A stretch of 64,000 bases of DNA from Haemonchus contortus. Lineage: Eukaryota; Nematoda; Chromadorea; Rhabditida; Trichostrongylidae. This document shows positions 1-64,000 of the stretch, in pieces. A program made the position numbers and the translations under genes. The stretch covers positions 33,326,645-33,390,644 of the forward strand of contig LS997565.1 of assembly GCA_000469685.2 (NCBI GenBank), given 5' to 3'. Position 1 is the first letter of the stretch. The number at the start of each line of letters is the position of its first letter. A model generated the notes under the pieces. That model ran no database searches, was not told where the DNA came from, and saw only the letters and a program-made list of their open reading frames with translations.

Positions 1-515
1 CAAATAATTGATTAACTGACAGTAATTACACTCGCCACGCTTGCTTTTCTTTCTTTGTGTGCCTAGTAGAAAATGGAGGTTTGATGCTCGTTTTGTCGTA
101 TGCGGTGGTAAAGTTGGGAAAGCACACATGAGTGCCCTCGTTCACCAATGTGTTGATTGTTTGGGGAATTTTCTAGAAGTTCATCACCCTTGCTATCGTG
201 TTCTCATTGCTGGGTGTGGTGCAGTAGGAACGGAAATGTCGCGCCTCTGCGAGAGGGGCGTCGCGCGCGAAGGAATATAGCAGAAAGTAGCAGCAGGTAA
301 GAAATACATGAACAAAGGAACTAACAGTGGAATCATGACTAAAATATGGATTGCATACCGGTTAAGCTCTAGAGAAGAGCGCTAGAGCTGTAGTAACGGC
401 GAAGTGCGCGACGGCCGCGTGCGGCGAATCGACTACAGAGAACCGTTCCTAATGCCCGCCTCTTCTCATTGCTTCAAAATTTTTGACATTTCGAATTTTT
501 TGTCGCGAGCTGGCG
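1..515 (-). mobile_element. Mariner-family N remnant (cut by window edge)
   Basis: Bases 50-210 are clearly homologous to 47,060-47,200, to the end of the element at 54,340-55,172, and to the reverse complement of 21,700-21,880. The right end near 485-510 keeps a degraded form of the inverted repeat seen intact at 55,143-55,172 (the ...TTTTTTGTCGC... block). Its left part lies outside the window. A separate dispersed repeat (215-435) sits inside it. No intact transposase is left; orientation is inferred from the related copies. Confidence 0.6.
215..435 (+). repeat. Dispersed GC-rich repeat R1
   Basis: This GC-rich stretch with short palindromic blocks recurs in reverse complement at about 18,150-18,370. 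It interrupts the mariner remnant around it. No coding potential is seen. It may be a small non-autonomous insertion; termini and target duplication could not be fixed. Confidence 0.5.
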
Positions 516-1460
516 CTAGTAACGTCCTTCATACTGCCGCGATGAAGAAGAATGCAATGGATCGTCCTCACTAAAAGGACACGAGTCATAGCATTCTTTT
601 TGTTCATAGCTTTCTGAGAGGTTTGACCATTGACCCTCCTAGCGTTCGTTTAATGTCCCGAGAGACCGCGTCAGGAGCCACCCTTTTGGAACGGACATCA
701 AAGTTTTGCACAACGTGCCCGGCCCAACTGGTCTTCGATTCCTTGTCGTTTCCTAGGCATGCTGACTCTCATGGTACTTTCAATCAGTTTTGTACACCGT
801 GAATGTAGCCAAACCCTCTCCAAGACCTCGCGTGGCTGGTCTTCATCTAGTATATCGCGTATGGAGCACAATTAGAGCATTGACGACAACTGGTAAAGAT
901 CTATTATATTTTGATGCTCCGATTTGATCCTAGCGGGACAGGGCGCCGTCAATTTTTCTTCTGCGTGATGGCATGTCGAATTTTGGATGGGAGAACTTAA
1001 TGAACGACATACCTTGCCTTAGATTGTAGGAACGGAGACAGGCATGGTTGTCAAAGAGATACGAGTAGAAGTCGTAGACCTTCTCCTCCTGCTTTTCCAG
1101 ATGCAGTAACTAGAAGTCAAAATGCATTCGTACAGTCTTCCACCATGTGCATTCTATGCTGTTCCAGGTTTTCAGCCGTTTTTCTGGGTTCGATTTTGGC
1201 GTTGAAATCATCGACACTGCCCTCGATAAAGTGTGGTCTTTTCTAGAGATTCATAGAGAACGCTTTCTCTTTATCGTGGCTGTGTTATAACGTGGGCAAC
1301 GAAGATTGTTAAAGCTGGGGTTGAGCTACATCGTCACAAGCGCCCGATAAATGTTGTCAAGCCTTGGTGCGAATAGATGCTCATGGCCAAGGCGCGCTGA
1401 CCAGGACACCCCCACCGCCGACGCCCCTGCTCTCACATGCTCTGAAATATTCGGTCATCT
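480..1460 (-). pseudogene. RTE-type LINE remnant (C-terminal part and endonuclease part)
   Basis: Bases 540-780 match the degenerate RTE C-terminal block at 47,330-47,600; read on the minus strand they include a SWAGHV motif typical of RTE C-termini. Bases 1,170-1,460 match the endonuclease region at 23,780-24,070. Frames are broken throughout. The order and the gap between the two parts indicate a rearranged old copy, split further by the Tc1/mariner and SINE insertions to its right. Confidence 0.65.
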
Positions 1461-1554
1461 CATTCAAAAGTTCGCAGACATCCAGAGGGATGATGGGATT
1501 AGGAAGGAGGCTGTCACCATCGGCAGTGTTTTGATCAGAAGCGAGTACAGTCAG

Positions 1555-2570
1555 CTACGACACTGCCCGATTTCGACCATGGCTGCAGCAGAAAATATTG
1601 ACAAACTGAGAAGAAGTATTACCGAACAGGGTCAACGCGAAATTATCAAATGGGGCGTTATACAAGGAAAATCCGCCGCTCAAGTTCATCGTGAGACTCA
1701 ACAAATGGACGGGATGGAGTTCTTCAAGCGTAATGTGCAGAAATGGGTGCGAATGTTCAAAGAAGGAGGAACGGAGACAAGTAAAGGCCGAGGTGGTGCT
1801 CACAATGTTCACTCCGCACACGAAGAACGAGTAGCTGAAATCAAGCGTCGAATGGCTGTGCGCAGAGACTGCACCATTGTCGAACTTGCCCGCGAGACCG
1901 GCATTCCTGCTATACTACAGTTAGCCGAGTTGTGTCCAAAGTATTAAAGATGGTCAAGAAGATGTGTGTATGGGTACCTCATTTACTTACATGAGCACAG
2001 GTCCAAAACCGAATTGATGCCTGTAGAAACAATCTTCTCAGCCACCGACGTCACCCACGACTCTTGAAACGAACGTTGGGTATAGAACGTATAGAAACAT
2101 GGGTGGGTTTGTACACTGAGCTCGAAAGTCACAAGCGTCGGGTTTGGATGGACGCCGATGAGGAATTCGTTCATAAAGATTTACGTGGTTCCAAGCGGAT
2201 GCTCATCATGGCAATGGATTACTGTGGCGTGGTGTTCTGGCGGCTTTGTCCTGAAAAAAATGACCGTCTTTTCTGAAGTGTATTGCCAGTTTCTCGACGA
2301 TAATATCGACAATTGGATGGCAGCACACAACTTCAAGAGGGTAATTATCGCTCATGACAACGCTTAGCCACACGCATCTTGAATTGAGCAGCAGTTTTTT
2401 TTTTGAACAAAAGAATGTTGAAACCTGGATTCAATCGCCGTATTTTCCCGACCTCCAGACGTGCGACCTCAAGTGGTTCGGTCATATGAAGATACGTCGC
2501 AGTGGCAAACGTTTTGAAACTGGTCGATCGCCGAAATGCACATCAACAGCATTTTATCTGCACATATTGA
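1555..2570 (+). pseudogene. Tc1/mariner-superfamily transposase, broken
   Basis: An ATG at 1,579 opens 122 codons containing a helix-turn-helix-like N-terminal region, then a stop. Beyond it, in shifted frames, are the catalytic-core landmarks: a segment ending in HDNA near 2,350 (second Asp) and a degraded SPDL-like segment with a following Asp near 2,450. At least two frameshifts and several stops separate the pieces, so it cannot be active. Terminal inverted repeats were not found. It lies inside older RTE sequence, and a SINE follows it directly. Confidence 0.7.
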
Positions 2571-2575
2571 AGGAA

Positions 2576-2877
2576 GGGCGGAGGTGGTGTAGTGGCAAGT
2601 GGCGCACTATATCACGCGCACGGTCAAGGGTTCGAATCCCGGATCGACATCTCTCTAAACCAACCAAGCCTTCCATCCCTCCGGGGTCGGTGAATTGGTA
2701 CCAGACTCATCTGGGAAAATAAAAGCACTGACTTGTACATCCGCTGGCCACCGCAAGTCATTGTATAGGCCACATACGCACTCATTACGTCACTACGATT
2801 CTGAATGGAAGTCGAGTGCGGGAGCGCATCCCTCAGACGGCATTGATTAACGCCAAAAACTTATTCTTAAACTTGTG
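2576..2877 (+). mobile_element. tRNA-derived SINE (family S1) with target duplication
   Basis: The 5' end carries RNA polymerase III promoter boxes: an A-box-like TAGTGGCAAGTGGC and a B-box GGTTCGAATCCC. A conserved non-tRNA body follows, shared with 15,710-15,932, 45,295-45,594 and 60,146-60,447 (minus). It is flanked by the direct repeat TTGAAGGAA (2,567-2,575 and 2,878-2,886), the mark of retrotransposition. The tRNA-like part lacks a proper anticodon arm, so it is not a tRNA gene. Confidence 0.88.
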
Positions 2878-3159
2878 TTGAAGGAAAGAAGCTACTTGGT
2901 GTCCAGATGCTACCTGGGCGCTGGGAGAGGGTCGTCAACAATGTGGAGCCTGCCTGACAGAACACTAGAATATTAGCTTTTTAACTTGTTTGCTGTTCTT
3001 TTTACTCGAATAAAAGCTTGCGAACTTTTGAATGAGATGACCTAATAGTTCTTCTACAGTCTCGCAAATGTCGTGCAATGGGCGCTTAGCTTGCATCATC
3101 GATACACGGCTCCAGTGCAAGCGTTCGTGCATCGAAAGTACCGATCGCCATTATAGTAC

Positions 3160-3505
3160 TTTTCCTTTTGGATAGCCTATTTGGTCCCGAGATTTTGACA
3201 GCCTTATCCAAGCGGTCCTGCCGTATTGGGGAGAGATTCAGGGGAATGAGGCCCATTTAATTACTGGGATATTCCGGATCGATGGGCGGGATATAATTTG
3301 CACTCGACTCGCAGATCCTCCACACACGCCGAATCGATGAGCAGGATACCAATGCATCCAGATTCTCTACACACGTATGCGTGAATATACCTGCGAAATT
3401 AGAGGGTACACAGATCCAGCACAGCAGAAATAGTGAGGCAGTCATCTGAATGCAACGTCCAAGATTCGCTGCCGTATCAGTCAACTGGAAAAGCCCCACG
3501 TATCC
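3160..3505 (-). pseudogene. RTE LINE 5'-region fragment
   Basis: This matches the region upstream of the endonuclease in the RTE element at 24,240-24,700, including the shared GGGGAATGAGGCCCATTTA block. It is probably the 5' part of the same old minus-strand RTE copy seen at 480-1,460, now separated by later insertions. No intact frame. Confidence 0.6.
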
Positions 3506-3929
3506 TCTTTACAAACGGGCTAGAGTTTCTCAGTGAGAAAGAACCCTATAAATTTTGATTATTCCAGAACAGAGTCATTTTTGTTTTGACTGCGGTCCAG
3601 CATGAGTAATTTACATTTGGAATTCAGTTTGTTTAGTTTATAGGATTTGTAAAGCTGAAGAGGCCTAGCTGCGGCTGTGTTGAATTTTGATGAAATATTA
3701 CCCAACAGAAAATGTCTAATAGAAGTCTAACGGATAGCGAGAATCAGTCTTTTTTTCGGGATACGTGCTACTTCGAACTTCAGGCCTGACACCTGACGTT
3801 TATTAACAGTCCAACATATTCTAAACTGATCTCCTTTCACAACGAACATTCATACACTATCAGTCCGATTGCCGGGCTTACGCCGATGCTATTCTTTCTG
3901 CGTTGAAGTAGGCCTGACGCCGCACATAC

Positions 3930-4235
3930 TTATACACACACAGGACATACGCAGCGACGCACATACACACATGTACGCATACACGCATAGACACGTATAC
4001 ACGAACAAATACACCTACACGGCCACCTATACGTGCATACTTATACGCACGCACGTGCACGCATATACATATACATACACACGTGCACATACGAACATGC
4101 ACACATACACCCATACATTTTCACGTACACCCACACATGCACCTAAACTTATAGTATCTACACATAGACATTCACTTCCACACACGAACACGCGCAAACG
4201 TTCATGCACACCACACAAACACACCCACATATATG
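3930..4235. repeat. (CA/CACATA)-rich microsatellite
   Basis: About 300 bp of ACAC/ACATAC simple sequence that opens long but meaningless frames on both strands. A similar tract occupies 48,900-49,120. Both mark the left edge of the segmental duplication, which suggests the simple repeat took part in the exchange (inference). Confidence 0.85.
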
Positions 4236-4625
4236 CATGCTTCGCCTTCAGTAGGGTTTGATTAGACACCGAATGAAAATTCAAATTGCTGCTCGATACG
4301 TCATAACTTATATAGGAGCACCAGAAATATAGTTAAGTAGCCACAGTTTTACTATGTTCCTGAATAGTTAGCTAGAATCTAAAAATGAAAGGCGTCGACT
4401 ATCGATCAAATTCACTAGCAAATCCGAGTTTAGCTGAGGTTGTGGTAGAGCGACAGCTTGTGACCGATCAATCAATCAAATTAGTAGCAGTTCACAAGGT
4501 GTACCTCCACAACGTGTAGACTACTTTAGTTGTGAAAGCTCAATTTTTCTGCATATTTTTATTTCTAGGATTGCCTGTGAGGAAAGTTTCTCTATTGAGG
4601 TGAACCCTGAAAGCTAATGTTTCAG

Positions 4626-7600
4626 GCTTGCGGCTCTGAGAAACACTTTTCAATCGAAGAAAAAGAGTTCCTCTTGCAAATAATGGAAGCTTTTGAGAGT
4701 TACACCGGCGGTAAGCAATAGTATTATCCTATGCGTGATAAATCTTGTCCATCAAATATGAACGTTCCTCACGTCCATTCGATATGGAGGAAGTCCTGCA
4801 CATACAAAACGTATCTCTCATTCCTTGTCATGAAGGAGGTCCTTAATTTCAGGGCTGCCCTCTATACAGTGAATGCTCTCTTTGTAGGAAACAAAAGAAA
4901 ACGGAAACGACATCAACCCTCAAAAGAGGCAAGCCTGATCATATAGTCCTGTTCCATTTCCACAAAAAAGTTTTCAAGAAGCTGAATTCCCGTAGATAGA
5001 AGCGTGATCTTTTGATCATAAGCCTACCTTCAAAGCTAGCCAGAGGGTGGACAAAACTAGGTCTTCCATTTTGAACCCCAGTGAATTTGGTTCAGAGTTG
5101 GTTTCGTCCACAGTTGGAACCTCCGTAGCATTCGAAGCCTACGAACTACCTTCAATTTAATCTCAAACAGGCTGGTCGATTTTGTCGAGCCGTCGAGAAG
5201 TGAATCGGGCACGTTACAAATTTATGAATTTTGGATTTTTCTCGAGCTGTTCCCACATAATGTCCGCGTCTGTTGTGGCATATCAGTTTGCATATCACCA
5301 TATCAGTTGTTTTTCCCACTTCCGGTACTTTGAAATGGAGCTCAACATGAACCACAGTGAGAAGGAATTGGAGCTACGAGCTTATTATAAGAACAACAAG
5401 TGGAGACAAGCTTCAATGATCCAGTAACTACGGAGCCAAAGTAGATTTCACCTACAATGGCATCTTACCGGTAGAGAAAAAGAGGAGTTGTGTGGGTGTA
5501 AAAGTCTCAATCTCTAGTCGGCATTTTGATATTAGAGTATTGCTTCTCAACTTTGAATGTTGCTCGCGAACGCGTCAAAGAAGGATTATAGATTCGATAG
5601 CAGGGAGAGTGGCATTGTTATAGATCAATACTAGAGCTAATCGGTACTTGACAAGGTCGCTCGAGTAAGTAATCGTGGACAGAACGATGCGTCATCGATA
5701 AGATTACTGTAGCCTTCTGCTTCACCATTACAAAACTGATCGCTGCAACGCTTAGGCTTGAAATGAGATATGGTGACTGATCGGCAGGAGTGATCCACTC
5801 TTGTCGCCTACCAAAAATGGCACGATAGGTTTCTCTGAAAAGATATTTGCTCCGACGAAGTTTGTCGAAGCGAACGTCCACTGCCCTCAGATACCGACAC
5901 TTTTCTGAACTCTCGTCAGAGGAATCCTCCTCGAAGTCTCAGGAATTCGGAAAGACGATCTCCACTCCCCTATCCATCATCCATGTCGTTCTACGCAGTA
6001 GCCTTGTGCGAGTCAGTGTTTGGTATAAGATAGCGCACTCCTTGACTCAGCAGGAGCGTCGAGTGCGAGCTTCTCGACTATGAGCAACAACGACATCAAC
6101 CGACTTCTCATTGTTCAGCATAAAAGGTAGATGTCATATGAAAATCCAGACAAAAAACTCATTGTCTACCAGCGGACGCAAGGCCACAGCACGCTATAAA
6201 GCGAAGCGCTCACGCCAAAAAAGACATGAGCTCATTGTTCCTTTGCACAACCGGATGTTTTACTTGGAGATCCTAAAAGTGTTCTGCGATAAACGTAAGA
6301 ATATTCTTTTACCGAGTAAGAGAGATGGTGTTTTGAGCCCCCGACTACAAGGAAATTTTCGGTTGTGATGGATAATGCTCGACCACCCCACGCGAGGACA
6401 TCGGTGGATGAGGTGGGAGAACTTGGTGTGACTCACCACCCCGCTCCCTCATACTAACCTGGCCTTAACCCACATGACTGCCATACTTTCGGAAGACCAC
6501 AGTCGTGCTCTACAGGGAAAAGAATCCACCACGTGTCGAGAAGTCAAGTAGATGGTAAATGAATGAACTGCCTCACACCTCCATCGTGAAGAGACATTCT
6601 GGCTAAGAAGGGCCACTATCTTGATCTAAATTAATTGCTGTGGTTATTTTGTGTTGAAAGAACTGACTGAATCTTCTCAAAACTTCCCGGACACCCTGAT
6701 AGCTTCCTTCGGTTGAGATGAAGAGGATGACAAGCCTTTTGTTCACAACCATGCTCGAGTCCTCTTTTTAAGGATTAAATTAGGGTCAAGGTCTCAAAGT
6801 TTTTGTTAAATACCCTTGAGCTATCCCTCCACCCAGAATATTCTCAACGCTTCGACGGCTCATATTACGGGTAACTTCAGCTACTGAAACACCAAATGCT
6901 AACGTCAAAGTCATGACGACGCAAGAACTGAGCTCATTTTCATATGCCTGTAACATGATCTAGTCGGCTCTAAAATGAATATATCTGACTATCTTCGATC
7001 AAAATATCTGGCTATCATCGATCAAGATTAACAGCAGATACCCAGCAAGCGTGGATCGTTCTAGGTAAAGAAATAGCAAGCCATCATAGCCCATTGACAA
7101 AAGTAACATCCAAATTGTTTTGGGAGGCATATCTGTGTAGCTCCGATGGGGTGACAGAGTGCGGCTCTCCATTTTCTACCACAACACTCGGCGGAAGCCC
7201 GCTGTATACAACTTTTGTTATCTGCCACTAACAAACCTTTTTACGCATGAGTATAAGCACTGCTGGATTTCCTGTACCACCAGAGGTGGAAACCTAATAG
7301 TGGATCGTTTGACACACCTTTTTCCATAAGCAGTGACTGAGTGTACATGCTTTTTGGAGTTCAAAGAAAAGATAGGAAATTGTAATTTCCGGTAACCGAT
7401 GAACGGCCTGGCTCCAAAGCTGAGCACTAAGAAACGCGCGGCAGGGGAGGCAATGAAAAATATAGCAGTCGTGAAGGTGACAGAAAGCATCAAGGAAAGA
7501 AGACCAGGTATGCCTTTGCTTACCCAGAGGAATGAAAGATCAGGTGGGTCGGACACGTTAGGCGATATCGTGACGACCGTTGTACCACATGGTTACTGAC

Positions 7601-10600
7601 TTGATCATTTGGGAAATCAAACAAACAGCATATCAGCTGCTAGTCAGACTACTTCACAAATCTCCGAACAATAGGAATGCTGTGCTTCGTGTCCGGAGCA
7701 GGGTCGATTGGAGGCTTACTGGCCCCCGAAATCGATGATCAGTCAGACGCAATTGTGCATCTCATTGGATCCGCTAAGCCACTGACCTATAAGATGCACA
7801 GTTGCTTTTCGAACTCGTTAGTATCTGAAAAATAAGGCTGACATAGTTTTATAAACGTATCTAGACAAATTTTGTGGAATTTTCAGGAACTGCAGGTTGA
7901 GTGACTTGCTGTTACTAGTTTGAATTTCATGGGAAGAGCCGGAAATGATTCCTTCGCTTCATATAAGATGACAGTTTTACAGTATAAGACATAGAAAAGG
8001 TTGTGATCAAAATGAAAAAAATTCGTAAGCTCTTATGAAAGAGAACTCGTCAGACAGAGATTTGGCAAGTCCGGGCCACGTTTTTATTATTTTTTTTTTA
8101 CTCAGAAGTGCAAAAGCATGTTCAAACTTGCTTATACGGAAATTGCAGGAACAGTTCACCAAAGAAACAGCTCAAATTCGGTGATTGCACGATGTGAAAA
8201 GGTGGCTCCGGGATATTTCAGCTACGTAGATAAACATAGCTGTCTCAGGTAAGCATTTTCTGCTTTTAAAAATCATCACGAAAGGAAATAGTCATTATCT
8301 CAATATCACTCAGTGTTATATACATAGTGCCACTCACAGCAATATAAGTCGTAGCACAGTAACTGTTACTCTAGTTTCACTGTATTGTAATGTTTGGGAG
8401 AAAGGCATAGAAGCCTGGTCGTTTTGTTAATTGATCCTCCTTATTGTGCATAACACGCCCGCATCTCTGTCTGTTTGTTTGTTCTACTGGAAATTCTCTC
8501 TTACCTGGAGTACCATATCACTTGGAGATATCCACCCATAAGCCGGGTATGGGTTCAAATGGAAGCGAGTTCTCGAAAATATTATAACTCTTCTTACAAA
8601 CGTTCTAGAAAGCGGGAAGACAAACTATTAGGAGTTAATGAAGGAAATGTGGTCGACTACCCGAAGTGGGCGGCGTTTGCATAGAAAGGGGCGGGGCCAA
8701 GACCATTAATTCATAACTATGTTCAGAAACTTTGTAGAACGCAGAAAAAATGGTTAGAGGCTGTTGATGTCAACATGAGCAGTACCCAGAGTGGGCGGAG
8801 CTTGCCCTGTGGCAGGCGAAGCTATGTTGAAAAATTTTTAACCTTGTATGGAGACGTGCTTCGTTCCGAAATCGTTTAATACATGAGTCATAATCACTAC
8901 TCACTTTTTACTTACCCACCATATATGAAGAGTTCGTTTGTGTGTGTATGTTTGTCGAAAATTCGGTATTACAAGAAAACGTCGGTTCAACTTTAAAATG
9001 GCCGGGACTTCGGGCAAAATCAACAGATCGCATACGAGCTGAAGGGAACACCGCTCTCAGAGGAGGGAGCATTCACCGGAATTGGCGGTGCAATTAGGAA
9101 AACTTCATAATCCTAACACAAAAATCTTCAAGTGGCCCAGACCGAAAAAATCTGCGAATAGGTCTACAAATCAAACGAAGGAGGCTTATCGCGGTGAGCT
9201 GAGCCTTTCCGAAGTTTTCGCATAGGCTCATGACCCACACAGATTTTATACATAGCAGATTCTCGATTTTAAATTTTTAATTTTCTATTAATTTTTCGAA
9301 TTTTTTAAGAGGTCCCTTTTCGGCGGAACGCATGCAACAATGGTACGAAAAAGGATTTTTTGCTGACGACTTCGAAGTCTTCGCCCACCGTGGTCGTGTT
9401 GCTGATCACTTCACTCTAGGTAAGCGTTAAGGCAAGCAGTAATCAAGGAGTTTGAATTTAGGTAGATAAGCTTTTTCGAGTTCCTTCAGGAAACTGGTAT
9501 CAGTAGAGAACCATGCTTTTTTGTGCATTAATTATCGCTACCCTCTGTAGAAGTTCGTACTAGAAGTCTAGTGAATCTTAACACATGTATTCCTGTGTTT
9601 GTCATAAAGGGCTTATTGGCCAAGTTTCCTTGGAAATGCCGCTTGTTTTTCGTTCCCTTGTTCGGCTATTTCACGCTCTTTAGTGCTACATTTTCAAACG
9701 CTCAGATACTATTGACTGCTAAGAATTATTTATGTGTGCAAGAGGCGTTCCCAACTTATCGAGCAGTCTGCTCATAGAAGCCTGCTGCGTTGTAGTCGTT
9801 CATGTCGAAAAAAGCTCTGATTATTTCTTATGTATAGACTTTTTACAATATGGTATCCTCTACTAATCGGCTGCTGCTTAATGTTGATTTCACCTTGCTT
9901 TCGATTCCACAGTTCTTCCGAGTCTCTATAATGCATCGGAGACTTGATCCGTGACCATCCAGGGCAAGGGCTTTGATCGTAAATTACAGAGCGCTCGAGC
10001 GATGTCTTTTGAGGCTCAGTTGGCTCACTCAATGCCGAGCTGGACTACTCGAAACGGTTCTGTAATGAGAAGAGACGATGACAGATGGGGAAGAAGAACG
10101 GTTGAGTGGACCCCTGTAAGAATGATTTTCACGTTTTCTTTGAGAAACAATAAGGAAAGGCCTGCTGCAAGAGGGCTCGTCGATCACGTAAAGCAGTTGC
10201 ATTCACAACGACAGCTCCCATCGCCATCTTCGTCGGATTCTAAGTCAACCATGAAAAAGAGGGACGAATGGTCTGTTACTATGCTCGCATGTAAATTGAA
10301 CAAGTAAAGTGGGAGTATAAGTCATTTTTACGTTGTATGGCAAAGCACTGATAGTTTTGTACTCTTTTATAGAGTATTTGTTCAAAAGAACTTCTATATT
10401 TGTTCAGCGATTTAGCAGTAGAATACGCAACAAAAAAGTCCGAAAGAAGTCGATGTTTAAACTAATAGTTGTGTTTTATATGCTTATTTCAAATACTCAT
10501 CGAACGGTTCATATTTGATTACCGCGAGCGGTCAAGTCTAGTAGATTCTTCATTGTAGTAGCTTTCTCTTGCTGCTCCGTACCGTCGCCATTTATTTGAC

Positions 10601-10925
10601 CTCGGAGCTGCAGTAAAAGTAATGCTTGAGAACATGCAGCGTGACCTTCAAAACTTTTGGTGCGTGGTGATAATCTTCAGATGTTTTCAAAGAAATGGTG
10701 TTGAACTGAAGCTTCAGTGTATCTCACATTGATAGCCCGTGAGGTCGAAAACTCAATTTAAGAAAGTTAGAAGATGTAGGTAGCCCTATTCGTTATTGGT
10801 TGTTTTTTTTTTCAGAAGATCTATGTAAGCATAATGGCCACGACATGCCATTCATCTTTTCCCAATCGCCAACATGCATAAACAGTAGTGGTTTTCTGGA
10901 GCACCCCCCTGGTATCACCGCCAAG
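4626..10925 (+). CDS. GYF-domain protein gene, copy A (four internal exons)
   Basis: Exons: 4,626-4,710, 8,149-8,248, 9,310-9,419 and 10,816-10,925, each with an AG acceptor and a GTAAGC or GTAGGA donor; all phases join (ends +1, +2, +1, 0). Exon 1 encodes an acidic segment ending EAFESYTG. Exon 2 ends GYFSYVDKHSCLR, exon 3 reads GPFSAERMQQWYEKGFF onward, and exon 4 supplies LCKHNGHDMPF. Together these match the GYF fold (W-x-Y, GPF, M-x2-W, GYF, then a terminal L-x-NG-PF block). GYF domains bind proline-rich peptides; known family members include translation repressors and spliceosomal factors. The first Trp is Phe and the GYF Tyr is Phe here. No start or stop exon was recognised, so the gene is partial. 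Confidence 0.78.
5540..6705 (+). mobile_element. Degenerate mariner-like insertion in intron 1 of GYF copy A
   Basis: This block is missing at the matching place in copy B (about 50,350), so it arrived after the duplication or was lost from B. Around 6,360-6,500 a degraded frame contains a DNARP-like motif and then HHPAPSY-type residues, as around the second and third catalytic positions of mariner transposases. Frames are broken and the inverted repeats are unclear; family assignment is moderate. Confidence 0.5.
7399..7760 (+). pseudogene. RTE LINE C-terminal fragment (copy A)
   Basis: The frame from 7,399 (MNGLAPKLSTKKRAAGEAMK) resembles the segment after the reverse transcriptase in RTE proteins, followed by shifted pieces of the C-terminal SKIRWVGH block. 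The equivalent piece at 51,081-51,600 is longer, so the insertion predates the duplication. Frameshifts and stops throughout. Confidence 0.65.
8440..8960. repeat. Tandem-repeat block R4 (about 130-bp units), copy A
   Basis: Repeating units share an ATTATAACTCT / ATTCATAACTATG block followed by GGGCGG-rich sequence, with a spacing near 129 bp. The homologous block lies at 56,230-56,800 in copy B. Organisation resembles the R2 repeats at 13.2 and 25.2 kb. Non-coding, intronic. Confidence 0.55.
9950..10305 (+). pseudogene. Non-LTR retrotransposon C-terminal fragment (copy A)
   Basis: A 118-codon frame includes RRDDDRWGRRTVEW, like the conserved RxDDRWTRRTxEW block near the C-terminus of nematode LINE proteins. 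The same block occurs at 59,440-59,870 in copy B with stops. Preceding reverse-transcriptase sequence is absent, as in a 5'-truncated copy. It lies between GYF exons 3 and 4 of copy A, i.e. in an intron. Confidence 0.6.
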
Positions 10926-11181
10926 GTAGGAACGGTCAAATGTCCAACAGTTTCTTTCTTATGATCACGATTTTACAGAAAGTGGTGGTTGCGTTTCCTA
11001 TGTTGCTCTACCGTAAAATAGGATAGGTAGTAAGATTAATGGTTTACTGGTTTTCAAGGTTTACTTTTGATATTTATTGGTCATAGGGTACTCACTGCTG
11101 AAAACGATAATATTGTCATCTAGAACTACGCTCGAAACCCACTTAGCATAGGTATATTCATTGAGTCCTGCAAGTTCGACA

Positions 11182-11325
11182 GAAGGCTTTCATGAGGAAG
11201 GTTGGCTTGAACTGGCCGGAGAAGGAACCCCAGTCAAAGTGGCCGTTCGAAGTAAAACCTATACTGCTAGACGTGTTTTTGGATGTGATCTTAAATCTGC
11301 TTTCCCAATTCGCCGAGCGTTTCTC
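11182..11325 (+). CDS. Possible next exon after GYF copy A
   Basis: Following an AG at about 11,181, a phase-0 frame (continuing exon 4) stays open into the repeat starting at 11,330. A second frame is also open for about 50 codons from a TTCGACAG upstream to a TGA at 11,325. Copy B loses similarity here, so there is no comparative support. No domain recognised. Confidence 0.25.
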
Positions 11326-11329
11326 TGAA

Positions 11330-11515
11330 TGGAGTTATGGAGGTAGTTTCAGGTGGGGCTTAACATAAGGGACTCAAATTACATGGATACCGGCTTCATC
11401 AGCAGTAGCTTGGAGCGGTGGTAGAGTGAACGCTTCATGTGCGGGAGAATCTTGTGGTTGGGATTTCGTGAGAGGGGGGGGGGGGCAAAGTTTTTGCATT
11501 ATATTGGACTTTTCC
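11330..11515 (+). repeat. tRNA-like dispersed repeat, arm 1 of an inverted pair
   Basis: About 185 bp is repeated in reverse complement at 13,020-13,195. It has a weak A-box-like TAGCTTGGAGCGGTGG and ends in TTTGCATTATATTGGAC. A run of 12 G residues follows position 11,474. It may be a SINE of its own; boundaries are approximate. Confidence 0.5.
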
Positions 11516-11672
11516 TTATAGTCTGAAAAATCCTTTCATGTTAATCTTATCGCGTTATACAAAGTTTTACGCCTCGAGCGATATAGTTCCTACCTGAGTA
11601 TGCAATAGTGCAATTTCTTCCCTTCAGTTTTTTTTCGCATGTGTGCGCAATACACATTAGCAATAAGGCAGA

Positions 11673-11940
11673 GGGGGCAGAGGTGGGTGTACGGCAAACA
11701 GGCGCACTATCACAGACGCATTGTTCAGGATTCGGTTCCCGGGTCCATACTTATGATAGATCGCAGGTTTATGTACATAACTTCGAGGTCGGCTAATCGG
11801 TTCGAGACTCGTTGGGTAGCCATGAGCACTGACCTGTATATTGGTTGGTCACCGCGAGTCATTGTCTTAACCATATGTTCATTTTAAAAGCACTTCTAAA
11901 TGGAAATGGAATGCGGGGAGTATCTCAAAAACTGATATAT
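11673..11940 (+). mobile_element. Diverged S1 SINE
   Basis: It aligns with the S1 SINEs (GAGGTGGGTGTACGGCAA.. for the A-box area, a B-box variant GGATTCGGTTCCC, then the CATTGTCTTAACCATATG body). It is much more diverged than the copies at 2,576 or 60,146, so it is an older insertion. Confidence 0.6.
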
Positions 11941-12454
11941 CATTATTATCCTATATCTTTACAAATTTCTGGTATTTCTGAAATAAGGCACAGTCTGCTT
12001 AAGATCTCAAAAGGCTCGAAGGAATCAGTCGAGGTAGGGCGGTTGCTTTCTGCAACCAACTGCTCTTTCACCGTTTCATCGTTGTCCTTTCGCTAATGAC
12101 CACCTGGACCGATAGTTCCTCGTGGTTGGAATCAGGTAGGACCGTGCGTAGCGGTTTCCAACTCTCCAAGACCGAAGTTGCTGGCAGTAGACTCGTGGAC
12201 ATCACTGAGAGACCATAAAGCTATTCAGCTAACTTCTCCTCAACAAAAACAGGTGGAGATAATAAACATCACCGCTCGTACCACGAGGCTAATGCAGCCC
12301 CTCATTTTTCATTTCTTGTTCAAAAAATGATCGTCACCTCATACAGCTCCCAATCCAAACTTTTGAGTATACACTCGTGAGATACCATAATATCACATGC
12401 CTACCTTCATTTATGTGCTGTTATAACTTGTTTTGACTTGATGTTTTGTTAACT

Positions 12455-12640
12455 GCTGTTATATCGCCGCAGTATGCGTTCCGAAAGTCTCATAAGGTTG
12501 ACTGTTTATGGACAAAACTTCAGAATCGGACGGGACTCGAACTTGTCCTTTCCGGGGATCGTGCTCTCATCCCTTACTTTACCGAGACCCCGCTTGCCCT
12601 CGCCTTCTTAAAGGCTTATATGCCAATGTGTGCTGTTGTG
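12455..12640 (-). mobile_element. tRNA-derived SINE, family S2
   Basis: On the minus strand there is an A-box-like GGTCTCGGTAAAGTAAGGG, then a B-box GTTCGAGTCCC, as also found at 63,185-63,320 (minus). The intervening region is too short for an anticodon arm, so it is not a functional tRNA. Confidence 0.6.
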
Positions 12641-13019
12641 TGCTGTTGATTTGGGAACTTTCTCTCATACTCATGTCATACCGCCGGCGACTTAAGGACT
12701 CGCTAGAGTGATTTGAAACGACTGCACGATTCTGTTTTGCTTCTGATTGGCAAAGTGATTATAAAGCAACACGATGCGGACAAGTTTTTTTATCTGTTGC
12801 TCCCATTGTAAGAAATTTCTTTGCTCAAAACATTTCGTAATTAGCATATGTTCATAAAGTGTTGAAGTCATCCTATTGTGAAATATAGATCAAACGAATA
12901 TGCAGAAAAAGTTGAAACGATGATGCATGATCAAGTCGGAACTATGTCTCCAGAAGCTAAAAAGTCCGTAGAACGCGTTAAAGTCAACATAAAGGGATTT
13001 CTTAGGCTACAAGGAAAAG

Positions 13020-13195
13020 TCCAATATAATGCAAAAACTTGGTCCCCCACAAAGCCCAGATCATAGTCTCTCGCTCATGAGGCGTTAACCCTATCACTGC
13101 TCCAAGCTACTGCTGACGAAGCCGGTACATCCATGTAATTTGAGTTCATTTATGTTGAGCCTCACCTGAGACTACCTCCGTAACTCTATTCAGAG
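13020..13195 (-). repeat. tRNA-like dispersed repeat, arm 2 of an inverted pair
   Basis: Reverse complement of 11,330-11,515; the two copies bracket about 1.5 kb containing two SINEs. Shared blocks include the TGCATTATATTGGACTTTTCC end. Confidence 0.5.
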
Positions 13196-13199
13196 GTAC

Positions 13200-13545
13200 A
13201 CTCGACAACTTTTGAAAGAAGATTTGAGATCAGCATCCAAAAACATGAGGATGTGTACACTCATGGCATCCAGAAGGACAAAACTCCGTTCAGAAAAGGC
13301 GTACGCGATAGAAATTTTCGATAGGAAATTAATAAGGCCTGTTTACATGGATCTAAAGCGTTGAAATTTGGTCGGAGCGCAGGAGAACAGGATGGGAACA
13401 CTCGTGGCAGGTAGCAGGACCAGACTCCGCTCACACGGGGGTCGTGCGCGATAGAAGTTTTCGAACGCGTATTTCATAACTTCCTAAAGCTTTCAAATTT
13501 AGTAGTAGTACAGGTGGCAGGATGGGATTACTGATGATAGGTGAT
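13200..13545 (+). repeat. Compound tandem-repeat element, R2 units
   Basis: Two diverged units share CGCGATAGAA-TTTTCG, a TTCATAACT block and GGCAGGATGGGA-like sequence. The same unit occurs 2-3 times at 25,170-25,610 (period about 150 bp) and once in reverse at 43,690-43,860. In both plus-strand cases R2 is followed by the R3 units, so they form one element. Confidence 0.6.
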
Positions 13546-13619
13546 AAAAGGTGATAACGACTGAAAGGAGCTGATAAAGGGCCTTATAAGGTTGGAGCCG
13601 CAGGGTCGGTTAATTCCTT

Positions 13620-13810
13620 CGTTTTGAAGGCTCAGTTCACGATAATTTTGGGTGACCGAGATTATGACGGAAAATGGGAGAGATGATTGAAAATAGTGCG
13701 ATGGAGGCGAAGGAACTGCTCGGGTAGGTGTTTTTTAAGGGAAACAGGTATTGAAAAATCGTTAAAAAGGGGGCTGGACGAGAATGAGATCAAAAGAATG
13801 AAGGAGAATG
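13620..13810 (+). repeat. Dispersed repeat R5
   Basis: It matches the reverse complement of 21,430-21,680 (shared AGTTCACGATAATTTTGGG, then blocks ending in GGGGGCTGGACGAGA). Purine-rich and non-coding; nature unknown. Confidence 0.5.
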
Positions 13811-14129
13811 GGGCGTTTGGACGAGCTACGCACAGCGTGTCTTGCGTACGTGCGGATCCTGGTGCAAATATCCGGCTACGATAAGCAAAAATTCATCTGC
13901 TCATAAGCATAAGTAAACAAAAAACACTGGTTACAGCAAAAATAGCTCATCTTCTTTTCAGCCTTGTGGGGTAGGAAATTAAAATAAGGTATCACTGCAG
14001 CAAAAAGAATAACAGAGTAAAAAAGAATGGGAGAAAAACATCGCCTCATCATTTGGCGATCAGCTGATTGTGTGTGTGTGTCCTAGAACGAATATTCGCA
14101 TTCTGTATTGTCTCGACACTCGCCTGACA

Positions 14130-14900
14130 TGATGGAGAGGCGGGAAAGCGACCCAAGACAGCAACAGGGCCTCCACTATGCCCTGACCTTCGAGTTTTTG
14201 GGAGCGAAAGGGACCCTTCTACCACCCATGAAGGCCACTGAGTATTTTTAAGGGAAGAACTCAGTAACCGTTTTTATCGTGAACCGTGCCTTTAAAGATG
14301 GGACCTTGGCACTTTGGTAAGGGGTGTGAATTAAGAAGGGACTGTACATGTTTGGTGATAGGGATAACAGCTGTGACAGACTGATAAGGAGCCATTGAAG
14401 GCGAGAACCACTAGGTCTACAACATCTTTCATATTAATAGTGGAGCTTTTCAGTAAGTGGTGTGGGATGTGAAGGAAGTGAAGGTGACCGATGACAAGTA
14501 CTGATAACAAGCGGGCGAGCAAGAGCTGAAAAGGAGACTGGAAAGCTTGAGCCACTAGCTTTGTAATCCCCGTCAACAGTGGATACATGGCATTTCAATA
14601 GGTGATGAAGGACGATACGTGGTCGTGGTACTCTGTGACAGGAACTGATGACATATGGTAAGCGCTGATAAGGAGCCTTAGAGAGCGAGAGCCGCTTACC
14701 AAATGGCTTTGAATTCACTATCAAACATTGACTCTTTGATATGTTTCATTCGAAGAGAAGGGTAAATGCAGTAATAGGGACCGATCAAAGCCATTTCTCC
14801 ATAATGAGATGAAAATTTGGTTAATTTCTTTCTATTAGTTTACGACCGCTACCCAGCAAGGTTTAAGACCCGATGAAGTCAGTCATGATTATGGTACAGG
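14130..14900 (+). repeat. Compound tandem-repeat element, R3 units (about 140 bp x3)
   Basis: Three units begin near 14,300, 14,441 and 14,579, each with a GTAAGTGGTG-like start, ACTGATAA / GATAAGGAGCC blocks and GAGAGCGAGAGCC. A unique tail follows with TATGTTTCATTCGA and ACGACCGCTACCCAGCA. The same tail ends the copy at 25,610-25,930. No coding. Confidence 0.6.
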
Positions 14901-14934
14901 TGATTAGCGAACCGACTGCTTTCTAGTAAATTTT

Positions 14935-15160
14935 GTTGGCGCAGTGGTCCAGATCCAGTGTAGGCATTCAGACCCATTGAAAATGCTCATTCAGGCAGAT
15001 TGGTTGGAGCAATTTGGTAGACTTCTCATTTACTTACTCATTCCGCTTTCCTACAATTGCGTCCTAACTATGCAAGCTGACATCTCACTTGGAAGTGGCT
15101 CATGAAAATGCTGGAATAGTCGAGTCAACATTGGGCAGGGTGTGGCATTTGTCAAAAGGG
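14935..15160 (+). repeat. Dispersed repeat R6
   Basis: It is homologous to 63,560-63,760: shared GCAGTGGTC-AGATC-AGTG start, CATTCAGGC-G-TT middle and GGCTCATGAA-ATGCTGGAATA end. The start could be a degenerate A-box (GGCGCAGTGG), so a SINE is possible. Confidence 0.5.
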
Positions 15161-15709
15161 GATTTCTTAGGCTCACAATTTCCGAGTTAGAGTACTCGGC
15201 TCGTGTAGCCTGATGATTTTGCCTATGTTTGATGAGTAGGAAAGCAGTGCATGGTGTAGAGAACTTTTTTTGGTTTCCAAGTGGCTTCCAAAATGTTGGA
15301 ATATTTGAAACCTCGATACGTATCATACAAAGACATAGCTAGTCCTTGTTTTAACATTGTCCTTAATATTCTATGGATATTTTTAGTTTTGAATAGTCTG
15401 CAGAATGAATACACACGTCGTCCTTCAATTTAGGGAGAAAGCAACAAACTTTCATCAGATAAATCTGTGCAGTGCCCACCTCCACCGAAACGAAAAAGCA
15501 AAGGTATGTATGAATATAATAAGTTTTGTTGAAGCGGCTCATGTTTCTCTGCACTCTCAAAGACGCGGATCACCATAGAAATAGTCTTTGAGGTTCTCTC
15601 ATAGAAAGAATTCGTGCCCCCATCTACCACTCCCCCAAACCACCCCCTCCCCCTTTTTAAACCATACCTGCGCTTATAAGGTCGGAAAACGTTCTTTATA
15701 AGGCACAAT

Positions 15710-15932
15710 GGGCAGAGGCGGTGTAGTGGCAAGTGACGCACTATCTCACGCGCACGGTAGCGGGTCCCCGATCGATATCCGCCTAGGTTAACCAAGCACT
15801 CCATTCCTCTAGGGTCGGTCAATTGGTACCAGACTCGCTTGAGAGAATAAAAGCACCGACTTGAACATCGACTGCCACCGCAAATCATTGTATAGGCCAC
15901 ATACGCATTCATTACGCCACTACGACTCTGAC
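15710..15932 (+). mobile_element. S1 SINE, 3'-truncated, with target duplication
   Basis: It has the A-box TAGTGGCAAGTGAC and a damaged B-box (GGGTCCCCGATC). The flanks TTTATAAGGCACAAT (15,695-15,709) and TTTATACGGCACAAT (15,933-15,947) are a 15-bp duplication with one mismatch. The 3' tail present in the other copies is missing. Confidence 0.85.
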
Positions 15933-15996
15933 TTTATACGGCACAATAAGGGGTCAGAGCTTGCATCGTGTGAATACCACACCACGAGGTAATTTA

Positions 15997-17267
15997 CAGG
16001 GTGTCTCAAAATTATGGGAGCCACTTCATGCAATATATTTAAAGCTACTCAGCTGAGAATGACAATGAAATCTGTTCGCACAATTTGCTAACATCATGGG
16101 CTACAACATGCTACAATCTCATTTCAAAATATCTCCTATGAGCGTGGATGGAGGCCCAAAGTATGCTCCCGAATCTTCGCGTGTTGCATGCAAGTATTCT
16201 GTTCCATTTCTTCCCGGCCATTTTTGAGTCTTGCTTTCTAGGACTCCAAATTGGGACTGCAAACCCGACAGGTCCACTTCTAATCAGGGATGTACGGAAG
16301 AGTTAAGTGAGTCAAGAGCTGGGAAGCAAGATGGCTATTTCTTTTCGCTAATGAGTTCGGGCAGCTAGCGCCAGCACGGTTACCGGGCGAGCTTGGCTCC
16401 ATGGGTAGGAGTACCGCCCTGCTGGAAGGACTATGAGTTGCTCCAGGATACGGAGTCGGATAAATGATCCAGTACGTCAATTGGTATGCTTCCTGAGCAC
16501 CCGTCTTTGTTAGTTTTCACGCCGGTAGCGACTAAACCAACAACGTCTGACTCTTGCTATTTACTCCTTAAAAAAATCATTTTGCTATTCTTATGGCAAC
16601 CTTTTTGTGAGAGATTACGCGGCCGACGTGTATAGCCAGAGCGTGTTCGTTTGATTTGTTGAGGGATGGTATGTTGGTGAAGATTCTCAAGTTAGAGAAA
16701 AAATGAAGAGTTGCGTGTCTCCACTCAAATTAGTTAGCAATTTTCTGCGTTTTTTGACCCTATACTGTCTGTAGTACTTGGAAACGAAGTGGCATTTCTG
16801 CATAAGATTGATATAGCAACGAAGCTTCAGCTTGACAATTCGCCCCACCGACAACCTCGATAGTCGTGCTCCTTTGCCTTCTTTTTAATGGGTCACCCAG
16901 AATTAAGACTGACTCGCATACGAAGCATTTTAGGAGTCCTTTCATCAGAAGCACTGGCTTTTCTACCCTTTCCTGGTTAGTTTCTGATTGAGTCTTCTTC
17001 TCAGTATCCTTTAATAGCTCTCTGTACGGATATATAGGAATTGCAAGAAATTTCACAAAGCTCTTCCGCCTCTCGCGTGCTAATGATTGCATATGAAGTT
17101 GAATGAGCCTTTGCTTTCTTGAAGATATTGGGAGTATCACTTCAATAACCAGGCATATTGCAAGCAAACCTTCTTTGCAACTAAATAATAGCGGGTGAAA
17201 TGAATCTGATTGATTAATTCTGTCTTAGAGGTTTACGAATTTTGGCGCCCATAATTTTGGGACACCG
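15997..17267 (-). mobile_element. Tc1/mariner-type TIR transposon, degenerate
   Basis: About 22-bp inverted ends (GGTGTCTCAAAATTATGGG at the left, the complement of CCCATAATTTTGGGACACC at the right) are flanked by TA, the target of IS630/Tc1/mariner elements. On the minus strand at about 16,115-16,230 a frame reads WNRILACNTRRF...HAHRRYFEMRL and then stops, like transposase C-termini of this superfamily. The rest is full of stops; a 135-codon minus frame at 16,760-17,167 is not recognisable. Dead element of about 1.27 kb. Confidence 0.72.
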
Positions 17268-17516
17268 TATATTTAGACTATTCTCTCACACCACAGCTGT
17301 TCCTTGTGACTCATGTTGGTCTGATTACCTCTTCTATTAGAGTAGCTGTAACCGAGAGGGTAGCGCAGAATAGAACCACATATGCCATGATCATACCAGT
17401 TGGCTACGAAAAAAATTGAACATTTTTGACTCACTGTGGTTAGCTGTACGTAACGACACCGAATATCCCTCCAATGCAACTTTTGTGGTCTAATTCTTGT
17501 CCACCCTTGATTTCAG

Positions 17517-20500
17517 TACTTTTTTGACGCCTTACACCTCCCCAGATGTTCGTTCTTCACGTTTTCTTCGTTTTGCTGAGACGGTGAGAACTCTCCAACG
17601 CTCCCAGGACATACACAAATCTTGCAAAAAAACTTTGATTTTTTGTCGTAGCCCATTGACTATATATGCCTGTGATTAATGAGCTTCGATAAAATAATCA
17701 TGTGGGCCATGTTGAATATATTATGAATAATATGAAGTTTGTGAATACTTGTGAAAATATTAAATAGGTTTTAAACGTACAGAGAAACAAAAATTATGGT
17801 GGCACCGAACATTGGGTGCCATTGTCCCATGCGCCATTCATAGTGGCACCCTGTAAAAACTGTTAATGTTCTTTTTCACAGAAATAAGTCAACCGGACAC
17901 GGTAGTCGCTTTGACAATCGGGGGTATCTTGAGGAAGTAGTGCCTTCCCGTGAAAAACAAGAAAAAGTGTTCGAAGACTTTGAAAGTTTGTACGAAATAA
18001 TTAAAGAAACTATGTGTATCAGACCTGGAATGCGCTCTCAAAACTTTTAGGAATAGTAAGCTCTCCTGAATGGTTAGAAGAGAAGCAGAGACAATTGTTG
18101 AAGACAAGGGCACCGTAAGGGAGACGGGCAGTAGGAAAGGTTACGTGTGATCGATCCGCCGCACGCGGCTGTCGCGGACCATTTGCCTCGTTATAACAAT
18201 TCTAGAGTTCTTCCTGCAGCTTAATCGCTATGCGATTATTACTTATGCATGCTCCCACCGTTAGCTCTTTTGTTCCTGAATTTCCCACTTGCTGCTGCGT
18301 TCTGCTACATTTCCTCGCGCGCGGCGTCTCTCACCGCGACGCGACAATTTCGTTCCTACTACACCACGCCCAACCGAAACAATTTTTCTACAGACAAAAG
18401 AATGTAACGTCTGAACAGTGTTCATCTTTCTGAACTTTCGAGAATTCATCAAGTCTTCGCAAAAATAATCGTGTAACAAGAATGATCATACAAAGTTAAA
18501 CATATCAAAATTTGATGCATGCCTGTGTCGAGTCAATGTGTTTATTTTTGCAATGCAGGGAGAAAGATCAGTCAGACGTAGGTATGAATCGCTCATTGAG
18601 GTAAACCTTCATGCAAAGAACCCTACCCAAAACGGCCTTATTTGACTGAACTTTCTCTAGCGCTGCGGCCCAATGCCTCATGGTGTAAATGTAGTTGAGA
18701 CTACGACAGTGGTCGCTGTTGGGTACAGAAATCATGATGTCATGAACTTTCGGCTGATGATCAGCGATCCAACTGCGAAAGTGTGTGGTATGTGCAAGAC
18801 TATCGCAGGAAACAGAGCATTCTTCTCACATTCGAGCATGTATTCTGGCAAGTCGGTTTTAGTCTGTGCATCTACATGCATGATTAGGGTTGCATTAATC
18901 CCACATACCTCATTAAGTCATTAGGCTCTTACATCTCAAATGCGGGGAGTATTTCCCCCTGGTACTGATCTTGTGAAGTATTTGGGGCCGACATTGGGCC
19001 TCTAACACTGAGTAATGTGAGTAACGAGGGCCGATGTAATGGGGTTTCGGTAACAAAGAGATTTTCCTCAGTGTAGATGGTCCTAACTAGAAATGGTATG
19101 CTCCATAGCTGTGAGTATGCTTCAAAGGAATAGGAGCAGTAGAATGCTTCAAAAGTTAGCTTTAGCTGTTCATTTCCTTGACGTAGTTGAAAACGAGCAG
19201 CCTCAGTTCATATTCTGCAGTTCATGAAACATAGCAGCACCTACGGACAAGTATATATCGCATATGCCAGAGTTCTGGAAAAAACTGTCAGGTCTTTATT
19301 TGTAGTAAGATCCGACTCACCGATACATTCACTTTCTAGGGATGGTGTCAATATCGCCAGACGAAGCCGAAAAATGCAAACCGTGGCCACTCCTCTCTCG
19401 TCAAGAAAAAAGTCACGCAAAAATAATGAAAAGTAGTAAATAGTAAAGTTATAATCGTTTCCATCCCTTTGACGTCTTCCTTCTCCAGAGTCATGGGTCA
19501 TGGATGGTTTTCGTTTCCTGCAGAAGGAGGTATCTCAATGTGACCTGGAAAGAATCGACAGAGATCCAAGTAACTATGATCTTTGTGGAGTGAGTTAGTT
19601 TCACATCACTAGCCTTTCACGACATTGATGCCTTTTTCCAAGTTGTTTGTCATCAAATAATGCGTCGCATATTGCTCAGTTTGAAAGATCTCACCGGAGA
19701 GCATCACTATATATTAAATTTGCTAGGGTATTTCACGTAAGGCAAATTTTGAAAATGAGAAAAGTGATTTCATGTCCTGTGAGAGAACAAAAAATTAAAA
19801 TTTCATACTTGAGGGATTTAATAGACTCGTAGTCATAGACTCGAACTGCTTAGAATTGAGAAGGAACTTTATTGATGCTCTATACAGAATCCTTTCACGC
19901 TTTTAAACGCTAAATAATGAACTATAAAGATTGATAAATGATCGCACTCGAATAATATTACTCACTCTATTTTGCTGAACGCTTGGCATGATGGCAGAGC
20001 ACCTGCACGAACTCGAGGCATTATTACCTTGGTGGAATAAGAATATTACTACTTCTCAGCAATTATCTGCTGTTCTTGTCATCCTAGTTGTTCGAAGTTA
20101 GACCCTTTTTTCCGTTAACTTCACTGCGCCATCAGTGCCGAAGACTGCAAGCTACCGTTTTCTTCACTGACGACACTTCACGTAGAAGATGAACCTTAAG
20201 ATTCCGTCGGTCAGTCAAAAATCGGTCTCCACTGAGTCCAGTCGGTTTGCTACAGAAGTCAAACATTTAGTCGAAGAAGTCGTTCGAACATTTAGTCGGA
20301 GAAGTCGTTTGGTGCAATCCGCCATACGAATTCTGGAAATTAACACAGGATCGATAGCGGCTCTCCTCTTCGGCACTACGGTATCGTCAAGCATTCGTGA
20401 TAGTCAATCGTTGCCAATTGATTGCATATGCATGGTGATAACAAAATCAAAATCATGAAGTCCATGTGTTTGTGACACTCCACAACTTATCTAGAACAAG

Positions 20501-20741
20501 CAAGGCTGAAGACGTCAGGCCGCAGCTACTATGTTTACTGGCCAATGCTGGATGCCGACTTTGGAGAAGTCGTCAGGATCTGGAGCTCAGTCTTGACCAA
20601 GCTGATGCTGCTGTAGCACACTACTACTGTAGTCGTCAGCAGTGTGCTAGAGCAGCAGGAGATTCGGTCGAAACTGAGCTATGTTCCTGTCCGAAGCCGA
20701 TCTTTTCATTACTCCAAATACAACTGACTTCCCAGGATTAG
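17517..20741 (+). CDS. Candidate multi-exon gene (unrecognised protein)
   Basis: Candidate exons: 17,517-17,583 (TTTCAG acceptor, GTGAGA donor), 17,882-18,050 (TTCTTTTTCACAG acceptor, open to a TAG), 19,524-19,589 (TTTCCTGCAG acceptor, GTGAGT donor, KEVSQCDLERIDRDPSNYDL), 20,186-20,434 (phase-0 continuation, GTGATA donor) and a possible last exon 20,530-20,741 ending in TAG. The last three join in phase; the link from the first two to the third is not shown, so there may be two genes or spurious exons. No domain is recognised. Strand and spacing would allow it to be a downstream part of GYF copy A, which is speculation. Confidence 0.35.
18150..18370 (-). repeat. Dispersed repeat R1, reverse copy
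   Basis: Reverse complement of 215-435: GATCGATCCGCCGCACGCGG and CGCGCGCGGCGTCTCTC blocks match. The stretch from 18,370 to 19,520 holds no other gene; a SINE-like tail may be present at 18,880-18,960. Confidence 0.5.
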
Positions 20742-21430
20742 TAAACATTATATGCCAGCGCCCTTAATTGCCCGAAATCGTTCGAATTACAAGAATCTCT
20801 TCAGCCGCCACCATTCAAACTATGAAAACGTCTTTGCTATGTGCGAGAACTAGAGGGTGCTTTTAACGGACGATAGAACGTAGTTTATGTGCTTTTTCAA
20901 ACATCGCTTTGTCCTGCCATAACCACCTCTTCCGTAGACAGCCTTTCCATTTACAGAGCAATGGACACGAGGATCACTTTCAACAGTTAAGCAGTTTGAA
21001 GTGAGGACCCACCAAACTGAAGGGGGAGGAATCGCCGTGACAATAGACCTTTCTGATATTCTGTCTTGAAGGCACAGTAAAAATGATTTCTGAGTTCTTC
21101 CTCTTTGATACCTTGTTGCCTCCAAGATAACCGGAAGGACGCTGTCGGGTCCAAAAAGTCAACGATAGGGCATACTGGGAGCCCCGTTACTTGATCGCCC
21201 AGTAATGAGGCGAAGTTCTTCTCCTAGTATTTTATTCTTTGTTATTCTTTGTGCTGCTGCGGTCCTTTATATAATTCTACCCCGAGAGGCCGAAAATGGT
21301 GGACTATATTTGCTATTACTAGCGTTTTTGTTATTTTATGCTCATGAGTGAATGAATTTTAAAGAACATTTTTGCTTACTGTATTCAGCTATTCGCACCA
21401 GGACCCACACTTACGCAATGACACAAATTG
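20742..21430. other. Unassigned stretch
   Basis: Only weak frames, such as a 91-codon minus-strand frame at 20,850-21,125 without recognisable motifs. Possible repeat remnant; nothing is called. Confidence 0.3.
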
Positions 21431-21677
21431 TATAGCTCGTCCTAACCACCCATTCTTCATTTTCTGGTCTTCTTCTCGTCTCGTCCAGCCCCCTTTTTAA
21501 CGAACCCTGTTATCACTTTGGAGACGCGGATACGCGCACTTTCTTCGCCTACATCGCAGTATCTTCCACTTTATCTTTCGTTTTTCATTGCAGTATTTTC
21601 CACCTTATCTTTCATTTTTCATTATAATCTTTCAATATAATTATACCCAAAATTATCGTGAACTGTGCCTTTAATGC
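21430..21677 (-). repeat. Dispersed repeat R5, reverse copy
   Basis: Reverse complement of 13,620-13,810. A 40-bp block around TATCTTTC-TTTTTCATT is repeated twice in a row at 21,560-21,630. Confidence 0.5.
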
Positions 21678-22472
21678 TACAAGTTTGGCAAGAACGTTCT
21701 GCAACCAAAAGTTGAAAGCGTCAAAATTTTTGCATAACAACATGAACACGATAGCAGGGGAGATAAACTTCAGAACACTTCCGGGGCAATCAGCACAGTA
21801 GTGAACAAGGGCGCACATATCTGCATTCGCAACTTTACCATTAATGATTGGACAACACCCGGTTCGTAACATCACCTACCAGGCACTTCAGGGGAGGGAT
21901 CAGGTGTAGGGGCTGAAATCATCATGGGTTGTTCGTCTTCTCAGATAAATGGTCAACAGTTGGTAAAACTGCATCGCTGCGCGAATTGCTAGCTTTCGAA
22001 TGAATGCAAGCATCGTCTCATACTCTTGTGGAGCATGAGAAGACTCATCACATGAGTTGCTGAACGCAAACTCAATAGTCACAGCTATCGCTTATCACCA
22101 TAGACCCCAGTATTTGGCCAACGTGGTGAGAGAAAGATGTTCAAAACCATCACTCAGGTTCTACAGAACGAGAAAGAATGTCGAAAACTCACCGGTCTTG
22201 CTTGGCTCTACTATGCCTTCCCAAGCATCTCTTCGCGGGAATAAAGTTTGTAACTTAATATGATCTGAAAACAGAGTTCATGTCTTATTCGAGTCACAGC
22301 TTCCTGGCTCCTGGACAAGAGGCTTCGGTGATTTGCTCAACCGTTGAAGGAATGCTATTGATTTCTCTGATTAATATATTTCTAATATTCGATTAGTACT
22401 AGAAATTCTAGAAATAAACCCAGAAAAACTTCCTTTTTGTCGCAGAACTTTCTTGCCAGCCTATTGCGTGCC
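21678..22472 (+). mobile_element. Mariner-family N element, diverged full-length copy
   Basis: The left end TTTGGCAAGAACGTTCTGCA and the right end TGCAGAACTTTCTTGCCAGC (22,441-22,462, GTCGCAGAAC variant) are diverged forms of the perfect inverted repeats at 54,340-55,172. Interior blocks match that element in reverse orientation (for example GAGTTGCTGAACGCA and ACAGCTATCGC near 22,050-22,095). Its length of about 795 bp is close to the 833 bp of the intact copy, so this is a non-autonomous family of fixed size. Transposase remnants are too short to work. Confidence 0.7.
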
Positions 22473-22960
22473 CATCTGCCCGTCTGACGTCAGCAATGAA
22501 AGGCGAAAAGTCAAAATTGGCGGAATTTCAACCGTCGTCAAAGATGTCGCAACTTTAAAGGTATCAGCGCCCTTCATGCAAGGTACTTCAGAGGATCGAA
22601 GCTTTCTCGGACGCCCGGTACCATGGCACTGTTGCAAATACGGTCTACATGTTGTGCTGAAGAAACTTACCGCGATGTCAACATATGAACCGGCTGCGAC
22701 TTGAAAACAACACAACCACGATAACATCGGACAATACAATTCTAGACATGCTCCATCTACCACTGTTCGACATTCCGAACAATGGCAGTGTGCCCACGGA
22801 TAGCTCAAGTCAGTCCGGCACGATGGTCACAGTGTTCGACGAAACCAAAACCTCAACGAGTTGGATCCACTCCTAATGCGAGACAAGCTCAAGAAGTTTG
22901 ATTTGGTGACAGTTCATAAAACCATCACAGGCAAGTTGCGCTTGAGTAGTAATAATTTGT
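22473..22960. other. Unresolved stretch with overlapping frames
   Basis: A plus-strand frame (22,453-22,704) and a 115-codon minus-strand frame (22,461-22,808) overlap. The first begins inside the mariner end, so its ATG is not a gene start. Neither shows a known motif. A remnant of another element is the likeliest explanation. Confidence 0.3.
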
Positions 22961-22979
22961 TCATCCTTTCTCTTCCGTC

Positions 22980-24740
22980 CCACACCAGAGGAGGTAGGTT
23001 TGAACTTTTCCTCCTTAAACTCAATACTGCAGTTCGGAGGAAATGTTTCTCGGCAAAAACTTTTTGGAATCACCTGTATCACTTGTCGTCCCGTTGATCA
23101 TCGATTTCCTCGAGCGGCCAAGCCTCGTCAGGCTTTGCGAATGCTCTTTCCGGCCTCGGCGGCTTCGTCCATAACTGCTGCTCTTCTCTCTTTCAGTTCT
23201 TCCTTTATCGCTTCTCTGCATAGCTTCGCAATTCGGGCGTCTGTTGATGATTGCCTGTAGCTCACGCGATTCCATGCTGGCGTATCAGCTCAAGAGTCTC
23301 CGAAGAGAGTCGTCCCTTGGTTCCCTGTAGACTTTCTGCTTTCCCAGCGCTATCAAGAAGATGTTCAACGGCCCGGTTGTGTTCTTCATCGATGTTGTCG
23401 AAGACGGAATCTTCTCAATTACTCGCAAGGGAAGCGAAGTGGTCCCAGCTGATGGAAGTCTTGGGGCTGCGTTTCCTAACCTTCATAGCTCTCTCTCTCT
23501 CCACGCGCTGAGAAGCGGAATCCAGCGCGGAGAACAAGAGGGTCCGATCCCATGTAGAACTTCGGAACAACAGCGACCTCAGTCGGGCAAAATCTCCGAT
23601 TGAAGATGATGTGATCTATTTCATGGTGGAACTGTCCACCATGTGACTCCCATGTCCATCGCAAATGAAAGGGCTTCTGGAATTTACCATGGATGGCGTG
23701 GGCCGACATGATGAACCCGCAGCCTTTCACCCTGCTCATTCCATCCCACTCCGTGAGTCCCGATGTGAAGCTCTTCAGCCGTTGTTTTGGTGCCAATCTT
23801 GGCGTTAAAATCACCGACGATGACCTTGAAGAAAGTGGGTCTTCTCTGTAGAGCCTCTCCATGTAAAACGCCTCCTACTCCTTTTCGTCGTAGCTTGATG
23901 TTGGTGCGTAGGCAACAAAGATGGTTAGAGCTGGTGTTGAGCCACATCTTCTTAATCACAAACGTCCGATTCGGGTTGTTAAGCCTTCGCACGAATCGGT
24001 GTTCATGGTCAAGTGCGAATTGACGAGGACACCTACGCCGCCGACGCCTCTGCCATCGCATGTTCCAAGGAACAGTTCTCCTCCAGTCTCAGATACAGCG
24101 TGCAGCGGGCGATGCCTTCTCGTCTCGGTCAGTCCGATGACGTCGTACTTGATCTTTCCAGCTTACATCATCAGATCTTCTATGCACGCTTTCGATGCAA
24201 GCCTCCGTGCGCTGGAAGAACAGATCGCCATCTTAGTCCTTCTCCTTTTGGGCAGCCTGTTTTGGCCCTGAGATTTTAGCAGCCTCTTCGGAGCGGTCCT
24301 ACCCAACGCTGCCGTAATGGGAGCTCCCTCAGGTTTAAGGGGAATGAGGCCCATTTATATTACTTTTTCTGGCGTGTAGATACCTAACGTGCAGCTTGTC
24401 AGGCTCTGATGTACGGCTAGGTTGACTCCGGGGGCTTGCCAGGCTATCCCGAAGTGGACGAGGGCTTGGTTTTTAGAGGCGGCCCCGAATCGCCTTCCAG
24501 ATACTTCCCAGTCACTCGAGTGCAAGGTTTCGGCTGAGTCGATGGGCAGGATACCAATTGCAGGATGCACCCACAGACTCTCCACACAGTATGCGTGGAT
24601 ACGCCTGCGAGGAACAGAGATGGTATATCGACCCAGCACAGCAGAATCAAGGAGTCCATCGCCTGAATCCACCTGCGTCTCTGGGCAAGTACCGGAGCCT
24701 TTGGTCGCCGATTAAATCCCCTATTTGCCACCTTGGGATG
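22980..24740 (-). mobile_element. RTE-type LINE: endonuclease and linker kept, reverse transcriptase deleted
   Basis: Minus-strand order: 5' region (24,740-24,340), endonuclease (about 24,070-23,490), then the linker at 23,280-23,115. Endonuclease landmarks are GVGVLV, FKVIVGDFNAKIG (23,684-24,061 frame) and RWTWESHGGQFHHEIDHIIF (23,476-23,862 frame); these identify an APE-type nuclease of the RTE clade. The catalytic SDH motif reads GSDP. The linker joins directly, near 23,110, to a 3' UTR block (GTTGATCATCGATTT) also found after the C-terminus at 47,345-47,360, so the whole reverse-transcriptase part is gone. Several frameshifts. Non-functional. Confidence 0.78.
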
Positions 24741-24814
24741 CCCTACGTAGCCTCGTCACTTACCGGCTGGGGATCCTTCAGTGATAGAGAAGATCACAAT
24801 GAAGGAGATATGTA

Positions 24815-25165
24815 GCTTTTTTGGAATACAATAAGTCGATAATAATAGTAATAAGTCAATTAAAAAGTTTGCCGTGCCTAGAAGTACGTTAGAATTGAAA
24901 AATAACATCAATAAGTTCTATGTTTAGCGGGTTGTTTTCAAACATCATGCTCTGCATTACTCTGCAGGTTGGCACACTTTAGTTCTTTTAGTTCTCTCAT
25001 TTCCACCTTACATTTCCTACTTACTTTTGTTTTCTTCTTTTTTTGTTGTCTGTCGTTATGTTCGTTATTAGTTTGCTACCATCACTCATGGTTTTTATCA
25101 GACTCAGTTTCATTTTATATCATACAATTCATGTACGCAAGGTACATGTTCTAATCCTACTTAAT
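24815..25165. other. AT-rich gap
   Basis: Low-complexity T-rich sequence with no frame, repeat or RNA that could be supported. Confidence 0.4.
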
Positions 25166-25169
25166 ATAA

Positions 25170-25610
25170 TTCGCTAAGTGTGTCTGTTGGTGTGTCGGTG
25201 TGTTTGCGTGTGTGTTTGTTCGTGTGTGTGTCTGACAGGAAATTCATAACTCCGGTCCCCGTGGACCTAGAGCGTTCAAACTTGATAGGATCACGGGGGG
25301 CAAGATGGGAACATTTATAGTGGGTGGCAGTACCGGACACCATGCACAGGGGGCGGGGCGTGCGCGATAAAAATTTTGGGCCGCAAATTCATAACTCCTG
25401 TCCCCATGGACGGAGAGCTTTCAAATTTTGTAGGAGTACGGGGGACAGGTTAGGAACACTTATAGTATGTGGCAGTACCGGACTCCATGCACAGGGGGCG
25501 GGGCATGCGCGATAGAAATTTTGTGCCGCAAATTCATAACTCCTGTTTACGTGGACCTACAGCATTGAAATTCGGTAGGATTACACCTTTCGTACTAATA
25601 ATGGGACTTC
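25170..25610 (+). repeat. Compound tandem-repeat element, R2 units
   Basis: It begins with a GTGTGT microsatellite, then about 2.5 units of about 150 bp, each with ATTCATAACTCC, a GTAGGA-TACGGGG block and CATGCACAGGGGGCGGGGC. The units are much better conserved here than at 13,200. Confidence 0.7.
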
Positions 25611-25930
25611 AGCATTTTGGTAAGTGATGTAGGATATGACGGTATCGTAGGTTCTCGGTGACAAGGACTGATCATAACTGATAAGAGAAGATAAGGAACC
25701 TGAGAGAGGTCACCTACCGATCCAAATCCTAACGTCTTCGGTATCTACGATGTATCTTTGACCGTTCAGTATGTTTCATTCGATAGGAAGGGATCGGTAG
25801 AACAGGGTGGCAAGAGTTAGTGGTAAGTGCAGTGATAGGGACCCATTAGGGCAATGCGATAAGCAGATTAGAACTTTGTTCATTTCTTACTATTAGATTA
25901 CGACCACTACCCAGCACGGTTTGTGAATTA
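25610..25930 (+). repeat. Compound tandem-repeat element, R3 unit and tail
   Basis: One R3 unit (GTAAGTGATGTAGGA, ACTGATAAGAGAAGATAAGG) followed by the same tail as at 14,740-14,900 (TATGTTTCATTCGATAG, TACGACCACTACCCAGCACG). Confidence 0.65.
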
Positions 25931-26944
25931 TCAATGAAGGATCCTCTTTGCTCGATATCATTTGCGGCAAAACTTAATAGACGGCCCGTAATCTGGAATT
26001 CTCAATTAATGATATCTTCGTGAAGAAAAGGGTTCATTGATAAAGAACATCTGATAATGGTGCTATCATTGTTCAGAACTTCTCCACAGCATCATCTTTG
26101 GTTGTCTAACAGTTGGATTTTTGATGGGTATATCTTTTAAATTAAGGGAGCAAGAGATCGGGAATGTCAATTAAAGGCGTAAGCACCGACTATAACTGTA
26201 TGTATGTATGCCATTTGCGCTGCCCTGTTAGTCCTGTGTCGAATTTCGTGTACAGGAAACTATTATTTGTTTCAAAAAAAGGAAAGGAGAGTTAGCCGAC
26301 TTACTACAACTTTGTCGAAGAAAAAGGGAACCTCGGCAATAGCCGGGCGAACGCACTATGTGATATGCTATGACGACATAATCTGTTTCGGGCTCTGTTT
26401 TAGTTTCATACTCTCACTCAGCTAAACAGCGGAAAAAAACTGAAACTCAGCTGAACAGCAGAAAAAACTTTAAATCTATAGACTTTGAAAAGGGGGAAAA
26501 AATTCTTTAGTCAAACATTTCTCGGCATAGGGTGTTTGACACAAGAAGGAGGAGAGCCTGGCGTTAGCCGGGCGATCCGACTGGTAAATAAATAAGTAGA
26601 TAAATGTAGTCAAATGTGTACTGGCGGAACTCCTTTACGGCTCAAACACAATACTGGTTTCGCTTTCAACCGATCCACCAACATATCTAATGTCACCATT
26701 ATGAAACACTTTCACTGTGCAACTATGTTCAGGCTGTTTGTCAGCTTTGTTGCATTCGACTGTCAGCAGCGAGCGACGTTTTCAGACATCTTGTACTTGA
26801 AAGTCATCAAAACAAAGTACGTAACATTCTCCCGTCACAGTTCGAATCATAGCTCTGCAACACTTGCTTTCTATTTGATTCCATGACTCGAAACCGCAAG
26901 AAATGAGCTTCGTGGAGGTTGATTTCCTTCATTTACACTTTCAG
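25931..26944. other. Gap upstream of the zinc-finger exons
   Basis: A 90-codon plus frame at 26,614-26,886 ends near a GTACGT donor at 26,818, but its phase does not fit the next exon at 26,945, so it is not called. A GGCGTTAGCCGGGCG / GCAATAGCCGGGCG pair (26,330 and 26,555) is a short direct repeat. Confidence 0.3.
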
Positions 26945-27686
26945 GTTCTTCTGCTGTGTCATATCTCAGGCACAGAGTTCAATGAATACTACAAGCGGCT
27001 GAAGAATGTGCGACTTGAGATAGTGTGAGGTTTCTCTTTGAATACAGCTCTTACTCACACCATGGTTCCTTTTCAAAAATGCAAATAATATTTAGACGTT
27101 TGATAGATGAAATGATAAACATTACGACTTCTTCCGTACCAAATGCAAAGAACGAATCGACCTCTTCCAACGCGCAAATCATGTTGATGCAGGCAGCTCC
27201 TCAGAGATCTCAAGAGTTAGCAGGCATGTTTAGCTTGGGCCCTCATTCTTTGCTTGCCAGGAGAATGACAGCCGTTATAACACTTGTAATTTATTCAGAA
27301 AATGAACTTAATGCTGAAATGAAGAAACTGCGGCAGTTGGCATCCACAGTGAAGGCTGAGAAATTCATAAAGCTCTACAAATGTAAGATCAATTTGGTGA
27401 GAGTTCCATTTTTCCTGATAGTGCCGTCACTTGATAGAATTTCGTTTGGTTTATTTTAGTATGTATGTTCTTGTTGTCACAAAAAGACACAGGGCCCCAT
27501 GGAAGTGCTTTCTCATTATTTATCAAAACGTCATTGTGCAAAGGTAATTTCTGTTATGATATGGAGATTTCGGAATGCTGTTCGAAGATTCCAAATGAAC
27601 ATTTTGTTTAGGCTAGAGAATGTGGATTCCGAGTTACTATGAGCGATATAGTCTTATGGCGATCTCAAATTTCGGCTGGAATTTGA
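26945..27686 (+). CDS. C2H2-type zinc-finger protein, last four exons
   Basis: Exons 26,945-27,024, 27,048-27,396, 27,460-27,543 and 27,612-27,686 (TGA at 27,684) join in phase. Introns are 23, 63 and 68 nt, though the 23-nt one is below usual limits, so that join may be an exon-boundary error or read-through. The third exon encodes YVCSCCHKKTQGPMEV followed by LSHYLSKRHC: Cys-x2-Cys-x12-His-x5-His, a C2H2 finger of the U1-like spacing. Upstream is a 116-residue segment, basic and partly helical (NELNAEMKKLRQLASTVKAE). C2H2 fingers of this type bind nucleic acid; the specific role is unknown. A stronger donor (GTAAGA at 27,383) would change the frame of exon 3 and lose the finger. The 5' part was not found. 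Confidence 0.6.
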
Positions 27687-27689
27687 TAT

Positions 27690-28925
27690 CTGTAACCATT
27701 CCTTACTGTTACCTCATTCGCAATCACTCTTGGCAGTTGGAACATTCATACCATCATTTTTCACTTTTAAAACACTGGTACATGTTATCGAAATGAGCAC
27801 CCTTGCATTTGCCACCACCTCTAGGATATCCCTAGCCTTCCTTTTTTTCTTATCCTATTGCAAAATAAGGATTCCATGGAATCCTTCCGCTGCTGTTTGT
27901 TGCATGTTTTTGATTTTGATCGTGTATTCAAGATATTCACAGAACCTGTAGTGGGGCTTGAAACATTTTTTTTTTTTGAATTTTGCCGAATCATGACGAG
28001 ATTCTACCAATAGGATGTCATTCACTTCCAAATGCGTTGTCGAGAGAGTTTATTTTTAGAAATCTATCCAAGAAAAAATATAGTTGAAGATTCATGTCTC
28101 AATCCATTTCATGTAACTTTAACTTCTTTGCAGGGACTTTTCATCTTTTCAATAATCAGGGCGCAGTGGACTTCAGAATACTTTAATTTTTTCTATACGG
28201 GGCTTTTCAGAATTTATTGATGTTTTTGATTTTTATCGTGATCGAATTAAATATTACAAAATCTTTTTGGTGTCATCTCAACTTCTTGATTCGTTATTCG
28301 AGTTAGCATACTGCCAAAGTCAAATATTTCTCATTTCAACATAGTGAAAATAATGCCGACAAAAGATTATGTTACCACTTTACTTCTCTAATGTGACCCC
28401 CTAAATATGTTATAGGAATGGAGCCCTAGCACCAATGTATCGGGCCACCAATGTAGCTGTGCGCCTACGGGACCCTCTCACATCCGCCTACCCGTTTTCC
28501 GGACCGCCTATGTTCGAAAGGGCCCTACTTTTCTCCCGGGTGGAGTCTTCACTGTAGGCTTAGGAGGCTAAATTTGGTGCTCAAGTATATATTGCTTGCA
28601 GTGCCTTCATGCGGCAAATCAAAAACCGACGAAACGGAACTCAAGAAGACCAAATTATTTAGATGTACCTTCATAGTGATACATTCTGTACATTGTAACA
28701 TTTCATAATATATGCCGGTATTCCAGCCATTGAAAAAATTACGTGCAAACAACAGTTTCACAAAGGATGCCGTAATATCCAATGAGTATGTTACATGAGC
28801 TCCCACCTGCCCTTGCTGTTTGCAGTCTCACCTTGCATATCAGAGATAGGTTTAGCAAAGAAAGAGCTACCAAAAAAGAATTTTCTATACATCGATATTA
28901 TGGACTGGCAATATGGATCTCATGT
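27690..28925. other. Gap, AT-rich
   Basis: No supported gene. A run of 13 T residues lies at about 27,967-27,979. Confidence 0.35.
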
Positions 28926-28929
28926 TCAG

Positions 28930-29047
28930 CTGTGTTAAGACCACTGCTCTTAGTGCGTTTCAGAGGTTTATTGCTTGAACTGCATGGAAACAATCTGAAA
29001 CCGACCTACAAAGCTTTTCGGAGCTCACCCACTTTCCTCAGTCAACG
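28930..29047 (+). CDS. Possible orphan exon
   Basis: It has an AG acceptor after CTCATGTTC and a GTGAAG donor, with one frame open for 38 codons (VLRPLLLVRFRGLLLELHGN). No neighbouring exon joins to it convincingly and no motif is recognised. Confidence 0.25.
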
Positions 29048-29049
29048 GT

Positions 29050-30390
29050 GAAGGCAACTAAGCCCACACTCTATCCCCTGAAAACAGTTGTCGTTGCTAG
29101 TGATCAGATCTAGGTCCTTGTTCCAATAATGCAAGGTGACAAGACTGGGCAGACATCGAACATTTACTACGCCTTTATTTACACGTTTTTTTTTAATGTC
29201 AAACAGAACTAATGTGGAAAGGGTTTCCTTGAACCCAAACGGTTGTAAAAAGTAAAATGACATTTTCACAAGTACCAATATCAATAGTATAACAGCTATC
29301 ACAGCTTATTCCATAGCACCGTGAAAATCGAATGTGGTTCCATGGTGAAATGAAGATGATAGTTTGTTGTGAAGTTGTTGAAGGTCACACCCACGGATGA
29401 GCTCGTTCTATTAGGCACCGCAACGGATGGACGACCCGAAATACACAGAATGATTGCTTAACCTGAGTTACTTCAATAGCGACGAAATTACCTTACGTTC
29501 GGTGCTCACTGGTCTAAACCTGATCTACTCACTAGTTCATTTTTTTCGTCTGGATCTATCTAAGGTTCCCCTTTTTTCAAACTTTCTTTTTTTTTGCTTT
29601 ACATTTCACACTGGGACCTGGCACCAACCTTCTGATCGGAAGGTGCATGTTTCATTACATTTCCAGACAAATCAAACTCATGAAGATGAATAAGCTTCGC
29701 TGCCATTTTTTACATTGTCGTGCATGTTGAAATAGAAGCTATTCAAGAAACTACCAGAGCGTGCATTTGTGAGCGGCGGATCAAGCATCCGGGTGGATAG
29801 CTCTCAGTTCATCGTTGGTTTCAGTTTTTTATGCGAGCTCTCAACATGTCCTTGTTGATTCTTACAAGCATATAGGCCCTAACTTACAACCAGTATATGA
29901 CCGAGCCCTTGAGTTCCTCTCTTACCGCGAGATAAAGTTGTTAACCTTTCCCCTTCTGAGATGCCCTTTTTTCTCCTTGTATGCTTGCTAATGATGCCCC
30001 TTCTTCCAGCAACTCACAAGCTACTGCTTCTGGCGGAGGCGTTTTTCGCTTTCCCTTGAAATGTTCAGGCAAAACCGCCAAGAGCCCTTTATTTAATTTT
30101 GAGTCTTAGTCTTTTTAGGTCTCTTCGTCTTTTCGGGCAGACCAACCCTCCCCCTTGCTTCTTCAAATGCTTTCATGATTCACACTGCGAGTATTTCCAT
30201 GTTCGACGGTTTAACCGTTTCTCCATTTTCTTTTTACTCCCGTTTAGCATCAAGGTAAAACGACCCTATGAGTGTAGGCTTCCTGTGAAGCCTAGTTTAA
30301 ATCGACTTTCTTTGATTAAGGGAATCAAAAAAAAAAAGTACTGGTCATATCTCCGGTCATTCTTTTTGTCATTTTAGAGCCCCAAAATAT
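29050..30390. other. Gap
   Basis: Only short frames with stops; pyrimidine-rich tracts at 29,540-29,600 and 30,100-30,250. No feature supported. Confidence 0.35.
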
Positions 30391-30479
30391 CTCACAAGAT
30401 GCCAAAATTATCATTTTCCCGTTTTATCTCCTCAATGTATTGAGGGCATGGATCAAGTGAAGACGAGGGAGCTCTGAGA

Positions 30480-30695
30480 TGTAACGAATGTTTAAAGCGA
30501 GCTAATTTCTGCCCGTCCTGAACGGGTGAGTGAGTTTTCAACAAGCACTGAAAGGAGAAAGTATGTTGAACTGTAGTCCCAAAAGGCATACCTTTGTAGA
30601 CGACGGCGGTAGAGAGGAATTCACTTGAACCAGTGACAACAGTGTATACACGCATGCTATACTTCTCAAAGAACTAAATCTCAACAAACTCATTC
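30480..30695 (-). CDS. Possible two-exon minus-strand fragment
   Basis: On the minus strand an AG acceptor near 30,682 opens FFEKYSMRVYTVVTGSSEFL up to a GTATGC donor at about 30,594, then a 44-nt intron ending TTCTCCTTTCAG leads to a short second exon that stops. The intron is well formed, but the protein is unrecognised and a plus-strand acceptor (TTTGTTCATTTCAG, 30,698-30,711) with 24 open codons lies next to it, so the strand is uncertain. Confidence 0.28.
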
Positions 30696-31309
30696 ATTTG
30701 TTCATTTCAGGTACTCAGAGATGTGCCTAATCTGAATGGCAGAAATATCCATAACAAAAGCTGGTATAAGCAGAGAAATTTATAAAAGCGTGCAATCCGA
30801 AGGTTCCACAGCATAGAAAATTCGCCTGTTGAGAAGGAATTTTTATGATATGGATGTTTCGATATGGACTTCTGCGATGTGATTGCTTGAAATGAGTTGA
30901 AGGAGCAGAACCACCAGCCTATTTAGGAAAAAAAAGGTCAAAAAAAAATATCAAGGATGGTATGGGCCGACAGATGAACACTGGGAGTTTTTCACCTTTC
31001 TCACTTCTTTCAGTGGGCCCCGAGTGTGTTTGAATACACGTAAGCAAAAAAAGTTTCCGAGGTTCTAACCAGGACAAATCTCTGGCTTCCAGGTATGCCA
31101 GTCTGGGCGTTGTCGTGTTTAAAAACGACCTGCAAAGAGCGCAAAAAGAGCCCAGAGACCGGCTTCGTTGACGTGCACGCCCAATGGCGGACGAGTTTCA
31201 ACGGCACTGTGGAGGCTGAATCATGTGCAAGTTTTGGAATTTCAAATATCTGGTCGTGATCCATAGCGAAAGTGTAAGGCTATTCGGGGCATTTCGCGTG
31301 CCTCAAAAT

Positions 31310-31530
31310 TATCTGAACTGTGCCTCCAAGCAAGAGAATGAGGCCCATTCATACAACTGGCACATAGGCATCCGCGAGTAGCTTACCAGGCTTCCGACGT
31401 CAGAACAAGGTAGACTACTGGTAGCTAGCCGAGCTATCTCACAGTGACCGGGGACTTCTTTGCCGAGGTCGGTCCCGACCTGTCTCTCGAATGTTCTCCA
31501 GTCGTTCGAAAGCAAGCCTTTGGCTGAGCC
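31310..31530 (-). pseudogene. RTE LINE 5'-region fragment
   Basis: It shares GAGAATGAGGCCCATT and the following blocks (CTTACCAGGCTTCCGA, GCAAGCCTTTGGCTGAGCCG) with the 5' region of the RTE element at 24,340-24,545. No coding frame kept. Confidence 0.5.
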
Positions 31531-31879
31531 GCAAAAAAAAATATCAATCGCAATACCAATACCATACTCTCTAAATGAAGTCCATCAGGGTCATATTGAT
31601 TCATATTGATTGACTTGTCTTATTGACCGCCAACATACACCATCTTTAGACAGTTGCACAATTGGCATTATGATTGTACAGCTAATACGTGCAACTGTTT
31701 TTGGTATAATAGGTGTCACTGTAGAAGTGTACAATACATAGTTTCCTATAGTGCCTCAAAACCCCCCTTTAATCGAACGAATCTTTGCCCCCCAGTTCCC
31801 CTTACAGGGGCAATATCACTAAGCACCGGCCAAATTACACAGTGGAGCGCATACCGTTGGACGACGAGTTTAGTTTCGA

Positions 31880-31980
31880 CGCTTGCAAACATTGTGCGCG
31901 ACGGGGATCCGAACCTCTCCGAACCCCTTAGTCTAGTGCAGACATGAAGCGACTGCACTCCCTCTGCGCTATTTGTCCTG
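31880..31980 (-). mobile_element. tRNA-like SINE fragment (family S3)
   Basis: On the minus strand an A-box TAGCGCAGAGGGAGTGCAG is followed about 50 nt later by a B-box GGTTCGGATCC. The ends do not form an acceptor stem, so it is a tRNA-derived repeat rather than a tRNA gene. Only one copy is in this window. Confidence 0.4.
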
Positions 31981-31999
31981 TTGAATCAATGAACGCATA

Positions 32000-32720
32000 G
32001 GCCACTCATGTGATAGTGGCTTGGAGGGCTGCCGCAACAGCAGATCGAGGTCGCATAGCTCATCGATTCTAATTATTCATTTGCGCACCGTTTCCCTATA
32101 CTTTCTGGACATAAATGATGAAACTCTTCCGAAGAAGTGGAGGATTTGTAATGACACTATGATCCGTGTAGTTTCTACCCTACTATATATTCAAAATCAC
32201 CGCTTTTACCATTGAGGCTGGTTACAACTTCTGCAGCTGTTCACAGATATTGCTCGCTGACCTCAGCGGCTCATTCAGTAATAACCAAAGGAGTTTCTTC
32301 GCATCTCGGCAATGGCCTAATTATTGATGCTACCACAGTCGTAATTTCCTTTACAACATCTACATATTCGAATGCAGCTCTCCTTTTGAACATTAATTCA
32401 ATGCATCAATATTCATTATATTACAAGAAATATTCTATAAACACCAGAGTTTATGACAATGAAAGGTATCTGTCATCAGGTGGTGAGCTGTGTGTGAAAT
32501 CATAGACCGCGTCACTCCTTGATGGGGTTCTCAGTAGATCATCACCTAGAGGGGTTGAAGTGCGCTGCTCTCATGTTGTATTCATGCCAATGCGAGCCCG
32601 TTAGTGCGAGTCTTGGCGTTGATAGCGTTCTTTACTGTCTGCCACACACTTGGCTCCGATACATTCGAGACAGTGAAGTGTTTAAATACCACCTAGGATA
32701 AGAGAATTTTTCTATGTCGG
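32000..32720. other. Gap
   Basis: Plus-strand frames at 32,021, 32,212 and 32,519 lack motifs or splice context. Nothing supported. Confidence 0.35.
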
Positions 32721-32725
32721 TAACA

Positions 32726-33237
32726 TTAGTTTCGCACAGTGGCTTCATTCATAGATAGATAAAAAATCACCTTCCTCATGCAGTCTATTTTTTTCGCTGA
32801 GACCTTCCTTTCCTCTACGTTCTTAGCGAGCTCCGGCTGGTCGTCTTTAAACAGTTCCTGCTCTATTGCTAGAGCGAACTTCGTCATACTTCGGTGCTTA
32901 AGTGAGAGCAGAGTCTCTACTCGATCTTGTGGAACCAACGAGTAGTCTATGCTATCTTCTGGATTACAATTAATAATGTTAACGAACAACTTCAAGTGAT
33001 TCAAGAACGAGAACTACCTGTCAACGTGCATCTTTCTTTTTCCTTATTTCCCTGAGCCTCTAGAGAAGCCACTCGAAGATCTAAGCGATTTATGCGATGG
33101 TTTACTTCATCAATCCTTTTCCCGATATCGTGGAAGCCGCCTGCAATGAATCTTTTCATTTTGGTCATCTGCTCCACCAGCTCGAAGACCCCTGCCTATA
33201 TTTGCTCCATTGTGTCAGTTGCGCCATTGTTCGCCAT
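32726..33237 (-). CDS. Coiled-coil plus BEN-like domain protein, two exons, early TAG
   Basis: Minus strand: exon 1 33,237-33,018, intron of 59 nt (GTAGTT...AATCCAG), exon 2 32,958-32,726; phases join (+1 into +2) and the frame runs to TAA. The product would be 150 residues. Exon 1 has a heptad-like helix (FHDIGKRIDEVNHRINRLDL, then RVASLEAQ). Exon 2 (MTKFALAIEQELFKDDQPEL ... KKIDCMRKVIFYL) resembles BEN domains, which bind DNA or protein in chromatin and viral factors; this similarity is by eye. Codon 14 is TAG (33,198-33,196), so either translation starts at the ATG at 33,168 or the gene is dead. Everything downstream is open, and the small intron is typical of nematodes. Confidence 0.55.
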
Positions 33238-33899
33238 TGTTGATTGATGCTGCTTTCACCAACTGTGAAGAATCTCTCCACCAGTTTCCCGTCCCCAATC
33301 ACATCTCCTATCTTCTTTTCACATTGATCTTTCGATGAAATATGAACAATCTTAAAAGAGCTATGCAGCAAAATCTCGAGATCTAATCATAAAGGTTTTC
33401 ATACCTTGGCCGTGTAGATCTTCTTGTTCCAACGTACTTTGACGGTAGCGTTGACAGTGTGACCTCCATTAATAGCCGGCAGCGGTACAATGTCAGCAGC
33501 TCTTCGATGAAATGAAGAAGACGATAGCGAGAGTATCCATGATAGTTTAGCTGGAACCCAACCTTTCATCCTATATATACGGCCCCGAGTTTCGGCTCGA
33601 TACCCGTGAAACGCCTTTTACTGAACCCAAAACGCTGGACAATGACCTTCGTTGTCGTTGAAAACGCCTCTACTAAAACTGCAACAGGTCAACACGGTCG
33701 CTTTGTTTGCAATCAGCTATAGCTATTCGTACTTGAGGTCTCTTATTCGCTACAGTAACAATATTTTTCCTATGCACCACTCCGGAAAGTCAATTTCGGA
33801 AATTCACAACCAGCTGCGAGCTATGGACTCAACGATCACCTATCACAAAGTTCGAGTTTTTTTGCGGAAGCATTATACTCGTGATCCCCTTTGTGAAAA

Positions 33900-36366
33900 G
33901 TTTCATATCGAGCTCGGAAAAACCGCTTTGTATTGCACATCGTCAAACGCATCATTGTGGACAGCTATTCGGCCACCAACATGCTGACTCCTCTGAGACG
34001 GCATCGATGCCACTTGCATTCTCGGAAGCGAGTCTGGAAATAAACTTCTCGCATTTCGCTGAACCCGGGGTAGCAAACATGTCTCCCAAGTTGCGGAATT
34101 AAAGGATCTGGGGATCCAAACAAACTCTATATGTGAATTAAGGGTTGAACACAGATCCCATAAATGCCGAACCAGCTGTTGTAGGTCCGATTTAAGACTT
34201 CCTTTGGACAAAATATGGACCGCACGTTGGCTATCGCAATGCCACAAGCAGGATTGGAAAGCCAAAAAGTTAGCAAGTTCTTCCAAACTAGTCCGAATCG
34301 CAAGGAACTCCCTAAAGGTCAACGACGCACCAGTAACCTGGGCTGGTAACAGATAGGAATTTTGGACTTTTGATCCCATATCTGAATAAAAACTGCTTCA
34401 GATCTAAATTCCGAAGCATCGGAAAATGCGTGAAGAGCCTACTCTGAGACATGTGCTGAGACTACTATTGGCGCCCCTTTGAAAGACGCTTCAAATTCCA
34501 GCCGGCTGACTAACTCATATTTTTCTTGTACAGACAATTTCCAACGAAACGACAGAGCGGAACTGTCGGCCTGTTTACTGGCCACTTGCGATATAACCGC
34601 ACGCCATCTTTTCTTGATATCTGACGGTATAACTTAATGTATGGAAGCAATACAGCCTAGCCATTTCAACCCGTCTAGCAACGATGGAGCCCTACTTTTC
34701 AGCAGGTGAAAAGTAAGAGTTTTATCTTCGCTCTCCATAGTTACATCCAACGTGAATTCTTTTAAATCAATTGTATGCCCCAACCACGTGATTTTTTGGG
34801 TTGGACGCCAAACACATTTCTTTTCGGCCATAGTAATTTCTGCCATTTTTAGGTCCTGTCTGACCCTTCTGACATAATCCTGGCATAATTGAGCTGAACC
34901 AGCCCAAACGAGGCCGTCGTCTGTATATAAGGCAACCGACATACCTCTCCACTTTTTGAGAAGGAGTTTCAACATTTTGGTAAAAATATAGGGGGCAGGC
35001 CCCAAGCCAAAAGGTAAAACAAAAACTGAAAAATTTTTTGTCTCCATTGGAAACCCAGGTATTTTGTAAAACTCGGATGAATGTTCATATGATGATAACC
35101 ACATTTGAAGTCAAACGAGACCATGTATCGGTCCGCGGGAAGGAGAGGCAAATCTTTTGCCACATCTTTGAATTTCACTTTACGCTTCCAGAGATACTTG
35201 TTCAGTAAAGATAAATTCAATATAAGCCGCAGTTCCTCACCTTCGGCTACTGAGAGAGGGTTGATTCCTAAAGTTTCTTCATTATGGACTTGTACGATGG
35301 CTTTGCTATGCAGAAGCTTATTGACCTCCGAATCTATAAATTCATAACATTGGTAAGATGAAGCTGTATTGTCAGAAATAAAGCCCAGCTCTGTTTGATG
35401 GTAAATATTTGGCAAGAATCCCTGCTGTATCACTGACCGCGTCAGATATGAAGGTCTGAAATTCAACCAGAACTGACCGTGGCGATGAATTCCGCCCGCT
35501 TAAACTCACTTTCCGACCCTTGCCTCACACAACAGGGCAAGGTGTTCAAAATCGCCGCACTCGTAGCACATGGGTCTCTGAGCCCATGTGCTACGGGGCT
35601 CTGGCTGAAGTTCCTGTTAGGTTCCATCTGCTTGATTTCGAAGCATTTCTGTTGAAATACGGCGAGAAAGTGTTAGTGGGAGAAGCTAGGGACCATGTCG
35701 CTACTCCCTCTACGAAAGGGCTGGCTTGCCTTGCTTTGTCTCCATACGGCAGAGTTCATGCCCAAACCGGCTTCTTACTGGCCCCGCAGCTTACTTTTCC
35801 GATTTCCCTTCCTTCAAAAAAACTAATATGATCGAACTTGTGAATTCTTGAGCCTGGTTGCGGCGCTCATAGTATTCCCATATGGACTCGTCCACGTCTG
35901 CCACCACTAAGAGTTCATTCCTTTGCATCAGCGTTGCAATGGCTTGGCCGAGGTTTTCCCTGATCCCATTGTCGTGTGGCGCAAACTCCATAACCGGTGT
36001 AAGGAGCTTCAGCATGTTTGAGTTGGATTCATATTGTTTGCCGTAGCTCATCGTTTTGAACGTAGGAGTGGTCGACGGGCCGGGCTGAGCACTGCCAAGG
36101 GCCGACACCGGCACCAAGCTACTAATGGCTCTGGCTATAGCCTCCTCCAACGGCTGCGCTCCTGCCTGCTGCTACTGTGCTGAGGCTGGAATAGCCGGTT
36201 GATCTGGTGGTGTACAAGAAGGTTGCGTTGGCTGTGAGCTCGCCTGTGGAGGGGCAATCAGTTGTCTTGATTGGTTAGACGCCCTAGCTAAGAGCTCCTC
36301 AAAATCCGCCCTAGAAAGGGTGACCTGAGCGCTGAGCTGCGCTTGATTGCTTCCTTCCGATGCCAT
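33900..36366 (-). mobile_element. DIRS/PAT-like retroelement, copy 1
   Basis: Minus-strand order: Gag-like start (ATG at 36,366), a conserved Gag segment (36,150-35,791), a CCHC zinc knuckle CYECGDFEHLALLC near 35,560, reverse transcriptase in two frames (35,466-34,969 with YHHMNIHPSF, then 35,104-34,634 with LPFGLGPAPYIF and the catalytic LYTDDG), and RNase H (34,379-33,903, with CDSQRAVHIL and WIPRSFN). The YHHM-IHP and WIPR-x-N signatures fit the DIRS/PAT group better than gypsy. The tyrosine recombinase expected downstream was not found, so the 3' end is cut. At least three frame breaks; inactive. Confidence 0.75.
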
Positions 36367-36379
36367 CTTAATAAAGAAT

Positions 36380-36840
36380 AATCAGGATAGGCTATAAGTG
36401 TACGAATAGAAGATATAAACAGACTCGAGTAATAACGAGGTATGATAACCAGTGATGAATATCAAAAATAAACACAACACGTCTCATCCGAGCCTGCCTC
36501 AGTGAATACCTAAAAGAGAGAAGCTTACTGTACGAACTATTATAATATGGCCTTATGGCCGTTACACTGCAAAAAAAACCACCCCATGGCAATTGCAACT
36601 GTCCTTCTCAAGACTGACACACACTAAAAACCACTCAATAATAACACTACCTCTGCACCTTGCAGGAAAAAGCCATTGTAGGGCGAAGGAACTGTCCTTC
36701 TAATTTGCCGAGGCCGCGACCCTCCACTGTCGTCTTTTCTCTATAGGGATTATAAGATGTATTAAAGCAAAAGTACCCTGCCATCTCAATCAATCTAGGA
36801 GAAAGGGACCCTCGTCCGAAGCAATCTCCTCGCTAGGTCA
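36380..36840. other. Leader of DIRS copy 1
   Basis: Sequence between the two retroelement copies; probably the 5' non-coding or terminal-repeat part of copy 1. No split direct repeats could be aligned. Confidence 0.3.
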
Positions 36841-36844
36841 TGGA

Positions 36845-38335
36845 CCTTTATTTTTGGTGACGTTGAGCGTATAAGAATGCAGATCGATATCATGACCGAA
36901 CCACGAGAGCTTCTGGCGCGGAATCCAGGAACATTTTGCTTCGGCTACGAAGAAGCCGGCAGTCTTCAGATCTTTTCTAACCCTATCCACGGATTCTTCG
37001 CATTCAAGTGCGGTATTGGCCCATATAAACCTTCATCTAAGTAGATGACAACATTGATTCCTCTGCTCTCCAGCTCCCCAAAAGGAGCATCATGATTTTT
37101 GTAAATACCATAGAAGCGGAAAAGAGCTCTAATGGGAGCACTAAGAATTTATATAGCTTCCCTTTCCAGCGAAGTCCTAGAAGATCGGTCCAGGAAGAAT
37201 GGATCCTCACGTGGTGATACCCGGACCTAAGGGCCGGGAATCGAACCCGGGCCGCCCGCGTGGCAGGCGAGCATTCTACCACTGAGCCACCGATGCAACA
37301 AAAATTGTCCCCGTTTGGGAACAAGTGTTTTAGGAACAAGAGTCAGTTACAGTAAAAGGTTATCAAAGGTCAAAGGGTCGCTCAGAGCGCGACACCACTA
37401 GCGAATAAATCTTTCAATCAGCATCAACAAAATCTCTATAGTCGAGTCGTAGGAGGCAATATTGATTTCCTATGCTCTCCACCTCCCCAAAAGGGGCACC
37501 ATGAGTTTTGTAAATACCATAGAAGCGGAAAAGAGCTCGAATGGGAGCACTTAGATGGGGATAGGAATACAGAAGACCAGAAGGGCCAATTGGAGTAGAT
37601 ACTACAGCAATGAACTGAGCTTTACATTTTACTTGGGGTCCTGCAATCCCGGACAAAGTGCCCGAAGCGCCCACAACTAAAAGAAACACACGTCCCTCGG
37701 CCTCCCGTCCTGACGGTATCTTGCTGGAGCAGCGCATTGCCGTCGATGGTACGCAGGCAGATTCTTTTGAGGGTCGCGGGCCCAGGTTGCCTCTCCATAT
37801 CGAAAGGGCTGTCGGCCCTGATATGGAGGCGCCCCCTCGCTCTCCACATTACCGATCGCGTCGTACGAGTTCTTTTAACTTAATTATTCCTTTTCTCCCT
37901 TATGAAAGCTGTCAGAATCGGATTCGAAGTATTCAATTCTTCCGCCCGGTTGTGTTGGTCGTAGAACTCGAAGACATCCGGAACGTATCAGCGACGAGCA
38001 GCAGCTTGTTTTGTGCCGTCAACTTTGCGAGAATTCGGGCTAGGATCTTCTTGGCTTCGCTCCCTTCGAGCATCGCCTCCGCCACCAGTGAAATCGACCT
38101 GATCAGCTCTGCGTTGAATTCAAATTGTCTCGCAATTCTCATCTTCTTGAAGTTCGGTTCCATAGAACTTCCCGCCTGAGACGGAGGAGCTGCCGCCGGA
38201 TTAGTCCTCGCCGTAATAATCGCATCCACTCTTGTCTGCTCGAGTAGTTCGTCCAACTGATCCTAACTCATCTGCACGATATCTTCTTCTACTTCGGGAA
38301 CCGGTCTAATCCTCCCTGACGATTTGTTCTGCCAT
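36845..38335 (-). mobile_element. DIRS/PAT-like retroelement, copy 2 (more degenerate)
   Basis: Gag-like start (ATG at 38,335) with a stop before DQLDELLEQ, a Gag segment 38,256-37,933 clearly homologous to copy 1 (FKKM...RQFEFNAELI, LLLVADTF), a damaged zinc knuckle (SCGRFGHFVRDC, first Cys displaced) near 37,690, and RT pieces down to 36,845. The catalytic motif reads YLDEG instead of YxDDG. A tRNA-Gly fragment lies within it, and one RT piece is present twice (37,051-37,146 and 37,459-37,554). Confidence 0.72.
37226..37296 (-). pseudogene. tRNA-Gly (GCC) fragment with broken acceptor stem
   Basis: Bases 37,296-37,234 (minus) match a tRNA-Gly body: D-arm, anticodon loop CTGCCAC (anticodon GCC) and the T-arm GGGTTCGATTCCCGG are intact and pair. 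After the T-arm the 3' acceptor strand is CCCTTAG instead of CCGATGC, giving only three possible pairs with GCATCGG, and retroelement sequence follows. It has intact A and B boxes but could not be a working tRNA. Confidence 0.75.
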
Positions 38336-38654
38336 AGCGAATAGAATAAAATGCACTAGTGAATACAGCGCACACAATCCAATAAAAAGCCGGAATGGGG
38401 TACCTACCACCCTTCGGAAGCAGCGGCCTCAGAAGACCGCCCTTTACGGCGGGATTACGCGCCTCGGCGCGCGCTGCGGCAGATGTGAAATTCAAAACTA
38501 CACTTCGCTGTCTGCGCGGCTTCCCAAAGGAAAAGGAATGGATGATTCATATAGGACGCTGGGTTGCCGATTCACTAGTAAAAGGCTGGTTTTCGGATCC
38601 TATTTCGTACATCATTTGATTTTGTTGTTTTCAACAATGATGATAGCAATTGTA

Positions 38655-39251
38655 AGGTAATAAGCGAGCAGCAAAAGAACATGCAGCTGTTTGGATTACG
38701 GATGGTGAAGCAGCTCGTTGTATGGCTTGTGGTCGCACGCAATTTAACCTAGTACAGAGAAGAGTGGGTGTATTCAATTACCGACAAGAACCTTCAGGAT
38801 TGCTATTCCTTTTAATGCAAATTTTCCTCCATTACAGCATCACTGCCGTGCTTGTGGCCGTGTGATTTGTGGTGTATGCTCAACACATTCCTACCGCATC
38901 GATAGTTAAATAAGAAACCAGTCCGTGTCTGTGATATGGTAAACAATTTACGATTTTATGGAAAAGCTTTTTTTATTGGCTGTGGATGCTTTTCATTTAA
39001 ACTAATGTTCAGTACACAGTGAAATTTGAATGGATCACCTTTTTGTATTGATCTCATTGTAATTCTAGTGCTTCACTCGCCTCAGTGGTGTGACGGTTTA
39101 TAAAGCTGCTAGGCAAGGAAATGATGTTCACGGCAGTCGAGATCCTCCTTTGCCCCCTCCGAAACCGAGTAAGATTGAAATGGACTACGATGGTGAATCA
39201 TCTTCTGAGACGGAAGAGGAAACTAGCAGAGATGACTACTCTATGAGCTAG
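38655..39251 (+). pseudogene. FYVE zinc-finger protein 3' exons (FGD-like), frameshifted
   Basis: Exons about 38,655-38,763, 38,838-38,938 and 39,069-39,251 have GT/AG borders and encode a FYVE finger: AVWITDGEAARCMACG, then LVQRR-HHCRACGRVICGVC (the R-HHC-R-CG core that binds PI3P on endosomes), then KKPVRVCDM-CFTRL. The pattern is closest to FGD-type Rho exchange factors. A 1-nt deletion near 38,906 puts TAA in frame inside exon 2, and exon 3 has a TAG at 39,249 just before a good GTGAGC donor. Upstream DH/PH exons are absent; DIRS elements occupy that side. Probably a pseudogene or an assembly error. Confidence 0.7.
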
Positions 39252-39674
39252 TTCGGTGAGCGTTTTGCAATTGAGACCCTTTTTTGGACGCTTGAGAAGT
39301 AGATGTTACTCACTTATCACCTTGGACTCATTTTCTAGAATGATCTTTCAGGTCAAATTAATGTTAGGACATACAGGTTTTTGTAAACTGCTCGAATTTA
39401 ATCTAATAGGTTGAGCGAAATTTATCGTTCACACATTCCGGAGTGAGCTCATCTCTTAATACGTTTTGTGTATCGCGTACTTTGTATATGCTGATTTTCT
39501 CTCTAGATTAGTACCCCCATTCGTTGCAGCTAGTCTTTCGTCGCTTAAAAGCATGTCACAAGACTGCGGCGATTTTATATGAGAAGGTTTCGCTCACTGA
39601 ACTATGGCATTTGCAGAAAATAACTCATTCTTAGTTCATGTTATTTGTAAGGTAAGTATTTGCATCAAACGTAG

Positions 39675-39817
39675 AAGATTCACTCGATGAGGGACTAGTT
39701 CCAAGTGGGTGTAATCTTCGTAAAATGCCGCAACATTGCGAATATTCAAACTTTGAAGGATACGGGAAGAAACGAGCTGTTGGATGGAGTGAGGATGAGT
39801 GCGAGCTGTTGAGTTGA
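39675..39817 (+). CDS. Possible short exon
   Basis: After an AG at 39,673-39,674 one frame (EDSLDEGLVPSGCNLRKMPQ onward) stays open to TGA at 39,815 while the other frames are closed. No domain; context unknown. Confidence 0.25.
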
Positions 39818-40434
39818 GTACATAGCAGTTTATCTTTTTGTTCTATATCGCCTTTCATTGTAAATTTTAAAAGTGGGGATTGATTCCTGCTTTACATTAT
39901 TGTTCCATAAAACTAGCAATTCATATGCTTGTTGGTAGCCCTGTTTTGCTTATTCTATGCTGTTGTTTTGAGACTATTTTTTTAGCCAACGTTTTATCGT
40001 GAAGAAGTCGGCCAGTAGGATCAATGGCTCGCTTTCGCTCAGTTGCCCAATGGATTGTCACCACGCAGTATTCCTTCATTCATGATCTGTTTGGAGCTAG
40101 CACAAACCTTTAAAACGCCAGCGATGTATGGTTGGATAACGTATGCTCATTTATTGACAAAGTTTTGCTCTGAGACTTGAAGCTGATTAATTCCTAGATT
40201 TTGTAATCTTTGTTTATGTACACAGTTTAATGAATGCAGTTTCTTTACTGGCTTTTGTCAATCACACTTTGTCTTAATGAACCGAAACAGTTTGGAAATT
40301 ATCCCCTAGTTTCGGAATCTTTTCTTCAAATGGTTCAAAAACAATTCATTCTTTCATTTTTATATTCGCTCGTTGTTTCTTACAATGTGCACATCATTGT
40401 GGTATACCGAATCCTGTGATATTATGTTTGTTAG

Positions 40435-40547
40435 AGGTGGTTTACGTATATAATCGGCCCAAGCATGCATATGAACCGTATAGTTGGCGTAAAAGATTCT
40501 TTTGTGTCATTGAGCGTGTTGTTTCTTTTCGCATTTTTTCGAGTTGG
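40435..40547 (+). CDS. Possible PH-domain exon downstream of the FYVE exons
   Basis: After an AG acceptor one frame reads VVYVYNRPKHAYEPYSWRKR and FFCVIERVV, like the first strands of a PH domain (basic W-x-KR-x-F pattern). Its phase (+2) fits the donor at 39,255-39,256 if the TAG at 39,249 were read through, giving the FYVE-PH order of FGD proteins. Similarity is by eye only. Confidence 0.35.
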
Positions 40548-40673
40548 GTCCGTGCCATTGCTATCGATGACAACCTCTCATTGGTAATTTGCAAAACTTC
40601 AGTGCGTGAAGCGATATCGTTTACTGTTAAATTATGCGATATGGGGGTATTGAATGGGAAGTTAGGGGTTTCT

Positions 40674-40861
40674 GTCGTTTGGCGCGATCCCTCCCATCGC
40701 GCCATCCATTCAACACTGTTTGCAAACTGAACAACTCGTTCAAGCACCATGAAAAAGCCGATTAGACTATGTAGACAGGCAAAAGAGAATAGAATACTAG
40801 TTGCTCAGCTTGCAAGCCGTGTTGAATGGGCGGCGCGACGGGAGGGATCGCGCCAAACGAC
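40674..40861. repeat. Hairpin (63-bp inverted repeat, 62-nt loop)
   Basis: Arms 40,674-40,736 and 40,799-40,861 are inverted copies (GTCGTTTGGCGCGATCCCTC and its complement) with about eight mismatches. A possible foldback insertion. The overlapping plus-strand frame at 40,801-41,295 starts within it. Confidence 0.75.
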
Positions 40862-40869
40862 CGCCTCCC

Positions 40870-42018
40870 GAAAGTTGGATCAGACATCCAGTAATCGTTT
40901 CTGTAAGGGTCTACGACTTTACCGCTGGTGGGACTCATCTTCAAAGGAAAAAAGACAGAAAGCGTTCCACAATGATGGATCCTTTTTGTATTATCTCAAT
41001 ACCTCCACCTTGCGTCGGAATTCTGTTTCGTACTGTGGCAATAGTGAGGAATCTTTTGGAGCCTTCTGTTTGCATTAATGGCTTGAAGGAGTCAATTGAT
41101 ATGGAGGCGGGTGTTTCTATTCGGCTGGAGGAATCTGATATTATACATTCCGAAGGTAAAAATAGTCCCCTGCTTTGGTTTACACTTTTAAATCATGTCT
41201 CCAATCAATCGCTATTTCATACCGCTGCCTGCTTGCAGGTCCTGCCTTACATGCTGGATGAATTGTATATCTATTTAAGGCAAGAGCAACGCTGAGCCAC
41301 ACTTAATATGACTGCGATTCCTCCCCACACACGTGCCCCTTATTAGCCCTATCCCTTCTGATCCCATCCCTGTCATCGCTGTTGATGGTAAAATGACAGT
41401 GACCCTTATGGGGTTTCGTTGTTAGCTTTTTAGTACAATATTGGAGGCTACTGAGGAAGTTATATTTCTTTTCCTGATGAGGCCCAGTGCATCGCTCTGC
41501 GAATTACGTTCACGTTTCGGAATGTACAACTGACCAAAAGCTCCTGTCAGTTGATCTGCTCTTGTTCAAGCTTAGTCTTACTATCTTATGTCATCTTAGA
41601 AGGTTGTTGTTGGAATGGAATTGTGTTGGGGCAAATGAGGAAGCGGTAATTGAGAAAGACTGGGAGAAAGGAAGACAGGCAATGGGAGAGGGCGCAACCT
41701 ATCACTGAGGTATCATTCGTCTGAGTTGACAGTCCCTATCCCTTGTCGCCCTCACAGTCGCAGACGACGTTCTGAGATAGAGACGTCCATAACTGAGACG
41801 CGGGGGGGGGGAGTCAGGTCGACCACCAAAAAGTGGGGCCCTCACTTCTCCCTCGAGTAACGACGGTAAGGGCAAGACGTAGGTCGTGTATCCGGTTGGA
41901 TATAGTCTTCTTATTTTAATCCGTGTTTTCACTGCAGAAGCATTCGCTCTTACTATTTTACTTGCTGAATCTTTACTCAGTTATCATTAAAAGCTACTGA
42001 ACCAACCCACTACCTGGT
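40870..42018. other. Gap between hairpin and tRNA-like locus
   Basis: A 164-codon plus frame (40,801-41,295) has no motif or splice support. A run of ten G residues lies at about 41,801-41,810. Nothing else seen. Confidence 0.3.
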
Positions 42019-42089
42019 GCATCGATGATTCATTGGTAGAATGCTCGCCTGCCACGCGAGCTGCCCGGGTTCGGTTCTCGGCCGATGGG
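42019..42089 (+). pseudogene. tRNA-Gly (GCC) pseudogene
   Basis: 71 nt fold as tRNA-Gly: acceptor GCATCGA/CCGATGG with mismatches at 1:72 and 7:66, D-stem ATTC/GAAT, a perfect anticodon stem CTCGC/GCGAG with loop CTGCCAC (GCC), and a T-stem with one G-T pair. The T-loop is TTCGGTT, so the invariant A58 is G and the B-box is weakened. Probably inactive; recent enough to keep its fold. Confidence 0.7.
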
Positions 42090-42721
42090 TAGAGCTATAC
42101 TTAGCTGTGGTAGGTATACTATACTAGGTAAAAAAGGATCAGAATTCGCTAACATGTTCAAAGTAGTGAGCAGTTTTGAAATTTTTGTGCTGAGAAAATA
42201 GACTGTAAAGGTGCGAACATAACGGAGCAACAAATACAAAGAACCATTCGAGCGAATGATCCGCTCTCGAAAGGATCTAATAATAGTATCTGAAATTGGT
42301 AGAAAAAAGTTGAACGAGTTCAATGAAGTCTTAAGACAGCCTACTCTTTTTCCAATGTATTTGTTCCATTAATAGCTAACTAGTTTATTGTTATAGCTTG
42401 TCGATTTTCAACACAACGGCTCTTCAAGTTTGACGTCCCTGCATCTCGGACATGCGGTTGTTCTCATATATAGACGGAAATGGTTGTCTGAGGTACGAAA
42501 GTTGGTCACTGTTGCCATGAAAAGTGTACGAAAGATGCTGGTGAATTCTTCTCATTGTTGGTAGACAATTACCATGCAAGTTTATCCTTTATATCGCAAG
42601 TACTCTTACACATAGTTACCAGCTGGATGTCCCGGCTGTCACGGATTTCCCTGCTTTTTTTGTGAACGCCCTACTGACGCCTGCCGCATTTCGTTCTGGC
42701 TAGAATAAAAGGGGGGATGTT

Positions 42722-42949
42722 TGATTCGTGCGATTCTGCGTGCGCGCGGTAAATTGCGCGGCAAAATTCGGTGCGATTTGGACGACTGCAGCGTTTATCA
42801 TTGGGGCCCAAATTTCAAGTAAAATAGGTTAGTAGGGTGGTCCGATCCTACTAAAGTATTCTACTTCAAGTTTGTGCCCCAATGAAAGGTGACAGAGTTA
42901 TTCGAGTCATCGCGAATTTCTTCACGCGAACCCAGAATCGCACGAATCG
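42722..42949. mobile_element. Foldback/MITE-like palindrome in copy C intron
   Basis: About 228 bp are almost entirely self-complementary around 42,840: outer arms GATTCGTGCGATTCTG and CAGAATCGCACGAATC, inner arms TCATTGGGGC-CAAA and TTTGTGCCCCAATGA. It sits between GYF exons 2 and 3. Target duplication not resolved. Confidence 0.75.
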
Positions 42950-43689
42950 CCACACACCCGAGAAAAAGAGCGTGAGTAAGCCACTCATTACACAACAGAT
43001 CGACACTGATCGGCATCGATTGATCAACATCATTTTGGTATACAGCTTATTGAAGTGAGCGAGTTACAGGAGGGGCTAGTTGATTTATTTCGTTTTTATA
43101 ATAAGTCTTTTTTGGAATGACATAGGCTTCACGGAGCGCTGATCCGCTGATCTTCTTGCGATGGTGTGTGATTTTTTCGCAACTTTTTCCTTTTTCTTCT
43201 TCGCCGCGTAGTATAAAGAAGGCTTCATAACATGCTCACTATAGGCATGGGATATGGTCCGCAAGCAATGTAAAAAAAACCATTGCGAGGGAATTCCACT
43301 TGATTTTTTATTATTTCAGAGGACCATTTTGCGAAGTCCAAATGCACTACTGGTACTTGCAAAATTATCTACAGCCATCTTTGGTTGTAATCATGCATGA
43401 GGATGGTATGGGACGTCAAATAACGTTAGGTACCTCTTTTTAAAACTTTTGCATTTGTGAAAATTGTATTTATTAACTCTAATGACTTTACTTCTGGGTT
43501 TTGTGGAATCTACAGAATGTAGCTTTAATAAGCAAAAGCCGCTTTAGAGGGCACTTATTTTCATCAGTGCTGTAGCTGCAGTCGATATCTGACTGTGTGG
43601 GTTGCTATCGCTATTTCTATTACCAGTCGGGTGGCTCGGCAATGAGCTAACTGGCCCACTCCTCCTCTGTCGAGTGATTACTCTTTCAC

Positions 43690-43860
43690 GTTTATTTCGC
43701 GCAAACGCGCCCCCTGATGGCGAAGTCCAGTCCTGACACCCACCATAAGTGTTCACATCCTGCCTCCAGTACCCCTACCAAATTCGAACGCATTAGGTTC
43801 ACGGGGACGTTAGTGATGAATTTGCGGTCGGACACACGCACAAACACACAGACATTAGCG
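43690..43860 (-). repeat. Compound tandem-repeat element, R2 unit (reverse)
   Basis: Reverse copy of an R2 unit ending in the CACACGCACAAACACACAGA microsatellite, matching the start of the element at 25,170. Confidence 0.6.
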
Positions 43861-44444
43861 CGTTATATATGTGTGTATAGTAGGATTACTTGTTGGAACA
43901 TATCCAGTAATAGAAGGATCCCATTCGTGACGGTCCTATCAATCCCTTTAGACTATCAACTTGACAAGTTTTTAAAAAGTGGGGACGGCCTCAAAGCAAC
44001 TTGTGTCTTTGCAACTTGTGTCGTTTAACAGCTGAATGTTGATTGATTTCTTTTACAAAGACGTGTTTCAATAGGCTAACGACATCTCTTGAAGTTTCAG
44101 GCCAACTCATTTTTCGGAATGGTGATGCCAATCCCTTCGATGACGCGACTCTCTATGTACGTTCGTGTCTTTTTAGGTTTCCGAATATGATTACCAAGAG
44201 CCGCTCAGCAGAATATCTATTATGTCGCTTTCATAATATAAATACATTACCTTCGCATGCATTTCTAATTCTGCTAATAGTGGTCAAATGGTTCTTACCG
44301 ATTCCTTTTGACTTCACATTGGTTACATGCTCCACCGTAAATCTCAAGGGATTAGTTGAAAGGATAATGAGTATAAACGACATGCACATTTGGATTCGTT
44401 TCGGGCCATGCATGAGGTGTAAAAGGTGGTTCGCGAATTAGAAG

Positions 44445-45285
44445 ACGGTCACTTTTTTAAAGTTAAGTAAGACGAGGTTCAGCAACAACAAAGAGTCTGA
44501 GGGGCCGAGATGCAACAAGAACATATGATCTCTGCAATTTCTCATTGCACGACAGAATTAATTATTACCATTTGGTAACCATTTTAGCTTCTTTTTGGTT
44601 ACTCAAGCCTAGATAGACAGATGTAGGGAAGTACGCGTGACAGAAATTGATTCTATATCGGTATCCTCGCTCGTGAACCCAACCAAGTGTTCTTTTTCCT
44701 CAAAGACGGTTCATTAGTACAAGACCAAATTAGGAGAACAAGAATACCAATTCATGCGTTGCTAGGACCCTGCCTATTGTTTTGAAACGTTGTTGATAGG
44801 ATGCTACAAACTTGGTCTTTTATCGCCTTTTGAGTTTTATTTTTTGCATGGATTATTTGGGAATTCGATACAGGTAGTACCACTTGCGGCAGTTTCTGAG
44901 AGCTGAGGGAAAGTTTATAGTTTTACTCATGCTGTAAGCTCGGCACAGTAGATTTCATATTCTTGGGCCTGTATCAGAGGATACTAAGTTGCAGTGGTTT
45001 TCAAAGATGGGATGTATAAAGCAGTAAAGTTCAGCAAAATCCATAGAGCATATAAAACTATCAACAAACACGGCAAAAAGTAATTGAAACAAGGTTGAGA
45101 ATGGCTCGTTTTGCCTTTTCACCAGGCGAACTAACATCTCCATTTTCTCCTAGGCTCATTTGTGGTTTGGATAAGTGGACAAAAGGATTGGGTGGAGTTG
45201 TATTGTTCACAATTAATGACAGAAGTAAATAATCAAATATACTTCTGGAGATTTATTTATTTTTATTTATTTATTTCTTTCTTTA
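44445..45285. other. Gap
   Basis: No gene or repeat recognised; minus-strand frame at 44,955-45,143 has no features. Confidence 0.35.
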
Positions 45286-45294
45286 TTTGATGAT

Positions 45295-45594
45295 AGGGGG
45301 AGTGGTGTAGTGGCAAGTGGCACACTTCATACGCGCATGGCCACGGGTTCGAATCCCGGATTGATATCCACCTTGACCAACCAAACCTTCCATCCCTCCG
45401 AGGTGGTTTAATTGGTCCCAGACTCGTCTGGGAGGATAAAAGCACTAACTAGTACATCGGCTTGCCACCGCAATCATTGTATAGGCCACATACGTATTCA
45501 ATACGCCACTACGACTCTGATTGGAAGTCTAATGCTCAGGCGCATACCTCAGACAGGATTGGTTAACGACCCAAGGCTATCCATTTTATCCTTT
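45295..45594 (+). mobile_element. S1 SINE with target duplication
   Basis: A-box TAGTGGCAAGTGGC, B-box GGTTCGAATCCC, full body, and the direct repeat TTTGATGAT on both sides (45,286-45,294 and 45,595-45,603). Confidence 0.85.
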
Positions 45595-45660
45595 TTTGAT
45601 GATGCTGTTGTATATCTACCGTGTATACCGTCAACCGAATCGGGAATGTTCTTGTAGCAG

Positions 45661-47210
45661 TTAAGTTGGCGAGAAAGTTCTGCGTCGAAAAGAAAGTTGT
45701 TCTGTTTTCATTTCTAGAATTTTCCAAATTAATCAACGAATTGTTCAAATCATAGAAATACATTTATCATAAAGATCAACGACTTTCCCTTACCCTTTGA
45801 GCTGAACGGTGATGCCTTTTGGCCAGAAGTCAGGAATCTGTGACTCATTGGCTGCCGTTGTCAGATTATATAAAACAACGAACTTCTTTTTCACAGGGGG
45901 ATTTCGAGAAGGCGGCGCATATGGTCATCAAAAGGGGTTTCGTTCCGGGGGTTACGACTGATGGAAAATTCGGAACCCAGCAAGAACGGTGAACTTTTGA
46001 CGAGTGTTTTAAGCGAAATTTCGACGTGGTTGCCGTTCCGTTGGTATCTGAGTGGTGGTTCTGTATGTCTTTTCCTAACCGCGTTGGACAAATGCCAGAG
46101 CTCAAGAGCAAGCGAAAGAGCGATAGCTGTGACCATTTAGTCTGCATTTAGCAACTCATAGTGGATGTGTTTCTTCTTGTCCCACAAAATTTGAGAGTCT
46201 GCTTGCGTTACATCAAAAGCTAGTATGTCCTGCAGTGAAGCGGTTCAACCAGTTGTTAGCCGTTGATCAATGACTAAGCTTCTCAGCGAATAGGCTGTCG
46301 AAAACAGTGTTTTTTTTCCTTGGTGTGTATCGCGCCGGTGGCGGCGACGCTTTGCTCCTCGCCATAATTGGGCATCGGGGCTAATAGCGGCATCAGCATG
46401 AGGGTCCGATCGGAGACCTGCGCGGCGCTCGCTCTCGCTCCTTGCCACACGAGATGTTGCTTTGGCCCTCGCAGCCCCTACGCTGGTCCTACACCCAACC
46501 ATCACCTCACGCGAGCAACGTCCTATGACACGGGCCTGCGTACATCCCAACTACCTCAATCAAACCGCGCATAACATCTCCCAGCGTGTGCACCGATCGT
46601 AAAACTACGCTTCCAACACAACGTGCGAATAGTCCTTCATGCCTACGTCAGCAATGACCAAAAGAATGAATAACCGAAAGACGGCATATATAAATAAAAA
46701 GGAAATATTCAATCACTTCAATAATTAAATACACGGCGACCAATAAACCTACGCTCGAACCCGAACCGTTATAGCTTAAGAAGGGTGACGTGACCGCTCG
46801 ACGCCTTCGGGCTTCTATGCCCGAGTCGAACACTACGCACTTGGTCGTATTGCATCATATCTTCGTCTTCGAGCAAGTTCCAACGGCAGGACGACGTGGC
46901 AGTGGCAGCCGGTTTCGTCGACGACAACAGGCACACTGTCCAATGTTTCAGGACGCGTCTGCTCTAGCCGACGCGCAGACGCCGATACGCTAATCGCGCC
47001 GAGACCCCCGCGCGCCCTACCGGGCGTGTCTCTTTGAGAAGTCGGGCGGATGCTACGACTATTAGAAAATGGTGGTACGACGCTGTCGTATTCTTGGTGG
47101 CAAAATTGCGAAAGCCTACATGAATGCCCTTGTTTACTCATGTGTTGATTGCTTGGGGAGTTTTCCAGAATTTCATCACCCTTGCTTGTACAAAATTCCA
47201 GCTTTTTGAA
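45661..47210 (-). mobile_element. Mariner-family N copy carrying a nested insertion
   Basis: The left end at 45,661 (TTAAGTTGGCGAGAAAGTTC) is a diverged family N inverted repeat. The interior matches 54,400-55,020 and 22,040-22,230; minus-strand frames at 45,863-46,147 hold remnants of the same coding block. The family sequence breaks off after 46,320 (CCTTGGTGTGTA) and resumes at about 47,055 (TTAGAAAATGG), so roughly 0.73 kb was inserted. The right inverted repeat is not visible. Confidence 0.65.
46325..47052. mobile_element. GC-rich insertion nested in the mariner copy
   Basis: Its extent is set by comparison with the uninterrupted element at 54,340-55,172. It is clearly more GC-rich than its surroundings and opens frames on both strands (46,245-46,550, 46,833-47,141) without recognisable motifs. 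Flanking TA could be a target site. Confidence 0.5.
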
Positions 47211-47249
47211 ATCAAAAACGTGTAACTTGTATGCGTGTGGTCATGTTTT

Positions 47250-47860
47250 TTCACCAAAACCTCAGCCCAACGGAATCGATATTGTTTGCGAGAAATGACG
47301 GAGTAATGATTAGTCATTGTTCACCTATATTACCTGTCGCTCCGTTGATCATCGATTTTCTCGAGCGTAACGCCCTCAATACTGTTGCGAGAAAGAAGTC
47401 CAGGGGGACCGTTTTCATTAAAGGAACACGATACACAGCATTCCTTCCGTTCAAAGCTTTGAGATGCTTGACCATTGACCGCTTTGTGTCCGTTCAACTT
47501 CCCGAGAAATCCAGTCAGTAACTGCCCTGGTCGAGCAGTCCCCACCATTTCGCATAACGTGTCCAGCCCAAGTGATCTTCGATTCCTCGACGTGAGCAAG
47601 GGCAGTTCTGATCTTCGGTCGCTGAAGGGGCTCGGGACTCCTAATTCCTTCTGCACTCTCGTGTGTAGGAAAGTCCGAGCATCGTCCTTTCCAGGCGCTT
47701 CGGATGGCCCTGACTGCATGTCCATCCCGCTTTCGTAGAGCCAAGTCTCCGAGGCTCTCGCTCTCGGACTGAAGAACAGTTTTCCGTCATTGTCACAGGC
47801 AGTATGCAGGGATTGACGCATGCTCAACTTTCAGAGCAGCTTGGAGGGTAGAGGTCTTTA
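47250..47860 (-). pseudogene. RTE LINE C-terminal fragment and 3' UTR
   Basis: The minus frame at 47,451-47,744 includes ESKITWAGHVMRNGGDCSTR, the conserved block near the end of RTE proteins; a second frame (47,330-47,827) overlaps. Downstream on the minus strand is the GTTGATCATCGATTTTCTCG 3' UTR block. Truncated 5' in the usual LINE manner. Confidence 0.7.
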
Positions 47861-47884
47861 ATTACGAATACTGTTGGAAGAATT

Positions 47885-48650
47885 AGTTCTCGCGGAAGCC
47901 CTATCAAACTCGTCAGCACGGGAAGGCCACGGCTCACCACTCCTGCGGACGATAGGAAGACCATTCGGGAGTCGCGTTAAGATCTCGGGCGAATATCTTC
48001 CGATATATTGACCGAAATATTGACGACGGTGACACCGCTACAATCTCAAAGTACCATCAAGGGACGCCTGCGCGAAGTAGGATTATATGGAAGAAAACAA
48101 TAAAGGACCCCCGATTGATTTCTCTGAAAAACAGACGAACTCGACTGAACTCGCAACACTAGATTCGACCCCCATTACAAAAACCAATTGTCAAGCACAG
48201 TGGCGGGTCAGTGTTCGTATGGGATATTTTTAAGCCGAGGCATGGGGCCTCTACACCACTTTCCCACCACTATAGTCAGCAGATGTACTAGACAACTTGG
48301 AGAAGTGCATGCTACCTTTCGCCCGTCGTGTGCAAAATTTACTTTTCAGCGAGATAACGACCCCTACCACAGGTCTAGAAGGGTGAGCAAGTAGCTGACT
48401 CGTCGGAAAATTCGAAGCCCGGCTATCCCGGTCAATCCACTGACTTTAACGTCATTGAACCCTTATGGCAGGTACTCAAGAAAAAGATAGCCGGTGAGCT
48501 TGCACAAATGCTGCTGAAAGGTTTGCCCAATGGGAAGAAGAATGGAAGAACTGGATCAGTACATGGTCGACAAGTTGGTCGAATCAATGTCCAGCCGATG
48601 CCAAGCCGTAATCGATGCCAACGGCTTCGCTACAAAGTACTAGACTAGTG
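47885..48650 (+). pseudogene. Tc1-like transposase remnant
   Basis: In broken plus-strand frames: an HTH-region remnant (GRPRLTTPADDRKTIRES near 47,920), FQRDNDPYHRSRRVSK near 48,345 (second catalytic Asp block), a QSTDFNVIEPLW-like block near 48,440 (third acid, Glu), and a C-terminus SRCQAVIDANGFATKY ending in TAG at 48,641. The order and the TKY end fit Tc1-type DD34E transposases. Inverted repeats not found. Confidence 0.7.
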
Positions 48651-49463
48651 ATAAATTAGTTTTCAATATCACCGTGATTGCCTTCAAGTCAAGTGATATA
48701 GTTTAAATTGTTGAAACTGTCCTGTTCAGAAAAAATCTGGAAGAGGGCTTTCAAACGAAATAAAAAGTAGATCCGTGAGGTCTGTGATGGAAGCGTAGAA
48801 ATCATTGCTGTTGACAACATATTATATAAGGAGTCAAAACATCGAGTTCGCGATGAGTTATAGCAAAAAAAGTCCAAGGTAATTCCTTTTGAACGGTACT
48901 CTACATATATATAATATGTACAATACACAAATACACATACACTATATACACAATCACACAAATACACCGACACATTTACACGTACACTTACAATTACAGA
49001 CGTAGACAGACAGCCAGATAAACATACACTTTACACATACGCACGTGCACACGAACACACGCGCAAACTAACACACATACAACACACAAACACACCCACA
49101 CATATGCATGTATTGCCTTCAGTAGGTTCAGTTAGACTTTAAATGAAAATTTTAATTGCTCCTGAATATGCCATTGCTTATTTAGGAGCACTAGTTAAGC
49201 TGTAGCTAGCCATTCACTTTCACTTCCAAATCCGCGTTTAGCTGAGGTTGTGACCAAAGCGACAGCTTGTGAGCGATTAATCAGTCTGATTAGTAACGGT
49301 TCTCGACTTTTGCTATATGTAGTCTATTTTATTCGTAAATTCTTGTTTATTCTATTCTTATTATATTATTTTGAGGATTACTTTATTTCTGCAGATGCGC
49401 CATTCTGGGTTCCTGAGAGCAAGATTCTCCAATTTAGGGTAATTTTGAAAAATGGTGTTTCAG

Positions 49464-52400
49464 GTTTTCGACACTGAAAAACACTCCTCAATCAAAGAAA
49501 AAGAGTCTCGCTTGCAAATCATGGAGGCGTTCGATAGTTACAACGGCGGTAAGCAATTGTATTATAGCCATGCGAGATGAATCTTGTCTATCAAAAATGG
49601 ATCCTTACGTTCACACGATATGAAGGAAATCCTGAACGTACAAAACGAATCTCTCGCTCCCCTGTGATGAGGGGGTCCATAATTTTAGGACTACTCCCTA
49701 TACATTGATTGCCCTATCTGTCACAAGAAAAAGAAAATGGAGGATATCAACCCTCAGGAGATGCAAGCCTACTCAAGTAGTCCTCTCCATCTTCTCCAAA
49801 AATTTTCAGAGGATAGAGATAGAGGCGTGATTCATGATCATGAGATTATCTTCAGTTTTAGCCAGAGGATGGACAAAACTAGGCCTTTCACTTTAGAACC
49901 CAGTAAATTTGGTTCGGTGTTGGTTTCTTCCACAATTGGAAACTTTATAACAATCAATGTCTATAGACTGTCTTCAATTTGATCTTAGGCAGGCTGGTCG
50001 ACTTTGCGGAACCGCCAAGAAGTGAATTGTGCAGCTCACGGGTATATGGATTTTGGCTTTCCGAGCGTTTCCACATAATTTCCACGTCTTTTGGGGCATA
50101 TCTGTTTGCATATCACAATATCAGCGGTTTCTCCCATTTGTGAAACTTTCAAACGGAGCTCGACATAATTCCCAGTGTAAAGGAATGGGTGCTACAAGCT
50201 TATTATGAGCACAACTTGTTGAGACAACCCTATATGATCCAATAGTTCCTGACCCGAAGTACTAGATTCCACACAGAATGGCGTCTTCTTGATTACCGGT
50301 AGAGAAAAGGAGGAGTTTTATGGATGTCAAGGTCTCATTCTCTAGCTCGGCATTTTATTAGCTTCGTCCTTCCGCCAGAATGAGAGAGATTACAAGTCTT
50401 TTGTTTACAACCCTGCTCGAAACCTATTTCTAGGGCTCGATTTAATTTGGGTCACAAGTTTTGTTGAATGCCCTCGAACTATAATTCCACCTAGAACATT
50501 TCTAACGCTTCGACGATTCATATTACGCGCAACTTCAGCTACTGAAAGACCAAACGAGAACGTGTAGGGCATGATGACGCAAGAATTGGGTTCATCATCG
50601 TAAGCTTTGCATGCCTTTAATGTGGTCCAGCCGGTGCTAAAATGAACGGACCTTGTCATGATTAACAGTAAATACTCGGCAAGCGTGGAGCGCTCTGTGT
50701 AAAGAATTAGTTGTGTCACCATAGCCCATTCTTGGAGCAAAAATCAATGATGAAATGATCAAAGGTAAGATTTGAATTGGTTTGGGAAGCGTATCGGTTA
50801 ATATGAGAAAAACGTTTGCTGAAATGGGGTGACAAAGCGGGGCTCTTCATTGATTATCACAATATTCGGTAGCAGATCGTAGTATACAATTTCTGCTATC
50901 TATACTAGCAAACCTTTTTATGCATGAGTATTGCCCTTGACTGCTGGATTTCCTAGGCCACCAAATGTGGAAACCTATGAGTGGATCTTTTGACACACCT
51001 TTTCCCATATTCACTGACTAAGAAGTATATGCTTTTTGGAGTTCGAAGAAAAGTTAGAAAGTGGTAATATCTCGTAACCGATGAACGGCCTAGCTGCGAA
51101 GCTGAGTATAGGAAGCGCATGGCATGGGGAGCATCTGAAGATATTACAGAGGTGAAGATGACAAAGAAGATCCGACTCGTGCTCATCTTTTCAACACTGC
51201 TGTCTTTCTTGCTTTGATTTACGCCTCGGAAACTGGGACTCCACGAAAGCAGGATAAACATGCTGTCGGGGTCATTCAACGCTTTCAAAGACGATGCTCG
51301 GAATCTCTTCATTCACGGGTGTGCAGAAGGAAGTCCGCAGTTCCGAGCTCCATCAGAGAACGAAGACCGGGAATGCCGTTGCTTACGTCAAGGAATCTAA
51401 GATCAGGTGGGTCGGACACATTGTGCGATACATAATGACCTTTGTACCAAACGTTTACTGACTTGATCCTCGGGACATCAAAAGGACAGCAGGTAGACCC
51501 CTGAACAGACTCTTCACGAAAGCTCTGAACGAAAGGAATGCTGTGCCTCGTGTCCAGGCAAGGTCAATCCCATCCACTGGACCTTTTTGGATCGCGACGG
51601 ACGAATGGAGACTTTACTGGCGCCCGACGTCGGTGGCCAATAGGACGAAACAGTGCATCTCATCGGATCCACTGGCTTCACAGGTCCTCACAGAAACTGT
51701 GCATCTCATTGGATCTGTGAAGCCAGTGGATCCGGTGAGATGCACTGTTGCTTTTCGAACTCGTTAGTACCCTGAAATGAAGCTGACATAGTTTCATAGA
51801 CGTACATAGAGAGATTGTGTGGAATTTCCAGGAAATGCAAATTGAGTGTCAGTTGCTGTCGGTTTAAATTTCATGAAAACAATTGGAAATGGTCCCCTTG
51901 TCGCTTCACATAAGATGGCAGTTTTATAGTACCCGCCATACGTGGTTTGGAAACAGTTGTGATCAGAATGAAAAGAATCCGCAAGCTCTTGTAAAAGCGA
52001 ACTGGCCAGACAGAGATTTGGCTAATTCGGGTGATGTTCCTAACATTTGTTTGTTGATAATGGCCGCTATAATTTCCATTGTCCTACATTACATTAATGC
52101 TTGTACCTAGGAATTCAATGAATCTCGCCTCCTGAAGATTTTGCTGCAGTTTTCGGAAGCGCGCTGACTAATAACCGCGTTTTCCATTTCCTATTTTTTT
52201 ACCCTACTTTTACATTCATTTCATTTACTCGAAAGTGCAAAAGCATGTTCAGACTTGCTCATACGGAGAATTGCAGAAACAGTCTACCCACGAAACAACA
52301 CAAATTCAGTGATTGCCGGATGCGACAAGGTGGCCCCAGGGTATTTCAGCTATATAGATAAACATGGCTGTTTAAGGTGAGCATTTTGCCTTCGAACCGA

Positions 52401-55400
52401 TCACCAAGAGGAGGTAGTCATTATCTCAATGTCAGTTAGTGGTGTATGCTGTATAGCGCCATTCTCAGCAACATGAGTAGTAGCCCAGTAGCTGTTAATC
52501 TAGTTTCACCGTATTATGCAACCGGTCAGGTCGCCCGGCCCCATCCCTTACTGTTATGAAGTAGTTAGAAAGTTCAGTTAAGGGGGAGGGCAGGGGGTAC
52601 ACTGATTTTATCCAACACTGATGAGGGCTAGAGTACAGAGGAGGGGTAGCCTACTTGACCTGTACTTAGAAGCAGTTCTAGGCGAAAGAATATGGTTTCA
52701 GGCTAAGCCTCAGTATGTGAGGAGCGGCGGGGTGGAGGTGAGATGATTGCAAAAAGCTAGAATGGGGTATGAGTTGAATATTCAATTGACTCACCTACGT
52801 CGAGACCCCTTCCCTCCTAGAGCTCAGATCAAAAAACTGTATGTTTTCGGCTGAGAAACCTTAATGAGCATACGCATATTATGGGCTATCCTCCTTATGT
52901 TGAAATTATGTTGAAAAAAGCGGAAGTCTCCCAACTATTAGGTTGAGTAAAAAGTTTTGATCGGTTTTTCATCTTTATTTCAAAAGGTCTTATTTTCATT
53001 AAAAGAGGATCTCAATCAGTATTATAGTCTCCAGCATTGTCTACAACTTATGTCCAGCGATCCACCAGTTTTTTGATTCCTGAAGCCCAGAACTGTGGCG
53101 GCCGCGATTCGAAAAAGTTGGAAATCTCAGTTTCGAGTTCCAAGCGATTATCAAATTTTCTATCGCGAAGATGATGCTTTAGAGCAAGAAAAATATGGTA
53201 ATCGGACCTAGCAAGATCTGGCGAATAAGAAGGATGGGGCAGCACTCACCATCCAAGTTCGGCAATTTTCTGACGAGACAATTTCTCCACATGCGGTCGA
53301 GCGTTGTCATGAAGACGACAAACATTTCTTCGCTGCGGACGCTTCCTTCAAATGACGTCGGCCTCACTTTGTAGCTGAGAAGCGTGAAACTCGGCGGTTA
53401 CGGTGGTACCCTCGGGCAGTAATTTGAAATAGAGCATGACTTGGGAATCCCACCAACAACATAGAAAACCTTCCTCTGAAGTTGTTCATCTCTCGGCTGT
53501 CTTGGAGGTGGTTCCTCATTAGGCATCCATTGGCGATGTCGCTTATGGTTCACATGAAGGACCCAGCTCTCGTCTCCAGTAATGATCTTCCTGAGAAAGT
53601 CTCTCCTAAGTTGACGAAGTAGCAAAGAAGGTCACGCACTGACCCGTGATGCTTTGTCCGAGTCGCTCAAACCATGGGGCACCCATCTTGTGTGTATATC
53701 TCCGTAACGGAGGCCATGGAGATGGTTGACGATAGTCTTCCGACTGCACCAGAGTGCCGTCGACAAATCGCAAGTAGTAGCATTTGGCTTCTCCATTTGA
53801 GCAGTGCGCAAAATTCCGTCATTCAAGGCAGGAGGGCGTCCAGTACGACGTTGACCTTCGAACAAAATATTGCCCGAACGAATTTGCTGATATCAAGGAT
53901 GTACCTTGGGTTGAGACACGATGTCTTCTCTGAATGCACAACAGATATTTGCGACAGCCGACGATGCATTTTGGCCTTGCAGAAATTCGTAAAAGATGAT
54001 AGCTCTCAGACAGCTTCGGTTGGCAAGGGTCATTATTGCGAAACATTTGCAGGGACATGCTTATATATGCCCCCACAGTGCAGGTCCGGACACCATCTAC
54101 CATAACCTATCACGAAATCCTTCCAAGTGATCCTACGAAAAAATCAAGAGAAGGATGAAAATTCCGATCAAAACTTTTTACTCAACCTAATACATTATCC
54201 CCTCCGATTTTTGTTAAGGCATGCCTAGCACAAAGCCGTTACAGATTGAAATCACAGTTTTGAATCACTCACTCCACTCCACATCACCCACTTCACTCCG
54301 CAGTACTCATTTTACTCACCAAGTTACTGCCTATATATATTAGGTTGGCAAATAAGTCCTGCGACAAAATGGAGACCTTTTTTAAATCATTTCTAAGTCT
54401 TTTCATATCAATAAATTTTCGGAAAAATATTTACCGAAGAAGTCAACAACCTTCTTCTATCCTTTGAGCCAGTCACTGATGCCATCTCTTCAGGAGTGAG
54501 GGAGCTGTGACTCAAAGAAGTAAGTGACTACCGTTTTTGGATCACATCGAGTTACGAATTTCTTATCCATAACGGGATGCTCAAAAAGGGAGAGCACATG
54601 GTAGTCAAAAGGAGGAACACTCCGGGAGTAGGACTGATGACTAATGTGGAACCAATCGGGATCGGGGAACTTTTGACGTGTGTCCAAATCAAATTTTCGA
54701 CGTGCGTTGTCCCTCTGTAGAGACCTGATTTACGGTTTGATCGCCCTTCTCTAACACCTTTGGCCAAATTAAGGAGATCATAGGGGCAAGCGATAGCTGT
54801 GTCCATCTAGTCTGCGTTTAGCAACTCATAGTGGATGGATTCCTTCAACATCCATTATATTAAGGGGCGATGCTTGCGTTACTCCGAAGGCTAGTATCTC
54901 CTGCAGTGGAACGATCCAACCCATTGTTGACCGTCGATCGGTGAGCAGTGCTAGCATCGAATAGATTGCTGATATTTCGAACCGCTACACCCGCGTTTTT
55001 TCCTTGGCGTGCTTAGTAGAAGGTGATGGGACAAATCGGGCGTTGTCAATTCATTGAACGTAATGCTCTGAAAGCCCACACGCGTGCCCTCATTTACTTA
55101 TGTGTTCACACTGTTGATACAAATTTTCAACGCTTCAAATTTTTTTGTCGCAGGACTTATTTGCCAACCTAATATATAGGAAGAAAGTGTAGAATAGAGC
55201 AAGCTTTTTCATATCACAACCTTTAATCGCAATGATACGTTTTGCGGACGGTCAGACCGACTTATTGACACACCGACAAATTTACAAACCGACGCACTAA
55301 GTTTCTGCCTCACAAATGAGGGAGATACCCACCTCAACTGTTCGGAGGATCACGAAAAAACGCGATTTCGCTTTTCTCGCTTTTTTTCTGCAACTAGATC

Positions 55401-58400
55401 GGTTTTCACTTTTTCTATATAGGCTCTATCGTTCAACTCAGTTTGTCGAGCTCCATAAAGTGGTGTCTAGAACATTTTTAAAAGCTTTATATTGAGGTCC
55501 TCCACTCATCAAAGATTCTGAGGGTACGTCATTAGCAACGACGCCTCTATAATTATAAACAGAAGGTATTCGCTTGCATCGAAAGTAGTCAGTGAAACGT
55601 GGAGTTGCCAATATTTCTGACATTAGATGAACATGAGACCATGGCATTCCTCCTAGTGAAGTAATTTTTCTGGAGAATAGGCATACCATTCACTAAGAAT
55701 AGAAATCGGCTCATATAGGGTATTCCTCATTTTGTAAAGCCTTTATCATTTGAATTCGGCGCATGTTCAGTCCATTCATTCATTTCAAAGAAAACTGATG
55801 TCGAAATGATCAGGACGATCTGAGGAATGCCATGGTCTAAGGTTTATCTCGTGTCGGGAAATATTAGCTACTTCACGTTTCACTGACTACTTTCGATATA
55901 AAAGAATGCTTCCCTGTTATAATTATAGCAGGCGTCGTTGCTAACAACGTATCCTCAGGATCTTTGATTAAGGGAGGGCTTCAATATTAGGCTTTTGAAA
56001 ATTTTCTGGACACCACTTTGTAGAGCTCGACAATCTGAGTCGAACCATATAGTATACTATATAGAAAAAGTGGAGACCAACCTGTTTTCAGAGAAAAAAC
56101 GAAGAGAACGCGAAATCGCGTTTTTCCGTGTTTTTGAACAATAATAATGAGTATAGTAGTGCTTGAGGAGAAAAGCACAGAATAATTTTGGCAATTGGTC
56201 ATTTTGGTGATTGATTATCCCTACTATGTACAACAATCCTGCGTCTGTCTCTCTGTCTCTTTGTTCGTTCTACCGAAAATTCGATGTTACCTTTAAAACC
56301 TTTTCCGCGGAAGATGTCCACCTACGATGAGCCGGGCATGCGTTCAAATAGGAACGACTTCTCAAATAGATTATAACTCTGTTCAAAAGCGTTTTAGAAA
56401 GCGGGAAGAAAAAGAATTAGGAGTCAATAAAAGAGTTCTAGAGTCGGCGGTATTTGCACACGATGGGCGGGGCTCAGATCACTAATTCACAACTCTGTTC
56501 AAAAACTTTCTGGGACGCGGGAAAGAGGTGGATAGAGGTGATAGAAGAGATGTGTCCGAGCCATCAAGGTAGGCTGGCTTGCGACGAGGAGGGCGGAGCT
56601 TAGATCAGAAATGCTTAACTCTGTTGAAAAACGTTCTAGAATTCAAAGAAGTGCGTAGAGGCTGTCGAAGGAAAGATGATCAAACTTCCTGAGTGGGCGG
56701 GGCTTGCACTGAGGCGGGCAGAGATAATTCAAAAATCCGTAACGTTGTACGAAGAGGTCCTTACTTCCGAAATCGTTCCATGTATGAAGCCATCATCATT
56801 GCGTATTAGTAGGTTGTGTACGAAGTCTTCCGCCACGAACTTTTTTAAAATTTTTCAAAAACGAACTAACCAGAAGATCAGAGGTAGGCACCGCTCCATC
56901 CACTACTCGACGCCAACGCTCGGGCAGCTTGTCGATTGCCTTCTCTCAGAAGGACGGGGGCTGGGACTTGAAAAATTCGTCGAGTGTTTTTTCGACTTCA
57001 TCCTTCGTTTCGAATTTTTTTTCGTTGAGGGAACGCTGTAGATGGCTGAATAGCCAATAGACGGAAGGAGCCAGGTCAGGGCTGTAAGGGACCTGGGGGA
57101 TCACCACCCAGTCGTACTTCTCCAGCTCGGCTTGGGTCGCCTTTGCAGTGTGGGGTCTGGCGTTGTCATGGTGGAGGTAGACTTCCGCATTTTTTCCACG
57201 TGTACGATCGATGTGAGCCTTCAATTTTTGAAGCTGCACAACATACTTGGTGGCGTTAATTGTTTGTCCCTTTTCCACAGCTCTCAGTGCTCCATGCCTT
57301 TCCTGGACCACCAGCAAGACAGGAGAACCTTTTTGGGGTGAAGATCGGCCTTTGGAACGGGTTCTGGCTGCTCTCCTTTATTGAACCATTGCCGCTTCCT
57401 CACAGGGTCATCGTGGAGGACCCATTTCTCATCTCAAGTAATCAGCGAGTTCAGAAAGTGACGCTTCTTTTGGAGAGTGAGGAGAGAAAAGCAGGTGATA
57501 ACCCTCCTCGAGAGGTCATAATCGGACGATTCATGTGGGACCCATCGACCAAGCTTTGATGTTTTGCCGAGCTTTTCCAGTCCAACTGCAATAGTTTTAA
57601 AAGCGAAGCCAAGCCTGGCCCCTAATTCCCTAGTGGTAAGGTACGGGTCCTCCTCCACCGTGGAACGCAAAACATCCAAATCTAACTCCCTCGACCGACC
57701 CGACCTTGGAGCATCTTCGAAAGTGATGTCACCCTTTTTGAATTTAGCGAACCAAACTTTGCATGTGTCGTAAGAGATGACATCCTGGATGTGGGTCTTC
57801 ATTAGCTTAGCATGCGTCTCCTTTGCACTGAAGCCGAAATCGTGACACATAAGTAGGCAATGCCGAAGATACATTTTGTCGCGGTGAAGGTTGTGCGTCA
57901 TTGTGGCCGGCAAACGCAGGGTAGTAGAGCACTAACTAGTGGGGTGATAGAGTAATATGTATACGTCACGTACACGAGATGACGTAATACCAACACTTTT
58001 TCAAATGAAATACAGAACGATCAAATTCGTGGCGGAAGACGTTGTACACAACCTAATAGTTTCTACGAAGTGATCATCGTCACTTACTATACATAAAGGA
58101 TTCATTTCTGTGTATCTCTTTGCCCTCGTTTTCGGTATTACATGAAAACGTCGGGTCAACCCTAAAAGGGCTGGGACTTTGGACAAGAACAACCAGGCGA
58201 ACACCGCTCGCAGCGGACGTAACATTCATCGGAATTGGCTTATTCGAGGTGAGCTGAGCCTTCCCAAGGTTTTTGTAAAGCTCACAACTCACAACACATT
58301 GTAACCAGATTCTCGACGTGACGTTTTAATGAGACGCTGCCCACTGAAATATTCCTTGATAGGATGCCCTTCAACTATCAAGAGCTCCGTAAATTTTTGC

Positions 58401-61400
58401 GTCAGTGTTGCGTGTGGCTGTTCTGTTCGTGTTCTTTTGTCATGGACATTTTTTATTTCAAGGAAAACTGATAGCAATGTAAGGAGCCTACCAATCAATG
58501 GTAGGAGCTGTTAGCCGCAGCAATTGGTGGTGCTTTTCATGATAATGCCTACCACCTACGATTCGCAGTGTAGAGCGTAACTCTTTTCGCTGAAATAGAT
58601 ATTCTTCATAAATAACACAATGCCACTAGTGCTAATGCAGATTGTATGGCGCAGGCATGAACTGATATGTGGAGGAGTAACGAAATTGTTATTTAAGAGG
58701 TCCCTTCTCGGCAGAACGCATGCAACGGTGGTACGAGGAAGGATTTTTTGCTGACGACTTTGAAGTCTTCGCCCACCGCGGCCGTGTTGCTGATCACTTC
58801 ACTCTCGGTAAGCGTTCATGCCAGCATTGGACACCAAAAGACACCAAAATGGAACCCAAATAGAGGTATTTTCGAGTTTCTACTGGAAATTGGTTATCGG
58901 TGGGAAACCGTGCTTTTTTTGCGCAATAGCTATCGTTACGACCTGTAAATCGTACTCGAAATCTTATGGACCTCAACGCGCTCGTATGCTTGGCTCCTCT
59001 TCCTGTATCAGTCATTGTGAGCTTATTGCCCAAGTTTCCGTTGAAAAATGCCGTTTTATTTTCGTCCCTTGTTCGGCTACACTTTTAGTGCGACATTTTT
59101 ACACACTCGGATACTGTTAACTGTTTAGAGTACGTGTACGCGTACTTACAGGTACCTACGGCGCTGTATTCCTTGATGTCATGTAAGGTTCTCACTTATT
59201 TTGCTCTGCTTACTTCTTATGCATAGATGTTTTTACCATATGGTAGCCTCTATTAATCTCGGCTACTACTCGTTAGTTTCTGCTTGCCTTTCAGTGCTTA
59301 CAAAACTTAATTCATGCAAATAGCGGGGACATGCGTATTACGAAGGTAGAAATTCGTGAGGTTTCATGGCATTTGTTTGTTGCGCTTTTAAGGCCGCCAT
59401 GAGACGATGGCTCAATGTTTCGATTTTTTGGTTGATGATAATCTGTTCCAAACTTAGATGACCAGCGCATCCACATAAAGAGCTTCGAGCGTCGAGGGCA
59501 ATCGAGCGATGGGTTTGAGGTTCAACTAACGTACTCGATACGCAGCTCCGATATGCGCAGAATGTCTCCCTTCGTGACTCGGTGGAATACGTGAACGTCA
59601 AATTTCGATGGGCCGCTTTTATAAAGAGAAGGGATGATGAGAGATGGACAAGAAGAACGGTTGAGTGACCCACTGTAGAACTTTCAGGGGAAGGCCTCCT
59701 GCAAGATGGGGGCGATTTTCGATCACGTTAAGCAGCTGTGACCGCAGCTGAGCAACAGCTCACACGCGATCTTCGTCGGCTGCTGAGCAGACATGACTGG
59801 CGATCATGAAAGACAAAAACGAATGATTGTTGCTGGCTCGCATATGAATGAAGGCGAGACGTATAAGTTCGATGCTGCTTGGGCAGAAGATTGATTGTTT
59901 CGTAACCTTTCCTAAAACAATTGGCAAGAATAACTTCAATGTTGATTTAGCATCTAGCAGTAGAGAACACGACAAAGAAAAATTTGCAAACTGTGGGTGA
60001 CCGAAGTAATAGTTGTAATATATACTCTTATTCAAACAATCATTGACCGATTCATGCTCAATCACCGGGAAGGCTACTAGATTTTCCATCGTGGTAAGTA
60101 GGTTGCCTTTTATATCTTGAGATTCGAGATCAGAAACCAATACTAAAGGATGAAGGATAAAGTTTTTGGCGTTAATCAATCCCGTCTGAGGGATGCGCCC
60201 CCGCACTCGACTTCCATACAGAATCGTAGTGGCGTAATGAGTGCGTATGTGGCCTATACAATGACTTGCGGTGGCCAGCCGATGTACAAGTCAGTGCTTT
60301 TATCCTCCCAGACGAGTCTGGTACCAATTCACCGACCCCGAAGGGATGGAAGGCTTGGTTGGCCTAGGCGGGCATCGATCCGGGATTCGAGCCCCTGACC
60401 GTGCGTGTGATAAAGTGCGCCACTTGCCACTACACCACCTCCGCCCTAGAAACCAATACTATTTATTGGAAATTGCTTTACTGCCTTTCGAAATTCTCCA
60501 CATTATGATCTATATCCTTTTGCATAGGCTCGAACCAATTTTCGAAGCAATTTTGCCACTCTGATGTGGGTAACTCTAAAACATGGATTCTGAACGCATC
60601 AACGGCTTCTTCATGTGTTGAAAAACGTTGACCTCTCATTTTATTTTTCACGAGGGATGAGAAGAGTCACCCGGGGACTACTTGGCTGATGATTTGTCAA
60701 ATCGTTGTTTTGAGTGCTCAAAAATGCAGTTGTTCGAGCCGATGTGTTGGAGCTCGCATTGTCGTGGTGAAGAGTGATCGTCTTCGGCAGTTGGTCTTCC
60801 ATATTTTTTGGAAGTCAACTGACAAACAAATAGTGGCATATCACTCAAAATTGACTGTTCTGCTTGTTCTAATGGTGCGGTTGCGACATGTCCAGTTTTT
60901 CCAAAAAAAAAAAACAGGAGATTAACTTGCCCGGAAGTGCTTGGGCGCGGACAGCTTTTGTTGGATTTGGCTCACCTTGAAATACCATACGGTCGACTGC
61001 TGTTTCCTTTCGGGCTCATACGCATAAATCCATGATCCATCACCTGTCTCGATGTCATAGACGTGTTTCGAAGCACCGCGATCATATTTTTCGAGCATTT
61101 CTTCCGACCAATCGACACGAGCCCCTTTTTTAGGGGATTGACAAATTTTTCAAGAACATTTTTTTACAGTCAAATGTTCATGCAATATTGAATGTATGCT
61201 GGTCCCACTAATGCCTAAGTTTGTCCCAATCTTACGATAGGTCACATGACGGTCTTGCAATTTTAGTTTGTGCACAGTATCAACGGTTTCCGGAACAACA
61301 ACTGATTTTGGACGACCTCCACGAAATTCTTCTTCGAGTGAACTACGACCTCGAGTGAACTCACATCAGTGTACCATCGATAAACACTGGCCTTGGATGG

Positions 61401-62028
61401 AGCTTCATCACCAAAAATTGAACTAAGTTCATCCATGCATTGCTGTTGAGTTAGTCCACGTCGAAAGTTGTAGAAAATAATCGCGCGAAAATGCTCACGA
61501 TTCAACCCCATAACTTGGCCTAAACAAAAACTTATAACTTAGTGTAAACAACACAATTCGCGCTCAAATTTCGCATCGTAATCTCAAAATAGTCAAACTT
61601 TACGATTGTGGAGTCAGCTGCTAGATTGCTACACCACTGTTGCCAAATCTCAACATATAAAAGGCAACCCTCGTAGTTCCTATTACTTTTCCGTGACATC
61701 GTCATTCATTTGACCTCAGAGCTACAATAAAAGTAATGTTGAGGAGATGCAGCGTAATCTTGAACCTCTCTGTTGCGTGGTGATAGTATTCACATGTTTT
61801 CAAGGGAGTGGTGCTTGAACCTAAGTGGCAGTGTGTCGCACGTGAATGACCTGGGAGGTTGATAGCTCGATTCAAAGATTTAGATAGCCCTACTCAGCTC
61901 AGTAATTGATTTTTTCAGAAAACTTGTGTAAGTATAATGGCGACGACACGCCATTCATCTTTTCACAATCATTAGAGTGCGTAAATATCAGTGGTTTCTT
62001 GGAGCGCCCCCCTGGTTTCTCCTTCAAG
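49464..62028 (+). CDS. GYF-domain protein gene, copy B (four internal exons)
   Basis: Exons 49,464-49,548, 52,277-52,376, 58,698-58,807 and 61,919-62,028 match copy A in length and phase, all with proper AG/GT borders. Encoded landmarks: EAFDSYNG; GYFSYIDKHGCLR; GPFSAERMQRWYEEGFF; LCKYNGDDTPFIF. Many differences from copy A are silent third-position changes, and no exon has a frameshift or stop, so both copies were constrained for some time after duplicating. Introns have grown to about 2.7, 6.3 and 3.1 kb through transposon insertion. First and last exons were not identified. GYF domains bind proline-rich ligands; partner unknown. Confidence 0.76.
50405..50740 (-). other. Conserved minus-strand frame in intron 1 (both copies)
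   Basis: A 111-codon minus frame; the counterpart at 6,740-7,090 keeps FGVSVAEVTRNMSRRSVENI against FGLSVAEVARNMNRRSVRNV, with silent changes among the differences. This suggests an ancient coding piece, probably from a transposon, present before the duplication. No family recognised. Confidence 0.35.
51081..51600 (+). pseudogene. RTE LINE C-terminal fragment (copy B)
   Basis: Counterpart of 7,399-7,760 with more of the element kept: ALIYASETGTPRKQDKHAVG and SKIRWVGHIVRY in two frames. Frameshifted. Confidence 0.68.
51650..51748. repeat. 33-bp inverted repeat
   Basis: Arms 51,650-51,682 and 51,716-51,748 pair with one mismatch; the 33-nt loop holds a partial third copy (TGTGCATCTCATTGGATC). 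In copy A only a shortened version exists (about 7,752-7,790). Confidence 0.85.
52938..54190 (-). mobile_element. Mariner element, full length, inactivated
   Basis: 1,253 bp bounded by perfect 27-bp inverted repeats starting TTAGGTTGAGTAAAAAGTTT and flanked by TA. The minus strand encodes, in order, an HTH region (LRAIIFYEFLQG near 54,020), a GRPPALN linker, the first acid GDESWV (53,570), HDNARPH (53,300) and SPDLARSDYH (53,220): a D,D34D mariner. It has a frameshift near 53,870 and 53,390, a TGA between the second and third acids, and a TAA before the end. Inserted in intron 2 of GYF copy B. Confidence 0.9.
54340..55172 (-). mobile_element. Mariner-family N, 833-bp internally deleted element
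   Basis: Perfect 30-bp inverted repeats (TTAGGTTGGCAAATAAGTCC at the ends; 54,340-54,369 and 55,143-55,172) flanked by TA within TATATA. The minus strand keeps only a mariner C-terminal part (PPFDYHVLSLFEHPVMDKKF, then a stop-containing end) and an upstream coding remnant. It is too short for a transposase of about 345 residues, so it is non-autonomous. Related copies are at 1-515, 21,678-22,472 and 45,661-47,210. Confidence 0.9.
55350..56140. mobile_element. Large foldback element
   Basis: Two long inverted arms (about 55,352-55,652 and 55,826-56,137) with good similarity along about 300 bp and a short unique centre. Landmarks are CGCGATTTCGC at both outer ends, ACGACGCCT-TATAATTATA in the middle and ATGCCATGGTCT near the centre. 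Absent from copy A. Found in intron 2 of GYF copy B. No coding frame is convincing. Confidence 0.8.
56230..56800. repeat. Tandem-repeat block R4, copy B
   Basis: Counterpart of 8,440-8,960 with about four units sharing AACTCTGTTCAAAAAC and GGGCGGGGCT blocks. The next mariner inserted just beyond it. Confidence 0.6.
56809..58056 (-). mobile_element. Mariner element, full length, catalytic residue lost
   Basis: 1,248 bp, inverted ends with a TAGGTTGTGTAC start and CTTCCGCCACGAA block, flanked by TA. The transposase frame on the minus strand runs from ATG 57,913 (HTH, then GRSRELDLDVLRSTV), hits a TGA directly before DEKWV (first acid, about 57,428), resumes in another frame with LHHDNARPH, and reaches SPDLAPSVYW: 34 residues after the second Asp the third Asp is Val. 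A further TGA precedes the C-terminal EKAIDKLPERW. Clearly dead. Confidence 0.9.
59440..59870 (+). pseudogene. Non-LTR retrotransposon C-terminal fragment (copy B)
   Basis: Counterpart of 9,950-10,305: RRDDERWTRRTVE then a stop. Upstream it retains LRYAQNVSLRDSVEYV. Confidence 0.55.
60146..60447 (-). mobile_element. S1 SINE with perfect 14-bp target duplication
   Basis: Reverse-strand S1 copy, with A and B boxes (B-box complement GGGATTCGAGCCCC, slightly altered) and full body. Flanks AGAAACCAATACTA at 60,132-60,145 and 60,448-60,461 are identical, so this is a rather recent insertion, specific to copy B. Confidence 0.92.
60470..61545 (-). pseudogene. Mariner transposase remnant
   Basis: Minus strand: an 82-codon N-terminal frame (61,511-61,263) starting MGLNREHFRAIIFYNFRRGL with the typical HTH, then GRPKSVVVPETVDTV and GDGSWIYAYEPERKQQ in broken frames (first acid block altered, Glu to Gly next to Asp), down to a decayed end near 60,500. 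Inverted repeats not found. Specific to copy B. Confidence 0.72.
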
Positions 62029-62294
62029 GTAGGAGCGGTTAAATGTTCAACATGTTTCTTTTATTACGTTCATAAATACGATTTTACACAAAATGGTGTT
62101 TTTATACAGTTTTTCAGTAAATCGAATAAGTAGCAGGAGTCCCGTCAATATTCGTTTCTGATATTTACCGGTATAGGGTACTGACTCCTGAAAATGATTA
62201 GGTTGTGATCTTGAATTACGCTCCAATACTCACGTAGGCGTAGGTACATTCTTTGCATCCTGCAGGGAAGGGAGGAGAGTGAGGAGCATTTGGC

Positions 62295-63180
62295 AGGGTC
62301 CGGTCTAATAGACATAAAAACGAAAGTCTAATAGACATAAAAACGAAAAAGGAACAGAAAAAAGTAATCAAACACTTAAAAAAGAAAAGCATAACGAAAA
62401 ATATTGCGTCCTATGATTGATGGAGAGGCGGAGAGGCGAAAGATTTGCCGCTCGCCGCAAAGCGAATAAGGGGAATCGGGGAGTAGTTCTGTCACCCGGA
62501 TTAGGCAGGAACTGAGCTGTGGAACTATATGGAACTTGAAACGTGATTGCGCTCACGGTTACGCTATAAAGTTATGTTGAAGAGTCCGACATGTTGTCCT
62601 TGGTCGTAATGGTATCGATTGATTAGGATCTCCAATATTTCCATGTAATGAATCTACCGAATTTTTTAATTGACTCCTCGAAAGGGTACTTATTGATGTT
62701 GTCGACTGATAATGATACTACTATCGAAAGTCGCTATCTATGGTAGCTATTGTCCTTCTATTCTATAATAGATAGAAGTGAATTTTAGTCTAAATTCCCA
62801 GATTATCAATGGCTGGATAGGTTTTGTCGCAGTTTATATAAAATTGAAGAGAAAGCGTAATGCAGTATCGAGTTACAAACCATGGTGAGTAGTGGTTGTA
62901 ATCCGATAGCATGGAGTAAGTGGAGTTATTATCCTTATGTGGATTAGTCCATAATCGGACCTTATCACATCGATTATCGCTTTTTGTCAACCTATTCCAC
63001 GCGTTTCATTGTTTGAATTATACGCAGGGACTTAGACACCATAAACATCATAAATAAGAAAGGAATAAAAACCAAGCGCTTCCGTATTGTACAGCTCCTT
63101 GTCAGCACTATCAGCACAGGGCTGTTATTAGTCTGCCACCAACCCTGCCATCCTGTCACACTCCATTTCACCCCTCAAGG
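62295..63180. other. Gap after copy B
   Basis: A 23-bp unit (GTCTAATAGACATAAAAACG..) is repeated twice in tandem at 62,305-62,350. No gene supported in the rest. Confidence 0.4.
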
Positions 63181-63184
63181 CACC

Positions 63185-63320
63185 ATTTTCACAAGGCTAG
63201 CAAGTTGACAAAACTTCGGTCTCGGACGAGACTCGAACCCTCACCTGTGCTCTTATCCCTTACACTACGGAGACCCCGCTTGCCCTCGCCTTCTTGATGG
63301 CTTGCATGCCGTAGCTCATC
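63185..63320 (-). mobile_element. tRNA-derived SINE, family S2
   Basis: Minus strand: GGTCTCCGTAGTGTAAGGG (A-box), GGGTTCGAGTCTCGTCCGAG (B-box). The outer GTCTC/GAGAC can pair like an acceptor stem, but the anticodon arm is missing. Related to 12,455-12,640. Confidence 0.65.
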
Positions 63321-63559
63321 AGCACTCACCCGTATAACGTAATGAGCCGGTCAGCCGATATCAGCATCGAACCGTTAAGCTGAAAACCAAAGTGCCAGAT
63401 CCCCACTATTAGTAAGGGGATGTTATGGACCCAGTGGCTCCTGCCTTCCATGTTCCCTTTGCTAGAGTAGTTATTTATTCGCTATGAGATGGTGATTGCT
63501 TGTTTATCTTTTCTCTCACCTCATCTAGTTATTCTTCAGGTGAACCGATTGTTTTCTCG

Positions 63560-63760
63560 TAGATTTTGTGGGTGCAGTGGTCTAGATCTAGTGTAGAAAT
63601 TCAGTTGAAAATATTCATTCAGGCGGTTTGCGGTTTTGTAAGGAAAATTCCGCTAAATCTCTCACTTACTTACTCATTATGCCTTCGTGATCAACCAGAC
63701 GATGCTGAGTTCCCACCTGGAACAGGCTCATGAACATGCTGGAATACCATAGTCAACGGG
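63560..63760 (+). repeat. Dispersed repeat R6
   Basis: Homologous to 14,935-15,160. The remaining 240 bp of the window hold a GC-rich patch (63,790-63,840) without recognised features. Confidence 0.5.
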
Positions 63761-64000
63761 GAACGCCCGTCTCACGCGTCCGTCGGAACTAAGTCACCGC
63801 GCACATTTCGCGCGCGGCGCAGCCCGCTACGATATCGAGATGACATTACAGTACCAATAAGTGTTATTGAAGTGAATGATTCGCACTAGTCCGTGTTAAC
63901 TTCTACTTAAGCTGACTGCCGTGGAACAAGCGCAAATCGTGTGCCCCCTGACAAGTGCGACGTCTGTCAAGAAACGCGGGCGGAGCGTGACCTAACGCAC

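What the first reader, a model, noticed from the sequence alone, without database searches (positions are those of the whole stretch)
3930..62270. Tandem segmental duplication of a GYF-domain gene, 45 kb apart
Two plus-strand copies keep four exons with identical lengths (85/100/110/110 nt), phases and splice borders, while introns diverged and copy B acquired at least six insertions. Silent changes are common between the exons, which points to selection on the protein. This is a datable local expansion of a little-described nematode GYF family.
Basis: partly seen in the sequence, partly recalled or inferred. Interest (0 to 1): 0.8.

Follow-up and report, generated by a model that had tools for sequence, protein, structure and literature searches.

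The report
Duplicated double-GYF gene in Haemonchus
A stretch of some 40-50 kb on a Haemonchus contortus chromosome was copied next to itself long ago, giving two diverged versions of a gene that joins two GYF protein-binding domains to zinc-finger-like motifs; it is a real but fairly ordinary duplication of a poorly described roundworm gene.

Summary
The window matches Haemonchus contortus: over the parts that align, deposited proteins P0001 and P0003 match copies A and B at 70 of 70 and 285 of 286 residues. The four exon pairs (85/100/110/110 nt) are exact, but they are exons 4-7 of a 16-exon gene running from -8,433 to 27,686 (A) and 42,452 to 75,603 (B), partly outside the window. A deposited 489-aa protein (P0007) supports the model: two SMY2-type GYF domains and two C2H2-like motifs. 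dN/dS is 0.29 over 468 codons by NG86 (0.37-0.38 by two other methods), so the protein is under purifying selection. The collinear, direct tandem copies span about -21.1 to 31.5 kb and 38.5 to 78.7 kb. They also carry the 3' half of a PH-FYVE (FGD-type) gene, open in A where seen, truncated and frameshifted in B. That block diverged less (dS 0.19 against 0.54), which suggests gene conversion. A third H. contortus protein (P0002) fits neither copy. Relatives were found only in strongylid nematodes, with a search of limited reach; a Necator protein joins PH-FYVE and GYF. Likely role: an adaptor for PPG-hydrophobic peptides, inferred only. Interest is modest.

The parts
8149..8248 (+). copy A exon 5 (100 nt; start of GYF2)
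9310..9419 (+). copy A exon 6 (110 nt; core of GYF2)
10816..10925 (+). copy A exon 7 (110 nt; end of GYF2 and PPGI motif)
15434..15503 (+). copy A exon 8
   Evidence: homology to P0007 and to B
19340..19432 (+). copy A exon 9
19489..19589 (+). copy A exon 10
26733..26816 (+). copy A exon 11 (first C2H2-like motif)
26945..27024 (+). copy A exon 12
27096..27223 (+). copy A exon 13 (followed by a GC donor, as in B)
27299..27396 (+). copy A exon 14
27460..27543 (+). copy A exon 15 (second C2H2-like motif)
27612..27686 (+). copy A exon 16 with stop codon
42452..42492 (+). copy B exon 1, coding part (start of GYF1)
   Evidence: same first residues as P0003 and nearly those of P0007
43320..43429 (+). 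copy B exon 2 (110 nt; core of GYF1)
44101..44156 (+). copy B exon 3 (end of GYF1)
49464..49548 (+). copy B exon 4 (85 nt)
52277..52376 (+). copy B exon 5 (100 nt)
58698..58807 (+). copy B exon 6 (110 nt; core of GYF2)
61919..62028 (+). copy B exon 7 (110 nt; PPGF motif); exons 8-16 follow at 64303-75603, outside the window
38504..40661 (+). truncated, frameshifted copy of the 3' half of a PH-FYVE (FGD-type) gene and what follows it; the matching exons of copy A lie at about -23319 to -19247, outside the window
53398..53631 (-). transposase fragment (PF01359, 20.6 bits, below the cut-off of 24) in a B-only stretch 52516-56150
56946..57931 (-). mariner/Mos1-class transposase pieces (PF17906, PF13358) in a B-only stretch 56799-58085
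61263..61538 (-). Mos1-class HTH transposase piece (PF17906) in a B-only stretch 60097-61672
33903..35110 (-). reverse-transcriptase element pieces (PF00078, PF13456) between the end of unit A (about 31.5 kb) and the start of unit B (38.5 kb)

Best explanation
A segment of an ancestral H. contortus chromosome was duplicated head to tail (inferred from direct, collinear copies). It held the 3' half of a PH-FYVE (FGD-type) gene followed by a 16-exon gene that encodes two SMY2-type GYF domains, a helix-like linker and two C2H2-like motifs. Both GYF genes were then kept under purifying selection (shown by dN/dS) while introns drifted and mobile elements entered. The FGD part of copy B is truncated and frameshifted (shown); its low divergence is most simply gene conversion from A (inferred). 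The protein is most likely an adaptor: each SMY2-type GYF domain binds a PPG-hydrophobic peptide in a partner, and a PPGI/PPGF motif just after GYF2 may compete for the pocket in cis or join two molecules. The C-terminal fingers may target it to nucleic acid or another protein. Binding, autoinhibition and targeting are inferences from the known behaviour of the family, not shown here.
For: Exact exon pairs with matching phases. Chain of 43 collinear blocks from -21,096..31,531 to 38,504..78,652; no hit in the reversed control. All 17 genome matches listed for P0003 lie in this cluster on contig C4 (only best candidates are scored). Deposited H. contortus proteins match, ends that do not align trimmed: P0003 285 of 286 residues to B, P0001 70 of 70 to A, P0007 451 of 488 to B through all 16 exons. 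dN 0.155, dS 0.543, omega 0.29 (NG86; bootstrap 0.22-0.38, 0 of 500 at or above 1), 0.37-0.38 by YN00 and ML. Pfam GYF two stretches in each copy; nearest solved relative is the Smy2 GYF domain 3fma by sequence (E 3e-4) and by fold (E 7e-4). PPG-hydrophobic motif at residue 198 in A, B, P0003 and P0007. SMY2-type GYF domains have Asp where CD2BP2 has Trp and prefer PPG plus a hydrophobic residue (PMC12249416, passages seen).
Against: No RNA evidence was available. In this assembly copy B reads a stop at the exon 8/9 junction (residue 226 of 489), where P0003 and P0007 read on, so B may make a shortened protein in the reference strain, or the assembly may be wrong there. The PPG motif has a chance of about 1.3% per protein (256 of 20,000 shuffles of A) and was not seen in the hookworm, Oesophagostomum or Cylicocyclus proteins. 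The finger scores below Pfam's cut-off (17.0 against 21.2 bits), the two fingers do not match each other by BLASTP, and the match to hookworm fingers was not found either (only Cylicocyclus P0013, E 0.002). The third triplet of the GYF signature is GFF in GYF2 and KYL/NYL in GYF1. The predicted structure is of low confidence (mean pLDDT 42.6; residues 1-60 65-78). Within the FGD block one short intron is as diverged as the GYF introns (45 of 64 sites identical), which a single simple conversion tract does not explain.
Confidence: 0.75

Rival explanations
1. Two-step history: the GYF gene was duplicated first, and the FGD 3' fragment in front of copy B came later by a second, separate duplication, rather than by gene conversion inside one old duplication.
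For: FGD block: dS 0.19 over 153 codons and 1,385 of 1,590 aligned non-coding sites identical (87%), against dS 0.54 and 6,542 of 8,759 (75%) in the GYF gene.
Against: The sequence just 3' of the FGD block (-18,563 to -17,250 against 40,908 to 41,885) is collinear and as diverged as the GYF part (684 of 923, 74%), so the old duplication reached at least that far; a second event would have had to land next to it in the right order.
Confidence: 0.25
2. Assembly artefact: two diverged haplotypes of one locus were placed in tandem.
For: H. contortus is highly polymorphic (recalled), and B differs from P0007 at 37 of 488 residues.
Against: About 25% divergence in aligned non-coding blocks and dS of 0.4-0.5 are far above allelic levels (recalled as a few per cent), and separate deposited proteins match A (70 of 70) and B (285 of 286).
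Confidence: 0.05
3. Copy B is a decaying pseudogene rather than a working gene.
For: Stop at the exon 8/9 junction in this assembly; FGD part of B is broken; three B introns hold transposase pieces.
Against: Apart from that junction all 16 exons are open with conserved borders; dN/dS is low; deposited B-type proteins P0003 and P0007 lack the stop.
Confidence: 0.2
4. The GYF exons are alternative 3' exons of the FGD gene, so copy A makes an FGD-GYF fusion and only copy B is a stand-alone GYF gene.
For: Necator P0010 (461 aa) joins PH, FYVE and the orthologous GYF domain in one annotated protein; FGD exons lie upstream of GYF in both copies; B has an in-frame stop seven codons before its ATG that A lacks (read from the sequence).
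Against: The H. contortus FGD reading ends with a stop after PTFYREEVGQ (an eight-residue match to P0010 with E 8.9), 10.8 kb before GYF exon 1 in A; two of four deposited Haemonchus proteins (P0003, P0007) start at the GYF1 methionine, P0002 20 residues earlier, P0001 lacks GYF1; the Necator fusion may be a gene-model artefact.
Confidence: 0.15

Closest known systems
Ancylostoma ceylanicum Y032_0314g2253 (P0004/P0005), A. duodenale Aduo_013447 (P0008), Oesophagostomum OESDEN_23760 (P0006), Cylicocyclus P0012/P0013
   Same: Orthologous GYF1 (P0008: 57.6% identity over 66 residues), at the very N-terminus except in P0012; P0004, P0008 and P0013 also have a C2H2-like motif further on (motif scan of six proteins)
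   Different: One GYF stretch in the five I scanned with Pfam (P0004 not scanned); no PPG-hydrophobic motif
Necator americanus RB195_001502 (P0009/P0010)
   Same: Orthologous GYF1; P0010 also carries the PH-FYVE part that lies upstream of the GYF gene here
   Different: FGD and GYF joined in one annotated isoform; one GYF stretch
GIGYF1/GIGYF2 and yeast Smy2 (SMY2-type GYF)
   Same: Asp instead of Trp at the subtype position; GPF, M and W of the signature; nearest solved structures
   Different: Those have one GYF domain in large proteins (recalled); here two domains near the N-terminus plus C2H2-like motifs
C. elegans SAO-1
   Same: Small nematode protein with an N-terminal GYF domain (residues 12-73; PMC9630320, passages seen); that paper says its GYF domain is believed to act in cis
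   Different: No sequence comparison was made here; one GYF domain and a C-terminal DLC-1-binding region

Membership tests
GYF domain (PF02213) | Profile score above the curated cut-off | tested here: met
   66.5 bits (A) and 67.9 bits (B), two stretches each, cut-off 25.7
GYF domain (PF02213) | Signature GPF-x4-[MVI]-x2-W-x3-GYF (as given in PMC12249416) | tested here: inconclusive
   GPF, M and W spacing exact in both domains; last triplet GFF (GYF2) and KYL/NYL (GYF1) (translations)
GYF domain (PF02213) | GYF fold | tested here: inconclusive
   Model of P0003 matches 3fma (E 7e-4) and GIGYF1 7ruq (E 4.5e-3, TM 0.78 by target), but mean pLDDT is 42.6
SMY2-type GYF subfamily | Asp in place of the CD2BP2 Trp | tested here: met
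   FSY-x-D in both domains; for GYF2 aligned to WRYID of Smy2
SMY2-type GYF subfamily | Binding of PPG-hydrophobic ligands | not testable with these tools
   needs a binding assay
C2H2 zinc finger | C-x2-C-x12-H-x5-H spacing | tested here: met
   two motifs in A, B and P0007
C2H2 zinc finger | Pfam zf-met above cut-off | tested here: not met
   17.0 bits against 21.2 for the second motif of copy A; no zinc-finger family for P0007 at E 0.01
Tandem segmental duplication | Direct, collinear copies including introns and flanks | tested here: met
   43 blocks, same strand, at least six of them dispersed repeats; reversed control without hits
Tandem segmental duplication | Defined breakpoints | tested here: inconclusive
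   B homology starts inside a PH exon near 38,504; the other end fades near 31.5/78.7 kb, with reverse-transcriptase pieces between
FGD-type PH-FYVE gene (name recalled) | PH and FYVE domains | tested here: met
   FYVE 72.8 bits for a typed join of copy A exons; two PH-side pieces of copy A match Necator P0010, which has PH and FYVE profiles, at 96% and 98%
FGD-type PH-FYVE gene (name recalled) | RhoGEF (DH) domain | not tested
   PF00621 genome search did not complete

The most novel reading that the evidence does not exclude
In strongylid nematodes a GYF/zinc-finger module sits behind, and is partly spliced onto, an FGD-type Rho exchange factor; in Haemonchus the module doubled its GYF domain internally, gained its own PPG-hydrophobic ligand motif, and was set free from FGD by tandem duplication, with copy A still able to fuse to FGD and copy B forced to be a stand-alone, self-binding adaptor.
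Probability: 0.12. Interest if true: 0.55.

Novelty: new variant of a known kind. Interest (0 to 1): 0.3.

Why it matters
It corrects the gene model of a poorly described strongylid gene: two GYF domains and two C2H2-like motifs across 16 exons and about 33-36 kb. It gives a case of uneven divergence along one tandem duplication. If the cis PPG motif is real, it is a small, testable example of a GYF protein with its own ligand. It does not open a new kind of system.

Tried and rejected
Four-exon gene: rejected, P0003 and P0007 extend it on both sides. The exons at 26.7-27.7 kb first looked like a separate zinc-finger gene; P0007 shows they are the 3' end of the same gene. The ending of P0003 after exon 10 was first taken as the natural stop; P0007 splices on at that place. 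A mir-5928 match in copy A: none in the upstream 60 kb and downstream 60 kb at gathering level, none at E 1 in L019, which holds intron 1 of A, and no aligned counterpart. Relatives outside strongylids: none among 2, 6 and 14 hits, but the search sees only proteins of 0.55-1.75 times the query's length that share exact words. Papers: 'GYF domain'+'nematode' 12 papers, 'GYF domain'+'Haemonchus' 1 paper, on Fasciola, 'FYVE'+'GYF domain' 2 papers; by title none is about this gene; only listings seen, apart from passages of PMC9630320 and PMC12249416. 'RB195'+'Necator americanus'+'genome' 0 papers. Two Haemonchus miRNA papers (PMC5709059, PMC10763314): '5928' not in the main text (term searches). 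Searches gave nothing further that I used beyond the papers named here. First exon models had frame slips of one base at the borders of exons 10, 13 and 16; only numbers are used for the full gene.
Full report
What genome this is. The window is C4:33,326,645-33,390,644 of a 283.4-Mb assembly in 7 contigs. Deposited proteins named Haemonchus contortus match the exons: P0001 70 of 70 residues to copy A, P0003 285 of 286 to copy B, trimmed to the parts that align. I use window coordinates; negative numbers lie upstream, numbers above 64,000 downstream, read from twelve 10-kb stretches.

The observation. The eight exons are exact: A 4626-4710, 8149-8248, 9310-9419, 10816-10925; B 49464-49548, 52277-52376, 58698-58807, 61919-62028; lengths 85/100/110/110, AG/GT borders, same phases. 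They differ at 72 of 405 sites (17, 20, 10, 25). For these 135 codons dN is 0.123 and dS 0.637 (NG86), omega 0.19; 500 codon bootstraps gave 0.10-0.34, none at or above 1. Three other estimators gave lower dS (0.40-0.46) and omega of 0.28-0.35. B is longer by more than 150 nt at seven places, A at one; three of the B stretches carry transposase pieces, two of them over Pfam's cut-off for Mos1-class domains.

The gene is larger. The copies also share three upstream exons with another GYF domain and nine downstream exons. P0003 (289 aa) equals my first B model except at residues 41 and 226. P0007 (489 aa, V3C99_007957) runs through all 16 exons of B with 451 of 488 residues identical. Copy A is open from ATG to stop, 474 aa, exons from -8433 to 27,686. 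Copy B has the same 16 exons from 42,452 to 75,603, but in this assembly a stop forms at the exon 8/9 junction (residue 226), where P0003 and P0007 read on. The intron after exon 13 has a GC donor in both copies. Over 468 codons dN is 0.155, dS 0.543, omega 0.29 (NG86; bootstrap 0.22-0.38, 0 of 500 at or above 1); YN00 and ML give dS 0.44 and 0.42, omega 0.37 and 0.38. The GYF parts are most constrained (dN 0.077 and 0.109), the linker, middle and finger parts less (dN 0.17-0.20).

Domains. Pfam GYF gives two stretches in each seven-exon model (66.5 and 67.9 bits, cut-off 25.7). GYF1 and GYF2 of A are 38% identical over 60 residues, and each has a 110-nt middle exon in the same phase, so one probably arose from the other inside the gene (inference). 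Both have Asp at the position that separates SMY2-type from CD2BP2-type domains, and the nearest solved relative is yeast Smy2 (3fma, E 3e-4, aligned to GYF2). An AlphaFold model of P0003 on six sequences is poor overall (pLDDT 42.6; residues 1-60 at 65-78), but it matches Smy2 and GIGYF1 GYF structures. Two C2H2-like motifs with C-x2-C-x12-H-x5-H spacing follow. Against calling them proven fingers: zf-met scores 17.0 against a cut-off of 21.2, P0007 shows no finger family at E 0.01, the two motifs do not match each other by BLASTP, and of three relatives compared only Cylicocyclus P0013 gave a finger match (E 0.002). Right after GYF2 stands PPGI (A) or PPGF (B, P0003, P0007), the class of ligand that SMY2-type domains prefer according to PMC12249416 (passages seen). 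Shuffling A gave such a motif in 256 of 20,000 trials and P0007 in 292, so this is a lead only. It is absent from the other twelve proteins scanned (P0001, P0002, P0004-P0006, P0008-P0014), of which P0001 and P0002 do not cover that exon.

The duplicated unit. A chain of 43 collinear same-strand blocks joins -21,096..31,531 to 38,504..78,652 (17,701 columns, 73.7% identity). At least six blocks are dispersed repeats with matches elsewhere in the region. The reversed control gave no hit. Genome-wide, the 17 matches listed for P0003 all lie in this cluster; these searches score best candidates only. The unit begins inside the 3' half of a PH-FYVE gene. In copy A two PH-side pieces match Necator P0010 at 98% and 96%, and a join of the FYVE exons scores 72.8 bits. 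In copy B it starts in mid-exon, has 4-, 1- and 2-nt gaps against A and in-frame stops. Of 17 FYVE matches in the genome two lie here. This block is less diverged than the rest: dS 0.19 over 153 codons and 1,385 of 1,590 aligned non-coding sites identical (87%), against dS 0.54 and 6,542 of 8,759 (75%) in the GYF gene, 2,437 of 3,178 (77%) at the finger end and 684 of 923 (74%) just 3' of the block. The block itself is uneven: one short intron has 45 of 64 sites identical, other stretches 147 of 167, 421 of 479 and 522 of 555. Gene conversion from A into B is the simplest reading, with a second duplication as rival; constraint on the A gene may add to the effect.

Relatives. Three protein searches gave 2, 6 and 14 proteins (E limits 1e-3, 1 and 0.1). 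The 14 are from Haemonchus (4), Ancylostoma (4 in three species), Necator (3), Oesophagostomum (1) and Cylicocyclus (2), all strongylids (recalled). The search sees only proteins of similar length that share exact words, so absence elsewhere is weak. Of the eight non-Haemonchus proteins with a Pfam GYF hit that I scanned, each has one GYF stretch; P0014 has none and P0004 was not scanned. A motif scan of six proteins found a C2H2-like motif in P0004, P0008 and P0013. Necator P0010 joins PH, FYVE and GYF. P0002 matches A at 105, B at 99 and P0007 at 102 of 131 residues, so it is a third lineage not found in this assembly, or a very divergent haplotype. Two other GYF matches, on C5 and C2, lie elsewhere; which known genes they are was not tested.

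How it likely works. A GYF adaptor with two peptide-binding domains and possible nucleic-acid- or protein-binding fingers; the PPG motif behind GYF2 could close the domain in cis. SAO-1 of C. elegans is a small GYF protein for which an intramolecular GYF interaction is mentioned (PMC9630320, passages seen). None of the binding steps is shown here.

Verdict. The object is a tandem segmental duplication of a double-GYF gene that I did not find described in the searches named under Tried and rejected: a new variant of a known kind of protein, produced by an ordinary kind of event. A date is not safe: divergence is uneven, and turning dS of 0.4-0.6 into years would need a mutation rate that I did not measure.

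Noticed in passing
window 42805-42879 (+): mir-5928 precursor match (60.1 bits, gathering 59) inside intron 1 of GYF copy B; the hairpin with flanks folds at -45.5 kcal/mol (z -7.7). It lies in a stretch of about 320 nt where copy A has about 68 unalignable nt. Genome-wide copy number could not be obtained.
   Followed up: partly
window 42018-42090 (+): tRNA-Gly (GCC) about 0.4 kb upstream of GYF-B exon 1; the collinear place in copy A (-8866 to -8806) aligns to part of it but is not called as a tRNA.
   Followed up: partly
P0002 against window: A deposited H. contortus GYF protein that fits neither copy (105 and 99 of 131 residues): a third paralogue or very divergent haplotype not found in this assembly.
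   Followed up: partly
B exon 8/9 junction, 64366 and 69256 (outside the window): In-frame stop formed across the junction in this assembly, not in deposited P0003 and P0007.
   Followed up: partly
window 33903-35499 and 37933-38262 (-): Reverse-transcriptase pieces (RVT_1, RVT_3) lie between the two units; further ORFs there (34969-35499, 37933-38262) gave no Pfam hit.
   Followed up: partly
window 25240-25584: Tandem repeat, period 145, 2.4 copies, with related pieces near 13.3 kb and 43.7 kb.
   Followed up: no
-6106..-4687 against -3601..-2187 (upstream of the window): Inverted repeat of 1.4 kb, 88.8% identical, inside intron 3 of copy A, perhaps a mobile element.
   Followed up: no
P0010 (Necator americanus RB195_001502): Annotated protein joining PH, FYVE and GYF domains: read-through, alternative 3' exons or a gene-model error.
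   Followed up: partly
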